DNA from: Lysobacter sp. yr284
GTDB lineage: Bacteria > Pseudomonadota > Gammaproteobacteria > Xanthomonadales > Xanthomonadaceae
Length of the DNA stretch: 64,000 nucleotides
Direction: 5' to 3'
Assembly (NCBI RefSeq): GCF_900107375.1
Contig: NZ_FNPT01000006.1
Coordinates: 1 to 64,000, forward strand
In this document: positions 1-64,000 of the stretch, in pieces
Layout: the number at the start of each line of letters is the position of its first letter
How positions within the stretch are numbered: the stretch's first letter is position 1
Program-made: the position numbers and the translations under genes
Notes under the pieces: model-generated
Database searches by the model: none
Seen by the model: the letters and a program-made list of their open reading frames with translations, nothing else
What the model was told of the DNA's origin: nothing

Positions 1-1
1 G

Positions 2-1729
2 ATCGGCGCGGACGACGCGGTGCCGCACATCGGCCGTCCGCTGTCGAACATGCGGATCTACCTGCTGGACGAGGCGGGCCAGCCGGTGCCGCGCGGAACG
101 GCGGGCGAGGTGTACATCGGCGGGGTGGGGGTGGCGCGCGGCTATCTGAATCGGGAGGAGCTGACGGCCGAACGGTTCGTGCGCGATCCGTTCTGCGGCG
201 AGGACGGCGGCCGGATGTACCGGACCGGCGACCTGGCGCGTTACCTGGCGGACGGACGGCTGGCGTACCTGGGGCGCAACGACGGCCAGGTGAAGATCCG
301 CGGTTTCCGGATCGAGCTGGGCGAGATCGATGCGCGGTTGAACGAGCACGAGCAGGTGCGCGAGGCGGTGGTGCAGGCGCGCGAGAGCGGCGGCGAGAAG
401 CGCCTGGTGGCGTACGTGGTGGCGTCGCAGGAGACGGTGGAAACGGCGTCGCTGGTGTCGGGGCTGCGCGCGCGGTTGGCGGCGGTGCTGCCGGACTACA
501 TGGTGCCGTCGGCGTTCGTGCGGCTGGAGTCGTTGCCGCTGACGGCGAACGGCAAACTGGACCGGCGATCGCTGCCGGCGCCGGACGACGAGGCGTATGC
601 GCGCGGCGCGTACGAGGCGCCGCAGGGCGAGATCGAAGGGGCGCTGGCGCAGCTGTGGCGGGAACTGCTGGGAATCGAGCGGGTCGGGCGCCAGGACGAT
701 TTCTTCGAGCTGGGCGGGCACTCGCTGCTGGCGCTGCATCTGGTGATGAAGATGCGCCAGGCGTTCGCGTGCGAGATCACGCCGCGCGACATCTACGCCG
801 GCCCGACGCTGGCCGGGATGGCCGAACGGATCCGCGCCATGCGCAGCGAAGAAGCGCGAGCCGACGATTACGCCAATCTGGTCGCGATTCGCGAAGGCGG
901 CACCCAAGCGCCGTTGTATCTGGTCCATCCCGGCGGCGGCGGCATCGACTACGCGCGCCAGTTGGCGCTGGTCATCGATGCGTCGGTGCCGGTCTACGGC
1001 CTGGTCGCGACCGGCCTGGCGGCGGGCGAAGAGCCGCTGCGCAGCGTCGCCGAAATGGCGCACCGCTACATCCAGTGCATCCGATACGCGCAGCCGCACG
1101 GTCCCTACCGGGTCATGGGCTGGTCGGCGGGCGGCGCGATCTCCTATGAAATCGGCCGCCAACTGGTCGAGGCCGGCGAGCGGGTCGAACTGGTCGGCTT
1201 GATCGACGCGTTCTGCAATCTGAAGGATCTCGGGGTGACGGTCAGGGCGTCCTTCGACGACAAGGCCGAACTGCTGGATTTCCTCTCCACCCGGGCCGAC
1301 GCGGAAACGATGGAAGCGTACGAAGCCTTGGCGAGGGACCTCGACTTCGCCGCCATGGTCGCGAAAATCCGCGAGGCCGGCCTGGTGCCCAAGGACCTGG
1401 AGTCCTTGCCCACGATCGACGCTGCCAGCGCTCGGGCGATGCTGTCCACGCGCTACACCATCAACCGCGCGGTGGAAGACTACCGGCCGCTCGGCCTGGA
1501 CGCTCCGGTCTGGCACTTCGAGGCGATGGACAACGCCGCCCCGGCATCGGCGGGTTGGCGCGAGTGCGTCGGCGAGCGGCTGCGTGTCGTAAGGCTGCCA
1601 GGAAACCACTTGTCGATCGTCGAAAGCCAGGACGAGCGGCGCGCGCTCGGCGCGGCGATCTACGAAGTCCTGGCTACCGGCGACTTCGAGAGCGCGGACG
1701 ATCGCGAGGTGGTGCAGGACGCGGTTTGA
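2..1729 (+). CDS. Non-ribosomal peptide synthetase, C-terminal end (A-PCP-TE), partial
   Basis: This is the 3' end of an NRPS gene whose start lies before the window; the reading frame is open from base 2. In order it holds the second half of an adenylation domain (IGRPL, then YRTGDLARY, then KIRGFRIELGEI as cores A5-A8, and the A10 lysine in NGKLDRR), a peptidyl carrier protein with phosphopantetheine serine in GGHSLL (codon at 722-724), and a type I thioesterase with nucleophile GWSAGG (serine codon 1124-1126) and a late catalytic histidine in GNH. The thioesterase makes this the last module, releasing the peptide by hydrolysis or cyclisation. The substrate-code part of the A domain is outside the window, so the amino acid cannot be predicted. 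Nine probable tailoring or precursor genes follow on the same strand. Confidence 0.95.
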   Translation: MGADDAVPHIGRPLSNMRIYLLDEAGQPVPRGTAGEVYIGGVGVARGYLNREELTAERFVRDPFCGEDGGRMYRTGDLARYLADGRLAYLGRNDGQVKIRGFRIELGEIDARLNEHEQVREAVVQARESGGEKRLVAYVVASQETVETASLVSGLRARLAAVLPDYMVPSAFVRLESLPLTANGKLDRRSLPAPDDEAYARGAYEAPQGEIEGALAQLWRELLGIERVGRQDDFFELGGHSLLALHLVMKMRQAFACEITPRDIYAGPTLAGMAERIRAMRSEEARADDYANLVAIREGGTQAPLYLVHPGGGGIDYARQLALVIDASVPVYGLVATGLAAGEEPLRSVAEMAHRYIQCIRYAQPHGPYRVMGWSAGGAISYEIGRQLVEAGERVELVGLIDAFCNLKDLGVTVRASFDDKAELLDFLSTRADAETMEAYEALARDLDFAAMVAKIREAGLVPKDLESLPTIDAASARAMLSTRYTINRAVEDYRPLGLDAPVWHFEAMDNAAPASAGWRECVGERLRVVRLPGNHLSIVESQDERRALGAAIYEVLATGDFESADDREVVQDAV

Positions 1730-1785
1730 TCGGATCGGTAAAGAATGCGGAAAAGCACATTGTCGAAAATTCCGGAGGCTCGAAG

Positions 1786-2733
1786 GTGTTGAACTATTCT
1801 TTTTTGTGCGGCGAACGGGGCGGGCCGTTGCTGGTCGAGGGGCAGGGCCCGTTGACGCAGGCGGTCGTGCCCGAGCTGGGCGAATTCAAGGCCCGGCTCG
1901 GCGAGCACGGCGCGATCTTGTTCCGCGGCTTCGCGGTGCGCGACGCCGACGACTTCGATGCCTTCGTATCGCAGTGGTCGGCCGACCACCTCAAGTACAT
2001 GTACCGCTCGACGCCGCGAAGCGAAGTCACCCGGCACGTGGTGACCTCCACCAGCTACCCGGCCAGCCTGGAGATCCCGCTGCACAACGAGAACTCCTAT
2101 CACCGCACCTGGCCCAGGACGGTCGCGTTCTGCTGCATCGAGGCGGCCGCGCAAGGCGGCGAGACGCCGATCGCGCCGATGGACGCGGTGACCCGGCGGA
2201 TCGGGCCGCAGCTGACGGAGAAGTTCCAGCGCAAACAGGTGGAGTACGTTCGCCACTATCACGAAGGCATCGACCTGCCTTGGCAAAGCGTGTTCCAGAC
2301 CGACAGCAGGGACGAGGTGCGCGAGTACTGCGATCAGAACGGCATCGCCTGCGAGTGGCTGGGCGGCAGCCTGTTGCGGACATCGGGGATCGCGCAAGGC
2401 GTGGCCACGCATCCGCGGAGCGGAGAAACTGTTTTTTTCAACCAGGCGCACCTGTTCCATGTCTCCAGCCTCGGCGCGGGCCACGCGCAGGCCCTGACCG
2501 AGCTGTACGGCGCCGACCGGCTGCCGCGACACGCCCGCTACGGCGACGGCAGCGAGATTCCCGAGGAAGATCTCGGCGCGGTGAGGAGCGCGTTCGCCGA
2601 AAGCACCATCGCGTTCCCGTGGCGCAACGGCGACGTGCTGATCCTGGACAACATGGCCTACGCCCATGGCCGGCGGCCGTTCAAGGGCAGCCGCAAGGTG
2701 TTGGCGGCATTGATGGACGCGCACGAGTCGTGA
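1786..2733 (+). CDS. SyrP-like Fe(II)/2-oxoglutarate-dependent oxygenase (TauD/TfdA family)
   Basis: A 315-aa TauD/TfdA-fold oxygenase, expected to hydroxylate or otherwise oxidise an amino acid or carrier-bound substrate using Fe(II) and 2-oxoglutarate. The iron-binding HxE is in PLHNENSYHRTWP; the distal histidine and 2OG-binding arginine are in AYAHGRRPF near the C-terminus. The HNENSY..WP context resembles the syringomycin SyrP type that beta-hydroxylates NRPS-bound aspartate. The start chosen is GTG at 1786, preceded by GGAGG; the frame is open further upstream, but that part reads like non-coding arginine-rich sequence. It lies 56 bp after the NRPS. An isonitrile-forming role as in ScoE-type enzymes cannot be excluded because a ligase and an ACP follow directly. 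Confidence 0.88.
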   Translation: MLNYSFLCGERGGPLLVEGQGPLTQAVVPELGEFKARLGEHGAILFRGFAVRDADDFDAFVSQWSADHLKYMYRSTPRSEVTRHVVTSTSYPASLEIPLHNENSYHRTWPRTVAFCCIEAAAQGGETPIAPMDAVTRRIGPQLTEKFQRKQVEYVRHYHEGIDLPWQSVFQTDSRDEVREYCDQNGIACEWLGGSLLRTSGIAQGVATHPRSGETVFFNQAHLFHVSSLGAGHAQALTELYGADRLPRHARYGDGSEIPEEDLGAVRSAFAESTIAFPWRNGDVLILDNMAYAHGRRPFKGSRKVLAALMDAHES

Positions 2734-2807
2734 GCGCCGCGCCCGACGGCGGCGCAGGTCCGTCCGGAATTGTTTCGTCATTCGATATCGAACAGGAGTA
2801 GGCGATC

Positions 2808-4313
2808 GTGGATTTCGAGAATTTGTTCGACCAGGCGCGCAAGCACCCCGGGGCCGAGGTTTCGGCCAGGAAGGCGGACGGCGATACCTGCACGGTGCCG
2901 TCCGCGCAGCTGCTGGACGAGGCGCAGGCGCTGGCGGACCGATTGGCCGCCAGCGGCGTGACGCGCGGGATGCAGATCGGCCTGCAGGCGCAGAACGGCT
3001 ACGAGTACCTGCTGTGGGATCTCGCCGCGATCCGGCTCGGCGCGGTGCTGCATACCCTGCCCGAAGACCTCCCCGCCGACGCGATCGCGGCCGTGGTCGA
3101 GGCGCAGCGCGCGGCGTTGTGGGTGTTCGAGAAGGCCGAGAACTTCGACGGCGTCGGCAACGGCGTGGCGATCGCGGACACCTTGTCGCGCAACGAGTTT
3201 CCGGTGGCGGCGGACGCCGCGACGATCGCCGAGGCGGACCTGCACTCGCGGGTGTATTCCTCGGGCAGCTCGGGGCGCTTGAAGGGACTGAACATCAGCC
3301 GCAGGGGAACCGAGGGGCTGGTGTCGGACTTCATCGCCGATTTCGCCCTGGCGCCGGCGGATTCGCACCTGATCTTCCTGCCGCTATCGAACTATCAGCA
3401 ACGGCTCTCGGTCTACGGCTGCCTGTGGGCCGGAGCGTCGTTCAAGGTGGTCCACCACACCGCGATATTCCAGGAGATCGGACGTTACGCGCCGAGCTTC
3501 ATCGTCGCGCCGCCGGCGATCTACGAAGTCATCTACAACCTGTTCGGCCGCGGCGCGGACGCCGCGGAGAAGCTGCCGGCGTTCTTCGGGGGCAAGATAC
3601 GCTTCATGATCACCGGCATGGCGCCGATCAGCCGGGAACTGCTGGTCGGGTTCAACCGCCATGGGTTGAACTTGCTGGAAGCCTACGGCGTGACCGAGAC
3701 CGGCATGATCGCCTGGAACACTCCGGGCCAGAGCCGCATCGGCTCGGTGGGCCGTCCGATCCATCCCGAGCACGTCCATCTGACCGACGAGTCGGAAGTC
3801 GTCATCAAGCGGCCGTTCCCGCTCTCCCTGGGCTATTTCGACAGCAGTTCGGAGGACAGCGCGGCGACGTTCAGGGCCGACGGCTCGATAGCCACCGGCG
3901 ACATGGGCGTCATCGACGCGGACGGCTTCCTCAGCCTGAGCGGCCGCAAGAAGGAAATCATCGTGACCAGCGGCGGATCCAAGTTCCACCCGGAAGAGAT
4001 CGAGCGCGCGCTGGTGGCCATAGCCGGGGTCAGGCACGCGGTGGTGACCATGTCCGCGGGCGACGGGAAGCTGGTCGCGGTGTTGGTGGTCGACGCTCAA
4101 ACCGGCCCCGAGGCCATCGTGGCGATAGAGCAGGGCATCCAGGCCATGAACGAAAGCGTCGCGAGCTACAAGCGCATCCACCGCAAGGTCGTCACCACGA
4201 CCATGCTGACCATCGAGAACGGCATGCTGACACGCAACCTGAAATACGACCGCCGCGGGATCTACCGCCACTTCCAGGCGCAAATCGAATCCGGCGAAGA
4301 GGTGGCGGCGTGA
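2808..4313 (+). CDS. Acyl-adenylating enzyme (AMP-dependent synthetase/ligase)
   Basis: A 501-aa stand-alone member of the ANL superfamily that should activate a carboxylic acid as acyl-AMP. Visible cores are the phosphate loop YSSGSSGRLKG, the region LLEAYGVTETG, the TGD motif in ATGDMGVIDADGF, the hinge LSGRKKEII and the C-terminal SGGSKFHPEEIE. The GTG start at 2808 has AGGAG about 9 bases upstream. The next gene, a discrete acyl carrier protein, overlaps it by four bases (GTGA), so the most economical role is loading that ACP rather than making a free CoA thioester. Its acid substrate cannot be read from the sequence. Confidence 0.9.
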   Translation: MDFENLFDQARKHPGAEVSARKADGDTCTVPSAQLLDEAQALADRLAASGVTRGMQIGLQAQNGYEYLLWDLAAIRLGAVLHTLPEDLPADAIAAVVEAQRAALWVFEKAENFDGVGNGVAIADTLSRNEFPVAADAATIAEADLHSRVYSSGSSGRLKGLNISRRGTEGLVSDFIADFALAPADSHLIFLPLSNYQQRLSVYGCLWAGASFKVVHHTAIFQEIGRYAPSFIVAPPAIYEVIYNLFGRGADAAEKLPAFFGGKIRFMITGMAPISRELLVGFNRHGLNLLEAYGVTETGMIAWNTPGQSRIGSVGRPIHPEHVHLTDESEVVIKRPFPLSLGYFDSSSEDSAATFRADGSIATGDMGVIDADGFLSLSGRKKEIIVTSGGSKFHPEEIERALVAIAGVRHAVVTMSAGDGKLVAVLVVDAQTGPEAIVAIEQGIQAMNESVASYKRIHRKVVTTTMLTIENGMLTRNLKYDRRGIYRHFQAQIESGEEVAA

Positions 4314-4576
4314 GCGCGCCCGCCTCGGCGCAGACGGTCGAAACGCTTTCCGGGTTGGTCCGGAAGGTCGCCGGCGACAACGGTTGCCCGCAGGTCCTGA
4401 CCGAATCCAGCCGCTTCGTCGACGATATCGGCATGGAATCGATCGGCCGGCTGATGCTGCTGACGATGATCGAGCAGGAGTTTCAGGTCGATCTCGAAAA
4501 GCACATGGGCGCCTTGGTCGAATTGCACACGATCGGCGATACCGCGCGCTTCCTCGACTCGTTGAAAGCCCCATGA
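4310..4576 (+). CDS. Discrete acyl carrier protein
   Basis: An 88-aa carrier protein. The phosphopantetheine attachment site is Ser44 in DDIGMESIG, followed by the acidic helix typical of ACPs (LTMIEQEFQVDLE). It starts with GTG inside the stop region of the preceding ligase and ends inside the ATG of the following amidohydrolase (ATGA at 4573-4576), so all three are probably translationally coupled. In context it would carry the acyl unit activated by the upstream ligase while the oxygenase, the HDO fusion or the KAS III-like enzyme acts on it. Confidence 0.9.
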   Translation: MSAPASAQTVETLSGLVRKVAGDNGCPQVLTESSRFVDDIGMESIGRLMLLTMIEQEFQVDLEKHMGALVELHTIGDTARFLDSLKAP

Positions 4577-5571
4577 TCGCCGTCGACAAGATCATCGACG
4601 GCCATTGCCACCTGGCTTCCAGCCGCTGCATCCCGCGCGGTTTCTTCGAGGGCGTCGCGGCGAACATGGCCGTCCAGATGCGCTCTGCGGGCGCGCCCGT
4701 CGACGCGGCCAGGCTCACCCGCATGTTGATCGCCCAGCACGACGATCACGACGCCGACAAGCTGGTCGCCAAGATGGATGAGGCCGGGATCGCCAAGACC
4801 GTGCTGCTGGCGCCGGATTTCAGCCACGTGTTCGAGGCCGAATTCTCGTTCGAAGACCTGGCCAGGCAGCACGCGCAGGTCAGGCTGCGCCATCCGGGCC
4901 GCTTCCACGTGCTGTTCGGCGTGGATCCGCGTTGGGGCGAAACCGGCTGCGCCTACTTCGAGAAGGCGGTGGACGAGTACGGCTTCGAGGGGCTGAAGAT
5001 CTATCCGCCTTGCGGCTATTCGCCCAGCGACCGGCGCCTGTTCCCGTTCTACGAAGTGTGCGCCGCGCGCGGTCTGCCGGTGCTGCTGCACACGGGGCCG
5101 ACGACGCCGACGCTGCGGTTCGAATTCGCCGATCCTTACCTGATCGACGAAGCCGCGCTGCTGTTCCCGGGGGTCAATTTCATCCTCGCCCACGGCGGCG
5201 TGAACCTGGTCGAGCAGGCCAAGCTGATGTGCTGCTACCGGCCCAACGTCTATCTGGACTTCTCCGGCTTTCCGGCGGCGATGTCGGCGCACGGATGGCA
5301 GGCGCCGCTGCGCGACCTGTTCGCGCAGGGCATCAACCACAAGATCATCTTCGGCACGGACTGGCCGGTGTTCTCCATGAAGGACGACCTGAAGGCGATG
5401 ATCTCGGGCCTGCTCGCGCCCGAGGGCCCGTTGGCGGGGCTGCCGCCGGCGGCCGTGGCCCGGATCATGGGCGGAACCATCGAGAGCCTGTTGCCGCCGG
5501 CGGCGAGCTCGGCCAGCGCCGATGCAGGGCAATCAATCACGAACAAGCAGGCAGGGAGCAAGAGTCAATGA
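4573..5571 (+). CDS. Amidohydrolase-superfamily protein (amidohydrolase_2 type)
   Basis: A 332-aa TIM-barrel metal hydrolase or decarboxylase. The N-terminal metal motif HxH is in IDGHCHLAS; further likely ligands are the histidine in LPVLLHTGP, the histidine in FILAHGGVN, and the late aspartate in FGTDWPVFS. This pattern matches the PF04909 group, which includes decarboxylases such as ACMSD as well as hydrolases. The ATG at 4573 overlaps the ACP stop and the gene ends within the start of the GNAT-HDO fusion (ATGA at 5568-5571). Such an enzyme is unusual in NRPS clusters and might hydrolyse or decarboxylate a pathway intermediate; the substrate is unknown. Confidence 0.85.
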   Translation: MIAVDKIIDGHCHLASSRCIPRGFFEGVAANMAVQMRSAGAPVDAARLTRMLIAQHDDHDADKLVAKMDEAGIAKTVLLAPDFSHVFEAEFSFEDLARQHAQVRLRHPGRFHVLFGVDPRWGETGCAYFEKAVDEYGFEGLKIYPPCGYSPSDRRLFPFYEVCAARGLPVLLHTGPTTPTLRFEFADPYLIDEAALLFPGVNFILAHGGVNLVEQAKLMCCYRPNVYLDFSGFPAAMSAHGWQAPLRDLFAQGINHKIIFGTDWPVFSMKDDLKAMISGLLAPEGPLAGLPPAAVARIMGGTIESLLPPAASSASADAGQSITNKQAGSKSQ

Positions 5572-6824
5572 CCGTGGAATTCACCTGGCCGACGTCGTTG
5601 GACGAGGCAACCGGGCGAGGCATCGTCGCCCTGTACAACGATGCGATCGAATCGACGACCGTGATCGGATACACCAAGCCTCTGGACGAGGAGGCGGACG
5701 GACTGATCGACGATCTGCGGCAGTCCCTGGACAAGGGCGACATCGCGCTTTTCGTGATCCGGAAAGAGGCCGAGGTCATCGGCATGGCCATTCTTTCGTC
5801 GAGCAGCATGCCGAATTGCCGCCATATCGCCGACCTGTCCAAGGGCATCATCCGCTCCGACCACCAGAAGACCGGGGTGCTGCGCGGCGGTTTCCTCGAC
5901 ATCGCGCGGTACTGCGAGGAAAAGGGCCACGAGCTGATCACCCTGGACGTCCGCGAGAACTCGGTGCCGCACCAGATCTGGTCGGGCCTGGGCTTCGCGG
6001 AGTACGGGCGGCTCGACGACTACGCCCGGGTCGACGGCGTCTCCCACCCCGGCGTGTTCATGTGCCAGAAGACGGCGGATCTGAAGGCCCGCCTCAACGG
6101 CGCCGCGAAACGCTCTTCGCCGGCGTTCATCGAGAAAGAGGAATTCAAGCGCAGGCTCAGGGACGAGCTGGAGACGAGGATCACCCTGACCCATCCGGTG
6201 GTGACGCGGATCGTGGCCGACCAGCCGAACTGGGGGCTGCTGCGGTATATGACGCTGCAGGGCTACCAGCTCACCAAGAACTTCCTCGAATACATCGAGA
6301 CCCTGTATCACCACTGCCCGCGCAATGTCCACAAGCGCCGCTTGTTGATGAACATGTTCGAGGAGGAGACCGGCCGCTTCTCGCGCACCGACAACCACGT
6401 GGTCCTGATGCAGAACTTCATCCGCGCGGTCGGCATCAGCGACGAAGAGCGCGATGCGGCCCAGCCGCTGCCGAGCACCCGGGCCCTGATCGACTACCGG
6501 ATGAATCTGGTCCGCGATCGGCGCACCTTCCACATGGGCGCCGCCGCCGTGATGATCGCCAGCGAAGGCCAGAATCTGGAGACCACCGCCGGAGAGGCGC
6601 GACACGACCTGCTGCCGCGCCTGTACAACCTCACCGAAAAGGACCTGCTGTTCTTCTCCATCCACCAGAAGGAGGATGTCGGGCACGTACAGGAAGGCAT
6701 CAGCCTGGTGGCGGACATCTGCGACAGCGTCAAGAAGCAGCAAGAGGCGCTTGAAGCGGTGCGGCGAACCTGCGACCTGTTCTATGGCATGTACGACGGC
6801 GTCGCCGAAGTGTTTCCGGCGTGA
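5568..6824 (+). CDS. GNAT acetyltransferase fused to a heme-oxygenase-like diiron oxidase (HDO)
   Basis: A 418-aa two-domain protein. Residues about 1-170 read as a GNAT N-acyltransferase: FVIRKEAEVIGMAIL as a beta-strand pair, then a diverged acyl-CoA loop near 99-108, and the C-terminal IWSGLGFAEYGR. Residues about 185-400 form an all-helical iron-containing redox domain with the HDO ligand pattern: EE at 265-267 with His277 (EEETG...NH), Glu333 (ASEGQ), and His366, Asp370, His373 in HQKEDVGH. Characterised HDOs (UndA, BesC, SznF, HrmI/BelK, RohS) oxidise amines or cleave C-C bonds. A GNAT-HDO fusion suggests that the amine is acylated and oxidised by one protein. Start and end are fixed by overlap with the amidohydrolase stop and by the next gene 70 bp on. 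Confidence 0.87.
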   Translation: MTVEFTWPTSLDEATGRGIVALYNDAIESTTVIGYTKPLDEEADGLIDDLRQSLDKGDIALFVIRKEAEVIGMAILSSSSMPNCRHIADLSKGIIRSDHQKTGVLRGGFLDIARYCEEKGHELITLDVRENSVPHQIWSGLGFAEYGRLDDYARVDGVSHPGVFMCQKTADLKARLNGAAKRSSPAFIEKEEFKRRLRDELETRITLTHPVVTRIVADQPNWGLLRYMTLQGYQLTKNFLEYIETLYHHCPRNVHKRRLLMNMFEEETGRFSRTDNHVVLMQNFIRAVGISDEERDAAQPLPSTRALIDYRMNLVRDRRTFHMGAAAVMIASEGQNLETTAGEARHDLLPRLYNLTEKDLLFFSIHQKEDVGHVQEGISLVADICDSVKKQQEALEAVRRTCDLFYGMYDGVAEVFPA

Positions 6825-6894
6825 TTGGCGGTCACGTTGTCTTCCCCGGCGGGCGTCCGCCGGGAATGCGGATGCAGGGTAAAGGAATGATCGA

Positions 6895-7878
6895 ATGAAC
6901 GATGATCGCAGCTGCCGTTGGGGCGGCATCCATGTCGAACTGGGCGAAATCCGGCGCCCGGTGGAGTCGATCGCGAATGCGGCCGAACGCTTCAAGGCGC
7001 ACAAGTTGCCGATGAATCCGGAACTGCTCGACTATGGCGTCTTCCGCCAGAGCGTCGTGGCCCCGCAGGAGAGCGTGGCCCGGGCCATCGCCGGCACCCT
7101 GTCCATGACTGGCGCAGCCGCGAAGAGCGTGGACCTGCTCATCGTGGCCACGGCCGATCCGCAGTTCTTGTCCGCCGATCGCGGCTTTTTTCCGGCGCTG
7201 CTCGAACGCACCGGCTTGACCAACGCATTGCCGCTGGCGGTGACCGGGCAGGAATGCGCGAGCCTGTTGTCCGCGTTGGATATGGCCATCGGCCACGTCC
7301 GGTCCGGCGCGCGCCGCAACGTCCTGGTGGTGTCGCAAGACAGCGCCCGCAGCGACGAGGACCGGATCCAGACGTTCGGCGTCGTCAGCGACGCCTCGGC
7401 GGCCTGCCTGGTGTCCGCCGACCTGCCGCTCGAGTTCCTGACCCGCGGGTTCTCGTTGCGCTCGGACCTGGCGGGCATGCGCGGAAACGACGATTTCGCT
7501 TCGCGCAAGACGCTGATCGGCGGAGTGTCGCACGACGTGGTCGGCGCGCGCGGCTTGTCGCTGGCGGGCATCGAACGGGTATTCGCCACCAATTTCTTCA
7601 GGCCGATTTCCAGCTTCAACGCGTCCAGCACCGGGCTGAGCGGAAATCAGCTGTATACCGGCAGCGCGCGCGAGGTCGGGCATTGCCTGAACGCCGATCC
7701 CTTGATGAATCTTTCGCGTTTCCTGGGCGAGCAGCGCGCGCGCGCGGCCCCCGCGCTGTATCTGCTGCAAGCCTTCGCTCCCGGATTCCTTGCCGCGATG
7801 CTGATCGAAGATCGCGGCGAACAGGACCGCAGCGCAACCGGAGACCTGGACGTCGAAGCCGTCGTGCACGAATGGTAG
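6895..7878 (+). CDS. KAS III-like (FabH/CerJ-type) condensing or acyl-transfer enzyme
   Basis: A 327-aa thiolase-fold protein. The N-terminal half has the KAS III feature DLLIVATADPQ and the nucleophile Cys121 in VTGQECAS. In the C-terminal half the positions where FabH carries HQAN and GNTS instead read FATNFF and, further on, REVGHCLNADPLMNL. A GH...AD..NL ending occurs in KAS III relatives that act as acyltransferases in natural-product pathways, so transfer of an acyl group to O or N is as likely as C-C bond formation. The ATG at 6895 is preceded by AAAGGA. With the discrete ACP upstream it probably processes the ACP-bound unit. Confidence 0.85.
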   Translation: MNDDRSCRWGGIHVELGEIRRPVESIANAAERFKAHKLPMNPELLDYGVFRQSVVAPQESVARAIAGTLSMTGAAAKSVDLLIVATADPQFLSADRGFFPALLERTGLTNALPLAVTGQECASLLSALDMAIGHVRSGARRNVLVVSQDSARSDEDRIQTFGVVSDASAACLVSADLPLEFLTRGFSLRSDLAGMRGNDDFASRKTLIGGVSHDVVGARGLSLAGIERVFATNFFRPISSFNASSTGLSGNQLYTGSAREVGHCLNADPLMNLSRFLGEQRARAAPALYLLQAFAPGFLAAMLIEDRGEQDRSATGDLDVEAVVHEW

Positions 7879-7902
7879 GCGCCTGGGACATCGCCGTTAT
7901 CG

Positions 7903-9309
7903 ATGGACATCAACTGGACCCGAGCTCGCATGAATCCCGAGATCATCCGTAACCACGCCCTGACCTCCAAGACGGCGGTCAGGTTCCTGGATCACTCCGT
8001 AACCCAGGGGCGCTGCCTGGACCAGCTGGAACTGCTGGACGAAACGCTGCCTGCATTCCTGCGCGACTATCCCTATCCGTTGAACTCGTGGCCCTGGTTC
8101 GTGGGCAGCGAAATGCAACAGACCTTGCGAGACTGCGTCTGCCGGGTGCCCGAACTGGTCTATCGCGCGATTCGCGCCGAGTTCGCCAACGACCGGCAAG
8201 GCCTCGCCGCCTTCTATCGGATCCCGCCGATGCTGGCGGATATCTTCATGGAATCGGGCGTGGACATGCGTCAGCTCATGCTGCGCGTGGATGCCATGCT
8301 GACATCGCGCGGACTGAAGATACTGGAGATCAACACCGGTCCGGACATCGGCGGCTGGCAGATCCAGTGGCTGGACCGGCAGTACCGCAAGCAGGCGGCC
8401 CTGGCGAGCTTCTTCGAGACCGTGGACTGTCACTCCAGGAACATCCCCAAGGAGTACATGAAGCACTTGATCGTCCAGGGCAAGTCGTATCCGGCGGCCG
8501 CGAACGGCCGGGTCAATATCCTGATAGTCGTGGGCAAGGAGTCCTTCGAGCTCGGCATGTCGGCTCCGCTCGTGCCGCTCTTTCGCGAGGCCCTGGACGA
8601 GTGCGGCGTCGACGGCGAGATACTGATCGAGCGCGACCTCGCCAACGTCCGCTTCGACCGTTCCGGGGTGCACGCGCATGGACGGCGCATCTGCACGGTG
8701 GTGCCGTTCCACCGCGGTTCCAGCTTCGAGCTTCCGCTGGAACTGTATCGGGCGTCCCTGGGCGGCACGGTGTACTGGCCCGGCAATCCGCTGGTGCCGG
8801 TGATCGGCGACAAGCGCTCCCTGGCGATCGCCCAGAAGCACAAGGACAGCAAGCTGTTCAACGACGAAGAGCGCGACTTGATCGAGCGGTTCGTGCCTTG
8901 GTCGGTTCCGGTGGCGCAGCAGACGGTCCGGTTCGACGGTGTCGACAGCGACTTGCGCGAATTGCTGCTGGCCAGGCGCGAAGACTTCGTGGTCAAGGCA
9001 GCGCAGGGCAGTTCGGGCACCGATGTGTACGTCGGCAAGTTCCAGACCGACCCGGGCTGGTGCGAGGTCGTCGGCCGCGCTTTCTCGGAAGGCACGTGGT
9101 TGGCTCAAGAGTACTGCGCTTCCCTGCCGTTCTACGGCCAGTCCGGCCCCGGCGGTTACGCGGTGCACGACGTGATCTGGGGCCTGTTCGGTTTCGGCGG
9201 CGGCTATGGCGGTTGCTGGTTGCGGCTGATGTTGAAGGACAAGGGCAACGGCGTGATCAATTCGGCCATGGGCGCCACCGAAACCATCGTCTACGAAGTG
9301 AGCGAGTAA
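7903..9309 (+). CDS. ATP-grasp-like protein of unknown function
   Basis: A 468-aa protein with features that recall ATP-grasp ligases, possibly circularly permuted: LKILEINTGPDIGG early in the protein, GDKRSLAIAQKH, then EDFVVKAAQGSSGTDVYVG as a candidate nucleotide-binding lysine and glycine-rich loop, LAQEYC, and a glycine-rich C-terminus. ATP-grasp enzymes form amide or thioester bonds through acyl phosphates, so this one could attach the pathway acid to an amine outside the NRPS line. I cannot place it in a named family. An alternative ATG lies at 7930; neither start has a clear ribosome site. Confidence 0.6.
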   Translation: MDINWTRARMNPEIIRNHALTSKTAVRFLDHSVTQGRCLDQLELLDETLPAFLRDYPYPLNSWPWFVGSEMQQTLRDCVCRVPELVYRAIRAEFANDRQGLAAFYRIPPMLADIFMESGVDMRQLMLRVDAMLTSRGLKILEINTGPDIGGWQIQWLDRQYRKQAALASFFETVDCHSRNIPKEYMKHLIVQGKSYPAAANGRVNILIVVGKESFELGMSAPLVPLFREALDECGVDGEILIERDLANVRFDRSGVHAHGRRICTVVPFHRGSSFELPLELYRASLGGTVYWPGNPLVPVIGDKRSLAIAQKHKDSKLFNDEERDLIERFVPWSVPVAQQTVRFDGVDSDLRELLLARREDFVVKAAQGSSGTDVYVGKFQTDPGWCEVVGRAFSEGTWLAQEYCASLPFYGQSGPGGYAVHDVIWGLFGFGGGYGGCWLRLMLKDKGNGVINSAMGATETIVYEVSE

Positions 9310-9331
9310 CGCAGCGAGTACCCGGATCGTG

Positions 9332-10111
9332 ATGAGCAAGAATCGCTGGATCATGCTGGAACAGCGCCGGCCGCGCGCGGCGGTGAGGCTGTTCTGCTTT
9401 CCCTATGCCGGCGCCGGCGCTTCGGCGTTCCGCGACTGGCAGGCGCAACTGCCCGAGCAGATCGAGGTCGTCGGGGTGCAGCTTCCGGGGCGGGAGAACC
9501 GCTTCTCCGAGCCGCGTTTCGACCGTCTCGCGGACATGCTCGGGCCGTTGCGGGAAGCCGTCGCCGGGCTGGCGGACAAGCCGTTCTATTTCTTCGGGCA
9601 CAGCATGGGCGCGTTGATCGCGTTCGAACTGGCCCGGGCGCTGCAGCGCTCGGGCGCGAGGGCGCCGTTTCACCTGGTGGTCTCCGGGATGAGGGCGCCG
9701 CAATCGCCGCTGCGCGAAGAGCCGTACCACCTGATGGACGACGATACCCTGCTGCGGAAAATATCCGACTTCAACGGTACGCCCAAGGCGCTGCTGGAGA
9801 ATCCGGACCTGATGCGGTTCTTCCTGCCGCAGTTGCGCGACGATTTCGCCGTCTTCGAGACTTACCGATATGCCTCGGACGCGCCGGTCCGCTGTCCGTT
9901 GACCGCGCTCGGGGGCGATGCCGATCCGAACGTTTCGCTCGCCGACGTCGAGGCCTGGGCCGAGGTCGCCGGAAACGGATTCGAGCGGTTCGTCTTCGAG
10001 GGCGATCACTTCTTCCTGCAGCCCAAGGCGCGGGACGTCCTCGATCTACTCGCCGCGATCGGCGCCGACGGCGCCGCCCGCACCACCGCTGTCGGCGCGG
10101 CCGCCGTCTGA
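9332..10111 (+). CDS. Type II thioesterase (GrsT/RifR family)
   Basis: A 259-aa alpha/beta-hydrolase of the stand-alone editing thioesterase family. The N-terminal signature LFCFPYAGAGAS is typical; the nucleophile is Ser91 in FFGHSMGAL, the acidic residue is probably in LGGDADPNVS, and the catalytic histidine is in EGDHFFL. These enzymes clear mis-primed acyl groups from NRPS or PKS carrier domains. A GTG three bases upstream (9329) is in frame and also possible. Its presence supports reading the whole 1-10.5 kb block as one biosynthetic gene set. Confidence 0.93.
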   Translation: MSKNRWIMLEQRRPRAAVRLFCFPYAGAGASAFRDWQAQLPEQIEVVGVQLPGRENRFSEPRFDRLADMLGPLREAVAGLADKPFYFFGHSMGALIAFELARALQRSGARAPFHLVVSGMRAPQSPLREEPYHLMDDDTLLRKISDFNGTPKALLENPDLMRFFLPQLRDDFAVFETYRYASDAPVRCPLTALGGDADPNVSLADVEAWAEVAGNGFERFVFEGDHFFLQPKARDVLDLLAAIGADGAARTTAVGAAAV

Positions 10112-10126
10112 ACGGAGCAAGCACGC

Positions 10127-10552
10127 ATGTTCGTTCCCCGTACCATCCGCAGCTCTTCCGACTGGCTGGACGCCGACGGCGCCAAGATCTACACGATCGC
10201 CAAGCACGATGGGCCGGTCGCGCAAGCGCCGTTCCACGAACGCCTGGCGCAGGTGAAGGCGTCTCGTTCCCTGCCTTGGCCGCAGACCGCGCACTTCGCC
10301 ATTTTCCATGAGGGCACCAGCCCCTATCTGGTCCTGTGCTGGTGGGGCAACGACAACGAGTTGTTCACCTCGGTGTCGGTGCTTACGCAGGAGGGCTGGG
10401 CCGAGCGGCCGGACCTCTATTCGTTCTGCCTCTACGACATGGAAGTCATGTGGGAAGAGCGCAACGCCTACATCGACACCGTCGATTGCGCGGATCCGAG
10501 CCTGCAATCCTATCGGCTCAGGCGCAGACGGGATCGGCTGGACGCTGCCTGA
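10127..10552 (+). CDS. Small conserved-looking protein of unknown function
   Basis: A 141-aa soluble protein, 15 bp after the thioesterase and last of the plus-strand series; GGAG lies about 10 bases before the ATG at 10127. It is rich in tryptophan and aromatic residues in the middle (LCWWGNDNELF, then CLYDMEVMWEERNAY) and has a basic C-terminus (RLRRRRDRL). No signal peptide or membrane segment is visible. Strong codon bias and a proper ribosome site make it a real gene. I do not recognise the family. Position alone suggests an accessory role in the NRPS-linked pathway. Confidence 0.75.
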   Translation: MFVPRTIRSSSDWLDADGAKIYTIAKHDGPVAQAPFHERLAQVKASRSLPWPQTAHFAIFHEGTSPYLVLCWWGNDNELFTSVSVLTQEGWAERPDLYSFCLYDMEVMWEERNAYIDTVDCADPSLQSYRLRRRRDRLDAA

Positions 10553-10582
10553 GCGGCGCTCGCGGGGCTGCGACGTCTTTCG

Positions 10583-10604
10583 CCGCCGCTGTCCGCAGCG
10601 GCGG
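10583..10604. terminator. Hairpin between convergent genes
   Basis: A perfect 9-bp inverted repeat (CCGCCGCTG / CAGCGGCGG) around a 4-base loop TCCG lies in the 121-bp gap between convergent genes. There is no T-run on either side, so it is a candidate bidirectional terminator by position and structure only. Confidence 0.4.
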
Positions 10605-10673
10605 GCTGCGGGGCGGCTCGGCGGCAAGCAGCGGTGCCGACGCCGGCGGGCCGTGCCGCGCGGCCCGTGGGAA

Positions 10674-11261
10674 CTAGCCCGCAGTAGCGGCCGGCGCCGG
10701 ATAGGTGTTGGCGTAGATCGACTGAATGGCGCCGTATGCGCCCTTGGACAGATAGCGCTCTGTGGTCATCAGGTAGGTCTTGAGCAACATCTCCGCGCGC
10801 GCGCCGGGATTGTCGATCTTGCCTCCGGGGAAGTGGTCGACGAAGTTGGCCACTTCGAGTTCGAGCATGCAGCGCAAGGTTTCCTCATCGATCCCGATTT
10901 CCTCGCCGCTGGCCATGTTCTTCATTTTCGAGGTGCCATACAGCAGCGGCCCCAGGCAAGCATGCCTTTCGCATACGCAGAACAGGTAGGCGAGCGCTTC
11001 GGCTTTCTCCCCGATCAGCGCGCGGACCCGGCCGCGCAACTCCAGCGGGATGATCTGCTGCTTGAAGGCGCTGGTTCCGTACACGCTGTGGAACAACCCA
11101 GCAACGCAGACGGATTCTTCGTTGCCCCAATCGTGCAGGCGCCGATGCACGCCTTCCAGATGTATGTAGAGCGTCCTTCCGGAGTGGGGCGTCGTATCGG
11201 CGCCGGCTTCGAAAAGGAACTGCTTGTGCGCTTCGTCGACCGAACTCGTCTTCATCTGCAT
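10674..11261 (-). CDS. HD-like metal-dependent protein (DUF6817-like)
   Basis: A 195-aa cytoplasmic protein. The segment HLEGVHRRLHDWG...VCVAGLFHSVYGT resembles the first half of HD-domain metalloproteins, with HS in place of the usual HD pair, and matches what I recall of DUF6817. The second half has conserved-looking CVCERH and ELEVANFVDHF. Function is unknown; HD-like folds include phosphohydrolases and mixed-valent diiron oxygenases. Start is ATG at 11261, although ATG at 11255 is also possible. It converges on the NRPS-linked set, and similar genes are often near secondary-metabolite loci, so membership is possible but not shown. Confidence 0.7.
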   Translation of the reverse strand: MQMKTSSVDEAHKQFLFEAGADTTPHSGRTLYIHLEGVHRRLHDWGNEESVCVAGLFHSVYGTSAFKQQIIPLELRGRVRALIGEKAEALAYLFCVCERHACLGPLLYGTSKMKNMASGEEIGIDEETLRCMLELEVANFVDHFPGGKIDNPGARAEMLLKTYLMTTERYLSKGAYGAIQSIYANTYPAPAATAG

Positions 11262-11611
11262 ATCCCAGTCACGTCCGATTGATTTCAGGATAGATGGCGC
11301 GCGGGCTCGGGGCCCGACGGGTCTTGCCGGGACGATAGTCCCGCACCGCAGCATCCGTGCGCGGCCGGCGCGGATGTCCGGGCATGGGCGAGACTGCCGC
11401 GTCCGAACCATCGCGCGCTTCGCTGCGGCCCTGTCCGCACAGGCCTGCGCAGGCGCCTGGACAGCGTCGCCGGCCGCTGCGTCTTTGCAGCGGCGAGCGC
11501 CTTTGCAGTGTACCAATAAGCCGATCGCGCCGGACCGATGCCGGCATGGTCGAGTCGCCGCTCGGGTCGACGCTCGGCGTCCGCGACTGCCGGCGCTTCG
11601 CCGCAGCGCAG
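11262..11611. other. Intergenic region, 350 bp
   Basis: Lies upstream of the HD-like gene and downstream of the M23 peptidase gene, both on the minus strand. It should contain the promoter of the HD-like gene. No gene-like reading frame, repeat or clear promoter box was seen. Confidence 0.5.
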
Positions 11612-12670
11612 TCAGAAATCCACGCGCATGCCGGCCAGGGGCAGTTCCTGCGTGCGCACCGTCGCTCGCCCGTCGGGAAGCCGCAGCCGATAGCGGTCGA
11701 TCAGGTAGGGCAGGCCCTCTGCGGCCAACGCGTCCGGCGCGTCGGCGACCTGGAAATGAAGATGCGGCTCGCGCGCATCTCCGGAGTTTCCGACCCGTGC
11801 CAGCGGCTGTCCGCAACGCACGCGGTCCCCCGTTGCGACCCGCAGGCTGTGCGCTTGCAGGTGCGCATAGAACGCGAACTGTCCGTGGCCCAGGTCGATG
11901 GCCAATGAATTTCCGGCGATCGTCGCCATCGTCGTCGGCACGGCCGGTTCGAAGCCGGCGCGGGTGCGGGGAACATTGTCCGGAAGGCCGTCCACGGCCG
12001 CGACCACCGTGCCGTCGGCGACTGCGATCACATTCTCGCCATACGTGTGGTAGCAACGAACATCGCGCGCATCCCCCAGGAACGACGCGCCGTCCCGGAT
12101 CTTCTTCCAATCGATCGCGTAGCGCCGGGATATCCGCGCGACGCCGTCGACGACGAACACCCCGGTCCGGTGATGGGAATCGTTGCCGGGGCCGCTGACG
12201 GCGGTCCAGCCCGGACCCTCGACGGGCGCGCCGAGCACGCGCAGCGCGGTGCTGCGCGTCGCGATGGCCGGCCCGACGACCGAACGCGCATCCGAGACGA
12301 TGCGATGGCGCAGCTTCCCGGGAATCCCGACATCGGCGTCCACGGACAGGAACACGAACGCGACTGCGCGCCGGCCGCAGTCGAGGATCCGCCGGGCTTG
12401 CGGGTCGCTCTCGCCGTGCGTCGTCCCGATCGTCCGGATATCGAGTTGATGGCGTTGCAGGCAGGCGAACGGCTCGTAGCTATCGGCATCGAGCGCTTCG
12501 ATCGCGTCGAGCGCAATGGGCCGGTCGCCGAAATTCAGCAGGTGCAGTTCGTAGATCAGATGGTGGCGGCCGAGGCTCGGAAAGACCGTCGGTTCGTATG
12601 CCGTGCGTATTTCGAGCTGAGCCGGGGGGAACTCCGGGGCGATGCCGTTGCCTGCCAGCAGGTTGTCCAC
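11612..12670 (-). CDS. M23-family metallopeptidase, without visible signal peptide
   Basis: A 352-aa protein whose C-terminal third is a lysostaphin-like M23 peptidase: the N-terminal zinc site in CYHTYGENVIAVADG, YAHLQAHSLRVATGDRV with the usual YxHL, and the HxH in EPHLHFQV. The family cuts peptide cross-links in peptidoglycan or secreted proteins. Residues 1-190 form a poorly recognisable beta-rich domain. The GTG at 12670 has GGAG six bases upstream, but no signal peptide follows, which is odd for this family; the upstream DNA looks degraded, so the true N-terminus may have been lost. Confidence 0.82.
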   Translation of the reverse strand: MDNLLAGNGIAPEFPPAQLEIRTAYEPTVFPSLGRHHLIYELHLLNFGDRPIALDAIEALDADSYEPFACLQRHQLDIRTIGTTHGESDPQARRILDCGRRAVAFVFLSVDADVGIPGKLRHRIVSDARSVVGPAIATRSTALRVLGAPVEGPGWTAVSGPGNDSHHRTGVFVVDGVARISRRYAIDWKKIRDGASFLGDARDVRCYHTYGENVIAVADGTVVAAVDGLPDNVPRTRAGFEPAVPTTMATIAGNSLAIDLGHGQFAFYAHLQAHSLRVATGDRVRCGQPLARVGNSGDAREPHLHFQVADAPDALAAEGLPYLIDRYRLRLPDGRATVRTQELPLAGMRVDF

Positions 12671-13131
12671 GCGATGCTCCGGCGAGACGGGGCCGCTCGC
12701 GGTCTGGATGAGCGGGACGTCGCGAATCCGGCCGGCTCACCCGCCGAATCGTACCCGAAAGGTCGGCGCGACGGCGTGCGGGCGCGGCGAGCGGCCCCGG
12801 ACGCGTGGGAGCGGCCGGCGATCGAGGACGCCACGGCCTTCGTCGGGTGCGAGGCCTGGGCGGGACAGGCGCGGTGCGCGCGACCAACGGCAGATGATCG
12901 CGCGGCAGCACCACGCGCAACGGCGCGCCGCGTTCGATGCGTTGCAGCGCGCCCATGCGCTTGAACGGCCGCGCCCGTTACGCGCCGAGCGCAGCCCGCA
13001 GCGGCGCGGCGTCCTGGCCGAGCAGGCGCGCGTCCTGGGCGACGATGAAATAGGCCACGGCGCTGTCGCGCGGGTCCTGCAGGGCGACGCGGCCGAGAAC
13101 AGTCTCGCCGCGGCTGCGTAGCGCAGCAGCC
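12671..13131. other. Region of degraded coding sequence
   Basis: No intact gene. On the minus strand a fragment starting at ATG 13135 (MRLLRYAAAA) continues, after a one-base frame change, as ETVLGRVALQDPRDSAV..YFIVAQDARLL to a stop near 13010. Another fragment reads RMGALQRIERGAPLRVVLP. The first resembles the periplasmic sensing part of a TctE-type sensor kinase, but I cannot be sure. The region appears to be decaying. Confidence 0.35.
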
Positions 13132-13605
13132 TCATGCCGCATCCTTGGACAGACGCAGGCGCGCTTCCAGCCCGCCGCAGCGCGAGCGCGCCAGTTCGAG
13201 GCGGCCGCCGTGGGGCTCGACCACGCGCTTGACGGTGTCCGGCGTCGGCGTCGGCAACGCTGAGCGCGAGTCTGTCGCGGTCTGCGCCTGCGCGCACAGC
13301 GAGGCCAGCGGGTTGGGGATCTGGTGCGCGGCTTCGGCGATGAAGGCTCGCGGCGCGCCGATATTGGTCGACAGGCGCGACATGAAACGGTTCTGCGCGG
13401 CGACCACGTGCGACAGCTCGGACGGCACCGCGCGGTCGACCGAGATCCGGGCCAGCACCAGCACCAGCGCGGCGACGGCGAACCGCGCGATCCAGCCGGT
13501 GACGTGCCAGACGATGTCGTCGGCCACGGCCTGGTGCGCGCGCCGGGTCTGGCCGGTCTGGACCAGCGTCGCGCCGCCGTCGCCGCTACCGGACCGGCGC
13601 AGCAC
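13132..13605 (-). pseudogene. Sensor histidine kinase remnant with internal deletion
   Basis: A 157-codon frame that keeps pieces of a TctE/QseC-like sensor kinase: a membrane helix (IARFAVAALVLVLARI), the linker AQNRFMSRLS, an H-box-like segment FIAEAAHQIPNPLASL with proline where arginine is usual, then a jump directly to VKRVVEPHGGRLELARS, which matches the end of the ATPase domain. The whole N-box and glycine-rich lid are missing, so it cannot work as a kinase. No intact response regulator gene is adjacent. Confidence 0.6.
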
Positions 13606-14117
13606 CGCGAAATCGACTGCGTCTGCGAAGCATCAGCGCCGACTCGATTGCTTTACTCACGGAACTTCACACACGCTGGTTACGGATGCTTTTTCGAGTG
13701 AAGTCGCGTCGGCGCGAAATAAACGCCGAATTTTGTGAGCTCAATCAAGCATCGATCAAAAAAGCTGGCCGCAGTTTGCGCTTGACAGCGTAGTAGCAGG
13801 CGATGAGCCAAGACGCAGATGCTTTCGCCTGAAGCGACGGCGCTTGCGTTGAATCGCGCAACGGGCGATCCATCGCCGAAACGGCGGCGCCCATTCGGGG
13901 AGTCCTCGCAATAGTCCTGCACCACCATGCACGACGCGGTCGGCGTGGGCCGGTGGAAGAAAATTTTCGTGATCCGCAAACCGCTCGACGGCACTGCTCC
14001 GCTAAGCATGTGTCACGCGGCGCCGTTTCCGCGCAACCGTCGGCATGACAGTCGGTGAGGGCTGCAGCGGCGCCTCCCTCAAGTTCTGGAAGTCCATCGA
14101 TACAAGGAGACCCCATC
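13606..14117. other. Non-coding or decayed region, 512 bp
   Basis: Noticeably less GC-rich than its surroundings between about 13630 and 13760. Minus-strand frames here have no family I can name and poor coding character. It contains the upstream region of the lectin-like gene that starts at 14118. Confidence 0.4.
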
Positions 14118-14543
14118 GTGGCAGGCATCCAATGGTCGGCCCCGCAGTCCCTGGCCTACATCCCCACCGGCAAGCTGGTGACGTTCACGGCGATGCACCA
14201 GGCCCAGTACACGCAATACGTCCAGATCATCGACGCCAACAACCGGCCGATCAGTTTCTATTGCCTGGATGGCAGTCAGGCGACTTTCCCGATCTCGGGC
14301 AGCGGCGTCAACGTCGGCTTCCTGCAGAACGGAGCCGGCAGGTTCACCATGGCGGCCGGGTTGCAGGTCCAGTTCGGCAGCAGCGGGTCGAAGGTTCCGT
14401 TGGTTTCGGCGGGCAATCCGGTCCAGTTCTTCATCAACGGCTCGGTATTCGGTGGCGGCACCTTGTACGTGACCGAAGACGGCGGCGACATGGATTACAA
14501 CGACACCAGCTTCGTGATCCAGTGGTACGCCTACGTGGGCTGA
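14118..14543 (+). CDS. LecB (PA-IIL)-like calcium-dependent lectin
   Basis: A 141-aa protein starting at GTG 14118, preceded by AAGGAGA. The body is predicted beta-rich. The C-terminal segment TEDGGDMDYNDTSF carries Glu120, Asp124, Asp126, Asn128 and Asp129, the same residues and spacing as the two-calcium sugar-binding site of Pseudomonas LecB (E..., D.D.ND), and the chain ends in glycine as in LecB, whose terminal glycine helps bind calcium in the neighbouring subunit. It has no signal peptide, also as in LecB. Likely binds fucose- or mannose-like sugars. The lipoprotein gene follows 118 bp downstream. Confidence 0.72.
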   Translation: MAGIQWSAPQSLAYIPTGKLVTFTAMHQAQYTQYVQIIDANNRPISFYCLDGSQATFPISGSGVNVGFLQNGAGRFTMAAGLQVQFGSSGSKVPLVSAGNPVQFFINGSVFGGGTLYVTEDGGDMDYNDTSFVIQWYAYVG

Positions 14544-14661
14544 CCGCCTCCGCTCCCGTTCCGACTGATGTCGGGACGGCCCGATCGCTCGTGAATTCCC
14601 ATGGCTGCCGCGATGGATCGCGTGGATTCGTCACGCGGCGCACCAATGACGGAGTGCGGTA

Positions 14662-16422
14662 ATGAAGACCAGGATCGTTATGTTCGGCGCGCTCGCCAGC
14701 GCGCTGGCGATGTCCGCGGCGTGCACGAAAACAGAACCCGTAGTCGCCGCTTCATCGGTCTCCAAGGATCAGGCAACGCCGTTTCCGGGCGGCGCGCCGA
14801 TCACCGCGGCCGACCTGACCGCGACCCCGGCGGCGTTGCCCGCCGCGCCGCCGGCGTACAACTACGACCCCTACAACCCCAACATCACCCACGCGCAGTA
14901 CGCCCGCTTCGCCTGGCGGCAGTTCATCCACTTCAATTCCCCGGCGCAGAAGAACGGCGTCGATGTCGCCGGCAAGTCTCCGGTCGTGCGAGGGGCCATC
15001 GATCCGGGCCGCAACTTCGCCGCATCCGGCGCCAGCGACTTCTACCAGAGCGGCAGAACCGCCGCTTCCAACTTCAGCAGCAATCAGTTGGTCTGGGAAA
15101 CCTTCGCTCACCGCTCCGAACTGTTCCCGGCGGGATCGGCGCCCAAGGGCGATCTCGCTGCCTTGGACCCTGAGTACGTCTTCCAGGCGAATCTGAAGGT
15201 CGCGTCGGCCGATGCCCGATTCAACAATCTCGACGAAAACAGCCAGATCGGCCAGAACCAGATCTTCTTCCCGAAGAACGGCAACACGCCGTCGCCCAAT
15301 CCGCAGGACGATCACATCATCCTGTTCCAGGCCAAGGTCAATCCGGTCGAATACGATTACATCAAGTCCATCTACAACGCCGGCAATCCCCCGACTTCGC
15401 TGGAACTGCCCCCCAACGCGACGAACCAGGGCGAATCCGTCGAGGTCAAATCGGCCTGGCGGGAAATGACGCCCGCCTTGATCGCATCCGGCCGCTATCA
15501 CACGGCCGAGGCCTTGTACTACTACAAGGAAAACGGCGTGACCCAGGCCCGGGTGGCCACCTTCGGCCTGGTCGGCGTGCACATCCTGCGCAAGATGGAA
15601 AACTACCCGACGTTCGTCTACACCACCTTCGAACAGGTGGACAGCCTGACCACGCCGGACAAGAAAGACACCGGGTTGTATCTCATCAACCTCTATAACG
15701 ACATGCAGTACGACGCATCGGTACCGTCAGGGACGCGGCCGACGGCGATCCTCAACACCGGATCCAACCGGACCGCGGTCCAACTGCCCTTGGCCGGCGC
15801 GATAGACAGCGCCCACGGCTACGATGTCGTCCCCGGAAAATTCGTCATACCGAACGGGTTTTCGGGGCCGATCAAGGTCCAGAATCCGCCGGTGGCGACC
15901 AGCGCCGTCTATGACGTCAACAACGAAGTCCAGCAAGCCATGGCCGGCTCGCCGGCGTTCAAGGACTCGGTGTGGCGTTACTACCGTCTGGTGGGATTGC
16001 AGGTGTTGCCCACCAACGAGGACAGTTCCGTCACGCCGGCCAAGCCCGATCCGCTGACCCAGGACTTTTACCTGGCCAACATCGTGATCGAGAGCAGCCA
16101 GCCCGGCATCCAGTTGTTCAAGGGCGGCGTCAAGGATCCCGATCCGGACCAGCAGCAATTCACCCTGCTGGCCAAGCGCGGGCTGCCGAGCATCCTGGGC
16201 GTGAAGAAGCTGCCTCCGAACTCCGACAAGCTGGTGATGGGCGGATGCATGGGGTGCCACGGCAACGCGCAATACCCCAGGAACACCGAAGGCCAGGGCC
16301 CGAGTATCTTCAGCTTCCTGATCAACCAGGGCACCATGGGTGGACAAGGCTTCAGCGCCGACGTCCGCAACGAATCCTCTGCGGAGTTGAGCAAGAAACG
16401 CCTGGAGTATCTGGTCTATTGA
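14662..16422 (+). CDS. Large lipoprotein with C-terminal CxxCH haem-binding motif
   Basis: A 586-aa protein with a lipoprotein signal (MKTRIV... ending AMSAAC, lipidated cysteine at 21), so it should be anchored in the outer or inner membrane facing the periplasm. Most of the chain is of no family I recognise. Near the end MGGCMGCHGNAQ (residues 529-533 CMGCH) is a c-type haem attachment site, and the spacing to the C-terminus suggests a very small or partial cytochrome-like domain. No methionine ligand is certain; GTMGGQGF is a candidate. It could be an electron-transfer or redox-sensing surface protein. A perfect hairpin lies just after the stop. Confidence 0.75.
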   Translation: MKTRIVMFGALASALAMSAACTKTEPVVAASSVSKDQATPFPGGAPITAADLTATPAALPAAPPAYNYDPYNPNITHAQYARFAWRQFIHFNSPAQKNGVDVAGKSPVVRGAIDPGRNFAASGASDFYQSGRTAASNFSSNQLVWETFAHRSELFPAGSAPKGDLAALDPEYVFQANLKVASADARFNNLDENSQIGQNQIFFPKNGNTPSPNPQDDHIILFQAKVNPVEYDYIKSIYNAGNPPTSLELPPNATNQGESVEVKSAWREMTPALIASGRYHTAEALYYYKENGVTQARVATFGLVGVHILRKMENYPTFVYTTFEQVDSLTTPDKKDTGLYLINLYNDMQYDASVPSGTRPTAILNTGSNRTAVQLPLAGAIDSAHGYDVVPGKFVIPNGFSGPIKVQNPPVATSAVYDVNNEVQQAMAGSPAFKDSVWRYYRLVGLQVLPTNEDSSVTPAKPDPLTQDFYLANIVIESSQPGIQLFKGGVKDPDPDQQQFTLLAKRGLPSILGVKKLPPNSDKLVMGGCMGCHGNAQYPRNTEGQGPSIFSFLINQGTMGGQGFSADVRNESSAELSKKRLEYLVY

Positions 16423-16433
16423 GTAAGGCGCGG

Positions 16434-16459
16434 GCCCGGAAGCGTTCTCGCTTCCGGGC
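16434..16459. terminator. Strong hairpin after the lipoprotein gene
   Basis: A perfect 11-bp inverted repeat (GCCCGGAAGCG / CGCTTCCGGGC) with a TTCT loop begins 12 bases after the stop. No T-run follows. It sits between convergent genes, so it is probably a terminator. Confidence 0.5.
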
Positions 16460-16623
16460 GACGCGTGGGGGTTGCGCGGCGCACGTTCGCGCGCAGGGAT
16501 GCCGATGCAGCGCGCTCCAGTGGAGTTCGGTCCATTCGGCCAAGCCGCGACGGACATCGAGCAGTTTTGGCCTTGCTGCTCGGGCGGCGAGCGCGGCGGT
16601 CTTGCCAGCTCAAGAATCGCCGG

Positions 16624-17025
16624 TCACGGCTCCGACCCCAGAAGGCTTCGCTCGACCCCCTTCAAGGCGGGGTCCTTGCGGCACGCCGACAGCGGCCGCG
16701 CCTTGGACGAGACGATCTCCAGGATGTTCTTTTCCTCGGCGTCGACCCGCACCTTGAAGCAGGCGCAGCCGTAGCCATGGCGGCCGGCGTTCGTCGCGCG
16801 CCACTGTCCCGGCGGATACTCCGGCGGCCAGTCGCCCTTGGCTTGATAGCCGCCCTGGATGGCGATCGTCCACTCGCCGTCGCGATCGTACAGGGAGGCG
16901 TTGCCCGGAGTCGGATTGTCGAACCAGCCGCAGCGCAGCTCGGCGCCGGGGCGCTGCGCGGCGTTGGCGGTACCGAACGCCAGGAGCAGCGCGGCGATGG
17001 CGGCGATGTTCGTTCGAAGGCTCAT
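16624..17025 (-). CDS. Secreted DUF4087-type protein
   Basis: A 133-aa protein with a clear signal peptide (MSLRTNIAAIAALLLAFGTANA). The mature part contains GWFDNPTPGNASLYDRDGEW followed by IQGGYQAKG and two cysteines in YGCACFKV, the pattern I associate with DUF4087. Function of the family is unknown; it is found as small periplasmic proteins. It is separated by 58 bp from the next minus-strand gene, which also encodes a secreted protein, so the two may share a transcript. Confidence 0.75.
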   Translation of the reverse strand: MSLRTNIAAIAALLLAFGTANAAQRPGAELRCGWFDNPTPGNASLYDRDGEWTIAIQGGYQAKGDWPPEYPPGQWRATNAGRHGYGCACFKVRVDAEEKNILEIVSSKARPLSACRKDPALKGVERSLLGSEP

Positions 17026-17083
17026 GCAGATCGGTCCTGGTTGCAGGCGCGATGCCGCGCAGCGGCCGCGCAGGCTTCGACGG

Positions 17084-17683
17084 TCATGGGCCGTCCGAGT
17101 ACACCGCGGGCAACGTGCGCTTGGCGCCGTCCAGGCTCAGGGACACGGTCACTTCCTGTTCGATGCCGATGGCCTCGCCTTCGTCCAGGCGTTCCCGGAC
17201 CGCCCCTGCGGGCTTTACCTGCATCCGCAAGCCATCGCCGGCGAACGTTCCCGCCAGCCGCGGCGCGCCCGCGGCGGGCTCCGCGCCGATGCGGCGCAGC
17301 CGATACGAGCGTCCGCCCAGGGCCACCTCCACCGGTTCATCGAGCGATCCGCAGTGGTCGGTCACGAACGGGATCGAGCCCAGCTCCCTGGCCGATTCGC
17401 CGCAACGCGCGCGGTAGGCCGGTTGCACCCGCGCTTCGCACAGGCGGACATGCAGCCGGCGCATCGGTTCGTCCGGCACGACGCCGATGCGCGCGTCGGC
17501 GGCGCAGTCGTCGCCGGACGCCTCGTTCGGTACCAGCCGGTCGCTGCCGGCCGCGGGCGCCGATGCGCTACTGTCGGCCGCGTCGGCCTTGCGATCCTTG
17601 GAATCCGACCGCCCCTGCGCTGCGTGGCCGGGTGCGGCGACCGCCAATAACGCCAGTACGGCGATGTGCGCGAGATGCTTCAT
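17084..17683 (-). CDS. Secreted protein of unknown function
   Basis: A 199-aa protein with a signal peptide (MKHLAHIAVLALLAVAAPGHA) and good ribosome site (AAGGAAGC) before the ATG at 17683. After a low-complexity Ser/Ala/Asp linker to about residue 55, the mature domain has several cysteines (DDCAADA, HVRLCEAR, RARCGES, DHCGS) that could form two disulfides. No family recognised. It lies directly upstream of the DUF4087 gene on the same strand. Confidence 0.72.
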   Translation of the reverse strand: MKHLAHIAVLALLAVAAPGHAAQGRSDSKDRKADAADSSASAPAAGSDRLVPNEASGDDCAADARIGVVPDEPMRRLHVRLCEARVQPAYRARCGESARELGSIPFVTDHCGSLDEPVEVALGGRSYRLRRIGAEPAAGAPRLAGTFAGDGLRMQVKPAGAVRERLDEGEAIGIEQEVTVSLSLDGAKRTLPAVYSDGP

Positions 17684-17895
17684 CGTTGCTTCCTTTCGAT
17701 GCGGCTTATGACAGCATGGTTCTGCCGCGAAGACCAGGGGACTCGCCGTCGGTTCCGCCTGCGCCCGCGAGCGGCCTGCCGGCATTCCAGGCAGGGCATG
17801 CGTAGCATCGGCGCTGCCGATGCGTCCGGCGACAGTCGCCTGGCGCGAGCGCGTCGGCTGTATCGAACCCATCCCCTCCATTGCCGCCCTTCGCC

Positions 17896-18828
17896 ATGAC
17901 GCTATCCGCCGCCGACCGCCAGCGCATCGAGACCCTGTTGCGCGCCCATCGACTCGTCGTTTTCATGAACGGGGCGCCGGATGCGCCGGAGCGTTTCTTT
18001 TCGCACAAGATCTGCCGTCTGCTCGACGGCCTCGGGCTCGACTATGCGCACGTCGACGTGTCCGCCGATTCGAAGCTTCGCGAACAGATCAAGGCCTACG
18101 GCAGGCTGCAGGCCATCCCGCAGCTGTATCTCGACGGAAAGCTGTTGGGCGACAGCGACGTTGTCGAGCGGATGGCCGGCGCCGACGAACTGCACGCGGC
18201 GTTGGGGCTGCCCGCGCCGGACCGCACGCCGCCTGCGGTGCGCTTGACCCAGGCCGCCGCCGAATTCCTGCGCGGCGTCGTCCGCGGCAAAGGCGAGGGC
18301 ACGGTGGTCGACATCGCGGTCGATCCGCAGTTCCGCAGCAGCCTGCGCTTCGGGCCGCGCAGGAACGAGGCCATCGCCGCCGAGGTGGATGGCGTTGCGC
18401 TGCAGTTCGATCTGGCCAGCGCGCGCCGCGCCGAGGGGCTGTCGATCGACTGGCAGGATGTCGAGCGCGGTCCCAGCTTGTCGCTCAGCCATCCCAGGGC
18501 GCCCGTGCCCAAGCCGGTGCGTTGGATCTCGCCGAGCGAAGCGGACGCCCGCGTTCGCGCGGGAACGCTGACCATCGTCGACCTGCGCCGCGAGGAAGAA
18601 CGCGCCTTGGCCCGGCTCTCCGTACCGTTCCTGTATCTGGACGAAGGCACGCACGAGATTCGCAACATGCCGCCGCAGGCGCCGCTGGCGGTCCTGTGCC
18701 ACCGTGGCGAGCGGTGCTGGCATGGCGCCCAGCACCTCGTCCAGCTGGGCCATCGCGACGTGTACGCGATCGAGGGCGGCATCGATGCCTGGGCCGCGGA
18801 CGTGGACGCATCGATACCGCGCTATTGA
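17896..18828 (+). CDS. Glutaredoxin-like / IscA-like / rhodanese three-domain fusion
   Basis: A 310-aa protein. Residues about 10-105 match a monothiol glutaredoxin of the Grx4 type (VVFMNGAPDAPERFFSHKIC, then LQAIPQLYLDGKLLGDSD), but the CGFS iron-sulfur cysteine is replaced (Arg33). Residues about 110-195 resemble an A-type (HesB/IscA) fold (VRLTQAAAEFL, VDIAVDPQF) without its cysteines. Residues about 205-310 are a rhodanese domain with active Cys268 in LCHRGERC. So only the rhodanese keeps a catalytic residue. Start is taken at ATG 17896; TTG at 17881 is possible. Likely involved in sulfur or Fe-S handling, or a regulator derived from such proteins. Confidence 0.82.
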   Translation: MTLSAADRQRIETLLRAHRLVVFMNGAPDAPERFFSHKICRLLDGLGLDYAHVDVSADSKLREQIKAYGRLQAIPQLYLDGKLLGDSDVVERMAGADELHAALGLPAPDRTPPAVRLTQAAAEFLRGVVRGKGEGTVVDIAVDPQFRSSLRFGPRRNEAIAAEVDGVALQFDLASARRAEGLSIDWQDVERGPSLSLSHPRAPVPKPVRWISPSEADARVRAGTLTIVDLRREEERALARLSVPFLYLDEGTHEIRNMPPQAPLAVLCHRGERCWHGAQHLVQLGHRDVYAIEGGIDAWAADVDASIPRY

Positions 18829-19200
18829 GCCGACGGCGCGAGGGCGGCCCCGCTCGCCCACGAGGCGGTTCGCGGACAGGCGATCCGGGCCGGCGGCCGC
18901 CTGCGCCTGGCCCGTTGGCGATGCGTCCTCGCAGCATATTTCGCAGCGTGACGGTCGCCGCATTAATCGAAACTGGGACAACTTGACACGCGGATCGCCG
19001 CGCACCACAGTCGGCAGCGACCAATAGCGCCGCACACGCATGCGGCGCACTGCGCGGATCGGCAACCGGCCGCGCGACTGTCGTCATTGTTCTCTGGGGG
19101 GAAGGCCGCGCCGCAGCAGGTTTGCCGCGTGGCATGAAAAGGCTGGCGCGTCCGTGCCGGCCTCCTTCCCTATCCGCCAGGCACCTGGAGAACAAACCTA
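18829..19200. other. Upstream region of the chitinase gene, 372 bp
   Basis: Holds no gene. It must contain the chitinase promoter; a TTGACA is present at 18983-18988 but without a good -10 box at the right distance. A ribosome site GGAG is about 12 bases before the chitinase ATG. Confidence 0.4.
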
Positions 19201-21000
19201 ATGAGCATCAGAGTGGCAGGATTCTTGCTGTCCGGCTTTTTGCTGACGGCCGGGCTGTCGCCCGCGCACGCGCAGAGCGCCAGTTGCGCGGGCATCGCCG
19301 AATGGAACGCGTCGACCATCTATAACGCGGGCAGCAAGCTCGTCTATCAGGGGCGGCTGTACCAGGCGACGACGTCGATCTGGAATACGCCGCCCACGCA
19401 CTGTCCGAGCTGCGGCTACTACCAGGATCTCGGGGCCTGCAGCGCGGGCGGCAACACACCGCCCACGGTCGCGTTGACCGCGCCGGCGAACGGCGCGAGC
19501 TTCGCTGCGGGCGCCACCATCGCCGTCACGGCGAATGCGGCCGATGCCAACGGCAGCGTCGCCCAGGTGCAGTTCTTCCGCGGCGGCACCTCGCTGGGCG
19601 TCGACACCACGGCCCCGTACAGCGCGACCTGGACCAACGCGGCCGCAGGCAGCTACGCGATCACCGCGGTCGCGACCGACAACGACGGCGCCAGCACCAC
19701 CTCGGCCGCGGCCAACATCACCGTCACTACCGGGACGCCCGACACCACCCCGCCCAGCGTGCCGGCCGGGCTGGTCGCGGCGTCGGTGACGTCGTCCAGC
19801 ATCAACCTGAGCTGGAGCGCTTCCACCGACAACGCCGGCGGCAGCGGCGTCGCCGGCTACGACGTCTACCGCAACGGCGCGCTGGTCGGCTCGCCCACCG
19901 GTACGTCCTTCAGCAACACCGGCCTGGCCGCGTCCACGGCCTATACCTTCCGCGTGCGTGCCCGCGACAACGCCGGCAACGCCTCGGCGCAAGGCGCGCA
20001 GATCAGCGCGACCACCAGCGACGGTGGCGGCGGCGACAACACCCTGCCGAAGCATGCGCTGGTGGGGTACTGGCACAACTTCACCAATCCCTCCGGCCCC
20101 ACCTTCCCGATCAGCCAGGTCTCCAACGACTTCGACGTCATCGTGGTCGCCTTCGGCGACGACGCGGGCAACGGCGCCGTCAGCTTCACCGTCGATCCGG
20201 GCGCGGGAACCGAAGCGCAATTCAAGGCCGACGTGGCCGCGGCGCGCGCGCGCGGCAAGAAGGTCGTGCTGTCGCTGGGCGGCCAGAACGGCACGGTGAC
20301 GCTCAACAACGCGACCCAGGTCGCCAACTTCGTCAACAGCATGGAAGACCTGATCCGCTACTACGGTTTCGACGGCGTGGACATCGACCTGGAAAGCGGC
20401 GCGGGCGTCTACCACGGCGCGGCCGTGCAGACGAATCTGGTCACGGCCGTCAAGCAGCTCAGTACCCGCATCGGTCCGTCGTTCTATTTGTCGATGGCGC
20501 CCGAGCACCCGTATGTCCAGGGCGGTTTCGTCGCGTACAGCGGGATCTGGGGCGCCTACCTGCCGATCATCGACGGCCTGCGCCAGGAGCTGGACCTGAT
20601 CCACGTGCAGTACTACAACAACGGCGCGATGTACTCGCCGTACAGCCAGAACGGCTTGCCCGAAGGCTCGGTCGACATGCTGGTCGGTGCCAGCCTGATG
20701 CTGATCGAGGGGTTCCGCACCAACAACAACACCGGCGTCGTCTTCAACGGTCTGCGGCCGGACCAGGTGGCGTTCGGACTGCCCTCGGGCCCGTCCTCGG
20801 CCAACAGCGGACAGGCGTCGTCGGCGACGATCGCCAACGCCCTGAACTGCCTGACGCGGCTGCAGAACTGCGGAGCCATCCGGCCCCAGCAGGCCTATCC
20901 GACCTTCCGCGGCGTCATGACCTGGTCGGTCAATTGGGATCGGCGCGATGGTTTCAACTTCTCCAGGCCGGTGCGGGCGACGTTGAACACCTTGCCCTGA
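19201..21000 (+). CDS. Secreted GH18 chitinase with chitin-binding, Ig-like and FN3 domains
   Basis: A 599-aa secreted enzyme. In order: signal peptide ending AHAQ; a CBM5/12 chitin-binding module (AEWNASTIYNAG...YQGRLYQA...W, residues about 25-80); a bacterial Ig-like domain (PPTVALTAPANGASF, about 85-180); a fibronectin type III domain (PSVPAGLVAASVTSSSINLSW, about 185-275); then the GH18 barrel (about 280-599) beginning HALVGYWHNF. The catalytic motif DGVDIDLE ends in acid Glu398. It should hydrolyse chitin from fungal walls or insects. Length and domain order are normal for such enzymes, and a standard terminator follows. Confidence 0.96.
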   Translation: MSIRVAGFLLSGFLLTAGLSPAHAQSASCAGIAEWNASTIYNAGSKLVYQGRLYQATTSIWNTPPTHCPSCGYYQDLGACSAGGNTPPTVALTAPANGASFAAGATIAVTANAADANGSVAQVQFFRGGTSLGVDTTAPYSATWTNAAAGSYAITAVATDNDGASTTSAAANITVTTGTPDTTPPSVPAGLVAASVTSSSINLSWSASTDNAGGSGVAGYDVYRNGALVGSPTGTSFSNTGLAASTAYTFRVRARDNAGNASAQGAQISATTSDGGGGDNTLPKHALVGYWHNFTNPSGPTFPISQVSNDFDVIVVAFGDDAGNGAVSFTVDPGAGTEAQFKADVAAARARGKKVVLSLGGQNGTVTLNNATQVANFVNSMEDLIRYYGFDGVDIDLESGAGVYHGAAVQTNLVTAVKQLSTRIGPSFYLSMAPEHPYVQGGFVAYSGIWGAYLPIIDGLRQELDLIHVQYYNNGAMYSPYSQNGLPEGSVDMLVGASLMLIEGFRTNNNTGVVFNGLRPDQVAFGLPSGPSSANSGQASSATIANALNCLTRLQNCGAIRPQQAYPTFRGVMTWSVNWDRRDGFNFSRPVRATLNTLP

Positions 21001-21059
21001 CCGGCAGCGGATAGTTCGGGGCGGGCAACGCTTCGCCTGGCCCGCAACGCCTTCCTATT

Positions 21060-21088
21060 CGGCGCCCTCGATGGGCGCCGATTTTTTT
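21060..21088 (+). terminator. Rho-independent terminator of the chitinase gene
   Basis: An 8-bp stem CGGCGCCC / GGGCGCCG with loop TCGAT, followed after one base by seven T residues. It begins 60 bases after the chitinase stop. This is the clearest intrinsic terminator in the window. Confidence 0.88.
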
Positions 21089-21250
21089 CGATTCCGCGCA
21101 AGATCGCTTCAGCGCGCCGACGCGCGCTCGACCCAGCCGGAGCTTCGATTCGATGGGGCGACGTCGCCAGCGCGGGATCGGCCTGCGCGAAGCTGTTGCA
21201 GCCGGCACGGCGATAACGCCCTGGGCGATGAAGCGCAGGGGCGCCGAAAG

Positions 21251-22519
21251 CTACTCCTGCCGTTCGGGAAACTTGAATCCGATGTAGGTGCCGGAGCTGA
21301 GCCCCATCAACCCCAGCAGCGTGGCGCTGAATTCCGGCATGGCCAGGCTGTTGTAGACGCAGGATACGAACATGATCCCGAGCACGATCGTCCAGGCGAA
21401 AATCTGGAAGCGGTGAAACGAATAGCCGTCGCGATCGGCCATGACGTCGCGAAGGAATCCGCGTGTCGCGCGCGCCGGCTTCTTCGGATCCAGCGACGAT
21501 GAGCGATGGGCCGCCTGTACCAGCCGCTTTTGGGCCTGCTGTATTTTCTCGTCCAGGCCGTCCCGGCGCGCGATCTCCTCGGGCGACGCCGCCGGGTCCG
21601 CGTCCGGCTCGGCGCGTTGAAGCCGCAAGTCGGCGACCGTCTTCTCAAGCTCGCGCCGCTCTGCCGAAAGGTCCCATCGCCGTTGCGAGTGCGCCGAGTC
21701 CTTGCTGGAGTCGATCAGCGCTTCGCTCAACGCAGTGCCCGCGCTGATTCCCATCAGCCCGAGCAACGATGGCGTAATCGTGTCCAGCATGTCGGTGATC
21801 AGCCAGATCACCAGGTAGGAGACGTAGATGAGGAAGAACCAGAACGCCATTTGCGTGCGCCCGAGGTTGTAGGCCTTGGGGCTTCCGTCGGCCGGCGCGG
21901 CGCCTGGCTCGCGGATGATGCTGGTGCTGCGCGCCAAGCGTATGAACAAGATCAGGGTCAGCGAGGCGACCAGCGCTGCGGTCGCGCCGAACACGGGCGA
22001 GATGACCGTCATCAGCACCGGGTTGGCTTTGTCGTGGACGCTTTCGAACGGCGCGTGGCCCTCCAGGCCGATGCTGAATCGCACCGGTCGGCGCAGGCCG
22101 TCGGGTGCGCCCAGCAGATCCGTCCAATGCTCTTTGCTTTCGGGGGTGATCTTCAGATGGAAGTAGATGCGGCCCTCATGAGGGTGGACTTCCTCGGGGT
22201 AGTTTCCACGAATCGACCGGCCGTCGATGAAGGGAACGAGTTTCGCCGGATCGTTCGTGGCCGACCATTCCTTCAAGTTGGCGACGGTGACTTCGGTGAT
22301 GTCGTCGAGTTCCAACGGGCCATCGATACCGGAAACTTTCGGGGCCGGTATCGGCGCAGGCGCCGCATCGGCCGGCCCCGTATCGACAACAGCGTCGTTG
22401 GAGGTCGTGGCGTCCTGGGCGCCGGATGCCAGCGCGCCGCCCGGCGCGATCATGGCGTACACCAGCACAAGCCCCAGCACAGACGCGGGAACCGGCCGAT
22501 TTCGAGGCATGTACGGCAT
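21251..22519 (-). CDS. Multi-pass membrane protein with a duplicated GLMG motif
   Basis: A 422-aa protein with an N-terminal signal or anchor (VLGLVLVYAMIAPGGALA), an exported beta-rich domain to about residue 160, then membrane helices at about 165-195, 230-265 and 370-400. Two segments repeat one another: SLLGLMGISAGTALSEA after one helix and TLLGLMGLSSGTYIGFKF after the last, so the membrane part looks like an internal duplication. Between them is a charged, probably coiled segment (about 275-340). I do not recognise the family. The ATG at 22519 has GGAGA before it. A muramidase gene lies 60 bp upstream on the same strand, suggesting one operon. Confidence 0.75.
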   Translation of the reverse strand: MPYMPRNRPVPASVLGLVLVYAMIAPGGALASGAQDATTSNDAVVDTGPADAAPAPIPAPKVSGIDGPLELDDITEVTVANLKEWSATNDPAKLVPFIDGRSIRGNYPEEVHPHEGRIYFHLKITPESKEHWTDLLGAPDGLRRPVRFSIGLEGHAPFESVHDKANPVLMTVISPVFGATAALVASLTLILFIRLARSTSIIREPGAAPADGSPKAYNLGRTQMAFWFFLIYVSYLVIWLITDMLDTITPSLLGLMGISAGTALSEALIDSSKDSAHSQRRWDLSAERRELEKTVADLRLQRAEPDADPAASPEEIARRDGLDEKIQQAQKRLVQAAHRSSSLDPKKPARATRGFLRDVMADRDGYSFHRFQIFAWTIVLGIMFVSCVYNSLAMPEFSATLLGLMGLSSGTYIGFKFPERQE

Positions 22520-22579
22520 GATCGTTCTCCGCGCGATTCCTCAACGAAAGTATTCCCGCTCAAGAGCGCCGGGCTTCGG

Positions 22580-23164
22580 TTACGGACTGCGGCCGCCGAA
22601 ACGCAAGTAGGCCGTCGCGAGCTTGGAGTCGTAGCTGTTCTTGGCGAAGCCCACGCCGTTGTATGCGGCTGCGAAGCCTTTCCAATCCCTGCTGCGCAGC
22701 GCATCGATCAGTCCCGGGCGGCGTATGAAACTGGAGAATGCCGCGAGCTGGGCGTCCGCGCTTTGCTTGTGCGCGGCGACGAAGGCTTCGATGTCTTCGA
22801 ATCCGCATATCTCGAAGTTGAAGCCCATGATCTGGAACGCGCCCCAACTGGCGGACTCCAACGCCGCCGCGCGATCGAGGGCGCAGGCGGCGTCCAGCCG
22901 CCGCCATTCGCCCGCGACCGATCCGGAATACTTGGTTCGATCCCAATGCGGGTAGCTGAGCTCGGGATGGCTCGCGTCGAAGCGGCCCTGGGTTTGCCGA
23001 TGGAACACGTGGCCTTCGAAGAGGACCTTGGGCAACTGCGAAGGCGGCCGCATGAAGCCGCCGCCGGACGATTCGACCTCCGCGACGGCCCGCAAGCAGG
23101 CTTCATCGACGTCCAGCGTGCCTGCCAGGTCCTTCCACGCCTGCGGCGAGACAATTCGGTTCAT
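22580..23164 (-). CDS. N-acetylmuramidase (phage endolysin type, DUF3380/PF11860)
   Basis: A 194-aa lytic enzyme that should cleave the glycan strands of peptidoglycan. The probable catalytic glutamate is in AVAEVESSGGGF; other family landmarks are VLFEGHVFHR, DRTKYSGS, SASWGAFQIMGFN and AAYNGVGF. It has no signal peptide, as in many phage endolysins, and lies directly upstream of a multi-pass membrane protein of unknown function. No other phage genes are nearby, so it may be a domesticated lysin or part of a contractile-injection-type or killing module. Confidence 0.9.
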   Translation of the reverse strand: MNRIVSPQAWKDLAGTLDVDEACLRAVAEVESSGGGFMRPPSQLPKVLFEGHVFHRQTQGRFDASHPELSYPHWDRTKYSGSVAGEWRRLDAACALDRAAALESASWGAFQIMGFNFEICGFEDIEAFVAAHKQSADAQLAAFSSFIRRPGLIDALRSRDWKGFAAAYNGVGFAKNSYDSKLATAYLRFGGRSP

Positions 23165-23522
23165 GGCGGTTCCACTGGGACACGGTTATGGGAAGGCAGT
23201 GCGGCAACGACGCGAACGACGGCTGGCGCGACGGGCAGCCGTTCGACGGTCCGCGTCTTTCGTCGCGTGCCGCTCGGTTTAACGCCGGTATGGCCGCCTC
23301 GTGAACCGCGGATTGCCGGCGTAGCCATCGCATCGCTCCGCATCGCGGCCGGCAGCCTGGCCCGGCGTGGATGCGCGAGGCCAGCCAGGAGCGCCCCTCG
23401 GCCGAGGCCCGGCGGCGCATGTAGCGCCGTCTTCGCGCCGCTCACGCATGGCGTTAACGCGACGGCTGCCAGGGTCGTGTCCATCCGCTGCGATCTTCTC
23501 GACACGTGCAGGAGAACGCGAC
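23165..23522. other. Divergent intergenic region, 358 bp
   Basis: Lies between the muramidase gene (minus) and a small plus-strand gene, so it should hold promoters for both. GC-rich; no repeat or recognisable box was seen. Confidence 0.4.
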
Positions 23523-23714
23523 ATGAGCACGTTGCGAGGGCAAGCGCCTGCGGGCGAAGAGGTGTGGACCGGGCGCGGCGAACTGCGCGACCCCGGCGAT
23601 CGTCCGGATCGGCCGGAGCAGGCCGCGCCGGAGCGCGCCACCGACACGCCGCGCGGCGTGCCCGAGCCGGCCGGCACCGGCGTTGGCACCGTTAACCGAG
23701 GAAAGGCGCAGTAA
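23523..23714 (+). CDS. Small hydrophilic protein of unknown function
   Basis: A 63-aa, charged and proline-rich protein (many Arg, Glu, Asp, Pro; no hydrophobic core), probably disordered. The ATG at 23523 has AGGAGA nine bases upstream. It precedes a PNPOx-like stress-protein gene by 35 bp on the same strand; such small disordered proteins often accompany stress genes. No family recognised. Confidence 0.55.
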   Translation: MSTLRGQAPAGEEVWTGRGELRDPGDRPDRPEQAAPERATDTPRGVPEPAGTGVGTVNRGKAQ

Positions 23715-23749
23715 CGCAAGCGCAGCACCCCATCAACCAGGAGACCGAC

Positions 23750-24235
23750 ATGGCCGATTCCGACGCGCTCGCGCGCAAGCTGTGGAAGCACCTGCACGAC
23801 GACCGCACCGTGATGCTCGGCCTCGAAGAGGAGGGCGGCTTTGCGCGACCGATGACGGCGCTGGCCGAGGGCGACCGCCCGCCGTTGTGGTTCTTCACTT
23901 CCCGCGACAGCGATCTCGTCCGCCGTCTGGACGGAACGCGCGCGGCGACCGCCGCGTTCGCATCGAAAGACCACGCGGTGTTCGCCAGCATCCGCGGCAC
24001 GCTGACGCTGGATGCCGACCGCGCCGTCGTTGCGCGCCTGTGGAATCCGTTCATCGCCGCCTGGTACGAGGGCGGGCAGGACGATCCCAAGCTGGCGTTG
24101 CTGCGTTTCGACGCCGACAACGCCGAGGTGTGGTTGAACGAGAACAGCCTGCTCGCGGGCGTCAAACTGCTGCTCGGCATGGACCCCAAGAAGGAGTACG
24201 CCGACAAGGTCGGCGAAGTCGATCTGGGCCGTTGA
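23750..24235 (+). CDS. General-stress-protein-26-like flavin-binding protein (PNPOx fold)
   Basis: A 161-aa split-barrel protein. The sequence follows the pyridoxamine-phosphate-oxidase-like stress protein pattern: MLGLEE...ARPMTAL, then PLWFFTSRDSDLVRRL, FASIRGTLTLDADR, ARLWNPFIAAWYEGG, and LRFDADNAEVWLNE. Family members bind FMN or F420-like flavins and are induced by stress. It is preceded by CAGGAGA. The next small gene begins at its stop codon. Confidence 0.87.
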   Translation: MADSDALARKLWKHLHDDRTVMLGLEEEGGFARPMTALAEGDRPPLWFFTSRDSDLVRRLDGTRAATAAFASKDHAVFASIRGTLTLDADRAVVARLWNPFIAAWYEGGQDDPKLALLRFDADNAEVWLNENSLLAGVKLLLGMDPKKEYADKVGEVDLGR

Positions 24236-24567
24236 CCGCGCGCGTGCTGACTACCCCGGATGGCCGCTACATCGTCGTCGACGGGCGCTTATGGCGCGCC
24301 GCCGACCCGCGCCTGAGCGCCGCCGACAAGGAACAGGCGGTGAGCGAACTCATGGCGGCGCGACGGGCGGTGCGCGCGGCCGCCGGCGATGCCAATGCGT
24401 TGCGCGACGCGCGCCGACGCGTCGATGCGGCCAAGCGCCGGCTCGGCGAGCGCGGGCCGGTGTGGTGGAGCGACGGCGCGCCCGACTACAACCGGCGCAT
24501 GGTCGCGCGGACGCCGTATGCGGCGTGGTTCCAGGAACGGGACGCGCAAGACCGGTGCGAGGAGTAA
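24232..24567 (+). CDS. Small conserved-type hypothetical protein
   Basis: A 111-aa basic protein. The TTG at 24232 overlaps the preceding stop (TTGA), which fits translational coupling; a GTG at 24244 is the alternative. It reads TTPDGRYIVVDGRLWRAADP, then a long charged helix (LMAARRAVRAAAGD...DARRRVDAAKRRLG) and ends VWWSDGAPDYNRR..ARTPYAAWF. I have the impression of a widespread small family found beside stress or host-killing genes, but no function is known to me. Confidence 0.65.
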   Translation: MTARVLTTPDGRYIVVDGRLWRAADPRLSAADKEQAVSELMAARRAVRAAAGDANALRDARRRVDAAKRRLGERGPVWWSDGAPDYNRRMVARTPYAAWFQERDAQDRCEE

Positions 24568-24906
24568 AGCGCTGGTCGCGCCCGCGCGTTCGGCTCGCCC
24601 GGCTTGCGCGACGACATCGCCGGCACCGGTGAATGCGTCCCGGCCCATCGGCGCGTCGGCGGCTAGCGTTTGCGGCATCCGCTCGAACTCGTAGCGGGCC
24701 GCCCGCGTGGGCCGGTGCGGGTTTTCCAGGCGCGACGTCGGCGCGGACGGCGCATGCCGGCGCCACCGTCGCGTTCGCAGACGCCGACGCATTCCGCCCA
24801 ACGCGGACTATTGCCACGTCCCCGTGCTTGACCGCATCATGGGCAGATGTGCCCTGGGGAGGGACGCATGCAGCGCGCAGCGTGCCCCAGGCGGAATTCT
24901 TGACAC
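24568..24906. other. Upstream region of the sensor kinase operon, 339 bp
   Basis: No gene seen. It should carry the promoter of the sensor kinase and receiver genes that follow. No convincing operator or hairpin. Confidence 0.4.
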
Positions 24907-26706
24907 GTGAGCGCCATCCAACGACACCCGGTCGCGGCTTGGCAGGCGGGCGCGCTTGCGCTCGTGATCGGCTTGACCGTGATCGTTCCGGCGCTGGTGC
25001 TGCGCAGTGCCGGCGACGCGGCCAAGCGTTCCTCGGACATGGTCCGCCACACCCTGGAAGTCGACGCGCAGGCGCAATCGCTCGCGCTGCACGTGCGCGA
25101 CACCGAAGCGGCCGCGCTGTCGCTCGCCGCCGGCGTCGACACGCCGCGCCTGCGCCAGCGCCTGGCCGTCAGCCGCCAGCAGATCGGCGGCGCGATGACC
25201 GCGCTGCAACGCCTCACCGAAGACAACCCGGAACAGCAGCGCCGGCTCGGCGAACTGCAGAATCAGGTCAGCCTGCGCCTGGGCAACATGGACGCGCTGG
25301 CGCGGTCGGGGCCGGCGTCGACCCGCGCCCAGGTCGACGCCGCGGTGCGCCAGTATCCGGTCGGCGAGCTGATCGCCCGGGTCATCGCCGAAGAGCGCGG
25401 CCTGCTCGCCCGGCGCCAGCAGCAGTATCAGCGGCGCAGCACGCTGACCGAACTCACCCGCTGGCTCGCGGTCGTCGCCCAGGTGCTGCTGCTCGGCGCC
25501 GCGGCGGGCTACGCCGTGCGCCAGTTGCGCCGGCGCGTGGGCGCCGAGCGCGACGCCGCCCAGGCCAACGCGCATGCCGGTCTGGTGCTGGATACGGTGC
25601 GCGAGCCGATCGCGGTGATCGACGCCGAATCCCGCGTGGTGCTGTTCAATCCCGCGTTCGCCGAACTGTACGGCCTGCCGTCGGATGCGCACGGCCGCAG
25701 GCTGGCCGAATTCGACGGCGGCGCCTGGACCGACGAGGAGACCGTGCGCCGGCTCGGCGACGTGCTGTCGCGCGGCCGCGAGATGTGGGACTACGAATGC
25801 GAGCAGACCACCGCCGACGGGGTCCGCCGCACCATGCTGATCAACGCCCGGCGGATGCCGCTGAGCGAGCATCAGGGCCGCACGGTGATGATCGCGGCGA
25901 CCGACATCAGCACGCGCCGCGCCAGCGAGAACCGCATCCACGAACTCAACCGCCAGCTCGAAGGCAAGATCGAGCAGGTGTCGGAAGTCAACCGCGAGCT
26001 GGAAGCCTTCAGCTACTCGGTATCGCACGACCTGCGCGCGCCGCTGCGCCATACCGCCGGCTTCGCCGACAAGCTGCAGCGCCATCTGGGCGAGGCCGCC
26101 GACGAGAAGAGCCGGCACTACCTCGGGGTGATCTCGACCTCGGCCAAGCGCATGTCGCACCTGATCGACGACCTGCTGGTGTACTCGCGCCTGGGCCGCA
26201 GCGCGCTGCGCTTGCAGTCGGTGGACATGCAGTCGCTGACCCAGGAGACGCGCGCGATGCTCGACGCGAACCTCAAGCTGGACCAGCCCGAGCGCATCGT
26301 CGAGTGGCATATCGGCCGGATGCCCGTCGTCGTCGGCGACGAGAACATGCTGCGCCAGGTCTGGCTCAACCTGCTGGGCAACGCGGTCAAGTACAGCGCG
26401 CAGCGCCAGCCGGCGACGATCGAGCTGAGCCACGCCTACGACGCCGAGGGCAATCACGTGTTCACCGTGCGCGACAACGGCGCCGGCTTCGACATGGCCT
26501 ATGCCGGCAAGCTGTTCGGCGTGTTCCAGCGGCTGCACTCGGCCACCGAGTTTCCCGGCACCGGCATCGGCCTGGCGACGGTGCGCCGGGTGGCGTCCCG
26601 CCACGGCGGGCGCGTCTGGGCCGAAGGCCGGCCCGGCGAAGGCGCGACCTTCTTCCTGCTCCTGCCCGCTTCCGACCAACCCCTCAACGGACGACTGCCT
26701 TCATGA
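24907..26706 (+). CDS. Membrane sensor histidine kinase (PAS, bacteriophytochrome-type kinase core)
   Basis: A 599-aa sensor. A first membrane helix (about 13-33) and a second (about 190-212) enclose a helical periplasmic CHASE3-like domain. A PAS domain follows (about 225-340, VIDAESRVVLFNPAFAELYG), then HisKA with phospho-His374 in SVSHDLRAPLRH and an ATPase domain with N-box NLLGNAVKYS and G-boxes DNGAGFDM and GTGIGLATVRRV. The core FGVFQRLHSATEFPGTGIGL is typical of kinases that pair with single-domain Rcp1-like receivers, exactly what follows. GTG start at 24907. The stimulus is unknown. Confidence 0.92.
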   Translation: MSAIQRHPVAAWQAGALALVIGLTVIVPALVLRSAGDAAKRSSDMVRHTLEVDAQAQSLALHVRDTEAAALSLAAGVDTPRLRQRLAVSRQQIGGAMTALQRLTEDNPEQQRRLGELQNQVSLRLGNMDALARSGPASTRAQVDAAVRQYPVGELIARVIAEERGLLARRQQQYQRRSTLTELTRWLAVVAQVLLLGAAAGYAVRQLRRRVGAERDAAQANAHAGLVLDTVREPIAVIDAESRVVLFNPAFAELYGLPSDAHGRRLAEFDGGAWTDEETVRRLGDVLSRGREMWDYECEQTTADGVRRTMLINARRMPLSEHQGRTVMIAATDISTRRASENRIHELNRQLEGKIEQVSEVNRELEAFSYSVSHDLRAPLRHTAGFADKLQRHLGEAADEKSRHYLGVISTSAKRMSHLIDDLLVYSRLGRSALRLQSVDMQSLTQETRAMLDANLKLDQPERIVEWHIGRMPVVVGDENMLRQVWLNLLGNAVKYSAQRQPATIELSHAYDAEGNHVFTVRDNGAGFDMAYAGKLFGVFQRLHSATEFPGTGIGLATVRRVASRHGGRVWAEGRPGEGATFFLLLPASDQPLNGRLPS

Positions 26707-27143
26707 CCGAACTGCGTACGATCCTCCTGGCCGAAGACAGTCCGTTCGATGCCGAAATGGCCATCGACGCCTTGCGCGACGCCAACCTGCTCAACCCGGT
26801 GGTCCACGTCAACGACGGCGTGGAAGCGCTGGATTACCTGCTCCGCCGCGGCGCCTTCGCCGGCCGCACCGACGGCGATCCGTCGGTGGTCCTGCTCGAC
26901 ATCAAGATGCCGCGCGTCGACGGGCTGGAAGTGCTGGCCGAGATGCGCAAGGACGAAAAGCTGCGGATGCTGCCGGTGGTGATCCTGTCCTCGTCGCGCG
27001 AAGAGGCCGACCTGGTCCGCAGCTGGGACCTGGGCGTGAACGCGTACGTGGTCAAGCCGGTCGACGTCGATCAGTTCTTCGACGCGGTGCGCACCCTGGG
27101 CCGGTTCTGGGCGGTGCTCAACGAGCCGCTGGACCCGAACTGA
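26703..27143 (+). CDS. Single-domain response regulator (Rcp1-like)
   Basis: A 146-aa CheY-like receiver with no output domain. Acidic pocket in LAEDSP (residues 10-13), phospho-acceptor Asp66 in LLDIKMPR, and Lys118 in VVKPVD. The ATG overlaps the kinase stop (ATGA), so the two are coupled. It should receive phosphate from the kinase and act by protein contact. Confidence 0.93.
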   Translation: MTELRTILLAEDSPFDAEMAIDALRDANLLNPVVHVNDGVEALDYLLRRGAFAGRTDGDPSVVLLDIKMPRVDGLEVLAEMRKDEKLRMLPVVILSSSREEADLVRSWDLGVNAYVVKPVDVDQFFDAVRTLGRFWAVLNEPLDPN

Positions 27144-27153
27144 GCGCGCCGGG

Positions 27154-27525
27154 ATGAGTTGGCGCCTGTTGTTCGTCGACGACGCCGAAGAGGACGTCGA
27201 ACTGGCCGAGTTCGCGCTGAGCGAGCTGGCGGTGCCGTGGACGCGGCGGCGGGTCGCGACGCGCGACGAGCTGATCGCCGCGCTGCGCGACTACGATCCG
27301 CACCTGGTCCTGTGCGATCTGAACCTGCCGGGCTTTTGCTGGGAGGAAGCCCGGCAGCTCGTCTTCGCCGCCGCGCCGTCGCCGCAGTTCGCGGTGCTGA
27401 CCGGCGCGGTGGAACAGGCCGAGCATCTGGCCGGCCTGCCGGTGTGGGACAAGAACCGGCTCGATCGGTTGCCGCGGCAGGTGTCGGCGCTGCTGGCGCC
27501 GCTGCGGGCCGCGCCCGCCGCTTAG
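27154..27525 (+). CDS. Second receiver-domain protein
   Basis: A 123-aa receiver: FVDDAEED as acidic pocket and Asp55 in LVLCDLNLPG as likely phospho-acceptor; the usual KP near the end is replaced by WDKNRL. It lies 10 bp after the first receiver, giving a kinase-receiver-receiver operon. The altered C-terminal lysine region suggests it may act as a phosphate sink or partner rather than a standard regulator. Confidence 0.85.
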   Translation: MSWRLLFVDDAEEDVELAEFALSELAVPWTRRRVATRDELIAALRDYDPHLVLCDLNLPGFCWEEARQLVFAAAPSPQFAVLTGAVEQAEHLAGLPVWDKNRLDRLPRQVSALLAPLRAAPAA

Positions 27526-27636
27526 CGCGTCCGGCGCGTCCGTCTCGCGCGAGAACGGATCGCCGGAGCGGGGCGCGACGCGCGCGGTCCCCGATCCGGC
27601 CCGCCGCGCCGGCGGTCGTTCGAAGAGGCGAGGCGC

Positions 27637-28014
27637 TCAGCGCGCCTGCAGGCCCAGGCTCATGCGCGCGCCCGATACGAACGCCGGCGCCGCGGTCGAG
27701 CGGGCCGGCTGCCGCTCCCAGATGCGGACCCACGCCACCGCGACCACATCGCGCGCCTGCTGCCAGTCCAGCCGCGATTCCTTGCCGGTGCGGCGGTAGC
27801 GGGTTTCCAGTTCGTCGAGCATTTCGGTCAGGTCGCGGCCGTTGGCTTTCAGGCAGGCATCGATGCCGAGCTTGAGCGCCGGCTTCACGTCTTCCCAGCG
27901 CAGCTTGCGGCAATGCGGCAACTCGCGGAACTGTCCGCGCCAATGCGCCAGTTCGGCATCGGCGTCCACCACCAGTGCGATTTCCTGCAGAGTCTCGAAC
28001 GCGTGCATTCCCAT
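27637..28014 (-). CDS. Small helical protein of unknown function
   Basis: A 125-aa soluble protein, predicted largely helical (ETLQEIALVVDADAELAHWRGQF, then WEDVKPALKLGIDACLKANG, and LDELETRYRRTG). No signal peptide. The ATG at 28014 lacks a strong ribosome site; ATG 28008 is possible. Codon bias supports a real gene. No family recognised. Confidence 0.6.
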   Translation of the reverse strand: MGMHAFETLQEIALVVDADAELAHWRGQFRELPHCRKLRWEDVKPALKLGIDACLKANGRDLTEMLDELETRYRRTGKESRLDWQQARDVVAVAWVRIWERQPARSTAAPAFVSGARMSLGLQAR

Positions 28015-28294
28015 CGTGAGCGACCTTGTGCGATGAAGGGGCGTTTCCCCGAGGGCCCTGAACCTAAGCAGCCGCTCGTCGGCGAAGCGTGAATAAAGCG
28101 GCGCTTTCCGAATCGATGCGCTAACGCGAGATGTGGCTGAACTGTTCAGTGGGGAACTGCGCGTCGCGACACATCCGCGGCGAAAACCGCGCGTTCGGGC
28201 GCGTGTTCTGCGAACGCGAGCGCCAGCGGATGCGACGGTCGTCGCGCGACGCCGCCCAGGCGCGTCGCACGGCGGCCATGGATCGCTTCGGCGG

Positions 28295-28723
28295 CTAGAA
28301 CGAGATTTCGACCGAGGCCGCGCTGCGGTCGGCGTCGCCGTGGTGCACGGCTTCGATGTTGTTGCCGTCCGGGTCGAGAACGAAGGCGGCGTAATAACCG
28401 GGGTGGTAGGCGCGCTCGCCGGGCGCGCCGTTGTCGCGCCCGCCGTGGGCGAGCGCGGCGCGGTGGAACGCATCGACCATCGCCCGGTCGCGCGCCTGGA
28501 AGGCCAGGTGGTGGCGTCCGGTCAACGCGCCCTGCGCCGCGCGGCTGGCGGCGCTGGAGACGAACAGCTCGTCGGCCCAGAAATAATCCTCGCCGCTGCC
28601 GCCGATCGGCACCCCCAGCACGTCGAACACCGCGGCGTAGAAACGGCGGCTGGACTCCAGGTCGTTCACCACCAACTGCAGATGATCGATCAGACGGCCG
28701 CGGTGCAGGGTTTGCGTTGCCAT
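28295..28723 (-). CDS. VOC-superfamily (glyoxalase-like) protein
   Basis: A 142-aa vicinal-oxygen-chelate fold protein with two beta-alpha-beta-beta-beta units: IDHLQLVVNDLESSRRFYAAVF with the first metal histidine, HHLAFQARDRAMVDAFH with the second, and AAFVLDPDGNNIEAVHH with the last acidic ligand. Families include lyases, dioxygenases and resistance proteins, so the substrate is open. It is 76 bp after the last gene of the p-aminobenzoate operon on the same strand; it could be part of that transcript, perhaps in self-protection, or independent. Confidence 0.87.
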   Translation of the reverse strand: MATQTLHRGRLIDHLQLVVNDLESSRRFYAAVFDVLGVPIGGSGEDYFWADELFVSSAASRAAQGALTGRHHLAFQARDRAMVDAFHRAALAHGGRDNGAPGERAYHPGYYAAFVLDPDGNNIEAVHHGDADRSAASVEISF

Positions 28724-28799
28724 GGCGGGCTTCCGCTGGAGAGGAGCATGGAGCTTACGCCCGGTCGGCCGGCGAGGCTTCCGGCGGGAACCGCGAGCC

Positions 28800-29519
28800 T
28801 CAGCCGTTGACCGCGGGAAACTGCGCCAGCACCGCATCGAGCAACCCCATCCGCAGCCGCACCATGTCCTCGCCCACCGCCAGCACCTTGGCGCGCCGGT
28901 GCGGCCGATCCTGCAGCAGGCGGTTGATGATCTCGCGCATCACCAGCGCGTGGCCCTCGTCCTCGCTCACGTGCAGGACGAAGAAATGCAGTTGCCGGTC
29001 GCTGTAGCCGGCCCGGCGCAGGCCGTCGAGCAGGCCGCCGTACAGCGTCGGGACGATCGCCTCGGCGCCCAGGCACAGCGCGGCCAGGCCCTCCAGCGGG
29101 TCGGGCGAGCGGCAGTAATGGAACATGCTTTCGATCAGCGCCGAGGTCTCGGGCAGGATCGGCGCGCTGCGCGGGCGCACGCCCAGCTCGCTGAGGCAGC
29201 GGCGGTAGAGTTCGGCGTGGGTGACGGCGTCGGGGCGGTCGAGCCCGGTTTCCTCGATCAGGTTGGCGGCCAGGGCGCGCACGTCTTCGTTACTGGGCAT
29301 GCGCGACATCAGCGCGCACAGGTAGCGGGTGAAGTTTTCCGAGTAATAGCTGTGCTGGACCAGGAACGCGCGCAGCAATTCGACGGCGTTGGCGTCGTCG
29401 CGGCAGCGGCGCAGGAACGCATGGCGCTCCAGCTCCTGCAGCAGGCCCGGCGGGAACAGGTCGTCCCACAGGGCGGGCGGCGCGTCCAGGTGCGCGCGGA
29501 GGTCTTCGATGACGTGCAT
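28800..29519 (-). CDS. Heme-oxygenase-like diiron oxidase (HDO), stand-alone
   Basis: A 239-aa all-helical iron-containing redox enzyme, last gene of the ten-gene operon and 9 bp after PabC. The HDO ligand set is present: Glu89/Glu90 with His101 (LIEETG...VTHAEL), Glu153 (LCLGAEAIVP), and His183, Asp187, His190 in HVSEDEGHA. Known members N-oxygenate amines or cleave C-C bonds. Because the operon makes p-aminobenzoate, the aromatic amine is an obvious candidate substrate, but this is inference. It is the second HDO in the window; the other is fused to a GNAT domain. Confidence 0.87.
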   Translation of the reverse strand: MHVIEDLRAHLDAPPALWDDLFPPGLLQELERHAFLRRCRDDANAVELLRAFLVQHSYYSENFTRYLCALMSRMPSNEDVRALAANLIEETGLDRPDAVTHAELYRRCLSELGVRPRSAPILPETSALIESMFHYCRSPDPLEGLAALCLGAEAIVPTLYGGLLDGLRRAGYSDRQLHFFVLHVSEDEGHALVMREIINRLLQDRPHRRAKVLAVGEDMVRLRMGLLDAVLAQFPAVNG

Positions 29520-29528
29520 GGCGTTCCT

Positions 29529-30467
29529 CTAGGCGGGTGGCGTTGCGGGGATCGGTCGGGGCGGCGAAGGCTGCGGCGTAGGGGCTTGCAGCAACGGCCA
29601 TGCCAGGCCGGTGCATGCGCGCACCCGCTCGGCGTAGGCCGCGCTCAGACGCCGGCTGACCGGGCCGGGCGCGGGCCAGTGCAGGGCGGGCGCGTTTTCG
29701 TGCAGCAGCTGGCGGATCGGGGCGAGGCCGATCAGGGCGTTGGTCATGAACGCTTCTTCGACTTCGCCCAGGCGCGCGGCGGGCAACGAGCGTTCGGCCG
29801 CCGCCAGGCCGAGCGAGGCGGCCAGTTCCAGCACGCAGGCGCGGGCGGTGCCGGCCAGCGGGCCGTCGCGCAGCGGCGGCGTGGTCAACGCGCCGTCGAT
29901 GACGAAGAACAGGTTGCTGTACGCGCCTTCGCAAACGTCGCCGTGCGGGTTGCACAGCAGCGCCTCGTCGGCGCCGTGGGCGTGGGCCTGGTCGAAGGCG
30001 AGGATGGAGGCGAGGTAGTTGGCGTGCTTGCTCGCGGTCGGCGCCTGCTCGGGCAGGGCGTGGATGCGTTCGCTGGCGAATACGGCCACGCCTTGCCGGT
30101 AGACGCGCGGTTCGTAGCGCCGCGCCGGCAGGCAGGCGGCGACCCAGGTCGGGTCGCGCGCGCTGTCGCTGGCCAGTCCGGCGCCGCGGCCGCGGCTGAG
30201 CCACAGGCGCAGGGTCGATTCGGGTTCGCGGTGGGCGGCGATCACCGCGGCGATAGCCTCGCGCCAATCGTCGGCGCTCGGCGCGACGGCGAAGCGCAGC
30301 GCCTGCGCGCCGCGCTGCAGGCGAGCGAGGTGTTGGTCGAGCAGGAACGGCACGCCGGCGTAGACCGGGACGGTCTCGAACAGCCCGTCGCCGTAGAGGA
30401 AGCCGCGGTCGAACACCGAGACCTTGGCCTGTTCGGGCGGCACCAGTCGGCCGTCGAGCCAGATCAT
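29529..30467 (-). CDS. pabC: Aminodeoxychorismate lyase-like class IV aminotransferase
   Basis: A 312-aa PLP enzyme of fold type IV. It starts WLDGRLVPPEQAKVSVFDRGFLYGDGLFET, the standard PabC/DAAT opening, and the PLP lysine is in TASKHANYL. The later CEGAYSNLFFVIDG and GTARACVLELA bind cofactor phosphate. With PabA-PabB encoded at the head of the same operon, conversion of aminodeoxychorismate to p-aminobenzoate is the natural role. D-amino-acid or branched-chain transaminase activity is the alternative. The ATG overlaps the preceding gene's stop by four bases. Confidence 0.87.
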   Translation of the reverse strand: MIWLDGRLVPPEQAKVSVFDRGFLYGDGLFETVPVYAGVPFLLDQHLARLQRGAQALRFAVAPSADDWREAIAAVIAAHREPESTLRLWLSRGRGAGLASDSARDPTWVAACLPARRYEPRVYRQGVAVFASERIHALPEQAPTASKHANYLASILAFDQAHAHGADEALLCNPHGDVCEGAYSNLFFVIDGALTTPPLRDGPLAGTARACVLELAASLGLAAAERSLPAARLGEVEEAFMTNALIGLAPIRQLLHENAPALHWPAPGPVSRRLSAAYAERVRACTGLAWPLLQAPTPQPSPPRPIPATPPA

Positions 30468-31825
30468 CGCTGCCAGCCCCAGCTGCGGCGCAGTTCGAGC
30501 AGGCCCAGGCGGTCCTTACGCAAGGCGCCCAAGTCGGAATCGGCCGGGCCGTCGAAGTGTTGCAGGCGCGCCAGCAGGCTCCAGCTGTCGTCGAGGCGGT
30601 ATTCCAGGTTGGCGAACCAGGCGCGGCCGTGGCCGTCCAGGCTCTGCAGCACGCCGATGTCGCCGCTGAGGTCGCCTTCCAGCGGCGCGCGGGTGAGGCC
30701 GAGGTACAGGCCTTCGCTGTCGGCCTGGCTCTGGAACCAGATCGCGCGGTTGGCGCGCAGCAAGGGCGCCGGCAGCGCCGCGGTGCCGCGCGGGCGCTCG
30801 GCGCGGCGCTGCACGTACTGCGCCAGTCCCAGCCAGCCGCCGTCGAAATGCCGCTCCAGCCCGAGCACGGCATAGCGTTGGTCGCCCAGGCCGGGCGGCG
30901 GCGGTCCGTCGAAGCGGGTCTGCGCCCATTCGCCGCGCAGGCCCCAGCGGTCGCCGAGCGAGGCGCTGAAGTCGGCGCCGATCACGCGCACGCGCGCCTG
31001 GCTCAGGCGCGGCAGCGCCGCGCGCGCGAACGCGGGCAGGGTGGAATAGCCGTCGAGCACGCTCAGCGAGGCGTCCAGGCCCGCGCCGGCGTAGTCCAGG
31101 CGCAGCGCGCCGGTCGCGCCGGCGGCGCGGACGCGGTCGCCGCGCACGCCCGGCAACGGCTTCCACAGCGAACCGGGCAGCACGCTCGCGGGCAGGCGCG
31201 GGACGTGCAGCGCGGTCAGCGACCAGCGCTCGCGCCATTGCACGCGCGCGGAAACCAGATCGACGCCGATGCGGTCCTCGTCGATGTCGCTGACCAGGGC
31301 GCGCATGTTGCGCGGGGACAGGTTGTCGGTGGGATTGAGCCGGTCGGCGCGGCCCCAGGCGACGATCTGGCGACCGGCGCGCAGTTGCAGCGGGCCGGCG
31401 GTGTATTCGGCGAAGGCCTGACGCAGCGGCGAGGCGTCGTCGTAGCCGAGCCGCCGGTTGCCGGCGACCGCTTCGACCAGGCCGCGCCAGGCGCCGCTGC
31501 GCAGTTCGCTGCGCACGCGCGCGGCGGCGCCGAAGCGCGCATCGGCGTCGTCGAGGTCGCGGCTGCCGCTGGCGGCGAGCACGGCGCCGGAGGCGGTGCC
31601 GGTCCAGCGCAGGTCGCGGTCGGAGGAGGGATCGGCTTGCGTCGCCGACGAAGTCCCGGCCGGCGCCGCAGTCGCTTCCGGCGCGGGTTCCTGCGGCGAT
31701 TCCTGCATCGCGGCGACCGCTTGCGTCTGCGCCTGCGGCGACGCATCGCCCGCCGGCGCGTCCGCCTGCGCCTGCGCCTGGGTGCAGGCGCAGGCCAAAG
31801 CCAGTGCGAGCAAGGCAGGCCGCAT
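30464..31825 (-). CDS. Outer-membrane beta-barrel protein (DUF1302-like) of the export unit
   Basis: A 453-aa protein with a signal peptide (MRPALLALALACACTQAQA), an Ala/Gln/Pro-rich linker to about residue 70, then a long series of alternating amphipathic strands with aromatic girdle residues (LQLRAGRQIVAWGRADRLNPTDNLSP, YAVLGLERHFDGG, WFANLEYRLDDSWSLLARLQHF), characteristic of outer-membrane barrels such as DUF1302 proteins. It overlaps the stop of the LolA-like gene by one base. A MMPL pump, LolA-like protein and DUF1302-like barrel often occur together, which suggests a path from inner to outer membrane. Confidence 0.82.
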   Translation of the reverse strand: MRPALLALALACACTQAQAQADAPAGDASPQAQTQAVAAMQESPQEPAPEATAAPAGTSSATQADPSSDRDLRWTGTASGAVLAASGSRDLDDADARFGAAARVRSELRSGAWRGLVEAVAGNRRLGYDDASPLRQAFAEYTAGPLQLRAGRQIVAWGRADRLNPTDNLSPRNMRALVSDIDEDRIGVDLVSARVQWRERWSLTALHVPRLPASVLPGSLWKPLPGVRGDRVRAAGATGALRLDYAGAGLDASLSVLDGYSTLPAFARAALPRLSQARVRVIGADFSASLGDRWGLRGEWAQTRFDGPPPPGLGDQRYAVLGLERHFDGGWLGLAQYVQRRAERPRGTAALPAPLLRANRAIWFQSQADSEGLYLGLTRAPLEGDLSGDIGVLQSLDGHGRAWFANLEYRLDDSWSLLARLQHFDGPADSDLGALRKDRLGLLELRRSWGWQR

Positions 31826-32628
31826 CACTGGCCCAGGCGCGATTCGACGAACGCGTCGTCGCGCTGGACGCGCGCGCTGTCGACGTTCTTCAGCGTCAGC
31901 ACCGAACTGCGCCCGCCCTTGCTCGCGGTCATCTCGCGGCGGGTGGCGATGAACTTGCCGGGCTGGCCGGCCGCGGCGACGTAGCCGGAAATGCTCTGGC
32001 GCTTGAACTCCTGGCCGGACGCATCGAAGTAGCGCACCTGGACTACGGTGAAATCGTTCTTGCGCACCGTCGCCACCAGCTTGGCGTAGCCCAGCGACGC
32101 AGCGGTCTTGGCGTCGCGCGGCACCGACTGGACCACATAGCAATTGGCGCCGCCGCAGGCTTCGTCGGCCAGCGCGGTGTGGACGAAGTCGGCGCTGTCC
32201 TGGGCCATCAGGTCGGCGTAGGCGAAGTCCGAGCCCATGAAGCTGTCTTTCTTGTTCGACGCCAGGATGCGCCGGGTCTTGCCCATGCTGGGGAAGTAGA
32301 TCCACAGATCGTCCTGGGCGGCCGCGTTCTCGTGCACCAGCACCGCGGTGCCGGCGACGTCGGCCGGCGTGGCGAAGCGGAACAGGCGGCGGCTGTCCAC
32401 CGCGTTGGCCTGCAGCTTGTTGTAGACCACGCCGCCGCGGCTGCGCACGCGCTCGCCCTGGCGGATCTCCAACTGGCTGTCGGCCTGCCAGTTGGCGGCC
32501 TTTTCGGCGGCGCTGCTGCGCTCGAAGATCTGTTGCGCGGCGGGCTTGGCGGCGTCCTGGGCGAAGGCGGCGCAGGCGGTCAGCGCCAGCGCGCCGGCGA
32601 GCAGGCGCAGGGGAAGGCGGGCGATCAT
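31825..32628 (-). CDS. LolA-like outer-membrane lipoprotein-sorting family protein
   Basis: A 267-aa periplasmic protein with signal peptide ending AAFAQ. The fold pattern (YFPSMGKTRRI, SFMGSDFAYADLM, VVQVRYFDASGQEFKR) is that of LolA/LppX-like proteins adapted to RND partners, which carry lipids or hydrophobic molecules across the periplasm. It lies between the MMPL pump (four-base overlap) and the outer-membrane protein (one-base overlap), so the three form a transport unit. The cargo is probably the product of the surrounding pathway, or a lipid-linked form of it. Confidence 0.87.
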   Translation of the reverse strand: MIARLPLRLLAGALALTACAAFAQDAAKPAAQQIFERSSAAEKAANWQADSQLEIRQGERVRSRGGVVYNKLQANAVDSRRLFRFATPADVAGTAVLVHENAAAQDDLWIYFPSMGKTRRILASNKKDSFMGSDFAYADLMAQDSADFVHTALADEACGGANCYVVQSVPRDAKTAASLGYAKLVATVRKNDFTVVQVRYFDASGQEFKRQSISGYVAAAGQPGKFIATRREMTASKGGRSSVLTLKNVDSARVQRDDAFVESRLGQ

Positions 32629-35000
32629 GGGTTCTCCTGGACGGGGTGGGTCGGGGCGGCCGGCGCGGAGGAGGCTTCTTCGGTCAGGCGCGGCAACAGG
32701 CCGCGCAGCCAGCCGGCGCGTTCCAGCGCCATCAGCACCGCGGGCACGAACAGGAACTCGCACAGCGCGCCGCAGCCGATCGCCAGCGCGGTGACGCCGC
32801 CGAACTTGGCCAGGCTCTGCACTTCCGACAGCATGTAGATGGCGAAGCCCAGCACCAGCACGCTGGACAGCAGCAGCATCGCCAGGCCGGTGCTGGCGAA
32901 GGCCTCGCGCAGCGAGCGGGCCATGTCGCGGTTGCGCCGGTAGTGGTCGACCACGGTCTTGACGAAATGCAGGGTGTCGTCGTCGAGGATGCCGATGGCG
33001 ATCGCCGAGACCAGCAGGGTGAACGGGTCCAGGAACACCCCGGCATAGCCCATCACCGCCATCGCCACGCCGACCGGAATCAGGTTGCACAGCGCCATCG
33101 CCACGCCCAGGGTGGCGGAGCGGAACACCAGCACCATCACCACCAGCACCACCAGGAACGACAGGGTGATGCTGCGGATCTCGTTGGCGGCGAGGTAGTT
33201 GGTCAGGTTCGACCACAGCGGCACCACGCCGGTGGTCTCGATCGAGCGGATCTGCGGCGTCTCGCGCAGGATCCGCGCCGCCTCGGCCTCGACTTCGCGG
33301 AACAGCGGCTGGTACTGCGAGTCCGGCCGGTACTTCATGCGCAGGTTGATGCGCGCCTTGGCGTAGTCGCCGGTGACCATGCGCGCGAGTTCGTCGCTGC
33401 CGGAAGACTCGAACAGGATCAGCGACTCGGCCACCGCGGCGCGCGAGTCGGGGATGCGGTAGGCCGCCTTGTCGCCGCCGTGCAGGGCCTGGCCGATCTC
33501 CATCACCACGTCGGCGATGCTGTAGGTCTTCAGGCCGAGGTCGGCGTAGCGGGTTTCCAGCCGGTCCTGCAGCTCGCGCATGCGCTTGAGCACGCGCGGA
33601 TCCTTGATCGATTCGCCGCCGGCCTCGGCGCTGTCGACCACCAGCTCCATCGACGCCGCGCCGCGCAAGGTATCGTCGACGTAGGTGTAGGACTGGTAGA
33701 TGTCGGTGCTGGGCTTGAACAGGCCGACGTAGTAGTAATCGGTGGTGACCTTGGCCACGCCGAAGCCGACCACGGTCAGCAGCCCGGCCAGCGCCAGCAG
33801 CATCAGCCGCCAGCGCCGGGTGACGAAGTCGGCCACCGCGTGCATGCCGCGCATGCGGCCGTCCAGCAGGCGCGCGGCGCGGCCGGCGTCGGGCAGCAGC
33901 TTGAAGCGGCTGATCGCCAGCGGCACCAGCAGCCAGCCGATCAGCAGCGAGGCGACCAGGCCGGCGGCCATGGAAATGCCGATGCCCTGGACCGGACGGA
34001 TCTCCGACCACGAGAACGACAGCAGCGCGCCGGCGGTGGTCAGCACCGACAGCGCGCTGGCGCCGGCGGAATGGCTGAAGCCCTCGACCACGGCCTCGCG
34101 CAGTTGCGCGCCGGCGGCGTACTGGCGGTAGATCTCGGCCAGCAGGAACACGCTGGAGCCCACGCCGACCGAGATCAGGAACGAGGGGATGATCGCGGTG
34201 AGCATGCCGACCGGCGCGCCGATCAGCGCGCTGACGCCCATCGCCACCACGATCGACAGCGAGGCCACCACCAGCGGCAGCAGGGCGACCAGCCAGGCGC
34301 GGAAGATCAGCCAGAAGCCGATCGTGACCAGCACGAACGACAGCGTGCCGAAGATCGCGCTCTCGCGGTTGATGATGGTGAACACGTCGGCGTCGATGAT
34401 CGGCGAGCCGACCACGCGCAGGTTCAGGGACTGGAACTCGGGCGTATGCGCCAGCGCGCGGATCTTCTTCGCCAGCTCGATCTTGTAGACGATCTGGCGC
34501 GGCTTGAGCCCGGTTTCGGCGAGGATGCCCAGGTGGCTGCCGTCGCGGCTGACCAGGAAGTCGCGGTAATACGGATGGGCCAGGGCTTCGGCGCGCTTGG
34601 CCGCGAGCGCGGCCGCGTCGAGGTCTTCGCCGAGGAACGGCCCCACGTCCAGGCCGTTGCCGTCGACGCTGGCGATGTGGCGCACGCTGGCGATGGTGGT
34701 GACCTTGTTGACGTCGTCCATCGCCGCGATCCGCGCGCCGAGCTCGCGCACGGTGGCGATGAAGCGCGGCGTCCACGCCGGCGGCGCGTCCAGCACCAGG
34801 AAGCTGTATTCGTCGCTGCCGAAGTCGGCCTTGTACTGGGTGTAGCGGACCAGCGCCGGGTCGTCCTGCATGAAGAACGAGTCGGGCGTGTTGTCGAAGC
34901 GCAACTGGGTCAGGGCCAGGCCGGAGCCGAGCAACAGCGCCAGCAGCAGGGCCACGCAGGTGCGCGGATGGGCGAGGATGCGAAGGATCAGGGTGCGCAT
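32625..35000 (-). CDS. RND/MMPL-family exporter
   Basis: A 791-aa inner-membrane transporter of the MMPL branch. It has the two-fold plan of the family: one membrane helix at the N-terminus, a large periplasmic loop (about 40-230), five to six helices, a second periplasmic loop (about 420-600) and a final helix block (LVVLVVMVLVFRSATLGVAMAL onwards). The conserved DDDTLHFV motif in the last helix block and GVGSSVFLLAEIYR in the first match the sterol-sensing-like core. Proton-driven export of a hydrophobic product is likely. It begins 6 bp after the condensation-like gene. Confidence 0.92.
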   Translation of the reverse strand: MRTLILRILAHPRTCVALLLALLLGSGLALTQLRFDNTPDSFFMQDDPALVRYTQYKADFGSDEYSFLVLDAPPAWTPRFIATVRELGARIAAMDDVNKVTTIASVRHIASVDGNGLDVGPFLGEDLDAAALAAKRAEALAHPYYRDFLVSRDGSHLGILAETGLKPRQIVYKIELAKKIRALAHTPEFQSLNLRVVGSPIIDADVFTIINRESAIFGTLSFVLVTIGFWLIFRAWLVALLPLVVASLSIVVAMGVSALIGAPVGMLTAIIPSFLISVGVGSSVFLLAEIYRQYAAGAQLREAVVEGFSHSAGASALSVLTTAGALLSFSWSEIRPVQGIGISMAAGLVASLLIGWLLVPLAISRFKLLPDAGRAARLLDGRMRGMHAVADFVTRRWRLMLLALAGLLTVVGFGVAKVTTDYYYVGLFKPSTDIYQSYTYVDDTLRGAASMELVVDSAEAGGESIKDPRVLKRMRELQDRLETRYADLGLKTYSIADVVMEIGQALHGGDKAAYRIPDSRAAVAESLILFESSGSDELARMVTGDYAKARINLRMKYRPDSQYQPLFREVEAEAARILRETPQIRSIETTGVVPLWSNLTNYLAANEIRSITLSFLVVLVVMVLVFRSATLGVAMALCNLIPVGVAMAVMGYAGVFLDPFTLLVSAIAIGILDDDTLHFVKTVVDHYRRNRDMARSLREAFASTGLAMLLLSSVLVLGFAIYMLSEVQSLAKFGGVTALAIGCGALCEFLFVPAVLMALERAGWLRGLLPRLTEEASSAPAAPTHPVQENP

Positions 35001-35006
35001 GGACGG

Positions 35007-36377
35007 TCAGCCGTTGGCGGCGAGGCTGGTGGGAGGGGCGTCGGCCGCGGTCGCGCGGCGCAGTTCGGCGATGAAGGGATCGATGAAGCGCGCGCGCATC
35101 TGCGCCTCGTCCATCTGGCCCTTGTCGTAGAGATAGACCAGGCGCAGCCGGCCGCGGAACGCGCTGATCTGCACCATCACCTCGCCCGGCGGGAACAGCT
35201 GCGGGAACGAGTAATAGCTGCGCACCGCGATCGGGCCGAAACGCTCCAGCCGCGCGTCGATCGGGCCGACATTGGTGCAGATCAGGTTGGCGCGGGTCAG
35301 CACGTTGGCGGCGAAGCGGATGGTCGCGGCCTTGGGCAACAACAGCGAGCTTTGGAACAGCAGGCGGAAGCGGTACAGCTCGGACAGGATCTCGCCGCCC
35401 TTGAGCGCTTCCAGGCGCCGGTTGGCGCGCGCGATCACCGCCTCGTCGTCCTCGTCCGGGTCCAGTTCCAGGGTGTAGGGCACGGCTATGCAGTCGTAGA
35501 GCGCGTGGATGCGCGGGTCGTCGACGAAGCGGCGCAGGCTGAAGTTGTCGACGATGCGCAGGCCGTGGCGCAGGCGCTTGCCCTGGCGCGCCGCGTCGGC
35601 CTTGGCGGTGCGCAGCAGGGCCAGCAACAGCAGCGGGTGGATGGTGCTGTCGCGGCGGGCGCCGGCGGCCTTGAGCTGTTCCAGCATCGGCGGCGGCAGC
35701 TCGACCATGAGCACATCGGTCTCGCCGCTGCGCTTGCCGTCGATCAACAGCCGCCCGGCCGGCATGAACAGGTCGTGGAAGAACCCGGCCACGCCTTTCC
35801 AGGCCAGGCGCAGCGCGCGCAGGCCGCCGATCCCGGCCAGGAACAGGCGGTCGTGGTTGTGCTCGGGCAGTTCGACCGTCCCGGTGTCCAGCGGCAGGCC
35901 CGCGGCCAAGCGCCCGTAAGCCTCGGCGATGTCGCCGGAAAACAGCTGCGCGGCCTTGCCGTCGGTGAAGGTGTGGCTGGTGAGGATCTGCAGGATGTGC
36001 TTGTCGGGCGTGCGGGTGTAGATGAAGCGGAACGGGTGTCCGTCGCGGGTCGGCACCCGCCGGCCCCAGGCGTTCTCCAGCAGTTCCGCGCGCAGGTGCG
36101 CGGGATCGAGATTGATGCTGGTGCGCTGCTCGACCTGGATCGGCAGGCGTTGCGGCAGGTGCCGCCAGCCCAGGATCACGCCGCGCTGGTATTGCACCGA
36201 GCGCGCGCGCGGATGGCGGTCGATGGTGTGCTCGATCGCCCGCGTCAGCAGGGCCAGGTCGGGCGCCGATTCCAGTTCGATCCAGTCGCAGGAATTGGCG
36301 TTGCAGATCAGGTTGAGGTGGGCGTAGATCTGGTTGAAACGACCGAGGCGATGCTCGACGGGGGCGGTCGGCGCCAT
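35007..36377 (-). CDS. Condensation-domain-like acyltransferase (HxxxD)
   Basis: A 456-aa stand-alone member of the CoA-dependent acyltransferase superfamily. The catalytic HxxxD is HTFTD (His135-Asp139) in ILTSHTFTDGKA; a later INxG-like area reads LICTNVGPIDARL, and the second half has the expected latch and floor-loop region. Family members form amides or esters from thioesters: NRPS C domains, wax-ester synthases, PapA-type. Here it may join an activated aminobenzoyl unit to an amine, alcohol or a second acyl group. No carrier domain is visible in the operon, so CoA thioesters are the likely donors. Confidence 0.82.
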   Translation of the reverse strand: MAPTAPVEHRLGRFNQIYAHLNLICNANSCDWIELESAPDLALLTRAIEHTIDRHPRARSVQYQRGVILGWRHLPQRLPIQVEQRTSINLDPAHLRAELLENAWGRRVPTRDGHPFRFIYTRTPDKHILQILTSHTFTDGKAAQLFSGDIAEAYGRLAAGLPLDTGTVELPEHNHDRLFLAGIGGLRALRLAWKGVAGFFHDLFMPAGRLLIDGKRSGETDVLMVELPPPMLEQLKAAGARRDSTIHPLLLLALLRTAKADAARQGKRLRHGLRIVDNFSLRRFVDDPRIHALYDCIAVPYTLELDPDEDDEAVIARANRRLEALKGGEILSELYRFRLLFQSSLLLPKAATIRFAANVLTRANLICTNVGPIDARLERFGPIAVRSYYSFPQLFPPGEVMVQISAFRGRLRLVYLYDKGQMDEAQMRARFIDPFIAELRRATAADAPPTSLAANG

Positions 36378-36381
36378 GGCC

Positions 36382-37197
36382 TCAGCCCTCGTTGCCGGAG
36401 CGGTAGGGGAAGTCGTTCTTCTCCAGCGCGATCAGGTCCGGGCGGCCGAGTTCGTCGAACACCTCCTCGACCTCGGCGCGGAACTCGTTGCGCAGGGTCT
36501 CGTTGTCCTTGCGCTTGAGGCCGTACGCGCTCAGCCGCTCGCCGCGCTTGGTCGAGGGCGGGCCGAAGAAGTTCAGGCCCTTGGCGTACCAGTTGGAGAT
36601 CTTGACCCGGGCTTCGTTGGTCTCGCCCTTGTCGGCCAGGTAGGTGCGCAGCTCGGCGAAGCCGAAGCCGATGTGGCCGCGCTCCTCGCGCAGGATCACC
36701 TGGTTGGCTTCGGCCCAGGGCTTGAAGCTGGCCTCGCAGAAGTTGCCGACCATGAACTTGCCGGCGCGGTCGAGGAACATGTGGTTGAGCATGATGTCGA
36801 TCCACTCGTTGTCCTCGTGGCCCACGCTCAGCGGGCCTTCCAGCGAGGCGTCGTGCATCGGCCGGTGCGCGCGGCCTTCGGCGATGGCGATGGCCTGCTT
36901 CTCGGGGATGCCCATGCGTTCGAGCAGGTGGTAGATCAGATAGCTGTGGCGGGCTTCCTCGGCGATGATCTTGGCGAACACCCGGCGGCGCTTGTAGTCG
37001 GGCGACTTGGCGATCCACTCGATGCCTTCGGTCGCGGCCTTTTCCTCGGAATAGGCCTGGATCGCCATCAGCCGCACCAGTTCCTGGCGGTAGTCCTCCG
37101 GCAGGTCGGGCAGGTCGGCGAAGTCGATCGAGCTGGGGGCGTAGTTGAACGCCGGCGCGTGCGCGGCGTCGGCGAGGGCGACAACGGTGGTGTTCAT
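36382..37197 (-). CDS. PaaA-like diiron oxygenase (phenylacetyl-CoA epoxidase family)
   Basis: A 271-aa ferritin-like protein. The two ExxH pairs of a carboxylate-bridged diiron centre are visible: Glu81-His84 in AEEARHSYLIY and Glu172-His175 in REERGHIGFGF, with further ligands Glu51/52 and Glu155 (NFCEASFKPW). This matches PaaA, the catalytic subunit of phenylacetyl-CoA epoxidase. Subunits PaaB-E, including its reductase, are absent from the operon. Alongside two acyl-CoA-type ligases, oxidation (epoxidation or hydroxylation) of an aminobenzoyl-CoA ring or of the amine is plausible. It is 4 bp before the condensation-like gene. Confidence 0.88.
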   Translation of the reverse strand: MNTTVVALADAAHAPAFNYAPSSIDFADLPDLPEDYRQELVRLMAIQAYSEEKAATEGIEWIAKSPDYKRRRVFAKIIAEEARHSYLIYHLLERMGIPEKQAIAIAEGRAHRPMHDASLEGPLSVGHEDNEWIDIMLNHMFLDRAGKFMVGNFCEASFKPWAEANQVILREERGHIGFGFAELRTYLADKGETNEARVKISNWYAKGLNFFGPPSTKRGERLSAYGLKRKDNETLRNEFRAEVEEVFDELGRPDLIALEKNDFPYRSGNEG

Positions 37198-37242
37198 GCG
37201 CGGTTCCTTGTCAAAGAGAGGGGCCGGGAAAGAAGAGGGCGG

Positions 37243-38856
37243 TCAGGCGGTGGCGTAGCGCTGGCGGACCTGGCGCTTGAGCACCTTGCCGGTGAGCCCG
37301 CGCGGCAGCAGTTCGCCGGGCGGCAGCACCTCGATGCGGGCCAAGCCGTGGCCCGGCGCGTGCTGGCCGAGCCAGCGCTCGAAGTCGCCGGCCTCGGCGC
37401 TGTGGCCGGGGCGGCATTCGATCACCGCGCCGGCGGCGGCATCGAGCTCGATCACCGCCACGTCGGCCACCGCGGGATGCTTGAGGATGCGTTCCTCCAG
37501 CTGCAGCGAGTACACGCGGCCGTCGCCGGCGCGGATCGAATCGACTTCGCGGTCGAGGTGGTAGTAACCGCCGCCGCGGGTCTTCACCGCCACGTCGCCG
37601 GTCCACCACCAGCCGTCCAGGTACACGCCGTGCAGGCGGTCGTGCGCGTTCCAGTAGCCCTTGAACAAGGTCGGCCCCTTGACCATCAACCGGCCCGGCT
37701 GGCCGACCGGCAAGGGCCGGCCCTGGTCGTCGGCGACCTTGACCTTGGGGCTTGCGGGCGTGGGACGGCCGACATAGCGGTCGAAGCGGCGGGTGAAGGA
37801 GAAGCTGACCTTGAGCAGCGCGGCGAAGCCGACCTCGGAGGTGCCGAAGAACTCCAGGTACATCGAGCTGAGCACGCGCTTGCCGAACACCCGCGCCATC
37901 GCGCCGTGCGCGGTGAACTGGCGGATGTGCACTTCGTGGCTGGAATCGCCGCCGGCCATCCACGCCTTGACGTGGGACAGGTCGAAGCGCGACAGCCCGG
38001 CCTCGCACATGCCCTGGTAGACGTCGGGAAACGACAGCACCAGGCTGCAGCGTTCGCGTTCGATCAGGCCCAGCAGCTGCTCGGGCGATTCCTCGCCGGG
38101 CACGTAGCCGGGCACGCCGGCGGCCAGGCAGCTGACGATGCTGGCCTGGGTGATGTGGTGGTTGGTCGGCGAGGCCAGCAGGATGCGGTTGTCGCGGGTG
38201 ATCGGCTGGATCAGCAACTGGCCCTTGGTCGCGCGGACCAGGCTGTAGGAGCCGTGCAGCACGCCCTTGGGAAAGCCGGTGGTGCCGGAGGTGTGCACGA
38301 TCATCACGTCGTCGTGGCGCTGGATCGCGACCGGCGCGAACCCCTCGGGCGACGGCGCCAGGCACTGCGCCAGCGCCAGCACGCCCTCGCCGGGGCTGTG
38401 CGCGGCGTCGGTCACCAGCGCGGTGCGGCGGCCGTCGGCCAGCGGCTCGCGCTGCAGCCGCGGCAGCCGCGCGCCGTCGACGAACACGAAGCGCGAACCG
38501 GTGTAGTCGAGATAGGCGTTGAGGTCTTCGGCGCGCATGCCGCCGTTGATCGGCACGGTGATCGCGCCGGCGCGCATGATCGCCAGCGAGTACAGGAAGT
38601 ACTCCACGCCGTTGTCGAGGTAGATCGCGACCCGGTCGTAGCGCTGCAGGCCCAGGCCGACCAGGGTGCGCGAGAGCCGGTCGCAGACCTCGCGTAGTTC
38701 GCCCACCGTGAGCGAGCGGCCGTGCACGCCCAGGTGCGCGAGGCTGCTGGAGAAGCGCAGCACTTCGAAGTCCGCGCCGTAGACGGCGATCGACTTCTCC
38801 AGCGCGTTGGCCACGGTCAGGTGGCGGTCGAAGACGAACTTCAGTCGGGAGAGCAT
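37243..38856 (-). CDS. AMP-dependent acyl-CoA synthetase/ligase
   Basis: A 537-aa ANL-superfamily enzyme with phosphate loop VHTSGTTGFPKGV, the FFGTSEVGF region, TGDVAVKTRGGGYYHLDR and the C-terminal LTGKVLKRQVRQRY lysine. It activates a carboxylic acid as adenylate and then thioester. It is one of two ligases in the operon; the other is fused to a reductase. Start ATG 38856 lies 11 bp after the fusion gene. One of the two probably activates p-aminobenzoate and the other a second acid or fatty acid, but the assignment cannot be made from sequence. Confidence 0.9.
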   Translation of the reverse strand: MLSRLKFVFDRHLTVANALEKSIAVYGADFEVLRFSSSLAHLGVHGRSLTVGELREVCDRLSRTLVGLGLQRYDRVAIYLDNGVEYFLYSLAIMRAGAITVPINGGMRAEDLNAYLDYTGSRFVFVDGARLPRLQREPLADGRRTALVTDAAHSPGEGVLALAQCLAPSPEGFAPVAIQRHDDVMIVHTSGTTGFPKGVLHGSYSLVRATKGQLLIQPITRDNRILLASPTNHHITQASIVSCLAAGVPGYVPGEESPEQLLGLIERERCSLVLSFPDVYQGMCEAGLSRFDLSHVKAWMAGGDSSHEVHIRQFTAHGAMARVFGKRVLSSMYLEFFGTSEVGFAALLKVSFSFTRRFDRYVGRPTPASPKVKVADDQGRPLPVGQPGRLMVKGPTLFKGYWNAHDRLHGVYLDGWWWTGDVAVKTRGGGYYHLDREVDSIRAGDGRVYSLQLEERILKHPAVADVAVIELDAAAGAVIECRPGHSAEAGDFERWLGQHAPGHGLARIEVLPPGELLPRGLTGKVLKRQVRQRYATA

Positions 38857-38867
38857 GGCGGCGTGCC

Positions 38868-41675
38868 TCAGGCGGGCAAGGGGTGGGCGGCCGGGGCGGC
38901 GGCCGGCGAGTCCTCGGCGCGGTGCGGCGCGCCGCGGGCGGTGCGCGCGTGTTCGCGCGCGCGCTCCTGCTGGGCGTGTTCTTCCTGCGCGCGCAGGCGC
39001 AGCGGCGCGCGCTGCAGCTTGCCGGTGCCGGTGCGCGGCAGCGCCTCGACGAACTCGACCAAATGCGGATAGCGGCGCGCATCCAACTGGCGCTTGCACA
39101 GCTCGCGCAGTTCCTCGGCCAGCTCCGGCGAGGCCCGGTCGGAGACCACCCAGGCCTTGGTGCGCAAGGTCGCGGTGTCCTCGGCGATGCCGTCGGCGCT
39201 GGAGGTGACCGCGGCCTCGCGCACCGCCGGATGGCTCAGCAGCACTTCTTCCAGGTCCAGCGGCGACACCCATTGCCCGGCGACCTTGAACATCTCGTCG
39301 TGGCGGCCGCAGAAGTGGAAATAGCCGTCGCCGTCGCGCCAGAACACGTCGTTGGTGCAGTACCAGCCGCCGTGGAAGCGATGGTGGGCGGCGCGGTCCT
39401 GGCGCGAGACCGACAGCGACGGCCCGCGCAGCCACATCACCCCGCGCTCGCCGTTGCGGCACGGGCGGCCGTCGTGGTGGCGCAGCACCGCGTTGAAGCC
39501 CGGCACCAGCTTGCCGGTGGCGCCTTCGCTCTCGCTGTCGGCGACGTTGCTCAGATAGGTCGAGAACGCCTCGGTCGAACCCAGGCTGTCGAGCAGGCGG
39601 ATGCCGTGGCGGCGCAGCCAGTGCGCGGCCACCGCCTGCGGCAGGCGCTCGCCGGCGGCGACGCACAGGCGCAGGCTGTTGCGGCCTTCGATCCGCGCCG
39701 ACAGCGCTTCGTCGTCGAGCAGGTACTGGTACACCGTCGGCACGGCGAACATCACCGTCGGCCGCGCCTCGACGATCAGCTCGGCGACCACCGCCGCGGA
39801 GATCTTGCGCGGCGCGATCACCGCGGTGGCGCCCTTGAGCAAGGCGATCAGCAGGTTCTGCAGGCCGAAGGCGAAGCTGGTGCGCGAAGCGGAGAACAGC
39901 ACGTCGCTGGCGCGCAGGTCGAGCAGGTGCGCGGCGTAGCGCTCCAGCGCGACCACCGGGTCCATGTGCCGGTGCTCGATCAGCTTGGGCTGGCCGACCG
40001 AGCCGGAGGTGAACACCGCGAACGCGGCGTCCAGCGGGCCGGTGGGCGAGGGCAGCGGCGGTTCGCCGTCGTCGCCGTCCGCGGGCGGCGCGGCGGCGTC
40101 TTCCAGCGCCAGCACCGGCAGCGGCAGGCCGGCTTCGGCCAGGCGCGGACGCACCGTCGCGTCGGCGATCACCACGGTCGCTTCGGCCTGTTCGAGCAAG
40201 CCGGCGATGTCGCGCGCCGGCAGCAGCGGATTGATCAGGGTGCAGACCGCGCCCAGGTGCATCGTCGCCAGCAGCGCGGCCACGTGGCGGGCGTCGTCGT
40301 GCGAGATCAGGGCCACGCGCTGCTGGTAGCGCACGCCGGCGGCGGACAGGCGGCGCGCGCACGCGGCCACGCGCTGCGCCAACTCGGCGTAGCGCAGCGG
40401 CTCGCCGTCGTGGCGGATGGCGACCTTGTCCGGATACGCGCGCGCGGCGCCGGCCAGCAGGTGGTCGGCGATGTTGAACTGCGCGGGCAGGGCGCGCTGC
40501 TGCACGAACAGCCGCGCCTCCGGCGACGCGTCGCGCGCCACCCGGCTGCGCTTGAGGAAGGCGCGCAGCCAGCCCAGCACCGCCTGGCGGTCGACGTCGC
40601 GGCCGGCCTGCAGGTCGCCGCCGCAGGCGCGCAGGGTCGCCTCGCGCTGGAAGTGCTTGTCGCCGTGCAGGTAGGGGCGGTAATGGGCGACGCGGCGGGC
40701 CAGTTCGACTTCGCGCCGCGATAGCGGCTCGCGCTCCAGTTCCCGCGGCGCCACCATCGACAGCGGCACGCCGGTGGCTTCGGCCACGCTGGAGACGAAA
40801 TCGCCGACCGGCACGGTCGTCGCCGACACCAGGTGGTACACGCCGCCGCGGCTGGCGTCGCCGTCGAGCGCCAGCATCTCCTCCACGCACACATCCACCG
40901 GCACCAGGTTCAGCCGAGCGCCATCGGGGACCATCAGGCGCAAGCCGCGCTGGGTCGAGGGGCCGCGCTGCGCCGACCAGAACTCCTCGAGCAGCTCGCA
41001 GAACTTGTACAGGCCGCTGTCGCTGGAGCTGAGCCAGGTGCGCGAGTGGCCGACGATGATGCTCGGACGCATCACCCGCCAGCCCAGCCCGGCCGCTTCG
41101 GCGCGGGCGACGATGCGGCGCTCGGCCTCGAACTTGCTGCGCTCGTAGGGATTGGAGAACGCCGCCGGCGCCTGCTCTTCCAGGCGCTCGCCGATCGCGC
41201 CGCTGCGGTCGCCGGCCACGTAGGCGGTGCTGACGTAGTTGTAGTCGGCGCAACCCGACGCGATCGCCAGTTCCAGCGCGTGCATCGCGCCCTGGGTGTT
41301 GATGCGCTCGAGTTCGCCGGCTTCCGACTCGGTGAAGCGCACGGTCGCGGCGACGTGCCAGAACGTCGCGTTGCTGGCGCCGGCGTCCGCGTCGTCGCCC
41401 GACAGCGCCTGCGCCAGGCGCTGGGCCAGGCCGGCGTCGGGCCGCAGCGGATTGCCGTCGATCACCTGCAGGCGCGCCAGGTCGGCGGCGTCGAGCACGC
41501 AGGCGCAGGTCTGCGCGGCCAGGCGGACCGCGGCGACCACGCGCTCGCGCGCGCGTCCGCCGTCGCTGCGGGCGATGCACACCACCCGTTCGCGCGGCTG
41601 CCGCCGCAGCAGTTCCAAGACCAGATGGGAGCCCAGGTAGCCGTTGGCTCCGGTCACGACATGAGTGCGTTGCAT
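38868..41675 (-). CDS. NAD-binding thioester-reductase-like domain fused to benzoate-CoA-ligase-like domain
   Basis: A 935-aa fusion. Residues 1-about 390 form a male-sterility/NAD_binding_4-type extended SDR: nucleotide motif GANGYLG (residues 9-15), a Thr-Tyr-Lys active site with STAYVAG and NPYERSKFEAER, and a C-terminal region like fatty-acyl reductases. Residues about 405-910 are an ANL ligase opening FNIADHLLAGAARAYPDKVAI, closest by eye to benzoate-CoA ligases, with phosphate loop FTSGSVGQPKLIEHRH and GRHDEMFKVAGQWVSP. In carboxylic acid reductases the order is A-PCP-R; here reductase precedes ligase and no carrier domain is seen, an unusual layout. It starts 3 bp after PabAB. Confidence 0.87.
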   Translation of the reverse strand: MQRTHVVTGANGYLGSHLVLELLRRQPRERVVCIARSDGGRARERVVAAVRLAAQTCACVLDAADLARLQVIDGNPLRPDAGLAQRLAQALSGDDADAGASNATFWHVAATVRFTESEAGELERINTQGAMHALELAIASGCADYNYVSTAYVAGDRSGAIGERLEEQAPAAFSNPYERSKFEAERRIVARAEAAGLGWRVMRPSIIVGHSRTWLSSSDSGLYKFCELLEEFWSAQRGPSTQRGLRLMVPDGARLNLVPVDVCVEEMLALDGDASRGGVYHLVSATTVPVGDFVSSVAEATGVPLSMVAPRELEREPLSRREVELARRVAHYRPYLHGDKHFQREATLRACGGDLQAGRDVDRQAVLGWLRAFLKRSRVARDASPEARLFVQQRALPAQFNIADHLLAGAARAYPDKVAIRHDGEPLRYAELAQRVAACARRLSAAGVRYQQRVALISHDDARHVAALLATMHLGAVCTLINPLLPARDIAGLLEQAEATVVIADATVRPRLAEAGLPLPVLALEDAAAPPADGDDGEPPLPSPTGPLDAAFAVFTSGSVGQPKLIEHRHMDPVVALERYAAHLLDLRASDVLFSASRTSFAFGLQNLLIALLKGATAVIAPRKISAAVVAELIVEARPTVMFAVPTVYQYLLDDEALSARIEGRNSLRLCVAAGERLPQAVAAHWLRRHGIRLLDSLGSTEAFSTYLSNVADSESEGATGKLVPGFNAVLRHHDGRPCRNGERGVMWLRGPSLSVSRQDRAAHHRFHGGWYCTNDVFWRDGDGYFHFCGRHDEMFKVAGQWVSPLDLEEVLLSHPAVREAAVTSSADGIAEDTATLRTKAWVVSDRASPELAEELRELCKRQLDARRYPHLVEFVEALPRTGTGKLQRAPLRLRAQEEHAQQERAREHARTARGAPHRAEDSPAAAPAAHPLPA

Positions 41676-41678
41676 GTT

Positions 41679-43802
41679 CTAGCTCCTGGGTTGCGCGAGC
41701 GGAACGGGCACGACGGGCGCGGGTTCGGCCTCGCCGGGAATTCGCCAGGCCTCGGCGTCGCCGCTGGCGCAGCGCGCGACCGCGCGCATCGGCGCGCGCG
41801 CCTTGACCAGGATCTCCTCGAACTCGCCGTCCGGATCGGACAAGGCGATCACCGCGCCGCCGACGCCGAGTTCCAGGCTGCCGTCCTGGTGGACCAGGGT
41901 GCGGATGACCATGCTCAGGTCGGCCGCGCCGTTGAACGAGAGATAGCCGATGGCGCCGGAATAGATGCCGCGCGCGGACGCTTCCAGCGCGTCGATGATC
42001 TGCAGGGTGCGGCGCTTGGGCGCGCCGGTCATCGAGCCGCCGGGGAACGTGGCCTGCAACAGGTCGACCACATCCAGCCCGGCGCTGAGCTGCGCGCGCA
42101 CCGTCGATACCAGCTGGTGCACCGAGGCGTAGCTCTCGACCTGCATCAGCTTGGGCACCCACACCGAACCGACTTCCGACACCCGCGCCAGGTCGTTGCG
42201 GGTCAGGTCGACGATCATCAGGTTTTCGGCGCGGTCTTTCTCGCACTGCTTGAGCTCGGCGACGATGGCGCGATCGTCCTCGTCGCGGCCGGCGCGCGGG
42301 CGCGTGCCCTTGATCGGCTTGATCTCGACCACGCCGTTGGGGCTCAGCCGCAGGAAGCGCTCCGGCGAGGAACTGAGCACGTCGAACCCCGGGTGGCGCA
42401 GCAGCGCCGCGTACGGCGCCGGGTTGATCTGGCGCAGGTGGCGGTACAGCTCGACCGGGTCGAGGTCGGCTTGCGCGCGCAGCCGATTGGTCAGGCAGAC
42501 CTCGTAGGTCTCGCCGTCGCCGATCTGGGCGAAGCATCGGTGGATGCGCTCGCAATACGCCTCGCGGTCGAGTTCCAGCTGGAATTCGACCGGCTCGGCG
42601 CGGTCGCCGTGGCTCAACGCGGGCGCCGGCGGCGTCGCCTGCAGCAGCGCGGCCATGCGCTCCAGCCACGCGCCGTCGTCGGCCTGCGCCGACTGCGACC
42701 CGGTCGCCACCGCATGCCAGCAGCGCTCCAGGTGATCGTAGGCCAGGAAGCGGCGGACCAGGCGCAAGTACAGATCGGGCTGGCGCGCGCGATGCGGCCC
42801 GGCCACTTCGGTCAGCGCCTTGAGTTCGTAGCCGAAATAGCCGACCCAGCCGCCGACGAAGTCGAACGGCAGGGTTTCGCCGCCGCGCAGCTCGACGTCC
42901 AGGCCGGCGCGGATGCGTTCGAACACGGTGTCGGCGCCGGCGTCGCCGACGCGGTGGACCAGGGTTTGCGCGCCGGCCTCGCGGCCGTCGCCGATGAAGC
43001 TGAAGCGCGAGTAGCCGGGCCGGATCGCGCTGGAATCGAGCCAGAACGCAGTGTCGTGGGCGGCGAAGCCGTGCAGGAACACCGCCTGCGGATCGGCCGC
43101 GGCCGCCAGGCGCCGCGACTGGATCGTCCAGGTCTCGCGCGCCTGCGTCGGCGGCGCGGCCGGCTCGCCCGCCGACGCGCTGTCCGCGCCGCGGCGACGG
43201 CGCTTGCGCGCGGTGTGCTGGCGGGCCAGGTCGATGAAGTTGTTGATCAACTGGTGGCCGAACTCGGTGTGGATCGACTCCGGGTGGAACTGCACGCCCC
43301 ACAACGGACGCTCGACGTGCTCCAGCGCCATCACCAGGCCGTCGGCGCTGCGCGCGGTGACGCGCAGGCCCGCCGGCAACGGTTCGGCCGCGATCAGCGA
43401 GTGGTAGCGCACCACATCGAACGACGAGGGAATGTGCGCGAACAACGCGCTGCCGTCGTGTTCGACCGTGCTCAACCGGCCGTGCATCGGCTGCGGCGCG
43501 TGCGCGACGGTTCCGCCGAAGACATGCACCAAGGCCTGGTGGCCGAGGCAGATGCCCAGCACCGGCACGCCGGCGCGGGCGATCGCCTCGTTGCTCACGC
43601 CCATGTCGGCCGCGCGCTCGGGGCGTCCGGGTCCGGGCGAGATCACGATCGCGTCGTAATCGCCCGCTTCGATCCCGGCCCAATCCACCGCATCGTTGGC
43701 GACGACCGTCGGCGCTTCGCCGTTGGCTTCGCCCAGGTAGTGCGCGATGTTGTGGGTGAAGCTGTCGTAGTTGTCGACCAAGAGCACTTTCAAGCGATCC
43801 AT
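41679..43802 (-). CDS. pabAB: Bifunctional aminodeoxychorismate synthase (PabA-PabB fusion)
   Basis: A 707-aa fusion and first gene of the operon. Residues 1-about 200 are the glutamine amidotransferase (Cys85 in GICLGHQAL, His-Glu in QFHPESIHTEFG); a linker with RKRRRRG follows; residues about 240-690 are the chorismate-binding synthase. The signature PIKGTRPRAGRD carries the lysine that distinguishes aminodeoxychorismate synthase from anthranilate synthase (PIAGT), so p-aminobenzoate rather than anthranilate is made. Such fusions are common in secondary-metabolite clusters, as a dedicated precursor supply. ATG at 43802. Confidence 0.94.
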   Translation of the reverse strand: MDRLKVLLVDNYDSFTHNIAHYLGEANGEAPTVVANDAVDWAGIEAGDYDAIVISPGPGRPERAADMGVSNEAIARAGVPVLGICLGHQALVHVFGGTVAHAPQPMHGRLSTVEHDGSALFAHIPSSFDVVRYHSLIAAEPLPAGLRVTARSADGLVMALEHVERPLWGVQFHPESIHTEFGHQLINNFIDLARQHTARKRRRRGADSASAGEPAAPPTQARETWTIQSRRLAAAADPQAVFLHGFAAHDTAFWLDSSAIRPGYSRFSFIGDGREAGAQTLVHRVGDAGADTVFERIRAGLDVELRGGETLPFDFVGGWVGYFGYELKALTEVAGPHRARQPDLYLRLVRRFLAYDHLERCWHAVATGSQSAQADDGAWLERMAALLQATPPAPALSHGDRAEPVEFQLELDREAYCERIHRCFAQIGDGETYEVCLTNRLRAQADLDPVELYRHLRQINPAPYAALLRHPGFDVLSSSPERFLRLSPNGVVEIKPIKGTRPRAGRDEDDRAIVAELKQCEKDRAENLMIVDLTRNDLARVSEVGSVWVPKLMQVESYASVHQLVSTVRAQLSAGLDVVDLLQATFPGGSMTGAPKRRTLQIIDALEASARGIYSGAIGYLSFNGAADLSMVIRTLVHQDGSLELGVGGAVIALSDPDGEFEEILVKARAPMRAVARCASGDAEAWRIPGEAEPAPVVPVPLAQPRS

Positions 43803-45043
43803 GTGCGTTTCGACCTCTTCGAATCCGCTGGCGGTCGTCGCGGCGCGGCTGGCGAAGCGCGCCGTCGACGAAACTGGCTTGCCGTATCGGCAAAAAAACG
43901 GGAAAAACAGGCAAAAGCATCCGCTGCGCGCCAGCGGCGCGTCGGCGGTCGAACCTGGTGATGGATACCCCGGCGAACGGCGTCGGCACGAACGCAAGAC
44001 CGCTCCGCCGCCGAAGCTGGCGGAACAGGAAGTTCGTGGGGATGCCGCGGCGCTACGACTCTCGTATTTCGTCGATCCTTCGAACGCGTTGACTCTCCTG
44101 ATGCGCGTGGTTCAGCGCGCGGCCACTATCGATGATGAAACGACAAAGCGTCAACGCCATTTATGGATGACGCTGGACAAATTTGTGTGACTACATCCTA
44201 AGAACGAAATCCGCGTGATAAATCGCATATTTCCGGCGTTACATCGTCGATACATGCGGCGCATGCGGCAGTGGTATCGCATTCGTTTCCGAGATCGATC
44301 GCCGCAATGTTCGCGTCATGATCTTTCGATGTGTAGATATGCGCGAGAAAGGTCGCACCGGTTGATACGCGGCTGTGACCGCGCGCTCATCCGTGCATAC
44401 GCAACGAGCGCGCCACACGGCACACGCGCGCGCTCACGCGGATGACCGGCGAATACAGCGGCGCTTCAGCCTTGAGTCGACTCCAGGTTTGGTCCGGATG
44501 CGACGGGAATTGCGGCACAGGCGCGTTTTGCGGACGACGGCCGAAAAGACGACGACGCAATTCGCGTTGTCGAATCGCAAAGCAATTCGCACAAGTCGTT
44601 TTGGTTACCGCTACCGGCGACGGCGGCGTTTCGCGTCGCGTCATTGGCGCGCGACGATAGGATGGCGCGACGGATTCGGACTGCACGCATCGACGAATGC
44701 GAGGCGCGTGCGCGCGAGACGACGACTCGCCCGGCGCTGGTCAAGCGTATACGGGCCATGCCGCGATGACGACCTGTGTCGACGGCGGACTCGGCGCGAT
44801 CCGTCGCTTAATCGAATGTCTTATTGACAGGCCGCTTGGCTATCGCGTCGGGCGCGAAACGCTGCGCTCGCGCTGGCGTCGCTGCTGGATCGCTTCAGCG
44901 TGCAGGTCGGCGTCGGGTGCCGGCGGTCGATGCGCCGCCTGCTAGATGTGGTCGAGTGTGACGCCGCGCCGCGCGCGTTCGACCACCGCCGGATAAGCGC
45001 CGGGCCGCGGGCGGGACCGGCGCGCGATCGCCGCCGGCCGCGC
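43803..45043 (-). promoter_or_regulatory. 1.24-kb non-coding region upstream of the p-aminobenzoate operon
   Basis: No convincing gene in any frame. Parts of it (around 43890-43920, 44150-44350 and 44560-44600) are clearly less GC-rich than the rest of the window, with A-runs such as GCAAAAAAACGG near 43890. It must contain the operon promoter close to 43802 and the 3' end of the hydrolase gene region at 45044. No regulator gene is present. The length is unusual in this compact genome and suggests long regulatory DNA, an RNA, or a decayed gene. Confidence 0.5.
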
Positions 45044-46975
45044 TCAGTAGACCGGCAGCGCGATCGAACTGGCCGTGTCCGGCGAATGCCAGACCCGCTG
45101 CGTCGCCTTGCGGTAGTCGCCGGGCTGGGCGAAGTAGATGTTCGGCACGAAGCTCTGCGGGTTGCGGTCGTACAGCGGGAACAGCGTCGACTGCACCTGC
45201 ACCATGACGCGGTGGCCGCGCTGGAACACGTGGTTCGCCTGCGGCAGCGCGAAGCGGTACGGCAGCGGCCGGTCCGGCGCGATGGCCTTGGCTTGTTCGA
45301 AGCTTTCGCGGTAGCGCCCGCGGAAGATCGCCAGCGCGATCGGCAATTCGTAGCCGCCCATCTCCGGCGCCGAGGCGACCTGATCGGGATAGACGTCGAT
45401 CAGCTTGACCACCCAGTCGCTGTCGCTGCCGCTGGTGGACGCCACCAGGTTCACCTGCGGCGTACCGGCGATGCGCAGCGGCGCGTCCAGCGGTTCGCTG
45501 ACGAAGCTCAACACGTCGGGGCGGCCGTCGACGAAGCGCTGGTCCTTGACCAGCCAGCTCGTCCACATGTCGCGGTCGCCGAAGCGCACCGGTCGCGGCG
45601 CGAACGGCACGGGCTTGGCCGGGTCGGAGACGTATTGCTCGTAGTCGCCTTCGCCCGCGCGCGGCGCCTGGAAGGACAAGCGGCCGCCGGCGCGCAGGTA
45701 CAGCGCCTTCGCCGCGGACGCGCAGCCCTGCGCGCAACTGCGCGGCCAATGCGGCAGCCGGTCCCAGCGGTCTTCGCCGGTGTTGTAGACCAGCACCGGC
45801 GGGGTGTCGGCCTTGGGCGCGCCTTCGACCAGATATTGATCGAAGAACGGCTTGAGCACGTCGCGGCGGAACTGCAGCGCGGTGTCGCCGTCGAACTTGA
45901 TCGCGCCGAGATTGCGCGCTTCGTAATTGACCTGGCTGTGCCGCCACGGGCCCATCACCAGGTAGTTGCGGTCGTTGCCGGTGTCGCGCGGTTCCATCGC
46001 CTGGTAGGCGTGGTTCGCGCCCCACATGTCTTCCTGGTCCCACAGGCCTTGCAGCCACATCGTCGGCACCTTGACCGGCATGGACGCGAGCGTGCGGTCG
46101 AGCGCCTGTTCCTGCCAGAACGCGTCGTAGGCCGGGTGTTCGGTCAGCTTGTGCCACCACGGCAGCTGCTCCAGGCCGTTGGCGCGCGCGTAGTCGCCGG
46201 CCGAGCCGGCGCGCAGAAAGGTGGTGTAGTCGTCGTAGGCGGTGCTGGGGATCGCCGCGCCCTTGCCGCGCTTGCTCATCTGGCCGGTGAAGTAGCCGAA
46301 GTTGACCTGGCGGAACGCGCCGTAGTTGAGCCAGTCGTCGCCCATCCAGCCGTCGATCATCGGGCTCTGCGGCGCCGCCACCTTCAGCGCCGGATGCGGA
46401 TCGGTCAGCGCCATCGCCACGGTGAAGCCTTCGTACGACGAGCCGAGCATGCCGACGCGGCCGTTGGATTCGGGCACGTGCTTGACCAGCCAGTCGATGG
46501 TGTCCCAGGCGTCGGTGGCGTGATCGACCTTGCTCGGATTCAGCGGCCCGCGCAGCGGCCGCGTCATCACATACTCGCCCTGCGAGCCGTACTTGCCGCG
46601 CACGTCCTGGAACACGCGGATGTAGCCGGCCTGGACGAACACTTCGTCGCCCTGCGGCAGGATGTCGAGCATGCGCGGCGAATCCAGGCGCTTGGCGCGC
46701 CCGGCCGCGTCGTAGGGCGTGCGGGTCAGCAGGATCGGCGCGTTCTTCGCCCCCTTGGGCACCACGATGACCGTATACAGCTTGGTCCCGTCGCGCATCG
46801 GAATCATCGCCACGCGCTTGTCGTAGTCCGCATCCTGGGCGGGCACGACGAACTCCTTGCCGGTGATGTCGGGCGTCATCGGCGCGGTCTGCGCCTGCGC
46901 CTGGGTCGTCATCAGCAAGGTCAGCAGCATCGATGCGGCGAGGGCGCTGCGCTGCGGGAAGAGCCGGGTCTGCAT
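45044..46975 (-). CDS. Secreted CocE/NonD-family alpha/beta-hydrolase (X-Pro dipeptidyl-peptidase-like)
   Basis: A 643-aa exported hydrolase with signal peptide ending TTQAQAQ. The nucleophile is Ser180 in GMLGSSYEGF (GxSYxG), the acid is in LQGLWDQEDMWG and the histidine in GPWRHSQ. The C-terminal third is the jelly-roll domain of the S15/CocE group (VNLVASTSGSDSDWVVKLIDVYPD). Relatives include glutaryl-7-ACA acylase, alpha-amino-acid ester hydrolase and cocaine esterase, so hydrolysis of an amide or ester outside the cytoplasm is expected. It stands alone, 1.2 kb from the p-aminobenzoate operon. Confidence 0.92.
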   Translation of the reverse strand: MQTRLFPQRSALAASMLLTLLMTTQAQAQTAPMTPDITGKEFVVPAQDADYDKRVAMIPMRDGTKLYTVIVVPKGAKNAPILLTRTPYDAAGRAKRLDSPRMLDILPQGDEVFVQAGYIRVFQDVRGKYGSQGEYVMTRPLRGPLNPSKVDHATDAWDTIDWLVKHVPESNGRVGMLGSSYEGFTVAMALTDPHPALKVAAPQSPMIDGWMGDDWLNYGAFRQVNFGYFTGQMSKRGKGAAIPSTAYDDYTTFLRAGSAGDYARANGLEQLPWWHKLTEHPAYDAFWQEQALDRTLASMPVKVPTMWLQGLWDQEDMWGANHAYQAMEPRDTGNDRNYLVMGPWRHSQVNYEARNLGAIKFDGDTALQFRRDVLKPFFDQYLVEGAPKADTPPVLVYNTGEDRWDRLPHWPRSCAQGCASAAKALYLRAGGRLSFQAPRAGEGDYEQYVSDPAKPVPFAPRPVRFGDRDMWTSWLVKDQRFVDGRPDVLSFVSEPLDAPLRIAGTPQVNLVASTSGSDSDWVVKLIDVYPDQVASAPEMGGYELPIALAIFRGRYRESFEQAKAIAPDRPLPYRFALPQANHVFQRGHRVMVQVQSTLFPLYDRNPQSFVPNIYFAQPGDYRKATQRVWHSPDTASSIALPVY

Positions 46976-47135
46976 GAAGGTCACCGAGGGGCGGATGCGT
47001 ACCGGTCGATTGAACCGGCTGTCCCCTCGGCTCACAAGTGCATGGTCGGGCGTCTTGCGCGGATCGGGCCGCCGCAACCGCCTCGGCATGGCCGGGCGCC
47101 GCCGCGGGCCGCGCGGCGGCGCCCGGACGCGGGCC

Positions 47136-47336
47136 TCAGCCGCCGCCGGCCACTTCGCAGTTGTACATGCAGATGCCGTAGAACTTCTCGCACTTCGCTT
47201 CGGTGCCGCCGTTGCGATAGCAGTTGTACAGGCCCCGGGCGCAGTCGTTCTCGCAGGTGGAGGCGAACGCCACCGAGCTGAAAGACAGGCCGAACGAAAA
47301 CATGCACAGGGCGACGAGCAGGATCTTTGCGTTCAT
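47136..47336 (-). CDS. Small secreted cysteine-rich protein
   Basis: A 66-aa protein with a strong signal peptide (MNAKILLVALCMFSFGLSFSSVAFA) and a mature part of about 40 residues with six cysteines in paired spacing (TCENDCARGLYNCY, then KCEKFYGICMYNCE), probably two or three disulfides. GGAGGAA lies seven bases before the ATG at 47336. Such small disulfide-rich proteins are common and mostly unassigned; an antimicrobial or protective role is only speculation. Confidence 0.75.
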   Translation of the reverse strand: MNAKILLVALCMFSFGLSFSSVAFASTCENDCARGLYNCYRNGGTEAKCEKFYGICMYNCEVAGGG

Positions 47337-47411
47337 CGTTGCGTTCCTCCATGGGCGCACGGGCGAGCGGTCGCCCGATGCGGCCGGCGTGTCGCGCCGC
47401 GCCGCTGCGGG

Positions 47412-47430
47412 CCGGAGGCTTCGCCTCCGG
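47412..47430 (-). terminator. Hairpin after the YcaO operon
   Basis: A perfect 8-bp inverted repeat CCGGAGGC / GCCTCCGG with a three-base loop, in the 326-bp gap after the last gene of the leftward YcaO operon. No T-run. Candidate terminator. Nothing else was seen in this gap (47337-47662). Confidence 0.4.
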
Positions 47431-47662
47431 GGTTCGGGGCTTGCGGTCCCCTCTTGTGCACTCGCAGGACGCCGGGGAAACGGCTCACGCCTTGAGGGCG
47501 GGCGACGAAGATCCGGCGATGCGCTCGCCGCGGGCTTCGCCCAGGCTCAGGGTTCGGGCCGTGCGGGCCGGCGGATCCGGTCCAGGCCGCGACTGCGCGG
47601 CGACGCCTCAGCAGGAATCGCAGGCGACGCCTCAGGCCTCGTACCGCTTCGCGAGGAAGGAG

Positions 47663-47971
47663 CTACCGCGGCGGACGCTTGAACAGGCGCACCGGCTTGC
47701 CGGGCGCGCGTTCGATCGTGCCCTTGGCTTCGAGATCGAGTTGCACCGCCTTAAGCCACCAACCCGCCTTGGCGCCGCCGGGAAACAGGGCCTCGGGCAA
47801 CCCAGGCAATAACGCGTCCTTGGCCTCGGCGACGCTCAAGCCCGGCGGCGCTGCGGGCAGCACGGCGAGCAGCGCATCGCGCATCGCGGTGTACTTGGCC
47901 CGGTCGACGCGTTGGCGATGGCCGGGAGAGACCGCGTTCTCGATCTCGATCCTGTCGTCGCGCTCAGACAT
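47663..47971 (-). CDS. DUF6958-like small protein
   Basis: A 102-aa basic protein, predicted winged-helix-like: VDRAKYTAMRDALLAVLPAAPPGLSVAEAKDAL, then AGWWLKAVQLDLEAKGTIERAPGKPVRLFK. The layout (helix, helix, long helix, small beta wing) is that of small proteins I know as DUF6958. It overlaps the upstream gene by eight bases and is the last gene of the set that begins with the small peptide. It could be a regulator or an unrelated passenger. Confidence 0.68.
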   Translation of the reverse strand: MSERDDRIEIENAVSPGHRQRVDRAKYTAMRDALLAVLPAAPPGLSVAEAKDALLPGLPEALFPGGAKAGWWLKAVQLDLEAKGTIERAPGKPVRLFKRPPR

Positions 47972-48500
47972 GCAGGTCTCCGGCGACGGCGACCTGCGGG
48001 ACGCGGAAGCCCATCGCGATCCAGGCCTTCATCAGTTTCGCGTAGAACGACAGCGACTGGCGCCGCAGGTTGGGGACGTCGTCCGGCAACGCCGACCGGT
48101 CTTCCAGGTCGCCGGTCATGGTCCGCATCTGCAGCGGCGGCAGCGCGCCTTCGCGCCACAGGCCGGCGTACAGGCTCAGCCAATGTCCGCCCTTGAACTC
48201 CATGAACACCGGCGTGTTGCAGCACGCGGCGACGACGCGGCGGGTGCCGGCGCCCGGAGCGAGACGGAATTGCCTGAGCTGCTGCGCGCCGCGGACGAAG
48301 CGGACCCGGTCCTTGCGCTGCAGGACGAAGCGGGTCGCGCCGTGCGCGCCGAGCACCGGGCGCGCGCCCGGCAGCCGCGCCAGCCGCGCGCCGGCCTCGC
48401 GGCAGCTGTGGCAACAGCACGCCACGCTGGCGATGGGCGCGCCTTCGACTTCCAGGGCGAGCCGGCCGCAGGCGCAGGCGAGGGATTGGGTCGATGACAT
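47964..48500 (-). CDS. DUF6151/GFA-like zinc protein
   Basis: A 178-aa protein with the cysteine pattern of glutathione-dependent-formaldehyde-activating-type folds: LACACGRLAL (CxC), VACCCHSCREAG (CxxC) and AACCNTPVF. The middle reads VLQRKDRVRFVRGAQQLRQFRLAPG. I take it as DUF6151. It probably binds zinc; the reaction is unknown. It lies 90 bp after YcaO and overlaps the following gene, so it is likely co-transcribed, though no known RiPP pathway uses this family. Confidence 0.7.
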   Translation of the reverse strand: MSSTQSLACACGRLALEVEGAPIASVACCCHSCREAGARLARLPGARPVLGAHGATRFVLQRKDRVRFVRGAQQLRQFRLAPGAGTRRVVAACCNTPVFMEFKGGHWLSLYAGLWREGALPPLQMRTMTGDLEDRSALPDDVPNLRRQSLSFYAKLMKAWIAMGFRVPQVAVAGDLHV

Positions 48501-48590
48501 GGCGGGCCTTTCGTCGTGGGTTCACTGCTTCGACGAACCAGCCCCGGCGCTTTCGACACGCCGTGGGCGACATTCCGCCCGCGCCGCGTT

Positions 48591-49865
48591 TCAGGCCTCG
48601 GCCGGCAGCTCGCGTTCGCCGGCGCCGGCTTCGGCGCGGCGGTGCCGGCGCAGGAACGCCTGCCCGCGCCGGCCCGGCGCCATCGCCACGCCGGTGGTGA
48701 CCAGGAAGAACCGCTCCAGGTCCGGCGACAGGCTGCTGACCACCCAGAAATCGTCGGCTTCGCGGTGATTGATCGCGTAGTACAGCGGCAGCCCGCGCGC
48801 GCGCAGGTCGGCCACGACCGCGGGCAGCAGTTGCTGCGGCGTCGCCCGCGCCGGCTCGGCGTAGTCCCAGGCCGCGCGGTGCAGGCGGCGCGGATCGATC
48901 TCGCCCATCGCGCAATCGCGCAGCCGCGGGTATGCGGCCAGCAATTCCAGGCTGAGCCGGTCGAGCCCGGCCAGGTGCTCGGTGTCGCGCTTGATGTCCA
49001 CGCACTGGACCAGTTCGCTCAGCGCGCGCAGCGCCGCGTGGCGCGGGTACGGCGAGGCGCCGCAGCCGTAAGAGAACACGACCTCGTCTTCGAGCCGGCG
49101 CTCGGCCACGGCGATGAACGCCGGATAGGCCAGGTCGGTGGTCATGTCGATCAGGCGCAGCCCGCAGCCGAGCCGCGCTTCGGCGATGCGGTGGGCGCGC
49201 GCCAGTTCCTCGGGCAGCGACGCCGGCGCGATCCAGCGCCCGTAGGCGATGTCGCCGCCCAGGTGGTGGGCGATCAGGAACAGCGACCAGGCGTCGCGCT
49301 CGACGATCTCGCCGATGCCGTGCAGGGCCGCTTCCTCGAAGCTGGCGCCGATCGCGGTGCCGCTGTTGGAGCCGAAGCGCAGGGCGCTGGTGTAATCGAA
49401 ATCGTCGCGCGGATCGATCGCGCGCGGGCTGCCCGGGTAATCGGGAAAGCTCAGGAACAAGGGCACGGGCAGGGCGTCGCCGTCGTCGTAGGCGGCGTAG
49501 GAACGGCACGCCAGGCGCCGCTGCGGCTGTTCGGCGAACGCGGACAGGAACGGCAGCGCGGCGTAGCGCGGGTCCTGGGCGATCGATTGCGCGCTGCGAT
49601 AGTCCCACTGCTGCGGCAGCGTCGCGGCCTTGCAGTAGTGGTGCTCGACCGCCTCGTACACCGCGCCGGTATAGGCCGCGTCCGGCTCGCCCTTGCCGCC
49701 TCCGAACGCGAGCACCTGGCCGTCGCCGTCGAGCAGGAAGCACTTGGCCGTGACCAGGCCTTCGCCGAGCCGGTCGGTGTCTATGCACCAGCCGCGGCGC
49801 GCGATGCACGCGCGGATGATGCGGTCGGCGTCCTCGAGGCTGCGCTCGCGTTCGTACGGAATCAT
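48591..49865 (-). CDS. YcaO-domain protein
   Basis: A 424-aa YcaO enzyme, which uses ATP to phosphorylate peptide-backbone amide oxygens, leading to azolines, thioamides or amidines. Family landmarks: GSNSGTAIGASFEEAALHGIGEIVERDAW (the ATP and magnesium signature SxxEA...ExxERD), ALRALSELVQCVD (second AxxRAxxExxQ-like signature) and LPLYYAINHREADD. The C-terminus is long and basic and lacks the proline-rich PxPxP end of azoline-forming YcaOs. A 58-aa peptide gene precedes it by 75 bp on the same strand, with a large hairpin between them. No TfuA, E1-like partner or dehydrogenase gene is seen nearby. Confidence 0.9.
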   Translation of the reverse strand: MIPYERERSLEDADRIIRACIARRGWCIDTDRLGEGLVTAKCFLLDGDGQVLAFGGGKGEPDAAYTGAVYEAVEHHYCKAATLPQQWDYRSAQSIAQDPRYAALPFLSAFAEQPQRRLACRSYAAYDDGDALPVPLFLSFPDYPGSPRAIDPRDDFDYTSALRFGSNSGTAIGASFEEAALHGIGEIVERDAWSLFLIAHHLGGDIAYGRWIAPASLPEELARAHRIAEARLGCGLRLIDMTTDLAYPAFIAVAERRLEDEVVFSYGCGASPYPRHAALRALSELVQCVDIKRDTEHLAGLDRLSLELLAAYPRLRDCAMGEIDPRRLHRAAWDYAEPARATPQQLLPAVVADLRARGLPLYYAINHREADDFWVVSSLSPDLERFFLVTTGVAMAPGRRGQAFLRRHRRAEAGAGERELPAEA

Positions 49866-49894
49866 TGCGCGGTCTCCGGTTCGGCGGCGGCGGA

Positions 49895-49924
49895 CGTGCG
49901 GCGCGCGCGGACGCGCGCCGCACG
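49895..49924 (-). terminator. Perfect 13-bp hairpin between peptide gene and YcaO gene
   Basis: Arms CGTGCGGCGCGCG (49895-49907) and CGCGCGCCGCACG (49912-49924) are exactly complementary around a four-base loop. There is no T-run. Its place, 16 bases after the peptide stop and 29 before the YcaO start, is where RiPP operons often carry a partial terminator or mRNA stabiliser that leaves precursor message in excess over enzyme message. Confidence 0.7.
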
Positions 49925-49940
49925 CACGCGGCACGGCCGC

Positions 49941-50117
49941 TTACTTGGCGAACTCGTCGAGGAAGGCGCGTTCGTGCGAGGTCGGCGCGTTGAGTTCGAT
50001 CATCGCGGCCTTGAACTCGGCGGCCGAGGCGCTGTTGGCGCGCAAGGCTTCGCTGGCCGGAATCGCCGATCCCTTCTGGAGCACCGTCTTGATTACCGCG
50101 GGACGCTCGTTACCCAT
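49941..50117 (-). CDS. 58-aa peptide, candidate substrate of the YcaO enzyme
   Basis: Encodes a 58-aa peptide with AAGGGAG seven to eight bases before its ATG at 50117. It opens MGNERPAVIKTVLQKG, continues with an Ala/Ser-rich middle, and ends ELNAPTSHERAFLDEFAK. It has no cysteine but several Ser/Thr residues, no signal peptide and no double-glycine leader site. Being the first gene of an operon with a YcaO enzyme and a hairpin between, it is a natural precursor candidate. Alternatively it is a small structural or regulatory protein. Confidence 0.6.
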   Translation of the reverse strand: MGNERPAVIKTVLQKGSAIPASEALRANSASAAEFKAAMIELNAPTSHERAFLDEFAK

Positions 50118-50248
50118 GATGCAACTCCCTTTGGTCGAAGAAGACTCAAGGGCGCGCCGCCGGGCCCGGCGGCGCCGAGGTTGCGGTTCGTCCTTGTGCC
50201 GCAGCCTGCGGCTGCGCGTCCAGGCTCCGGGCGCGGCGGGCAATCGTC

Positions 50249-50264
50249 AGTGATGGCGATCACA
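50249..50264. promoter_or_regulatory. CRP/Clp-like palindrome
   Basis: AGTGA-N6-TCACA, which matches nine of ten defined positions of the CRP consensus TGTGA-N6-TCACA, also used by the Clp regulator of Xanthomonas and Lysobacter. It lies in the 379-bp divergent gap (50118-50496), about 132 bases before the peptide gene and 233 before the secreted-protein gene, so it could control either or both. Nothing else was seen in the gap. Confidence 0.5.
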
Positions 50265-50496
50265 AATGCTTCGGCGATCAGCGTGTGCGGCGACCGGTGG
50301 CGGCGGGGCCCGGCGGCTGAATGCGCGCGCCTCGCGCCGGGCCGCCGGGATGATCCGCGGCCGCCGCTTTTTGCGAGTACCGCCATGCCCGCTGCAGCGA
50401 CAGCCGGGCTATCGGCGCGACCCGGGCGATGCCGTCGGCAACGCGCAGCGGGCGTTCGCGCCGCCCACCGCATGTTTCACCACAGGAGCGAGCAGC

Positions 50497-51267
50497 ATGA
50501 AATGGTTTTCGGCACCCACCCTGGTCCTGCTGGCGGCGATCGGACTGATCCAGTTGTCCGGCGCCACCGCCGCGGCGGTCACGCCGCCCTTCGTCTTGAA
50601 CCCGGCCTTGTGCGCGCCGGTCTGCGGCGCCTCGCAACTGGCCGATAGGTCCTGGATCAAGCCGGGACGCGCGACGTACGAAGATCAGAACGTCGAAGTC
50701 GACATCGACGCCGCGGATCTGCTGCAGGCGGGCCAGGAAAGCGTCTTCGTCAGCACCATGTCCGGCGACCAGGCCTTCACGCCCACGGGCCAGTTCACCG
50801 CCAACGCGACCGGCGGCGGCATCGGCGTCGTGCTCGGATCGGCCCAGCCGCCGTATCACCCCAACTGCGTCGGCGCGACCGCGCAGAACCGCCAGTTCGG
50901 CATCTTCGGCTACACCTGGGCCGATCCCTGGGCGTCGACGCCGGGCGTGCGGGACTGCAAGAACATCGCCAAGGGGCTGCTCACCCGAGGCACCATCGTG
51001 CACGTGTCGATCATCACCAACTGTGGCCGCGGCCTGGCGCCGGTGTGCGCGGTGACGGCCACGCTGACCAACAAGGCGACCGGCGCGGTGCTGGCGCAGT
51101 CGAGCCTGTCCGGCGTGAGGATCAAGAACCCGCTCAACGCGCGCAAGATCTGGTACGGCGTGAGCAACTTCTACGCCGATTCGCCGAACTACCCGGTGAG
51201 CTTCGCTCCGGGCAGGGAGACCTACTACGCCGAGGTGGAACCGCAGTGCAACCCGATCTGCCCGTGA
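50497..51267 (+). CDS. Secreted protein of unknown function
   Basis: A 256-aa protein with signal peptide (MKWFSAPTLVLLAAIGLIQLSGATA) and AGGAG nine bases upstream of the ATG at 50497. The mature chain is beta-rich with paired cysteines (ALCAPVCGAS near the start, RDCKN, TNCGRGLAPVCAV, and QCNPICP at the end), implying a disulfide-stabilised extracellular domain; the CxxxC and CxxxC elements at both ends are nearly mirror images. No family recognised. It diverges from the YcaO operon across the CRP-like site. Confidence 0.72.
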   Translation: MKWFSAPTLVLLAAIGLIQLSGATAAAVTPPFVLNPALCAPVCGASQLADRSWIKPGRATYEDQNVEVDIDAADLLQAGQESVFVSTMSGDQAFTPTGQFTANATGGGIGVVLGSAQPPYHPNCVGATAQNRQFGIFGYTWADPWASTPGVRDCKNIAKGLLTRGTIVHVSIITNCGRGLAPVCAVTATLTNKATGAVLAQSSLSGVRIKNPLNARKIWYGVSNFYADSPNYPVSFAPGRETYYAEVEPQCNPICP

Positions 51268-51329
51268 GGGCGGTTCCTCCGCGATCGGTTGCGTGCCGCG
51301 CCGGCGTCGCGGACGCGGGTTGAACCTGC

Positions 51330-51364
51330 GGAGCCGGGCCGCGCAGCGAGCGCGACCCGGCTCC
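51330..51364. terminator. Inverted repeat between convergent genes
   Basis: GGAGCCGGG (51330-51338) and CCCGGCTCC (51356-51364) pair perfectly across 17 bases that can pair further. It lies between the secreted-protein gene and the convergent GST gene. No T-run; probable terminator for both. Confidence 0.45.
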
Positions 51365-51429
51365 TTGCAGGGCGAACCCGCCTGTCCGGCTCGGGCGCCG
51401 CCGCGCTGCGGCGTCCGCCCGGCTGGGGA

Positions 51430-52104
51430 TCACGCCGCCGGCGGCGCGCCTTCGGCGGCGGCCTGGAATTGCTCGAACACCTCGCGTTGCGCCGCGAACG
51501 CGCGCTGGTAGGCCGGCCGCGCCGTGGCCCGGGCGAGGTAGGCGGCGAGGTTGGGATAGGCCTCGACCGTGCCGAAGCGCGCCAGCCGCAGCAGCACCGT
51601 CGTCATCAACAGGTCGCCGGCGCTGAACGCGCCGTCCAGCCAGTCGGCGTCGCCCAGGTGCCGCGACAGCTCGCCGAGCCGGCGATGCACGCGTTCGTCG
51701 AGCATCGCCGCGCGCTCCGCGTACCAGCTGCGCTCGCGTTCGAGCACCTCGGTCATCGCGCGTTCGAAGATCGGCGGCTCCACGGTGTTGAGCGCGGCGA
51801 ACATCCAGGCGATGGCGCGCATTCGCGCATTCGCGTCGGCCGGCAGCAGGCCGGGGTGGCGTTCGGCCAGGTGCAGCACGATCGCGCCGGACTCGAACAA
51901 GGCCAGCCCGCCGTCCTGGTAGGTCGGAATCTGGCCGAAGGGGTGCAGCGCCAGGTGCGCGGGCTGCTTCATGCCGGCGAAGGAGAGCAGGCGCACCTGG
52001 TAGGGCTGGCCGAGTTCCTCCAGCGCCCAGCGCACGCGCATGTCGCGCGCCAGCCCCTTGCCGCGGTCGGGCGAGGTTTCGAAAGCGGTGATGATCGGGG
52101 TCAT
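51430..52104 (-). CDS. Glutathione S-transferase family protein
   Basis: A 224-aa protein with the thioredoxin-like N-terminal domain (ITAFETSPDRGKGLARDMRVRWALEELGQPYQVRLL, cis-proline in FGQIPTYQD, and ALFESGAIVLHLAERHP binding the gamma-glutamyl group) and an all-helical C-terminal domain ending YLARATARPAYQRAF. It resembles stress-type bacterial GSTs. The catalytic residue is not obvious (Ser10 or a neighbour). It appears monocistronic. Confidence 0.9.
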   Translation of the reverse strand: MTPIITAFETSPDRGKGLARDMRVRWALEELGQPYQVRLLSFAGMKQPAHLALHPFGQIPTYQDGGLALFESGAIVLHLAERHPGLLPADANARMRAIAWMFAALNTVEPPIFERAMTEVLERERSWYAERAAMLDERVHRRLGELSRHLGDADWLDGAFSAGDLLMTTVLLRLARFGTVEAYPNLAAYLARATARPAYQRAFAAQREVFEQFQAAAEGAPPAA

Positions 52105-52367
52105 CCGTGGGCTCCGGTGATCGTTCGAGAACGGCCGCGCGCTGCGCGGATCATGGCAGAAGGCGGCTGCGGGCGGCCGCGCCGCGCGCGGCCCGGCGCG
52201 TCGCGGCCGCACGGAGCGGTTCGCAGCGCGGCCGCAAGCCGCCTTTCGCTATAGCGACGAACCGCCGCCGGCGAAATCGACACGCGGCGGCGCGCGGCGT
52301 TCGGTACGGGCGCGAACGCCCCGCGCGGCCGACGCGCGGCGTCACACCGGTCCCGTACCATGCGGCC

Positions 52368-52976
52368 ATGCCGAACCTGCCCGCACACGATTACGCCGAC
52401 GGCCACGTGATCCACCTCGTGCCGAGGCTGGCGCCGGCGCCGGGCCCGGCGCCCGCGGCGCTGGAGCTGCCCCGCCGCCTGGGGCCGGCCGGGCGGGCCT
52501 GGTTCGCGTTCGCCAACGCGGCGGTTTCCGCCGCGTCGATGGCGGCGCTGTTCCTGCTGTGGACGCACGCGACGCCCGGCTGGTGGTTCGATCTGATCTT
52601 CACCGTCATGCTGGTCGGCCTCGCGGCCGCGCCGTGGGCGATCCTGGCCGCGTCGATCCGGCAGGCGAGGTTCGAGCGCGGCCTGCAGGCGCTCTGGGGC
52701 GACATCGGACGCCGCGCGATCGCCGCGGACGCGCGGGTGATCGAGCGCGACTGGACGCTGAGCGAAGACGGTTCGGTGGCGTCCTTCATCCTGACCGTGC
52801 GCACCGCCGACGCTGCGTCGCTGTGCGGCCGCTGGCAGCCCGCGGCTGCGAGCCAGGGTTTGCTGCAGGCGCAGGTGCCCGGGGTCGGCGCCCAGGCGCG
52901 GGTGTGGCGGGTCGCGGACGCGCCGGCCGGCGCGCCGCTGGTGATCGAAGCGGCCGATCCTTCGGTCGTGGCTTGA
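52368..52976 (+). CDS. Small inner-membrane protein of unknown function
   Basis: A 202-aa protein with two membrane helices (WFAFANAAVSAASMAALFLLW, about 45-65, and DLIFTVMLVGLAAAPWAILAA, about 75-97) followed by a soluble C-terminal domain of about 100 residues rich in valine and alanine (IERDWTLSEDGSVASFILTV). The ATG at 52368 is the first in frame. No family recognised. Confidence 0.68.
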   Translation: MPNLPAHDYADGHVIHLVPRLAPAPGPAPAALELPRRLGPAGRAWFAFANAAVSAASMAALFLLWTHATPGWWFDLIFTVMLVGLAAAPWAILAASIRQARFERGLQALWGDIGRRAIAADARVIERDWTLSEDGSVASFILTVRTADAASLCGRWQPAAASQGLLQAQVPGVGAQARVWRVADAPAGAPLVIEAADPSVVA

Positions 52977-53669
52977 GTCGCTGTCCTGCGGTGCCGGCGC
53001 CGACGCGCCGCGATTGAGTCCAGGCGATGCGGGCGGCGTGCGCCGCATCCGCCGCGCTATCGCCGCCGGCGCGGCCAACGCGTCGGCGTTCGAAAACTAC
53101 GTTGCCGCATCGATGCCGGCTGCGCGCTTGGGCGAGAACAGGACGGCGGGCGGCAGCACGCGGGGACAGGCGCTGCCGTACCGCAGTGCGGCAGCGCCCG
53201 GGCGACGCTTCAAGCCCGGCCCGGCCGCGAGGACGCGAACGCGGCGGCCATCGATCGACTCGGCGAACGCGCGCAAACGCGATCATCCGCCGCCGGCGGC
53301 CGGGTTTTCGCGGACGGATCGGCAGGGGTAGGGAGGACGGCACCTCGACGCGTTTGGTTTTCATACAGGGCCGTTCCCGCGCCAGGGGCCGCAGTTCGAG
53401 ATCGTGGCGGCGGGACGCTCGCGCCGACGCGGCAGACGCGGGTCGCGCTGGTTGGGGCCAGCGCGGCCGCACCGGATTCCGTGGTTCTTCAACGAGTCCG
53501 GCCCGGTGCCGACGCTTGCGCGGGTCCTGGCTTCGTATCTCCGTATCGACGTTCACTCCGATCCATCCGTAGTTCCGCCCCGCAACCTGCGCGCGATCCC
53601 GGATCGGCCGGCGCGAAGCGCCAGCCGCGATGGACGCGGCGCATCCGACGAACCAAAGGAGTTGGTGGC
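52977..53669. other. 693-bp region without a clear gene
   Basis: Lies between the small membrane protein and the subtilase. Frames on both strands are arginine-rich and look like non-coding high-GC sequence. It should hold the subtilase promoter; the subtilase ribosome site AAAGGAG is at about 53655-53661. No repeats were noticed. Confidence 0.45.
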
Positions 53670-55439
53670 ATGCGACAGACCTTCAAAAAGCGCACGGCGT
53701 TGAGCCTGGCGACCTTGGCCGTACTGGCCAGCGCGACGGCGCAGGCGCAGCAAGGCGATCCGCTGTACCGGTACCAGTGGCATCTGATGAACTACGGCCA
53801 GCAGGTGCTGGGCGACACCCGGCCCGTCTCCGGCATCGACCTGGGCATCGACGACCTGCACGACTACAACATCCGCGGCAAGGGCGTGATCGTCGGCGTG
53901 CTCGACGAGGGCACCGAGATCCGCCATCCCGACCTCGCCGCGAACGTGGTGCCGAACGGCTCGTGGAACTTCAACGACGGCAGCCACGACCCGACCCCGA
54001 CCTCCCCCGACGCCGCCCACGGCACCTCGGTCTCCGGCATCATCGCCGCGGTCGGCTGGAACGGCATCGGCGTGCGCGGCGTGGCCCCGAGCGCGCGCCT
54101 GAAGAGCTTCAACTTCCTCGACTCCGACGCCAACGACGCGCAGATCCAGTACGCCTGGTGGGACGGCCCGGAATCCAAGGACGTCGCCATTTCCAACAAC
54201 AGCTGGGGCAGCACGATCCCGCTGTTCCCGACGGTGATTTCCGAAAACGAACTCGCCGCCTGGGAAAACCCGATGTCGGCCACCCGCGGCGGCCTGGGTA
54301 CGGTCTACGTCAAGGCCGCCGGCAACAGCTTCGCCAGCGTGCCGCATTCGCTGTTCGGCGAGCTGTGCCCCGCCAGTTCCGGCCAGGTCGGCTGCAGCCA
54401 GTCGATCAACGACACCGAGGCGAACTTCTTCAACGTCATCACCGTGGCCGCGGCCAACGCCGCCGGCAAGCGTTCGAGCTACTCCACCCCGGGTGCCTCG
54501 GTGTGGGTGTCGGGCCTGGGCGGCGAGTACGGCTGGGAACGCGCGTCGGTATCGGTGAACGCGCCGGCCGGCTTCGCCGACCGCCAGCCGGCGGTGCGCT
54601 TCGATCCGGCGATCGTGACCACCGACCTGAGCGGCTGCGTCAACGGCTACAACGCCAACGCGGTGGTGCCGCCGGAGTTCGTGTCCGACCTCAACCTCAA
54701 CCGCCTGGAGTCGGACCAGTCCGCGATCGACAACACCTGCAACTACGGCGGCACCATGAACGGCACCTCGGCCGCCGCGCCGACCGTGTCGGGCGTGGTC
54801 GCGTTGATGCTGCAGGCCAATCCCAAGCTGAGCTTCCGCGACGTCAAGTACATCCTGGCGACCACCTCGCGGCGGATCGATCCGAACCAGGCGGCGGTGA
54901 CCAATGCCGACGGCACCGTGCTTTCGGCCGGCTGGACCGTCAACGCCGCCGGCCGCGCCTTCAGCAACTGGTACGGCTTCGGCCTGGTCGACGCGACCAT
55001 GGCGGTGACCCGCGCGACCGGCTTCAAGTCGCTCGGCCGCCTGGTCGACAGCGGCTGGCAGCCGGCCCAGGTGGCCGCGGCGCTGCCGATCGGCAACGTC
55101 GCCGCGCCCGCGCGCGCCACCGTGCGCATCGCCGCCGGCGCCGGCCGGGTCGAGGCGGTGCAGATCGGCATGGCCTCGGACTACGCGCTGGACTTCCTGG
55201 AGTCGACCACGCTGCGCGTCAGCCTGATCTCGCCCAGCGGCACCCGCGCCATCGTCGTCCCGGCGGGCGCCGCGTTCGCCGCCGACACCATGACCTTCGA
55301 CCTCGCCGCCGCCAACGCGTTCCTCGACGAAACCGGCACCGGCGACTGGACCCTGGAAGTGGTCGACACCGCGCTCGCGGCCGGCGCCGAAACCAAGGGC
55401 AATCTCACCTCGTTCAAGATCCGCGTCCTGGGGCACTGA
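53670..55439 (+). CDS. Secreted subtilisin-like serine protease (S8, kexin-like with C-terminal P-like domain)
   Basis: A 589-aa exported protease. Signal peptide to about residue 27 (ATAQAQ), then directly the catalytic domain with no obvious propeptide: QWHLMNYGQ, catalytic Asp79 in GVLDEGTEIRHPD, His117 in HGTSVSG, oxyanion Asn in AAGNSF, and Ser367 in GTSAAAPTVSG. Residues about 470-589 look like the beta-sandwich P domain of proprotein convertases (LESTTLRVSLISPSGTRA ... FLDETGTGDWTLEVVD). The start QWHL and lack of a pro-region match the kexin/aeromonas-type group, which use separate chaperones. The next gene begins 2 bp after the stop. Confidence 0.93.
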   Translation: MRQTFKKRTALSLATLAVLASATAQAQQGDPLYRYQWHLMNYGQQVLGDTRPVSGIDLGIDDLHDYNIRGKGVIVGVLDEGTEIRHPDLAANVVPNGSWNFNDGSHDPTPTSPDAAHGTSVSGIIAAVGWNGIGVRGVAPSARLKSFNFLDSDANDAQIQYAWWDGPESKDVAISNNSWGSTIPLFPTVISENELAAWENPMSATRGGLGTVYVKAAGNSFASVPHSLFGELCPASSGQVGCSQSINDTEANFFNVITVAAANAAGKRSSYSTPGASVWVSGLGGEYGWERASVSVNAPAGFADRQPAVRFDPAIVTTDLSGCVNGYNANAVVPPEFVSDLNLNRLESDQSAIDNTCNYGGTMNGTSAAAPTVSGVVALMLQANPKLSFRDVKYILATTSRRIDPNQAAVTNADGTVLSAGWTVNAAGRAFSNWYGFGLVDATMAVTRATGFKSLGRLVDSGWQPAQVAAALPIGNVAAPARATVRIAAGAGRVEAVQIGMASDYALDFLESTTLRVSLISPSGTRAIVVPAGAAFAADTMTFDLAAANAFLDETGTGDWTLEVVDTALAAGAETKGNLTSFKIRVLGH

Positions 55440-55441
55440 GC

Positions 55442-55999
55442 ATGAAAATCCAATTCCTTCCGTTGTGCGCCGGCTTGCTGGCGATGAGCGCGATGCCGGC
55501 GGCGCTGGCCCAGTCGTACACCAAGCAGGCCGAGTTGGGCCTGGCCGCGACCGGCGAGACCTTCTCGATCGGCCAGACCCAGTACCGCATCGCGCCCGCG
55601 GCCGAGGTCAAGCGCGCCGACGCCGCCACCGACCCGCGTCGCGATGTGGTCGTCGGCGAGTACGTGGTCGAGCCCAAAGCCGCCGTCGCCAACGCCCGCA
55701 GCAAGCGCGCCGTCGGTGCGGTCGCCGGCAACGGCCTGGGCGCCGCGGTCTCGGCCAACGGCCGCGCCGTGGTGGTCGCGCCCGAGCTCAACGTCTACTT
55801 CAGCAACGCGGGCGTGGTGGACGCGTTGGTACGCGAGACCGGCGGCACCTTGCTCTATTCCTCCACCGCCGGCGGCAAGGCGACCATCGGCTATGCCTCG
55901 CTGGCGGAAGCGATGAAGGCGCGCCAGCGCATCCTCGGCAAGGCCGGGGTGAAGGAAGTCAGCCCGCGCCTGGTGCAGCAGCGCAGGGTGGCCTGGTAA
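55442..55999 (+). CDS. Secreted partner protein of the subtilase (candidate chaperone or inhibitor)
   Basis: A 185-aa protein with a signal peptide ending ALAQ. The mature part has a linker rich in Ala and Val and a C-terminal segment (TGGTLLYSSTAGGKATIGYASLAEAMKARQRILGKAGVKEVSPRL) that reads like the beta-alpha-beta fold of subtilisin propeptides/I9 inhibitors, though I cannot match it to a named family. It begins 2 bp after the subtilase, which itself lacks a propeptide, as in Aeromonas serine protease, which needs a separately encoded chaperone. Role as chaperone or temporary inhibitor is inference. Confidence 0.68.
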   Translation: MKIQFLPLCAGLLAMSAMPAALAQSYTKQAELGLAATGETFSIGQTQYRIAPAAEVKRADAATDPRRDVVVGEYVVEPKAAVANARSKRAVGAVAGNGLGAAVSANGRAVVVAPELNVYFSNAGVVDALVRETGGTLLYSSTAGGKATIGYASLAEAMKARQRILGKAGVKEVSPRLVQQRRVAW

Positions 56000-56012
56000 G
56001 CGCAGGCGCAGC

Positions 56013-56039
56013 GCCCGCGCAGTCCAAGGCTGCGCGGGC
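56013..56039 (+). terminator. Hairpin after the subtilase pair
   Basis: Perfect 10-bp stem GCCCGCGCAG / CTGCGCGGGC with a seven-base loop, 14 bases after the partner-gene stop. No T-run follows. Likely transcription end or 3' stabiliser. Confidence 0.5.
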
Positions 56040-56210
56040 CGTTGCAGGCGCTGCGATACGGGCGCGGCGCGAAGCTCGCGTCGCGCACGCGGACGGTCCG
56101 CATCGCGGATCGTTCTGCGGCAAGGCTCCGCGTGTGGACGCGGAGTCTTTTCGTTTGCGCTCGACGGATCACCGGCCGGCGCCATCGCGGCCGGCCGCGC
56201 CCGCGGACGC

Positions 56211-56972
56211 TCAACGCTCCAATTCGATCAGCAGCGAGCGCAGCAGCCGCGCGTCCGGCATCTGCTCCAAGCCGATGCCGGCCGCCTCGAACCACGACGC
56301 GTCCGCCTCCGGATGCGGACCGCTCAACACCACCACGCCGCGGCCGAAGGAATAGCGCGCCGCGGCGAGGTCGTCGTTGGCGTACGTCGCGATCGCCTTG
56401 AAGCCCGGGTCCTTCGGCGCGCGCAGCAGGTAAGGGCCGTCCTGGTAGAAGACCGTTTCCTGTCGGCCTTGCCAGCGCACGGCGACGGCGGCGTCCTCGC
56501 TGTCGACGACGGCGAAGCCGGGCCGGCCGACTTCCGAATCCAGCTCGTGCGGGACGAGCCCCAGGCCGGACGCGCTGGCGAGATAGGCGCCCATGCACAG
56601 CCCCAGGTAGCGGCCGCCGTGGGCGACGTAGTCGTGGATGGCGTCGATGCGTTCCTCGCCCAGGCTGGCGAGCGCGCCGGGAATGTCCTGGCCGCCGCCG
56701 GGTTGCGCATAGACGTCGTAGCGGGCGAGGGTCTGCGGGGTGATGTCGGCGGCTTCGCCTGCGCCGACGAAATCGACGCGGTACTTCGGGTGCAGCCGTT
56801 CGATCGCGCGCTTCAGCGTTTCCGGACAGCGCTCGCACGAGGCCGGGCCGCGATAGACCGCCACCCGCACCGTGCCGCTGTCGCGCGGATCGCTTCGGGC
56901 GGCGGCGGGCGAGGGCAGGGCGAGCGCGCCCGCCACGGCGAGCGCTGCGATGTTCAGGACGAAGCCTTTCAT
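56211..56972 (-). CDS. Secreted BPL_N-domain protein (class I glutamine-amidotransferase-like fold)
   Basis: A 253-aa protein with signal peptide ending SPAAA. The mature chain is a ThuA/GATase1-like flavodoxin fold: VRVAVYRGPAS, VYAQPGGGQDIPGAL, YLGLCMGAYLASASGLGLVP with a cysteine at the nucleophile-elbow position, and a late GVVVLSGPHPEAD containing the histidine. It matches the BPL_N domain first named from the N-terminus of yeast-type biotin ligases, here exported and alone. Substrate unknown. Confidence 0.82.
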   Translation of the reverse strand: MKGFVLNIAALAVAGALALPSPAAARSDPRDSGTVRVAVYRGPASCERCPETLKRAIERLHPKYRVDFVGAGEAADITPQTLARYDVYAQPGGGQDIPGALASLGEERIDAIHDYVAHGGRYLGLCMGAYLASASGLGLVPHELDSEVGRPGFAVVDSEDAAVAVRWQGRQETVFYQDGPYLLRAPKDPGFKAIATYANDDLAAARYSFGRGVVVLSGPHPEADASWFEAAGIGLEQMPDARLLRSLLIELER

Positions 56973-57343
56973 GCGGTGGCGAGGGCGACGAGGGGACAGC
57001 CCGCATCCTGCCCGCTTGCGGCGCCGTTGCCGGTGCCGATGGGTACTGGCGTGTACCCGTGTGTAATCGCCGGCGGTGCGGCCTGTCCTGGCCTGCGGCG
57101 CGAACGCCCGCGCCGGCCGCGCGCGGGCGCGCCGTACGCGAGCTGGGCCATGCAGCGCGCAGCGTTTCGCGACCCAGCGCACAGTTGACGACACGCGTCG
57201 GCATCACGGCCTTATTGCGCCCGCTTACGCGTTTGTTGTGAATATTGCCGGGCGATAGCATGGCCGTCCCGAGGCCCCGGCGGTGTCGCGCCGGGGCCGC
57301 AGCGGCCGCTCGCGGCCGCCCAACGAATTGCGGAGATGCCGTC
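56973..57343. other. Divergent intergenic region, 371 bp
   Basis: Lies between the BPL_N gene and the toxin-antitoxin pair. It contains an inverted repeat GGGTAC-6-GTACCC (57041-57058) and a less GC-rich stretch around 57205-57260 (TTTGTTGTGAATATTGCC), the likely promoter area of the toxin pair. No gene seen. Confidence 0.45.
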
Positions 57344-57526
57344 ATGACCAAATCTTTCGTCGACGAGATCGGCGCCGAACGCGCCCAGGCGCTGGCCAGC
57401 AAAGCGGTCGCCGAGGCGATCGCCGAAGCCGATGCGCGGGGCCTGCCGCAGGTGGTGAAGATCGACGGCGTGTGGTGCCGCCGCTACCCGGACGGCCGCG
57501 TCGAACCGGTCGAGGGAGGGCGCTGA
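57344..57526 (+). CDS. Small protein upstream of the zeta toxin, candidate antitoxin
   Basis: A 60-aa protein: an amphipathic helix (FVDEIGAERAQALASKAVAEAIAEADARG) followed by a short beta hairpin (PQVVKIDGVWCRRYPDGRVEPV). It ends two bases before the toxin start. Size, order and coupling fit an antitoxin that masks the toxin. The fold differs from the classical three-helix epsilon antitoxin, so the assignment rests on context. Confidence 0.68.
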   Translation: MTKSFVDEIGAERAQALASKAVAEAIAEADARGLPQVVKIDGVWCRRYPDGRVEPVEGGR

Positions 57527-57527
57527 G

Positions 57528-58523
57528 ATGCCCGGCGACGATCTGCCGCGGATGATCGTGTTCGCCGGGCCGAACGGCTCGGGCAAGAGCACCATCACCA
57601 AGAGTTGGAGCGAAGAGCCCGGTTTCCCGAAGGACGGCTACATCAACGCCGACGAAATCGCCAAGGGCATGGAGAAGCAGTATCCGGACTACCAGGAACG
57701 CAACTTCCGCGCCGCCAACATCGCCGAAGAACACCGCAAGCTCGCGCTCGACAGCGGCAAGCCGTTCGCGTTCGAGACGGTGATGTCGACGCCGGGCAAG
57801 CTGGCGCAGTTCGACGAGGCGCGCAACAAGGGCTTCAGCGTCGACCTGGTGTTCGTGACCACCGAGCATTCGCAGATCAACAAGCAGCGCGTGACCAATC
57901 GCGTCGCCGACGGCGGACACGGCGTCGACGGCGCCAAGATCGTCGAGCGCTACGAGCGCGCGATGGACCTGCTGCCCGCGGCGGTGGAAAAAGCCAACAC
58001 CGCGACCATCTACGACAACTCCGGGCGCGAGCCGATCGTGGTCGCGAAGAAGCTGGAAAACGGCAAGATGGTGTATCCGCAGGGCGAAAACACCCCGGAT
58101 TGGGTCAAGGAGCGCCTGCAGAAGCCGCTGGAAGCGCGCGACGCCTCGCGCGCCAACATCGACCGCGAACTGCACGCGCGCGCGCCCGGCGCCGAGGTGC
58201 GCGCGGCCGACATCAGCGCCGGCCACGAGTACCGCGGCCGCGTCGCCCTGATGACCTCGCAGCACGTGCTGCAGCATGTTTCCGGCCCGAACTTCGTCCT
58301 GCACGACCGCTCGCTGACGCCGGCGGTGGATTTCGCCAAGGCGCAAAAGGACCCCGGCTTTCCGGAGGTCAACGTCTCCTACAAGTTCGGCGCGGACGGC
58401 AAGCATCCGCCGGTGGCGCCCGAGGCCGTGCAGGCGCAGGGCCAGCAACAGGCGCAGCAGCAGGCGCCGTCGGGGCAGGCGCCGGGACAGGAGCCGACCC
58501 AGACGCCGCGTTCGAAGCTGTAG
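57528..58523 (+). CDS. Zeta-toxin family kinase
   Basis: A 331-aa protein whose first 200 residues are a zeta-toxin/PezT-like P-loop kinase: Walker A in AGPNGSGKST (14-22), the substrate aspartate in YINADEIAKG, FETVMSTPGKL and an arginine-rich lid (NKQRVTNRVADGGHGV). Family members phosphorylate UDP-N-acetylglucosamine and block wall synthesis; larger relatives have other targets. Residues about 205-285 form an extra domain, and the last 40 are Gln/Ala/Pro-rich and disordered (QAQGQQQAQQQAPSGQAP). It is translationally linked to the small gene before it. Confidence 0.9.
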   Translation: MPGDDLPRMIVFAGPNGSGKSTITKSWSEEPGFPKDGYINADEIAKGMEKQYPDYQERNFRAANIAEEHRKLALDSGKPFAFETVMSTPGKLAQFDEARNKGFSVDLVFVTTEHSQINKQRVTNRVADGGHGVDGAKIVERYERAMDLLPAAVEKANTATIYDNSGREPIVVAKKLENGKMVYPQGENTPDWVKERLQKPLEARDASRANIDRELHARAPGAEVRAADISAGHEYRGRVALMTSQHVLQHVSGPNFVLHDRSLTPAVDFAKAQKDPGFPEVNVSYKFGADGKHPPVAPEAVQAQGQQQAQQQAPSGQAPGQEPTQTPRSKL

Positions 58524-58559
58524 GCGGGCGCGGCGACGGGCGGCGACGGGCGGCGCCGC

Positions 58560-58586
58560 ACGCAGCCCCGCGCTGCGGGGCTGCGT
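58560..58586 (+). terminator. Strong hairpin after the zeta-toxin gene
   Basis: Perfect 12-bp stem ACGCAGCCCCGC / GCGGGGCTGCGT with a three-base loop, 37 bases after the toxin stop. No T-run. Probable terminator. Confidence 0.55.
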
Positions 58587-58671
58587 CGTATGGGGCCGGC
58601 GCAGCGCTGTTCGGGCTGCGCGCACGATAAGGTGGCCGCGCGTGACGCGCCACGCACGACAGGGAGGTCGG

Positions 58672-59010
58672 ATGGAACCGGAACGGCTGGTTGGCGCCGC
58701 GATCGCGGCGATCGTCGTGCTCGGGTTGATCGTGAAGTTCCTGCCCAAGCGCAAACCGCCGTCGGCGGTGTTCCAGTGCGGGCGTTGCGGCACCGCCGCG
58801 CGCCACGACGAGCGCACCGCGCAGGCCTGGCGCAGCGGCAAGCGCAAGTTCTTCTGCCGCGCCTGCCACGCCAAGTGGTTGCAGACGCGTCCGCCGCGCG
58901 AACGCGAATCCCCTGCCGGCTCCGCCGGCCGCTCGGGCTGCCTCGGCGTACTCGCCTGGTTCGCGCTGCTGCCGATGGGCGGTGCGCTGTTGTGGGCCAG
59001 CGTGGTCTGA
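58672..59010 (+). CDS. Membrane-anchored zinc-ribbon protein
   Basis: A 112-aa protein with a membrane helix at each end (LVGAAIAAIVVLGLIVKFLP near the start, GCLGVLAWFALLPMGGALLW near the end). Between them CGRCGTAARHDERTAQAWRSGKRKFFCRACHAKW supplies two CxxC pairs, a zinc ribbon facing the cytoplasm or periplasm. GGGAGG precedes the ATG at 58672. No known function. Confidence 0.75.
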   Translation: MEPERLVGAAIAAIVVLGLIVKFLPKRKPPSAVFQCGRCGTAARHDERTAQAWRSGKRKFFCRACHAKWLQTRPPRERESPAGSAGRSGCLGVLAWFALLPMGGALLWASVV

Positions 59011-59052
59011 CCGCGACGTCGGGCGGCGCGAGCGCGCCGCCCGACGCATGCC

Positions 59053-59322
59053 TCAGTTCAGCTCGCCGCCCGGCGGCGCGATCCTGAAGCAGGTGCCGCG
59101 CTGGGTGGTGAACGACCCCGACCACAGGCCCCAGCCGGCCGGCTGCGGATCGACGCAGCCGCGGCTGATGTACTGCACGCCGCGCACGTTGCCGGCCGAG
59201 TCGGCGTAGGTGCGTATCTCCACGTACGCGCCGGGTTGCGAGAACGCCGGGGCCGCGACGCTGGCGATCGCCAGTACCGCCGCGGCGGCGGCGAACGTCC
59301 ATTGTTTGTTGCGCTTGCGCAT
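59053..59322 (-). CDS. Small secreted protein (DUF6289-like)
   Basis: An 89-aa protein with signal peptide ending APAFSQ. The mature chain of about 60 residues (YVEIRTYADSAGNVRGVQYISRGCVDPQPAGWGLWSG ...) has two cysteines and resembles DUF6289 peptides, which are abundant in Lysobacter and relatives. AAGGAG lies seven bases before ATG 59322; ATG at 59328 is possible but too near that site. Function unknown. Confidence 0.72.
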   Translation of the reverse strand: MRKRNKQWTFAAAAAVLAIASVAAPAFSQPGAYVEIRTYADSAGNVRGVQYISRGCVDPQPAGWGLWSGSFTTQRGTCFRIAPPGGELN

Positions 59323-60170
59323 GTGCATCTCCTTGATGGGCGCCGCGTGGAGCCGTGCGGTCGCGGTGGTGGCTCCGGCGCCGCGACGCGGCTGCGTCGC
59401 GGCGCAAGCGCCGAAAGCGTGGCGGGGGCTGGCGATTGCGAGGTGTTCGCTCGTATCCGGGCGGTTCGACGTCCGCGGGCAGGCGAGCGTGCTCTGCGCC
59501 GGGCGCGCGCCGTCTGTGACCATGCGGATTGGATCGGAAGGCATCGGTGCGGCATCCCTGCGGCGGCGAAACTCGACGACGACTCGGCCTGGGCCGACGC
59601 TTCTGCCGTGAGCAGGTTCGGACGCGATTCGAGCCGGTCGCAGCGAACTGACCGCGCGCCATTGCGTGAAGTTCGAGCCGATAGCGCGAACCAGGGATGC
59701 GATCACGCTTTCATCGTTCAGCGAATTTTGCAGCCATCGGATGACGCGTCGCGTCGCGATTGCACGCGTCGCACGCGATCGATGCGATTTTTCGATCCGG
59801 TTTGTACGTTGATCGCTACGCCGGCGGGTTCGGCCGTCGTCACGCGCGCAGCGCGTGCCGATTCGATAGCCGAGGAAGGCGCGTGCGACGAACTGCTCGA
59901 GCAGCGGGGCCGGTTCTACGACCCGATGCGCACGTCCGACCACGGCGTGCAAGCCGATTCCGGCGAGCGCGAGGCGGTGGTCTGGACGCGGCGGGGCAGG
60001 CGGCGGTCATCGCCCGCAATCGCGGCGGCGCCGGACGCCCGGCGTTCGCGCCGCCGAATCGGTGCGAAGCCGCGCGACGATCCGCGGCCGGCTCGTCGCT
60101 GCGGCGATGCGCAGACGCAACGCCGCACGACGCGGCGATCAGCGACGCCGAGGTCGCCGCGGCGCCGCGC
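59323..60170. other. 848-bp region without a clear gene
   Basis: Lies between the small secreted protein gene and the Lys/Ala-rich membrane protein gene. It includes a stretch of lower GC (about 59690-59860). Frames on both strands lack family resemblance and have atypical codon use. It may contain promoters, an RNA gene or decayed coding DNA. Confidence 0.4.
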
Positions 60171-61100
60171 TCACTGCGCCGGGCAGGCCGGATCCTGTCC
60201 CGCGTACTTCGCGCAAATCTTCTGCCGGCACTGCAGCCCGCGCGCGGTGTTCGCCTTCGGGCATTTGCGCAAGCTCGCCTGCACCGGGTTCGCAGGGGCG
60301 GCGGGCGTGGCCGATTCTGCGGCCTTGGCCGGCTTGGTAGCGCTCTTGGCGTTGGTTCCGGCGACCGGCTTGGCCGCGGCCTTGCCGGCGGCCGTCGCGC
60401 TCTTCGCGGCCGCCGCCGAGGCCGCGGCGTTCTTCTTCGCCTCGGCCGCGCTGTCGGCGTTGACCTTGCGGATCAGTTGCTCGAGCGCGTCCTGGTCTTC
60501 CTTGGCGTTGCGGTTGCGCGCCTTGGCCTTGCGCTTGCCGCCGGACTCGGCGTCGGTATCGATGTTGCCCAGCAGCACCGCCATCAGGCCGTCGTCGTTC
60601 TTCTTCGCCTCGCCGCGGCGCTTGCCGGCGGCCGGCGCGGCGCGCGCAGTCGCGAGCGGCGGCTTCGCGCCGGCCTTGGGCGGCGTCGCCGATGCGACTT
60701 GCCTGGGTGCGTCGGCCGCGGTTTTGGCGGCGGGCTTGGCCGCGGGTTCGCCGGGATCGAAGGGGTTGTCGTCGTCGAGCACGATCTTGGCCGGTTCGAC
60801 GATGGCGGCGGTGCCTGTCGCCGGCAACGCGGGAGCGGGCATCGCCGGCGCCGGGACGGTGGACGCGGATGGCGCGGGCGGCGGCGTTGCTACCGCGGCG
60901 GGCCGCGTCGCCGCTGCGCTGGCCGCTGCCGGCTTGTCCGCGCTCGCGACGGTCGGACCGGAATCGAAGGGTTCGTCTTGGCTGCGCAACAGCAGATAGC
61001 CGCTGGCGACGAACACTGCGACCAGCCCGAAGATCAAGGCGAACGGTTTGCCGCGGCGCCGCGGCGCAGGCGCGGCCGGCCGCTCTTTGCGGCTTTCCAT
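60171..61100 (-). CDS. Single-pass membrane protein with long Ala/Lys/Pro-rich region
   Basis: A 309-aa protein. A cytoplasmic N-terminus rich in Arg/Pro is followed by one membrane helix (FALIFGLVAVFVASGYLLL, about 21-40), then a long low-complexity region of Ala, Pro and Lys (about 45-285), including a short ordered-looking part (DDGLMAVLLGNIDTD) and a final cysteine-containing segment (LRKCPKANTARGLQCRQKICAKYAG), perhaps a small disulfide domain. The Ala/Lys region resembles wall-spanning or TonB-like linkers. It is divergent from the M15 peptidase gene. Confidence 0.72.
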   Translation of the reverse strand: MESRKERPAAPAPRRRGKPFALIFGLVAVFVASGYLLLRSQDEPFDSGPTVASADKPAAASAAATRPAAVATPPPAPSASTVPAPAMPAPALPATGTAAIVEPAKIVLDDDNPFDPGEPAAKPAAKTAADAPRQVASATPPKAGAKPPLATARAAPAAGKRRGEAKKNDDGLMAVLLGNIDTDAESGGKRKAKARNRNAKEDQDALEQLIRKVNADSAAEAKKNAAASAAAAKSATAAGKAAAKPVAGTNAKSATKPAKAAESATPAAPANPVQASLRKCPKANTARGLQCRQKICAKYAGQDPACPAQ

Positions 61101-61339
61101 GTCTGCTAGGATTCGCCCGGTCGGCAGCGGCTCGGCGGAGCGGTTTTCCGCTCCCGAGATCAGGCTCGGACGACTCGGCTTACCCTGTTGCCGATCCACA
61201 TGGACTCCTTTCCATATTCGGCCTGGTCGAAACCGGCTCGCCGGCATTCTCAGCGAACGCGAACGCAGCCGTCAATTCGAGCGCAAACCGGCGGGACGCC
61301 GCAGCGCTCGCCCCACAATCTCAGGACGAGGCGCGGCGA

Positions 61340-62233
61340 GTGGTCTGGTTGGCGGTAACAGTTTCGTTCCTGGTTTTCGCGGTCGCCGCGTGGTGGGCGA
61401 TGTTTCCCGGCGCGCGCGACGAGGCCGGCGGGCAGGCCGGGCGGATGCTGCAGCGCGGCAGCGCATTCATCGAACGCCTGCGCCGGCGCGCGTCGCAGCA
61501 GACGCGCCAGTCGGGGCAGGAATTGCGTACGAAGGGTGCCGGTTACGTGCGGCGCGCTTCGCGCAGCAAATATTTCCTGATCGCCGCCGCGCTCATGGTG
61601 ATCGTGCCGGTGAGCCTGATCCTGGGCCTGCGCCAGAAGGTGATCCTCGATGGCGGCACCGATCCGGTGCCGGTGGCCACCAGTTCGCAGATTCGCGAGT
61701 TGCTCGAAGGCGAGAACCTGGTGCCGCCGGAACCGCCGCCGCCGGAGGTGTTCGTCGAGGCCGAGCGCGAGCTCGCGCAACTCTCGCCGAGCGCGCGCCT
61801 GAGCATCGCCGCGCCTGAGGAGATCGTCAGCGCCGACCGCCGCTGGGAGCAGATCGACCGCGATTTCAGGCAGCGCGTGCTGGCGATCTACAAGGTCATG
61901 GAAGGGCGCGGCATCAAGATGGTGCTGGTCGAAGGCTTCCGCAGCGCGCAGCGTCAGGCCGAACTGGCCGCCGCCGGCAAGGCCACCCGCGCCGGCGCCG
62001 GGCAGAGTTGCCATCAATACGGCCTGGCCGTGGACAGCGCGCCGATCCGCAACGGCAAGTTGCAGTGGGACATGAACGATCCTTGGACGCGCGAGGCCTA
62101 TCACCTGTACGGCCAACTCGCGCAGGAAGCCGGGCTGGAGTGGGGCGGCAACTGGCGCAGCATCAAGGACTACGTCCATCTGGAGCAGAAAGACCGTTGC
62201 CGCGCCGCCCGGCGCGCGGCCGGCGCGGGCTGA
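61340..62233 (+). CDS. M15-family D-Ala-D-Ala-type peptidase, membrane anchored
   Basis: A 297-aa protein by the GTG at 61340 (weak ribosome site; TTG at 61349 also possible). It has two membrane helices (AVTVSFLVFAVAAWWAMF and YFLIAAALMVIVPVSLILG) and a C-terminal M15 peptidase domain: VLVEGFRSAQRQAEL, zinc ligands in QSCHQYGLAVD (HxxxxxxD) and the final histidine in DYVHLEQ. Such domains cut L-Ala-D-Glu or D-Ala-D-Ala bonds in peptidoglycan. The presence of membrane helices differs from phage endolysins. Confidence 0.85.
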   Translation: MVWLAVTVSFLVFAVAAWWAMFPGARDEAGGQAGRMLQRGSAFIERLRRRASQQTRQSGQELRTKGAGYVRRASRSKYFLIAAALMVIVPVSLILGLRQKVILDGGTDPVPVATSSQIRELLEGENLVPPEPPPPEVFVEAERELAQLSPSARLSIAAPEEIVSADRRWEQIDRDFRQRVLAIYKVMEGRGIKMVLVEGFRSAQRQAELAAAGKATRAGAGQSCHQYGLAVDSAPIRNGKLQWDMNDPWTREAYHLYGQLAQEAGLEWGGNWRSIKDYVHLEQKDRCRAARRAAGAG

Positions 62234-62373
62234 GGCGAGCCGCCGCCGCGCATGCGCCCGCAGCGCCGGCGCGCGCGCCGCAAGGCCGCCCTGGCCGGGG
62301 TGTTAAGCCGCCCCACTCCTGCTATCGTCCTACCTGACATCCGGATCGTCACTCGCCAACAAGGAGCATGGCC

Positions 62374-62544
62374 ATGACCCGTCCCTCTATTTGCGTCGGC
62401 GATCCCCGCGATCACGGCGGCTTCGGCGTGGGCGCTGCGCAGGGCCTGGGCGCGGACGAACGTGCGCAGGCGCGATGTGAAGATGTGATCGTTCGCACAG
62501 TGCGCCGGATCGCCGCGCACGAACGCGCAGCGACGACCGGCTGA
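62374..62544 (+). pseudogene. PAAR-like protein fragment
   Basis: A 56-codon frame with AAGGAG seven bases before ATG 62374. The first 16 residues MTRPSICVGDPRDHGG match the standard opening of PAAR spike-tip proteins of the type VI secretion system; after that the sequence leaves the family and stops. The remaining PAAR repeats are missing, so it seems a truncated remnant. Confidence 0.5.
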
Positions 62545-62588
62545 TGGGCGCGCCGACACCTTAAGCACAGCGGACGGGAGCCTCAAGG

Positions 62589-62669
62589 ATGAGATTCGTG
62601 TGCGGCACCGGCTTCGCCGCAAGCGTCGACGGCCCCGGCAGCAACGGGGTCGGGAGCGCGGCGGCATGA
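62589..62669 (+). CDS. Short upstream ORF coupled to the next gene
   Basis: A 26-codon frame (MRFVCGTGFAASVDG ...) ending in ATGA overlap with the following start at 62666. It might be a leader or further PAAR debris; the coupling is the only evidence. Confidence 0.25.
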   Translation: MRFVCGTGFAASVDGPGSNGVGSAAA

Positions 62670-64000
62670 AGACCTTCAAGCTCGTGCTGTGGCTGGCCTT
62701 GCTGACCGGCGCGATCTGGTTCGCGGTGGTGCTGGCGTGGCAGGTCAACGACGTGCAGCCGAGCGGATCGGCGCTGGTGCTGTATCTGGCCGGCTTGCCG
62801 CTGCTCGCGATCGGCGCGGTGCTGGCGGTCGGCTACGGCCTGCGCCGGCGCCGGCAGCGCGCGCAGGGCATGGATGCCGATGCGGCCACGCCGGCCGCGC
62901 AAGCGTTCGTCGGCGAAGGCGAGCAGGCGCCGCGCGCATACGCGCTGCACCTGCACGCGACGGCGGTGAATCTGGTCGTCGGCGCCAGCGCCGAAGCCGC
63001 GGCGGCGGCCTTGGTCGAGCCCGTGCGGCCCGGCCTGCATCCGACCCTCAAGGACGAAAACGGGCTGCCGGTGATGGCCGCGCAAGTGGACGACCTGGAC
63101 ACCGAGGCCGTGGCCGAAGCGCTGCAGGCCGCGGCCGGAAGCGACGCCGTCGAGCGCGTATTCGCGCAAGAGCATCTGCGCGCGGTCGCACTGCTGGAAC
63201 CGGTGCTGGAAGAACTGCTGGGCCTGGAGGCCGCCATCGTGACCGGCGCGGCGCCCGCGGACGCGCCGCCCGCGCTCGTCGCCGGTCGCCGCAGCGAAGC
63301 CGCGGCGCCGCCGAAATCGCGTTTGCGCACGCTGATCCTGGTCGCCGATTCATGGCCGCAGCCGGCGCGCCAGCAACTCGGCGACTGGGCGCTGGCCAAG
63401 GCCGCGGCGCTCGACCTGCCGGAAGAACGGATCGCGGTCGAGGTGGTGCCGGTGGCGCAGTCGATCGAGGCCTGGGCGCTGCTCGATCGCATCGGCCAGC
63501 GTTATCGCGACGAAGTCACGCCCGATCGCCATCTGCTGCTGGCCTGCGCCTCGCAACTGAGCGAGGGCGCGGTCGAAGCGCTGCAAGCCGCGCGCCGGCT
63601 GATCGGCCACGACCGCCCCGAAGGCCTGATTCCCGGCGAAGGCGCGGTCGGCCTGTGGCTCAGCGGTCCGCCGGAGCCGGGCCAGCCGGCCTCGCCCGAC
63701 GCGCTGGAGCTGCGCACGCTGCAGCGCGGCCACGTCGCCGCCGGCACCTCCAGCCGCAACGCGACCCGGCAGACCTCCGAACTGATGGCGCGCGCGCTCG
63801 CCGCGGCCGGCCGGGACGCCGACAGCGTCAAGGCGGTGGTCAGCGATGCCGACCAGCGCCCGAGCCGGGCGATCGAGATCGCCAGCGCGATCGCCGCGAC
63901 CTGTCCCGAGCTCGATCCGATCGGCCACAACCTCAGCCTCGGCGTCGCTTGCGGGCATCTCGGACCGGTCGCGCCGTGGGCGGCGATCGCCGTGGCCGCC
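62666..64000 (+). CDS. Membrane-anchored thiolase-fold-like protein, partial (3' end beyond window)
   Basis: The frame is open for 445 codons from ATG 62666 to the window edge. Two membrane helices near the start (LVLWLALLTGAIWFAVVLAWQ and ALVLYLAGLPLLAIGAVLAVGY), then a large cytoplasmic part. Residues about 290-445 resemble the C-terminal half of thiolase-like enzymes: GHVAAGTSSRNATRQTSELMARALAAAGRDADSVKAVVSDA and later SLGVACGHLGPVAPWAA, with a GxCxGxxG-like stretch. Together with the PAAR-like fragment upstream, this may be one of the thiolase-like proteins found in type VI secretion clusters. The catalytic cysteine is not clear. Confidence 0.75.
   Translation, partial: MKTFKLVLWLALLTGAIWFAVVLAWQVNDVQPSGSALVLYLAGLPLLAIGAVLAVGYGLRRRRQRAQGMDADAATPAAQAFVGEGEQAPRAYALHLHATAVNLVVGASAEAAAAALVEPVRPGLHPTLKDENGLPVMAAQVDDLDTEAVAEALQAAAGSDAVERVFAQEHLRAVALLEPVLEELLGLEAAIVTGAAPADAPPALVAGRRSEAAAPPKSRLRTLILVADSWPQPARQQLGDWALAKAAALDLPEERIAVEVVPVAQSIEAWALLDRIGQRYRDEVTPDRHLLLACASQLSEGAVEALQAARRLIGHDRPEGLIPGEGAVGLWLSGPPEPGQPASPDALELRTLQRGHVAAGTSSRNATRQTSELMARALAAAGRDADSVKAVVSDADQRPSRAIEIASAIAATCPELDPIGHNLSLGVACGHLGPVAPWAAIAVAA

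Follow-up and report, generated by a model that had tools for sequence, protein, structure and literature searches.

Operon organization and conservation

What does a soil bacterium of the genus Lysobacter make, and export, with ten adjoining genes that pair a supply of p-aminobenzoate (PABA) with two ligases, two oxygenases, an acyltransferase and three envelope proteins? The window, i.e. the whole 64,000-nt stretch of DNA that was analysed, carries these genes tightly packed on the minus strand from 43802 down to 28800 (Table 1), with gene-to-gene spacings, from pabAB to the gene of a haem-oxygenase-like dimetal oxygenase (HDO), of 3, 11, 45, 4, 6, -4, -1, -4 and 9 bases. The sequence-only reading, which gave no strand, had listed the same genes in this order with spacings from a four-base overlap to 45 bp; all ten are present there and the computed values are the same. 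The gene names are backed by Pfam, the two weak cases being the Condensation and DUF1302 barrel assignments. A VOC gene located 76 bases past the HDO gene gave no tblastn matches in the related loci L010, L011 and L012, and the boundary previously drawn at the HDO gene therefore holds.

Table 1. Genes of the operon in order of transcription, with positions in the window and the basis of each assignment
Feature	Length (aa)	Coordinates	Strand	Basis
pabAB, fused aminodeoxychorismate synthase	707	41679..43802	-	GATase, Anth_synt_I_N and Chorismate_bind (Pfam)
Thioester reductase - benzoate-CoA-ligase-type fusion	935	38868..41675	-	NAD_binding_4, AMP-binding (Pfam)
Ligase 2 (second ligase), putative nitrite-dependent diazotase / N-nitrosating ANL enzyme	537	37243..38856	-	AvaA6 model, PDB matches, clade, motif
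Stand-alone PaaA-like ferritin-fold diiron oxygenase	271	36382..37197	-	PF05138, 71.5 bits (cut-off 28.5)
Stand-alone condensation-type acyltransferase	456	35007..36377	-	Pfam Condensation, 15.1 bits (under cut-off 30.6)
MMPL/HAE3 family inner-membrane exporter	791	32625..35000	-	PF03176; TIGR00921 under cut-off
LolA-like periplasmic carrier	267	31825..32628	-	PF17131, 151.6 bits
Outer-membrane barrel, DUF1302-like	453	30464..31825	-	PF06980, 31.4 bits (cut-off 23.2)
pabC-type class IV PLP enzyme, probable ADC lyase	312	29529..30467	-	PF01063
Haem-oxygenase-like dimetal oxygenase (HDO)	239	28800..29519	-	PF14518, 103.8 bits

Synteny of all ten genes extends to three further loci from Lysobacteraceae (L010/L013, L011/L014 and L012, where L010 and L011 are contigs of L013 and L014), with protein identities of 57–89%, and since their order is kept in these relatives the grouping is more than chance. 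One of the three is Lysobacter antibioticus 13-6, which carries the whole operon. Five consecutive genes recur in L015, a distant gammaproteobacterial MAG that ends after the MMPL gene, and eight homologues were found in one locus of ~20 kb on a Leisingera plasmid, L034 (ligase 2, 45% identity; pabAB, 43%; MMPL, 36%; pabC and LolA-like, both 34%; ligase part of the fusion and barrel, both 31%; condensation-type enzyme, 29%). The possibility, which the sequence-only reading had raised against itself, that the export and pab genes are not co-conserved did not hold, as conservation in the Lysobacteraceae, L015 and Leisingera demonstrates.

The Leisingera cluster, seen on L034 and four more plasmids, has the order pabAB, ligase 2, condensation, pabC, MMPL, LolA and formate/nitrite transporter, and it is accompanied by AHL synthase and LuxR genes. 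Neither the PaaA-like protein nor the HDO had a match in the 33.6-kb Leisingera stretch, which in their place encodes a PobA-like flavin hydroxylase and the formate/nitrite transporter, and the counterpart of the reductase part of the fusion is a protein composed of an aminotransferase, a region weakly similar to acyl-ACP reductase and a ligase. The transporter gene lies directly after the MMPL gene in all five plasmids, and in these marine bacteria it likely encodes a nitrite channel. The family of this transporter also carries formate.

PABA supply and activation

The PabAB protein scored 366.6 bits on the NCBIfam pabB model TIGR00553, above the cut-off of 328.4. The pabC product stayed under the cut-offs of the NCBIfam BCAT, D-AAT and pabC models, and it is probably an ADC lyase as judged from its class IV PLP family and context. 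Four chorismate-binding genes are found elsewhere in the genome, with TrpE, TrpE/PabB type, PabB and isochorismate synthase as their best NCBIfam models; the operon pabAB is extra to these, in agreement with the dedicated PABA supply proposed before.

The ligase part of the fusion has benzoate-CoA ligase (6m2u) as its top PDB match and also matched anthranilate-CoA ligase (4wv3), while the fusion scored 331.5 bits on the benzoate-CoA ligase model, under the cut-off of 375.25. The top PDB match of the reductase part is MxaA (4u7w, 52.9 bits), and carboxylic acid reductase (CAR; 5mso) was matched weakly; the MxcG model covers the ligase part, under its cut-off. Like MxcG, MxaA and CAR, the fusion unites an adenylating (A) domain with an R-type NAD(P) domain in a single polypeptide, but it differs from them in the order R-then-A, in the benzoate-CoA type of its ligase part and in having no carrier-protein domain among its Pfam matches. 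It is a putative enzyme of aryl-acid activation and reduction, in which the reductase half suggests that an aldehyde or alcohol is formed, and it may still act like a carboxylic acid reductase or in the manner of NRPS reductive release. The earlier assignment of aryl-acid activation is borne out by this ligase half, with its AMP-binding domain and its match to 6m2u.

Oxygenases, acyltransferase and export proteins

The two different diiron oxidases announced by the sequence-only reading are both represented by predicted diiron-type oxygenases. In the PaaA-like protein, two ExxH pairs (E81/H84 and E172/H175) are invariant in five sequences. Relatives of PaaA act on aryl-CoA thioesters; a role as subunit of the phenylacetyl-CoA epoxidase PaaABCDE was not supported, the protein scoring 68.8 of 280 bits on TIGR02156 and PaaB-E being absent among the ten genes. 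Residues E90, H101, E153, H183, D187 and H190 of the HDO line up with the metal-ligand positions of CADD (1rcw), and would form a predicted dimetal site. CADD is a self-sacrificing PABA synthase with Tyr27 as sacrificial residue and Lys152 as amino donor (PMC11965152). Both key residues are missing from the HDO, where Leu36 and Leu163 replace them (Ile at the position of Lys152 in L010 and L011), and with 50.6 of 200 bits on TIGR04305 in addition, a CADD-type function was discarded.

The condensation-type enzyme keeps the HxxxDG motif as HTFTDG in four Lysobacteraceae and HVYTDG in L015, and the Leisingera homologue has HIYTCG (HxxxCG). A structural model of modest quality (pLDDT 61.6) matched NRPS condensation domains and SgcC5 in Foldseek. 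The MMPL, LolA-like and barrel genes occur together with the biosynthetic genes in the window, L010, L011, L012 and L034. The predicted acyl transfer and the predicted trans-envelope trio of the earlier reading both have their protein types in the operon.

Ligase 2 is related to diazotases

Both ligases had been considered as CoA-type activating enzymes; ligase 2, however, groups with the triacsin N-nitrosylase Tri17, apart from acyl-CoA ligases. When its own genome was searched with the model of the diazotase AvaA6, it scored 215.5 bits, whereas none of the other 12 matches exceeded 73.6 bits. Scored singly it reached 221.6 bits, far under the equivalog cut-off of 975, a narrow one since a Streptomyces enzyme linked to CreDE (L037) stays below it too, at 356.8 bits; on the generic long-chain ligase model PRK06187 ligase 2 scored 223.4 bits, as high as on the AvaA6 model. 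Its PDB matches were 8ztz (189 bits) and Tri17 (8tf7 and 9bq0, 163 bits; among its four best), with FadD entries at no more than 116 bits, except for 9xb8, which is deposited as FadD, scored 162.7 bits and carries the motif described below.

In the phylogenetic tree, where Tri17 is the sole characterised diazotase-type row and CreM and AvaA6 are not included, a clade of 17 rows that holds ligase 2, Tri17 and CreD/E-linked enzymes is separated from acyl/aryl-CoA ligases (10 rows) with support of 100/100; once four PDB rows and two long rows are removed, the split is 14 versus 7 (100/99). Ligase 2 belongs to a sister subclade of the Tri17-containing branch and is not nested within it. The motif GDxxHxxHI, defined after the alignment had been seen, is shared by all 17 rows of the clade and is missing from the 10 others. 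CreD/CreE-like genes lie within 12 kb of plasmid-borne clade members in L037, L040 and L041, and in L037 the cut-off of the nitrosuccinate lyase model was exceeded as well; DHQ synthase II-type genes, which belong to 3,4-AHBA synthesis, lie near such members in L036 and L042. Matches to CreD/CreE are absent for the clade members L038, L039 and L043, and with 9xb8 also in the clade, membership is no proof of nitrite use. The clade of ligase 2 points to diazotisation or N-nitrosation of an arylamine. Tri17 uses nitrite to form an N-N bond, its substrate in the triacsin pathway being a hydrazone, and it also accepts anilines (PMC11705231); the substrate of ligase 2 is presumably an aromatic amine.

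CreD/CreE are absent from the ten-gene operon, and no nitrite source was recognised in the genome in a survey of formate/nitrite transporters, nitrosuccinate lyases and molybdopterin oxidoreductases. The formate/nitrite transporter model (Form_Nir_trans) had no match; the best nitrosuccinate lyase score was 288.4 bits (cut-off 650), from a gene that better fits the adenylosuccinate lyase family (676.8 bits, over cut-off); and the three molybdopterin oxidoreductases had NuoG, PhsA and YdeP, none of them a nitrate reductase, as best models.

Comparison with known systems

Albicidin, cystobactamid, obafluorin and azoxymycin contain PABA or aminophenyl building blocks and are made with the help of oxidising enzymes. 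The Lysobacter operon is likewise PABA-based with oxidising enzymes, but it differs in that no NRPS/PKS module and no AurF-family domain (PF11583) were found among the Pfam matches of its ten genes. The cremeomycin, alazopeptin and avenalumic acid pathways employ the diazotases CreM, AzpL and AvaA6 with CreD/CreE (PMC11705231 and PMC11429834). As in the cremeomycin and avenalumic acid pathways, an arylamine-making module stands beside an ANL-type ligase in Lysobacter; unlike the three pathways, the operon lacks CreD/CreE, obtains its amine as PABA from pabAB and pabC, contains the thioester reductase, PaaA-like protein, HDO, condensation-type enzyme and trans-envelope trio, and resides, as in Leisingera, in a Gram-negative host. 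The earlier statement that the combination could not be matched to a known pathway agrees with a literature search, based on partial texts, which did not turn up any compound attributed to this set of genes.

Proposed pathway and alternatives

The reading preferred here, with a probability of roughly 0.5, is that the ten genes form a single unit that builds and exports a reactive secondary metabolite, derived from PABA and bearing an N-N (diazo-type) function. The genes present, their domain families and layout, their co-conservation and the clade of ligase 2 are seen in the sequences, whereas the chemistry is inferred. PABA would come from PabAB and PabC; in the fusion, the ligase half would form an aryl thioester, which the thioester reductase would convert to an aldehyde or alcohol; and the PaaA-like protein and/or the HDO would oxidise the ring or the amine. 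Nitrite adenylated by ligase 2 would be joined to the arylamine by the same enzyme, and a diazonium, diazoquinone or N-nitroso compound would result; the condensation-type enzyme would add an acyl group, and export of the lipophilic product through the envelope would fall to the MMPL protein, LolA-like carrier and barrel. The unrecognised nitrite source in the genome, the sister position of ligase 2 and its low score on the AvaA6 model count against this reading. In the Leisingera version, the PobA-like hydroxylase and nitrite channel would stand in for the PaaA-like protein and HDO, and the aminotransferase / acyl-ACP-reductase-like / ligase protein for the reductase-ligase.

The lipid- or acyl-linked oxidised aminobenzoyl compound guessed by the sequence-only reading probably misses the central step, given the ligase 2 clade and the fused reductase. 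It comes close to a less probable alternative, in which ligase 2 activates acyl or aryl groups to feed the condensation-type enzyme, and an oxidised aminobenzoyl or aminobenzyl lipid results that is acylated but has no N-N bond. The equal score on PRK06187, the FadD deposition of 9xb8, the acyl donor required by the condensation-type enzyme, the unrecognised nitrite source and an MMPL/LolA-type export suited to a lipid are in its favour, but the phylogeny and motif of ligase 2, the control within its own genome (215.5 versus at most 73.6 bits), the CreD/E and aminobenzoate genes found near several members of the clade and the transporter gene in 5/5 Leisingera clusters argue against it.

It is unlikely that an N-N or N-O group is instead made by the oxygenases, with the HDO or PaaA-like protein N-oxygenating the amine, the HDO replacing nitrite import as source of oxidised nitrogen, and products of the hydroxylamine, nitroso, azoxy or diazeniumdiolate type. 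The exchange of both proteins for a hydroxylase and transporter in Leisingera would fit this, as would the cupin gene that begins where the HDO gene ends in L013 and L014: a homologue of this cupin gene in MAG G890 adjoins another HDO-family gene, an arrangement reminiscent of the HDO and cupin layout of SznF; only two architectures are available, however, and the cupin had no match in the genomes of the window and of L. antibioticus 13-6. That overproduction and secretion of PABA is the main role of the operon, the tailoring genes being of minor effect, is very improbable: PABA has been reported as an antifungal from L. antibioticus OH13 (cited in PMC13163355 and PMC10441968) and L. antibioticus 13-6 has the whole operon, but ten co-conserved genes including a reductase, oxygenases and an acyltransferase would be superfluous, and the PABA genes named for Hz25/OH13 are trp genes and a pabB, which may differ from the one here, at separate loci.

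A broader proposal, in our view rather doubtful, is that an N-N-bonded product of this kind represents a Gram-negative product class, in which dedicated PABA would be reduced and oxidised, would receive its N-N bond from enzymes of a lineage that is sister to CreM/Tri17, and after acylation would be taken to the outer membrane or across it, the nitrogen oxide being imported nitrite in Leisingera (through the channel) and in Lysobacter a product of the HDO, in some strains together with a cupin. If true, two unrelated routes, nitrite channel and HDO, feed the same N-N-forming step. The apparent swap of two diiron-type oxygenases for a flavin hydroxylase and a formate/nitrite transporter offers a clean comparative test of the origin of the second nitrogen. 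Natural products with diazo or N-nitroso groups are rare and reactive, and most of those known come from actinomycetes. A compact Gram-negative operon of ten genes, free of NRPS and PKS, that combines a candidate diazotase with a dedicated arylamine supply and an envelope exporter opens a testable way to find new N-N chemistry, in the biocontrol genus Lysobacter as well as in marine Leisingera.

Organization of the operon

The gene calls in the window bear out the ten genes, the order and the tight spacing described in the sequence-only reading, all ten lying on the minus strand. They begin with pabAB, followed in turn by the reductase-ligase fusion, second ligase (ligase 2), PaaA-like protein, condensation-like enzyme, MMPL exporter, LolA-like protein, outer-membrane barrel, pabC and HDO (haem-oxygenase-like dimetal oxygenase), with successive spacings of 3, 11, 45, 4, 6, -4, -1, -4 and 9 bases. 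The names given to them agree with Pfam and NCBIfam matches, weakly so for the condensation domain. The structure model of the condensation-type enzyme (pLDDT 61.6) is usable at fold level only, and that of the PaaA-like protein (mean pLDDT 50.2) was discarded. Seven of the ten genes pass a codon-position G+C filter applied to stop-to-stop frames, the ligase 2, LolA-like and barrel genes being absent from the filtered list. The VOC (glyoxalase-family) gene beyond the HDO gene has no match in the loci of three Lysobacteraceae relatives (L010, L011 and L012) and was excluded from the operon; it occupies the position held by a cupin gene in two relatives.

Positions of the operon and of features in and around related loci
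Feature	Sequence	Position	Strand	Remark
Ten-gene operon	Window	43802-28800	-	
Reductase-ligase fusion	Window	38868-41675	-	
Ligase 2	Window	37243-38856	-	
CocE/NonD hydrolase	Window	45044-47089		about 1.2 kb without a called gene between it and pabAB
VOC gene	Window	28295-28723	-	76 bases past the HDO gene
Cupin gene	L013	18457-18915		starts where the HDO gene ends
Cupin gene	L014	18462-18920		starts where the HDO gene ends
Cupin homologue and HDO-family gene	L063 (MAG G890)	9059-9494 and 9858-10692	- and +	divergent
AHL synthase and LuxR-type regulator genes	L034 (Leisingera plasmid)	21039-23612		flank the cluster
pabAB and aminotransferase-ligase genes	L054 (Leisingera sp. NJS201)	8228-15387		annotated in several pieces
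Clade ligase adjoining 3-dehydroquinate synthase II-type genes	L042 (Klebsiella michiganensis plasmid)	7657-13590		
Clade ligase adjoining 3-dehydroquinate synthase II-type genes	L036 (Sinorhizobium medicae plasmid)	9971-17726		

Conservation and distribution

The synteny search proposed in the sequence-only reading recovered all ten genes in the same order in three other Lysobacteraceae loci, those of Lysobacteraceae bacterium 2PB (L010/L013), the Lysobacter MAG ACE_PRO74 (L011/L014) and Lysobacter antibioticus 13-6 (L012), with protein identities of 57–89%. When flanks of 2.3 to 10 kb were compared by blastn, neither the window nor L012 had DNA in common with the other loci, and the flanks of L013 and L014 were common to each other. 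Farther away, a gammaproteobacterial MAG has a contig of 8.9 kb (L015) that carries five homologues in the same order up to its end, namely the fusion (33% identity, truncated in its N-terminal part at the contig edge), ligase 2 (53%), the PaaA-like protein (58%), the condensation-like enzyme (36%) and MMPL (52%). The gene set is patchy in distribution. The PaaA-like gene occurs in 3 of 149 genomes of the family, its own included, and in none of the five other genomes of the genus listed; in class- and phylum-wide samples, only the own genome was matched by the PaaA-like protein (1/369, E 1e-20), the fusion (1/398, E 1e-100) and the ligase 2 profile (1/398, E 1e-75). A scan of genome contigs reduced 121 candidate stretches to four loci, and because it relied on two short peptide patterns, distant relatives were possibly overlooked.

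Relationship of ligase 2 to Tri17

Ligase 2 had been read as another CoA-type ligase, a view that gives way to a placement with Tri17 by tree, motif and score on the AvaA6 diazotase model. Its best PDB matches are 8ztz and Tri17 (8tf7/9bq0), followed by 9xb8, which is deposited as FadD. Tri17 is the N-nitrosylase of triacsin biosynthesis, the PDB identity being taken from PMC11705231. On the AvaA6 model ligase 2 scores 215.5 bits, the 12 other matches in its genome reaching at most 73.6. In a tree of 27 rows, ligase 2 and its homologues group with Tri17, 8ztz, 9xb8 and eight plasmid enzymes (support 100/100), opposite ten other rows of the ANL ligase superfamily that include the ligase part of the fusion; the same split (100/99) is found in a 21-row tree from which the four PDB entries and two long sequences were omitted. 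The rows were plasmid matches chosen for a good score to ligase 2, genes of the relatives and the four PDB entries, so that other ANL families are thinly sampled, and the diazotases CreM and AvaA6 are themselves absent.

The motif GD[AST]xHxx[HY][IV], defined post hoc from the alignment of the 27-row tree, is present in all 17 rows of the clade and in none of the ten others. Six-frame scans of the 13 places in the genome that match AvaA6 found it only at ligase 2 (L016; the flank of L020 overlaps ligase 2), a control that is partly independent, some of these places matching only part of the model. A plain diazotase label is counted against by the position of the ligase 2 lineage as sister of the Tri17 branch, by a score far under the AvaA6 cut-off and by an equal score on a generic ligase model.

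Related clusters on plasmids

A search of plasmids with ligase 2 (97 records) gave five Leisingera plasmids as top matches, at 44–46% identity. One of them holds, within a single 20 kb locus (L034), homologues of eight operon functions: pabAB (43%), the ligase part of the fusion (31%), ligase 2 (45%), the condensation-like enzyme (29%), MMPL (36%), the LolA-like protein (34%), the barrel (31%) and pabC (34%). Its condensation-like enzyme differs in having HxxxCG in place of HxxxDG, and PaaA-like and HDO matches are absent from the 33.6 kb stretch, which holds a PobA-like hydroxylase (PRK08243, above cut-off) and a formate/nitrite transporter (PF01226, a family that carries formate besides nitrite). 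The transporter gene lies directly 3' of the MMPL gene in all five Leisingera plasmids, and the genes past it differ in L. thetidis from those of the others; from this arrangement, the transporter probably belongs to the cluster. The genes flanking the L034 cluster suggest quorum control. The L054 cluster looks broken or mis-sequenced, since two of its genes are annotated in pieces.

In the window the aryl-ligase domain is joined to an MxaA/CAR-type reductase, whereas its fusion partners in Leisingera are an aminotransferase and, in the middle of the protein, a region with a match to 4ppm (PigE) and a weak one to acyl-ACP reductases (6jzu, 35.5 bits); the whole Leisingera protein matches the NCBIfam PigE model under its cut-off. 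Because two unlike reductase-like regions join a benzoate-CoA-ligase-type domain, both fusions point to a function in thioester reduction. The two ligase domains pair weakly (84/63), a pairing not resolved in the 21-row tree.

For three of the eight plasmid loci of the ligase 2 clade (L037, L040 and L041), annotation or tblastn places within 12 kb genes resembling CreE and CreD, the nitrite-making genes of cremeomycin-type pathways, the CreD match of L040 being truncated by the locus end and the nitrosuccinate lyase of L037 scoring above the NCBIfam cut-off. No CreD/CreE-like match was found in L038, L039 and L043, nor, by tblastn within the retrieved stretch, in L036 and L042. The latter two carry 3-dehydroquinate (DHQ) synthase II-type genes, a type known from 3-amino-4-hydroxybenzoate synthesis, and are possible further Gram-negative diazo-type clusters.

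Oxygenases and p-aminobenzoate supply

Two ExxH pairs are kept in five sequences of the PaaA-like protein, which by score is not PaaA (68.8 of 280 bits on the PaaA model). A role of the HDO as a p-aminobenzoate (PABA) synthase of the self-sacrificing CADD kind was ruled out, neither key residue being present: Tyr27 and Lys152 of CADD, the residues given in PMC11965152, align with Leu36 and Leu163, so the HDO should not make PABA in that way. An HDO-cupin pairing recurs in L013, L014 and the distant MAG G890, where the cupin homologue is 60% identical and its HDO-family neighbour has no tblastn match to the HDO of the window. This layout of HDO plus cupin is that of SznF, an N-nitroso-forming enzyme. 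The pairing is not general and serves only as a lead, since neither the window genome nor that of L012 contains a match to the cupin.

Besides the pabAB of the operon, the 6.25 Mb genome has four chorismate-binding genes, whose best NCBIfam models per matched stretch are TrpE, TrpE/PabB type, PabB (332.3 bits, cut-off 328.4) and isochorismate synthase; the pab set of the operon is thus additional. PABA is an antifungal reported from L. antibioticus OH13, as cited in PMC13163355 and PMC10441968. That the operon serves simple PABA overproduction is unlikely.

Proposed pathway

Most likely, PABA would be activated and reduced, its ring or amine oxidised, a second nitrogen attached by ligase 2, and the molecule acylated by the condensation-type enzyme and then exported; we infer each chemical step. 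The nitrogen source is the weakest point of this mechanism. The genome has no formate/nitrite transporter match and, by NCBIfam checks on matched stretches, no nitrosuccinate lyase (CreD) above cut-off and no recognised nitrate reductase. Nitrite may come from outside; a bolder reading is that the HDO stands in for nitrite import. A match to an already described compound had been named as grounds for refutation, and the literature, as far as searched and in the parts consulted, holds no described cluster of this make-up. Judged from its genes, the operon would be of the diazo-type arylamine pathway kind, placed in a new setting.
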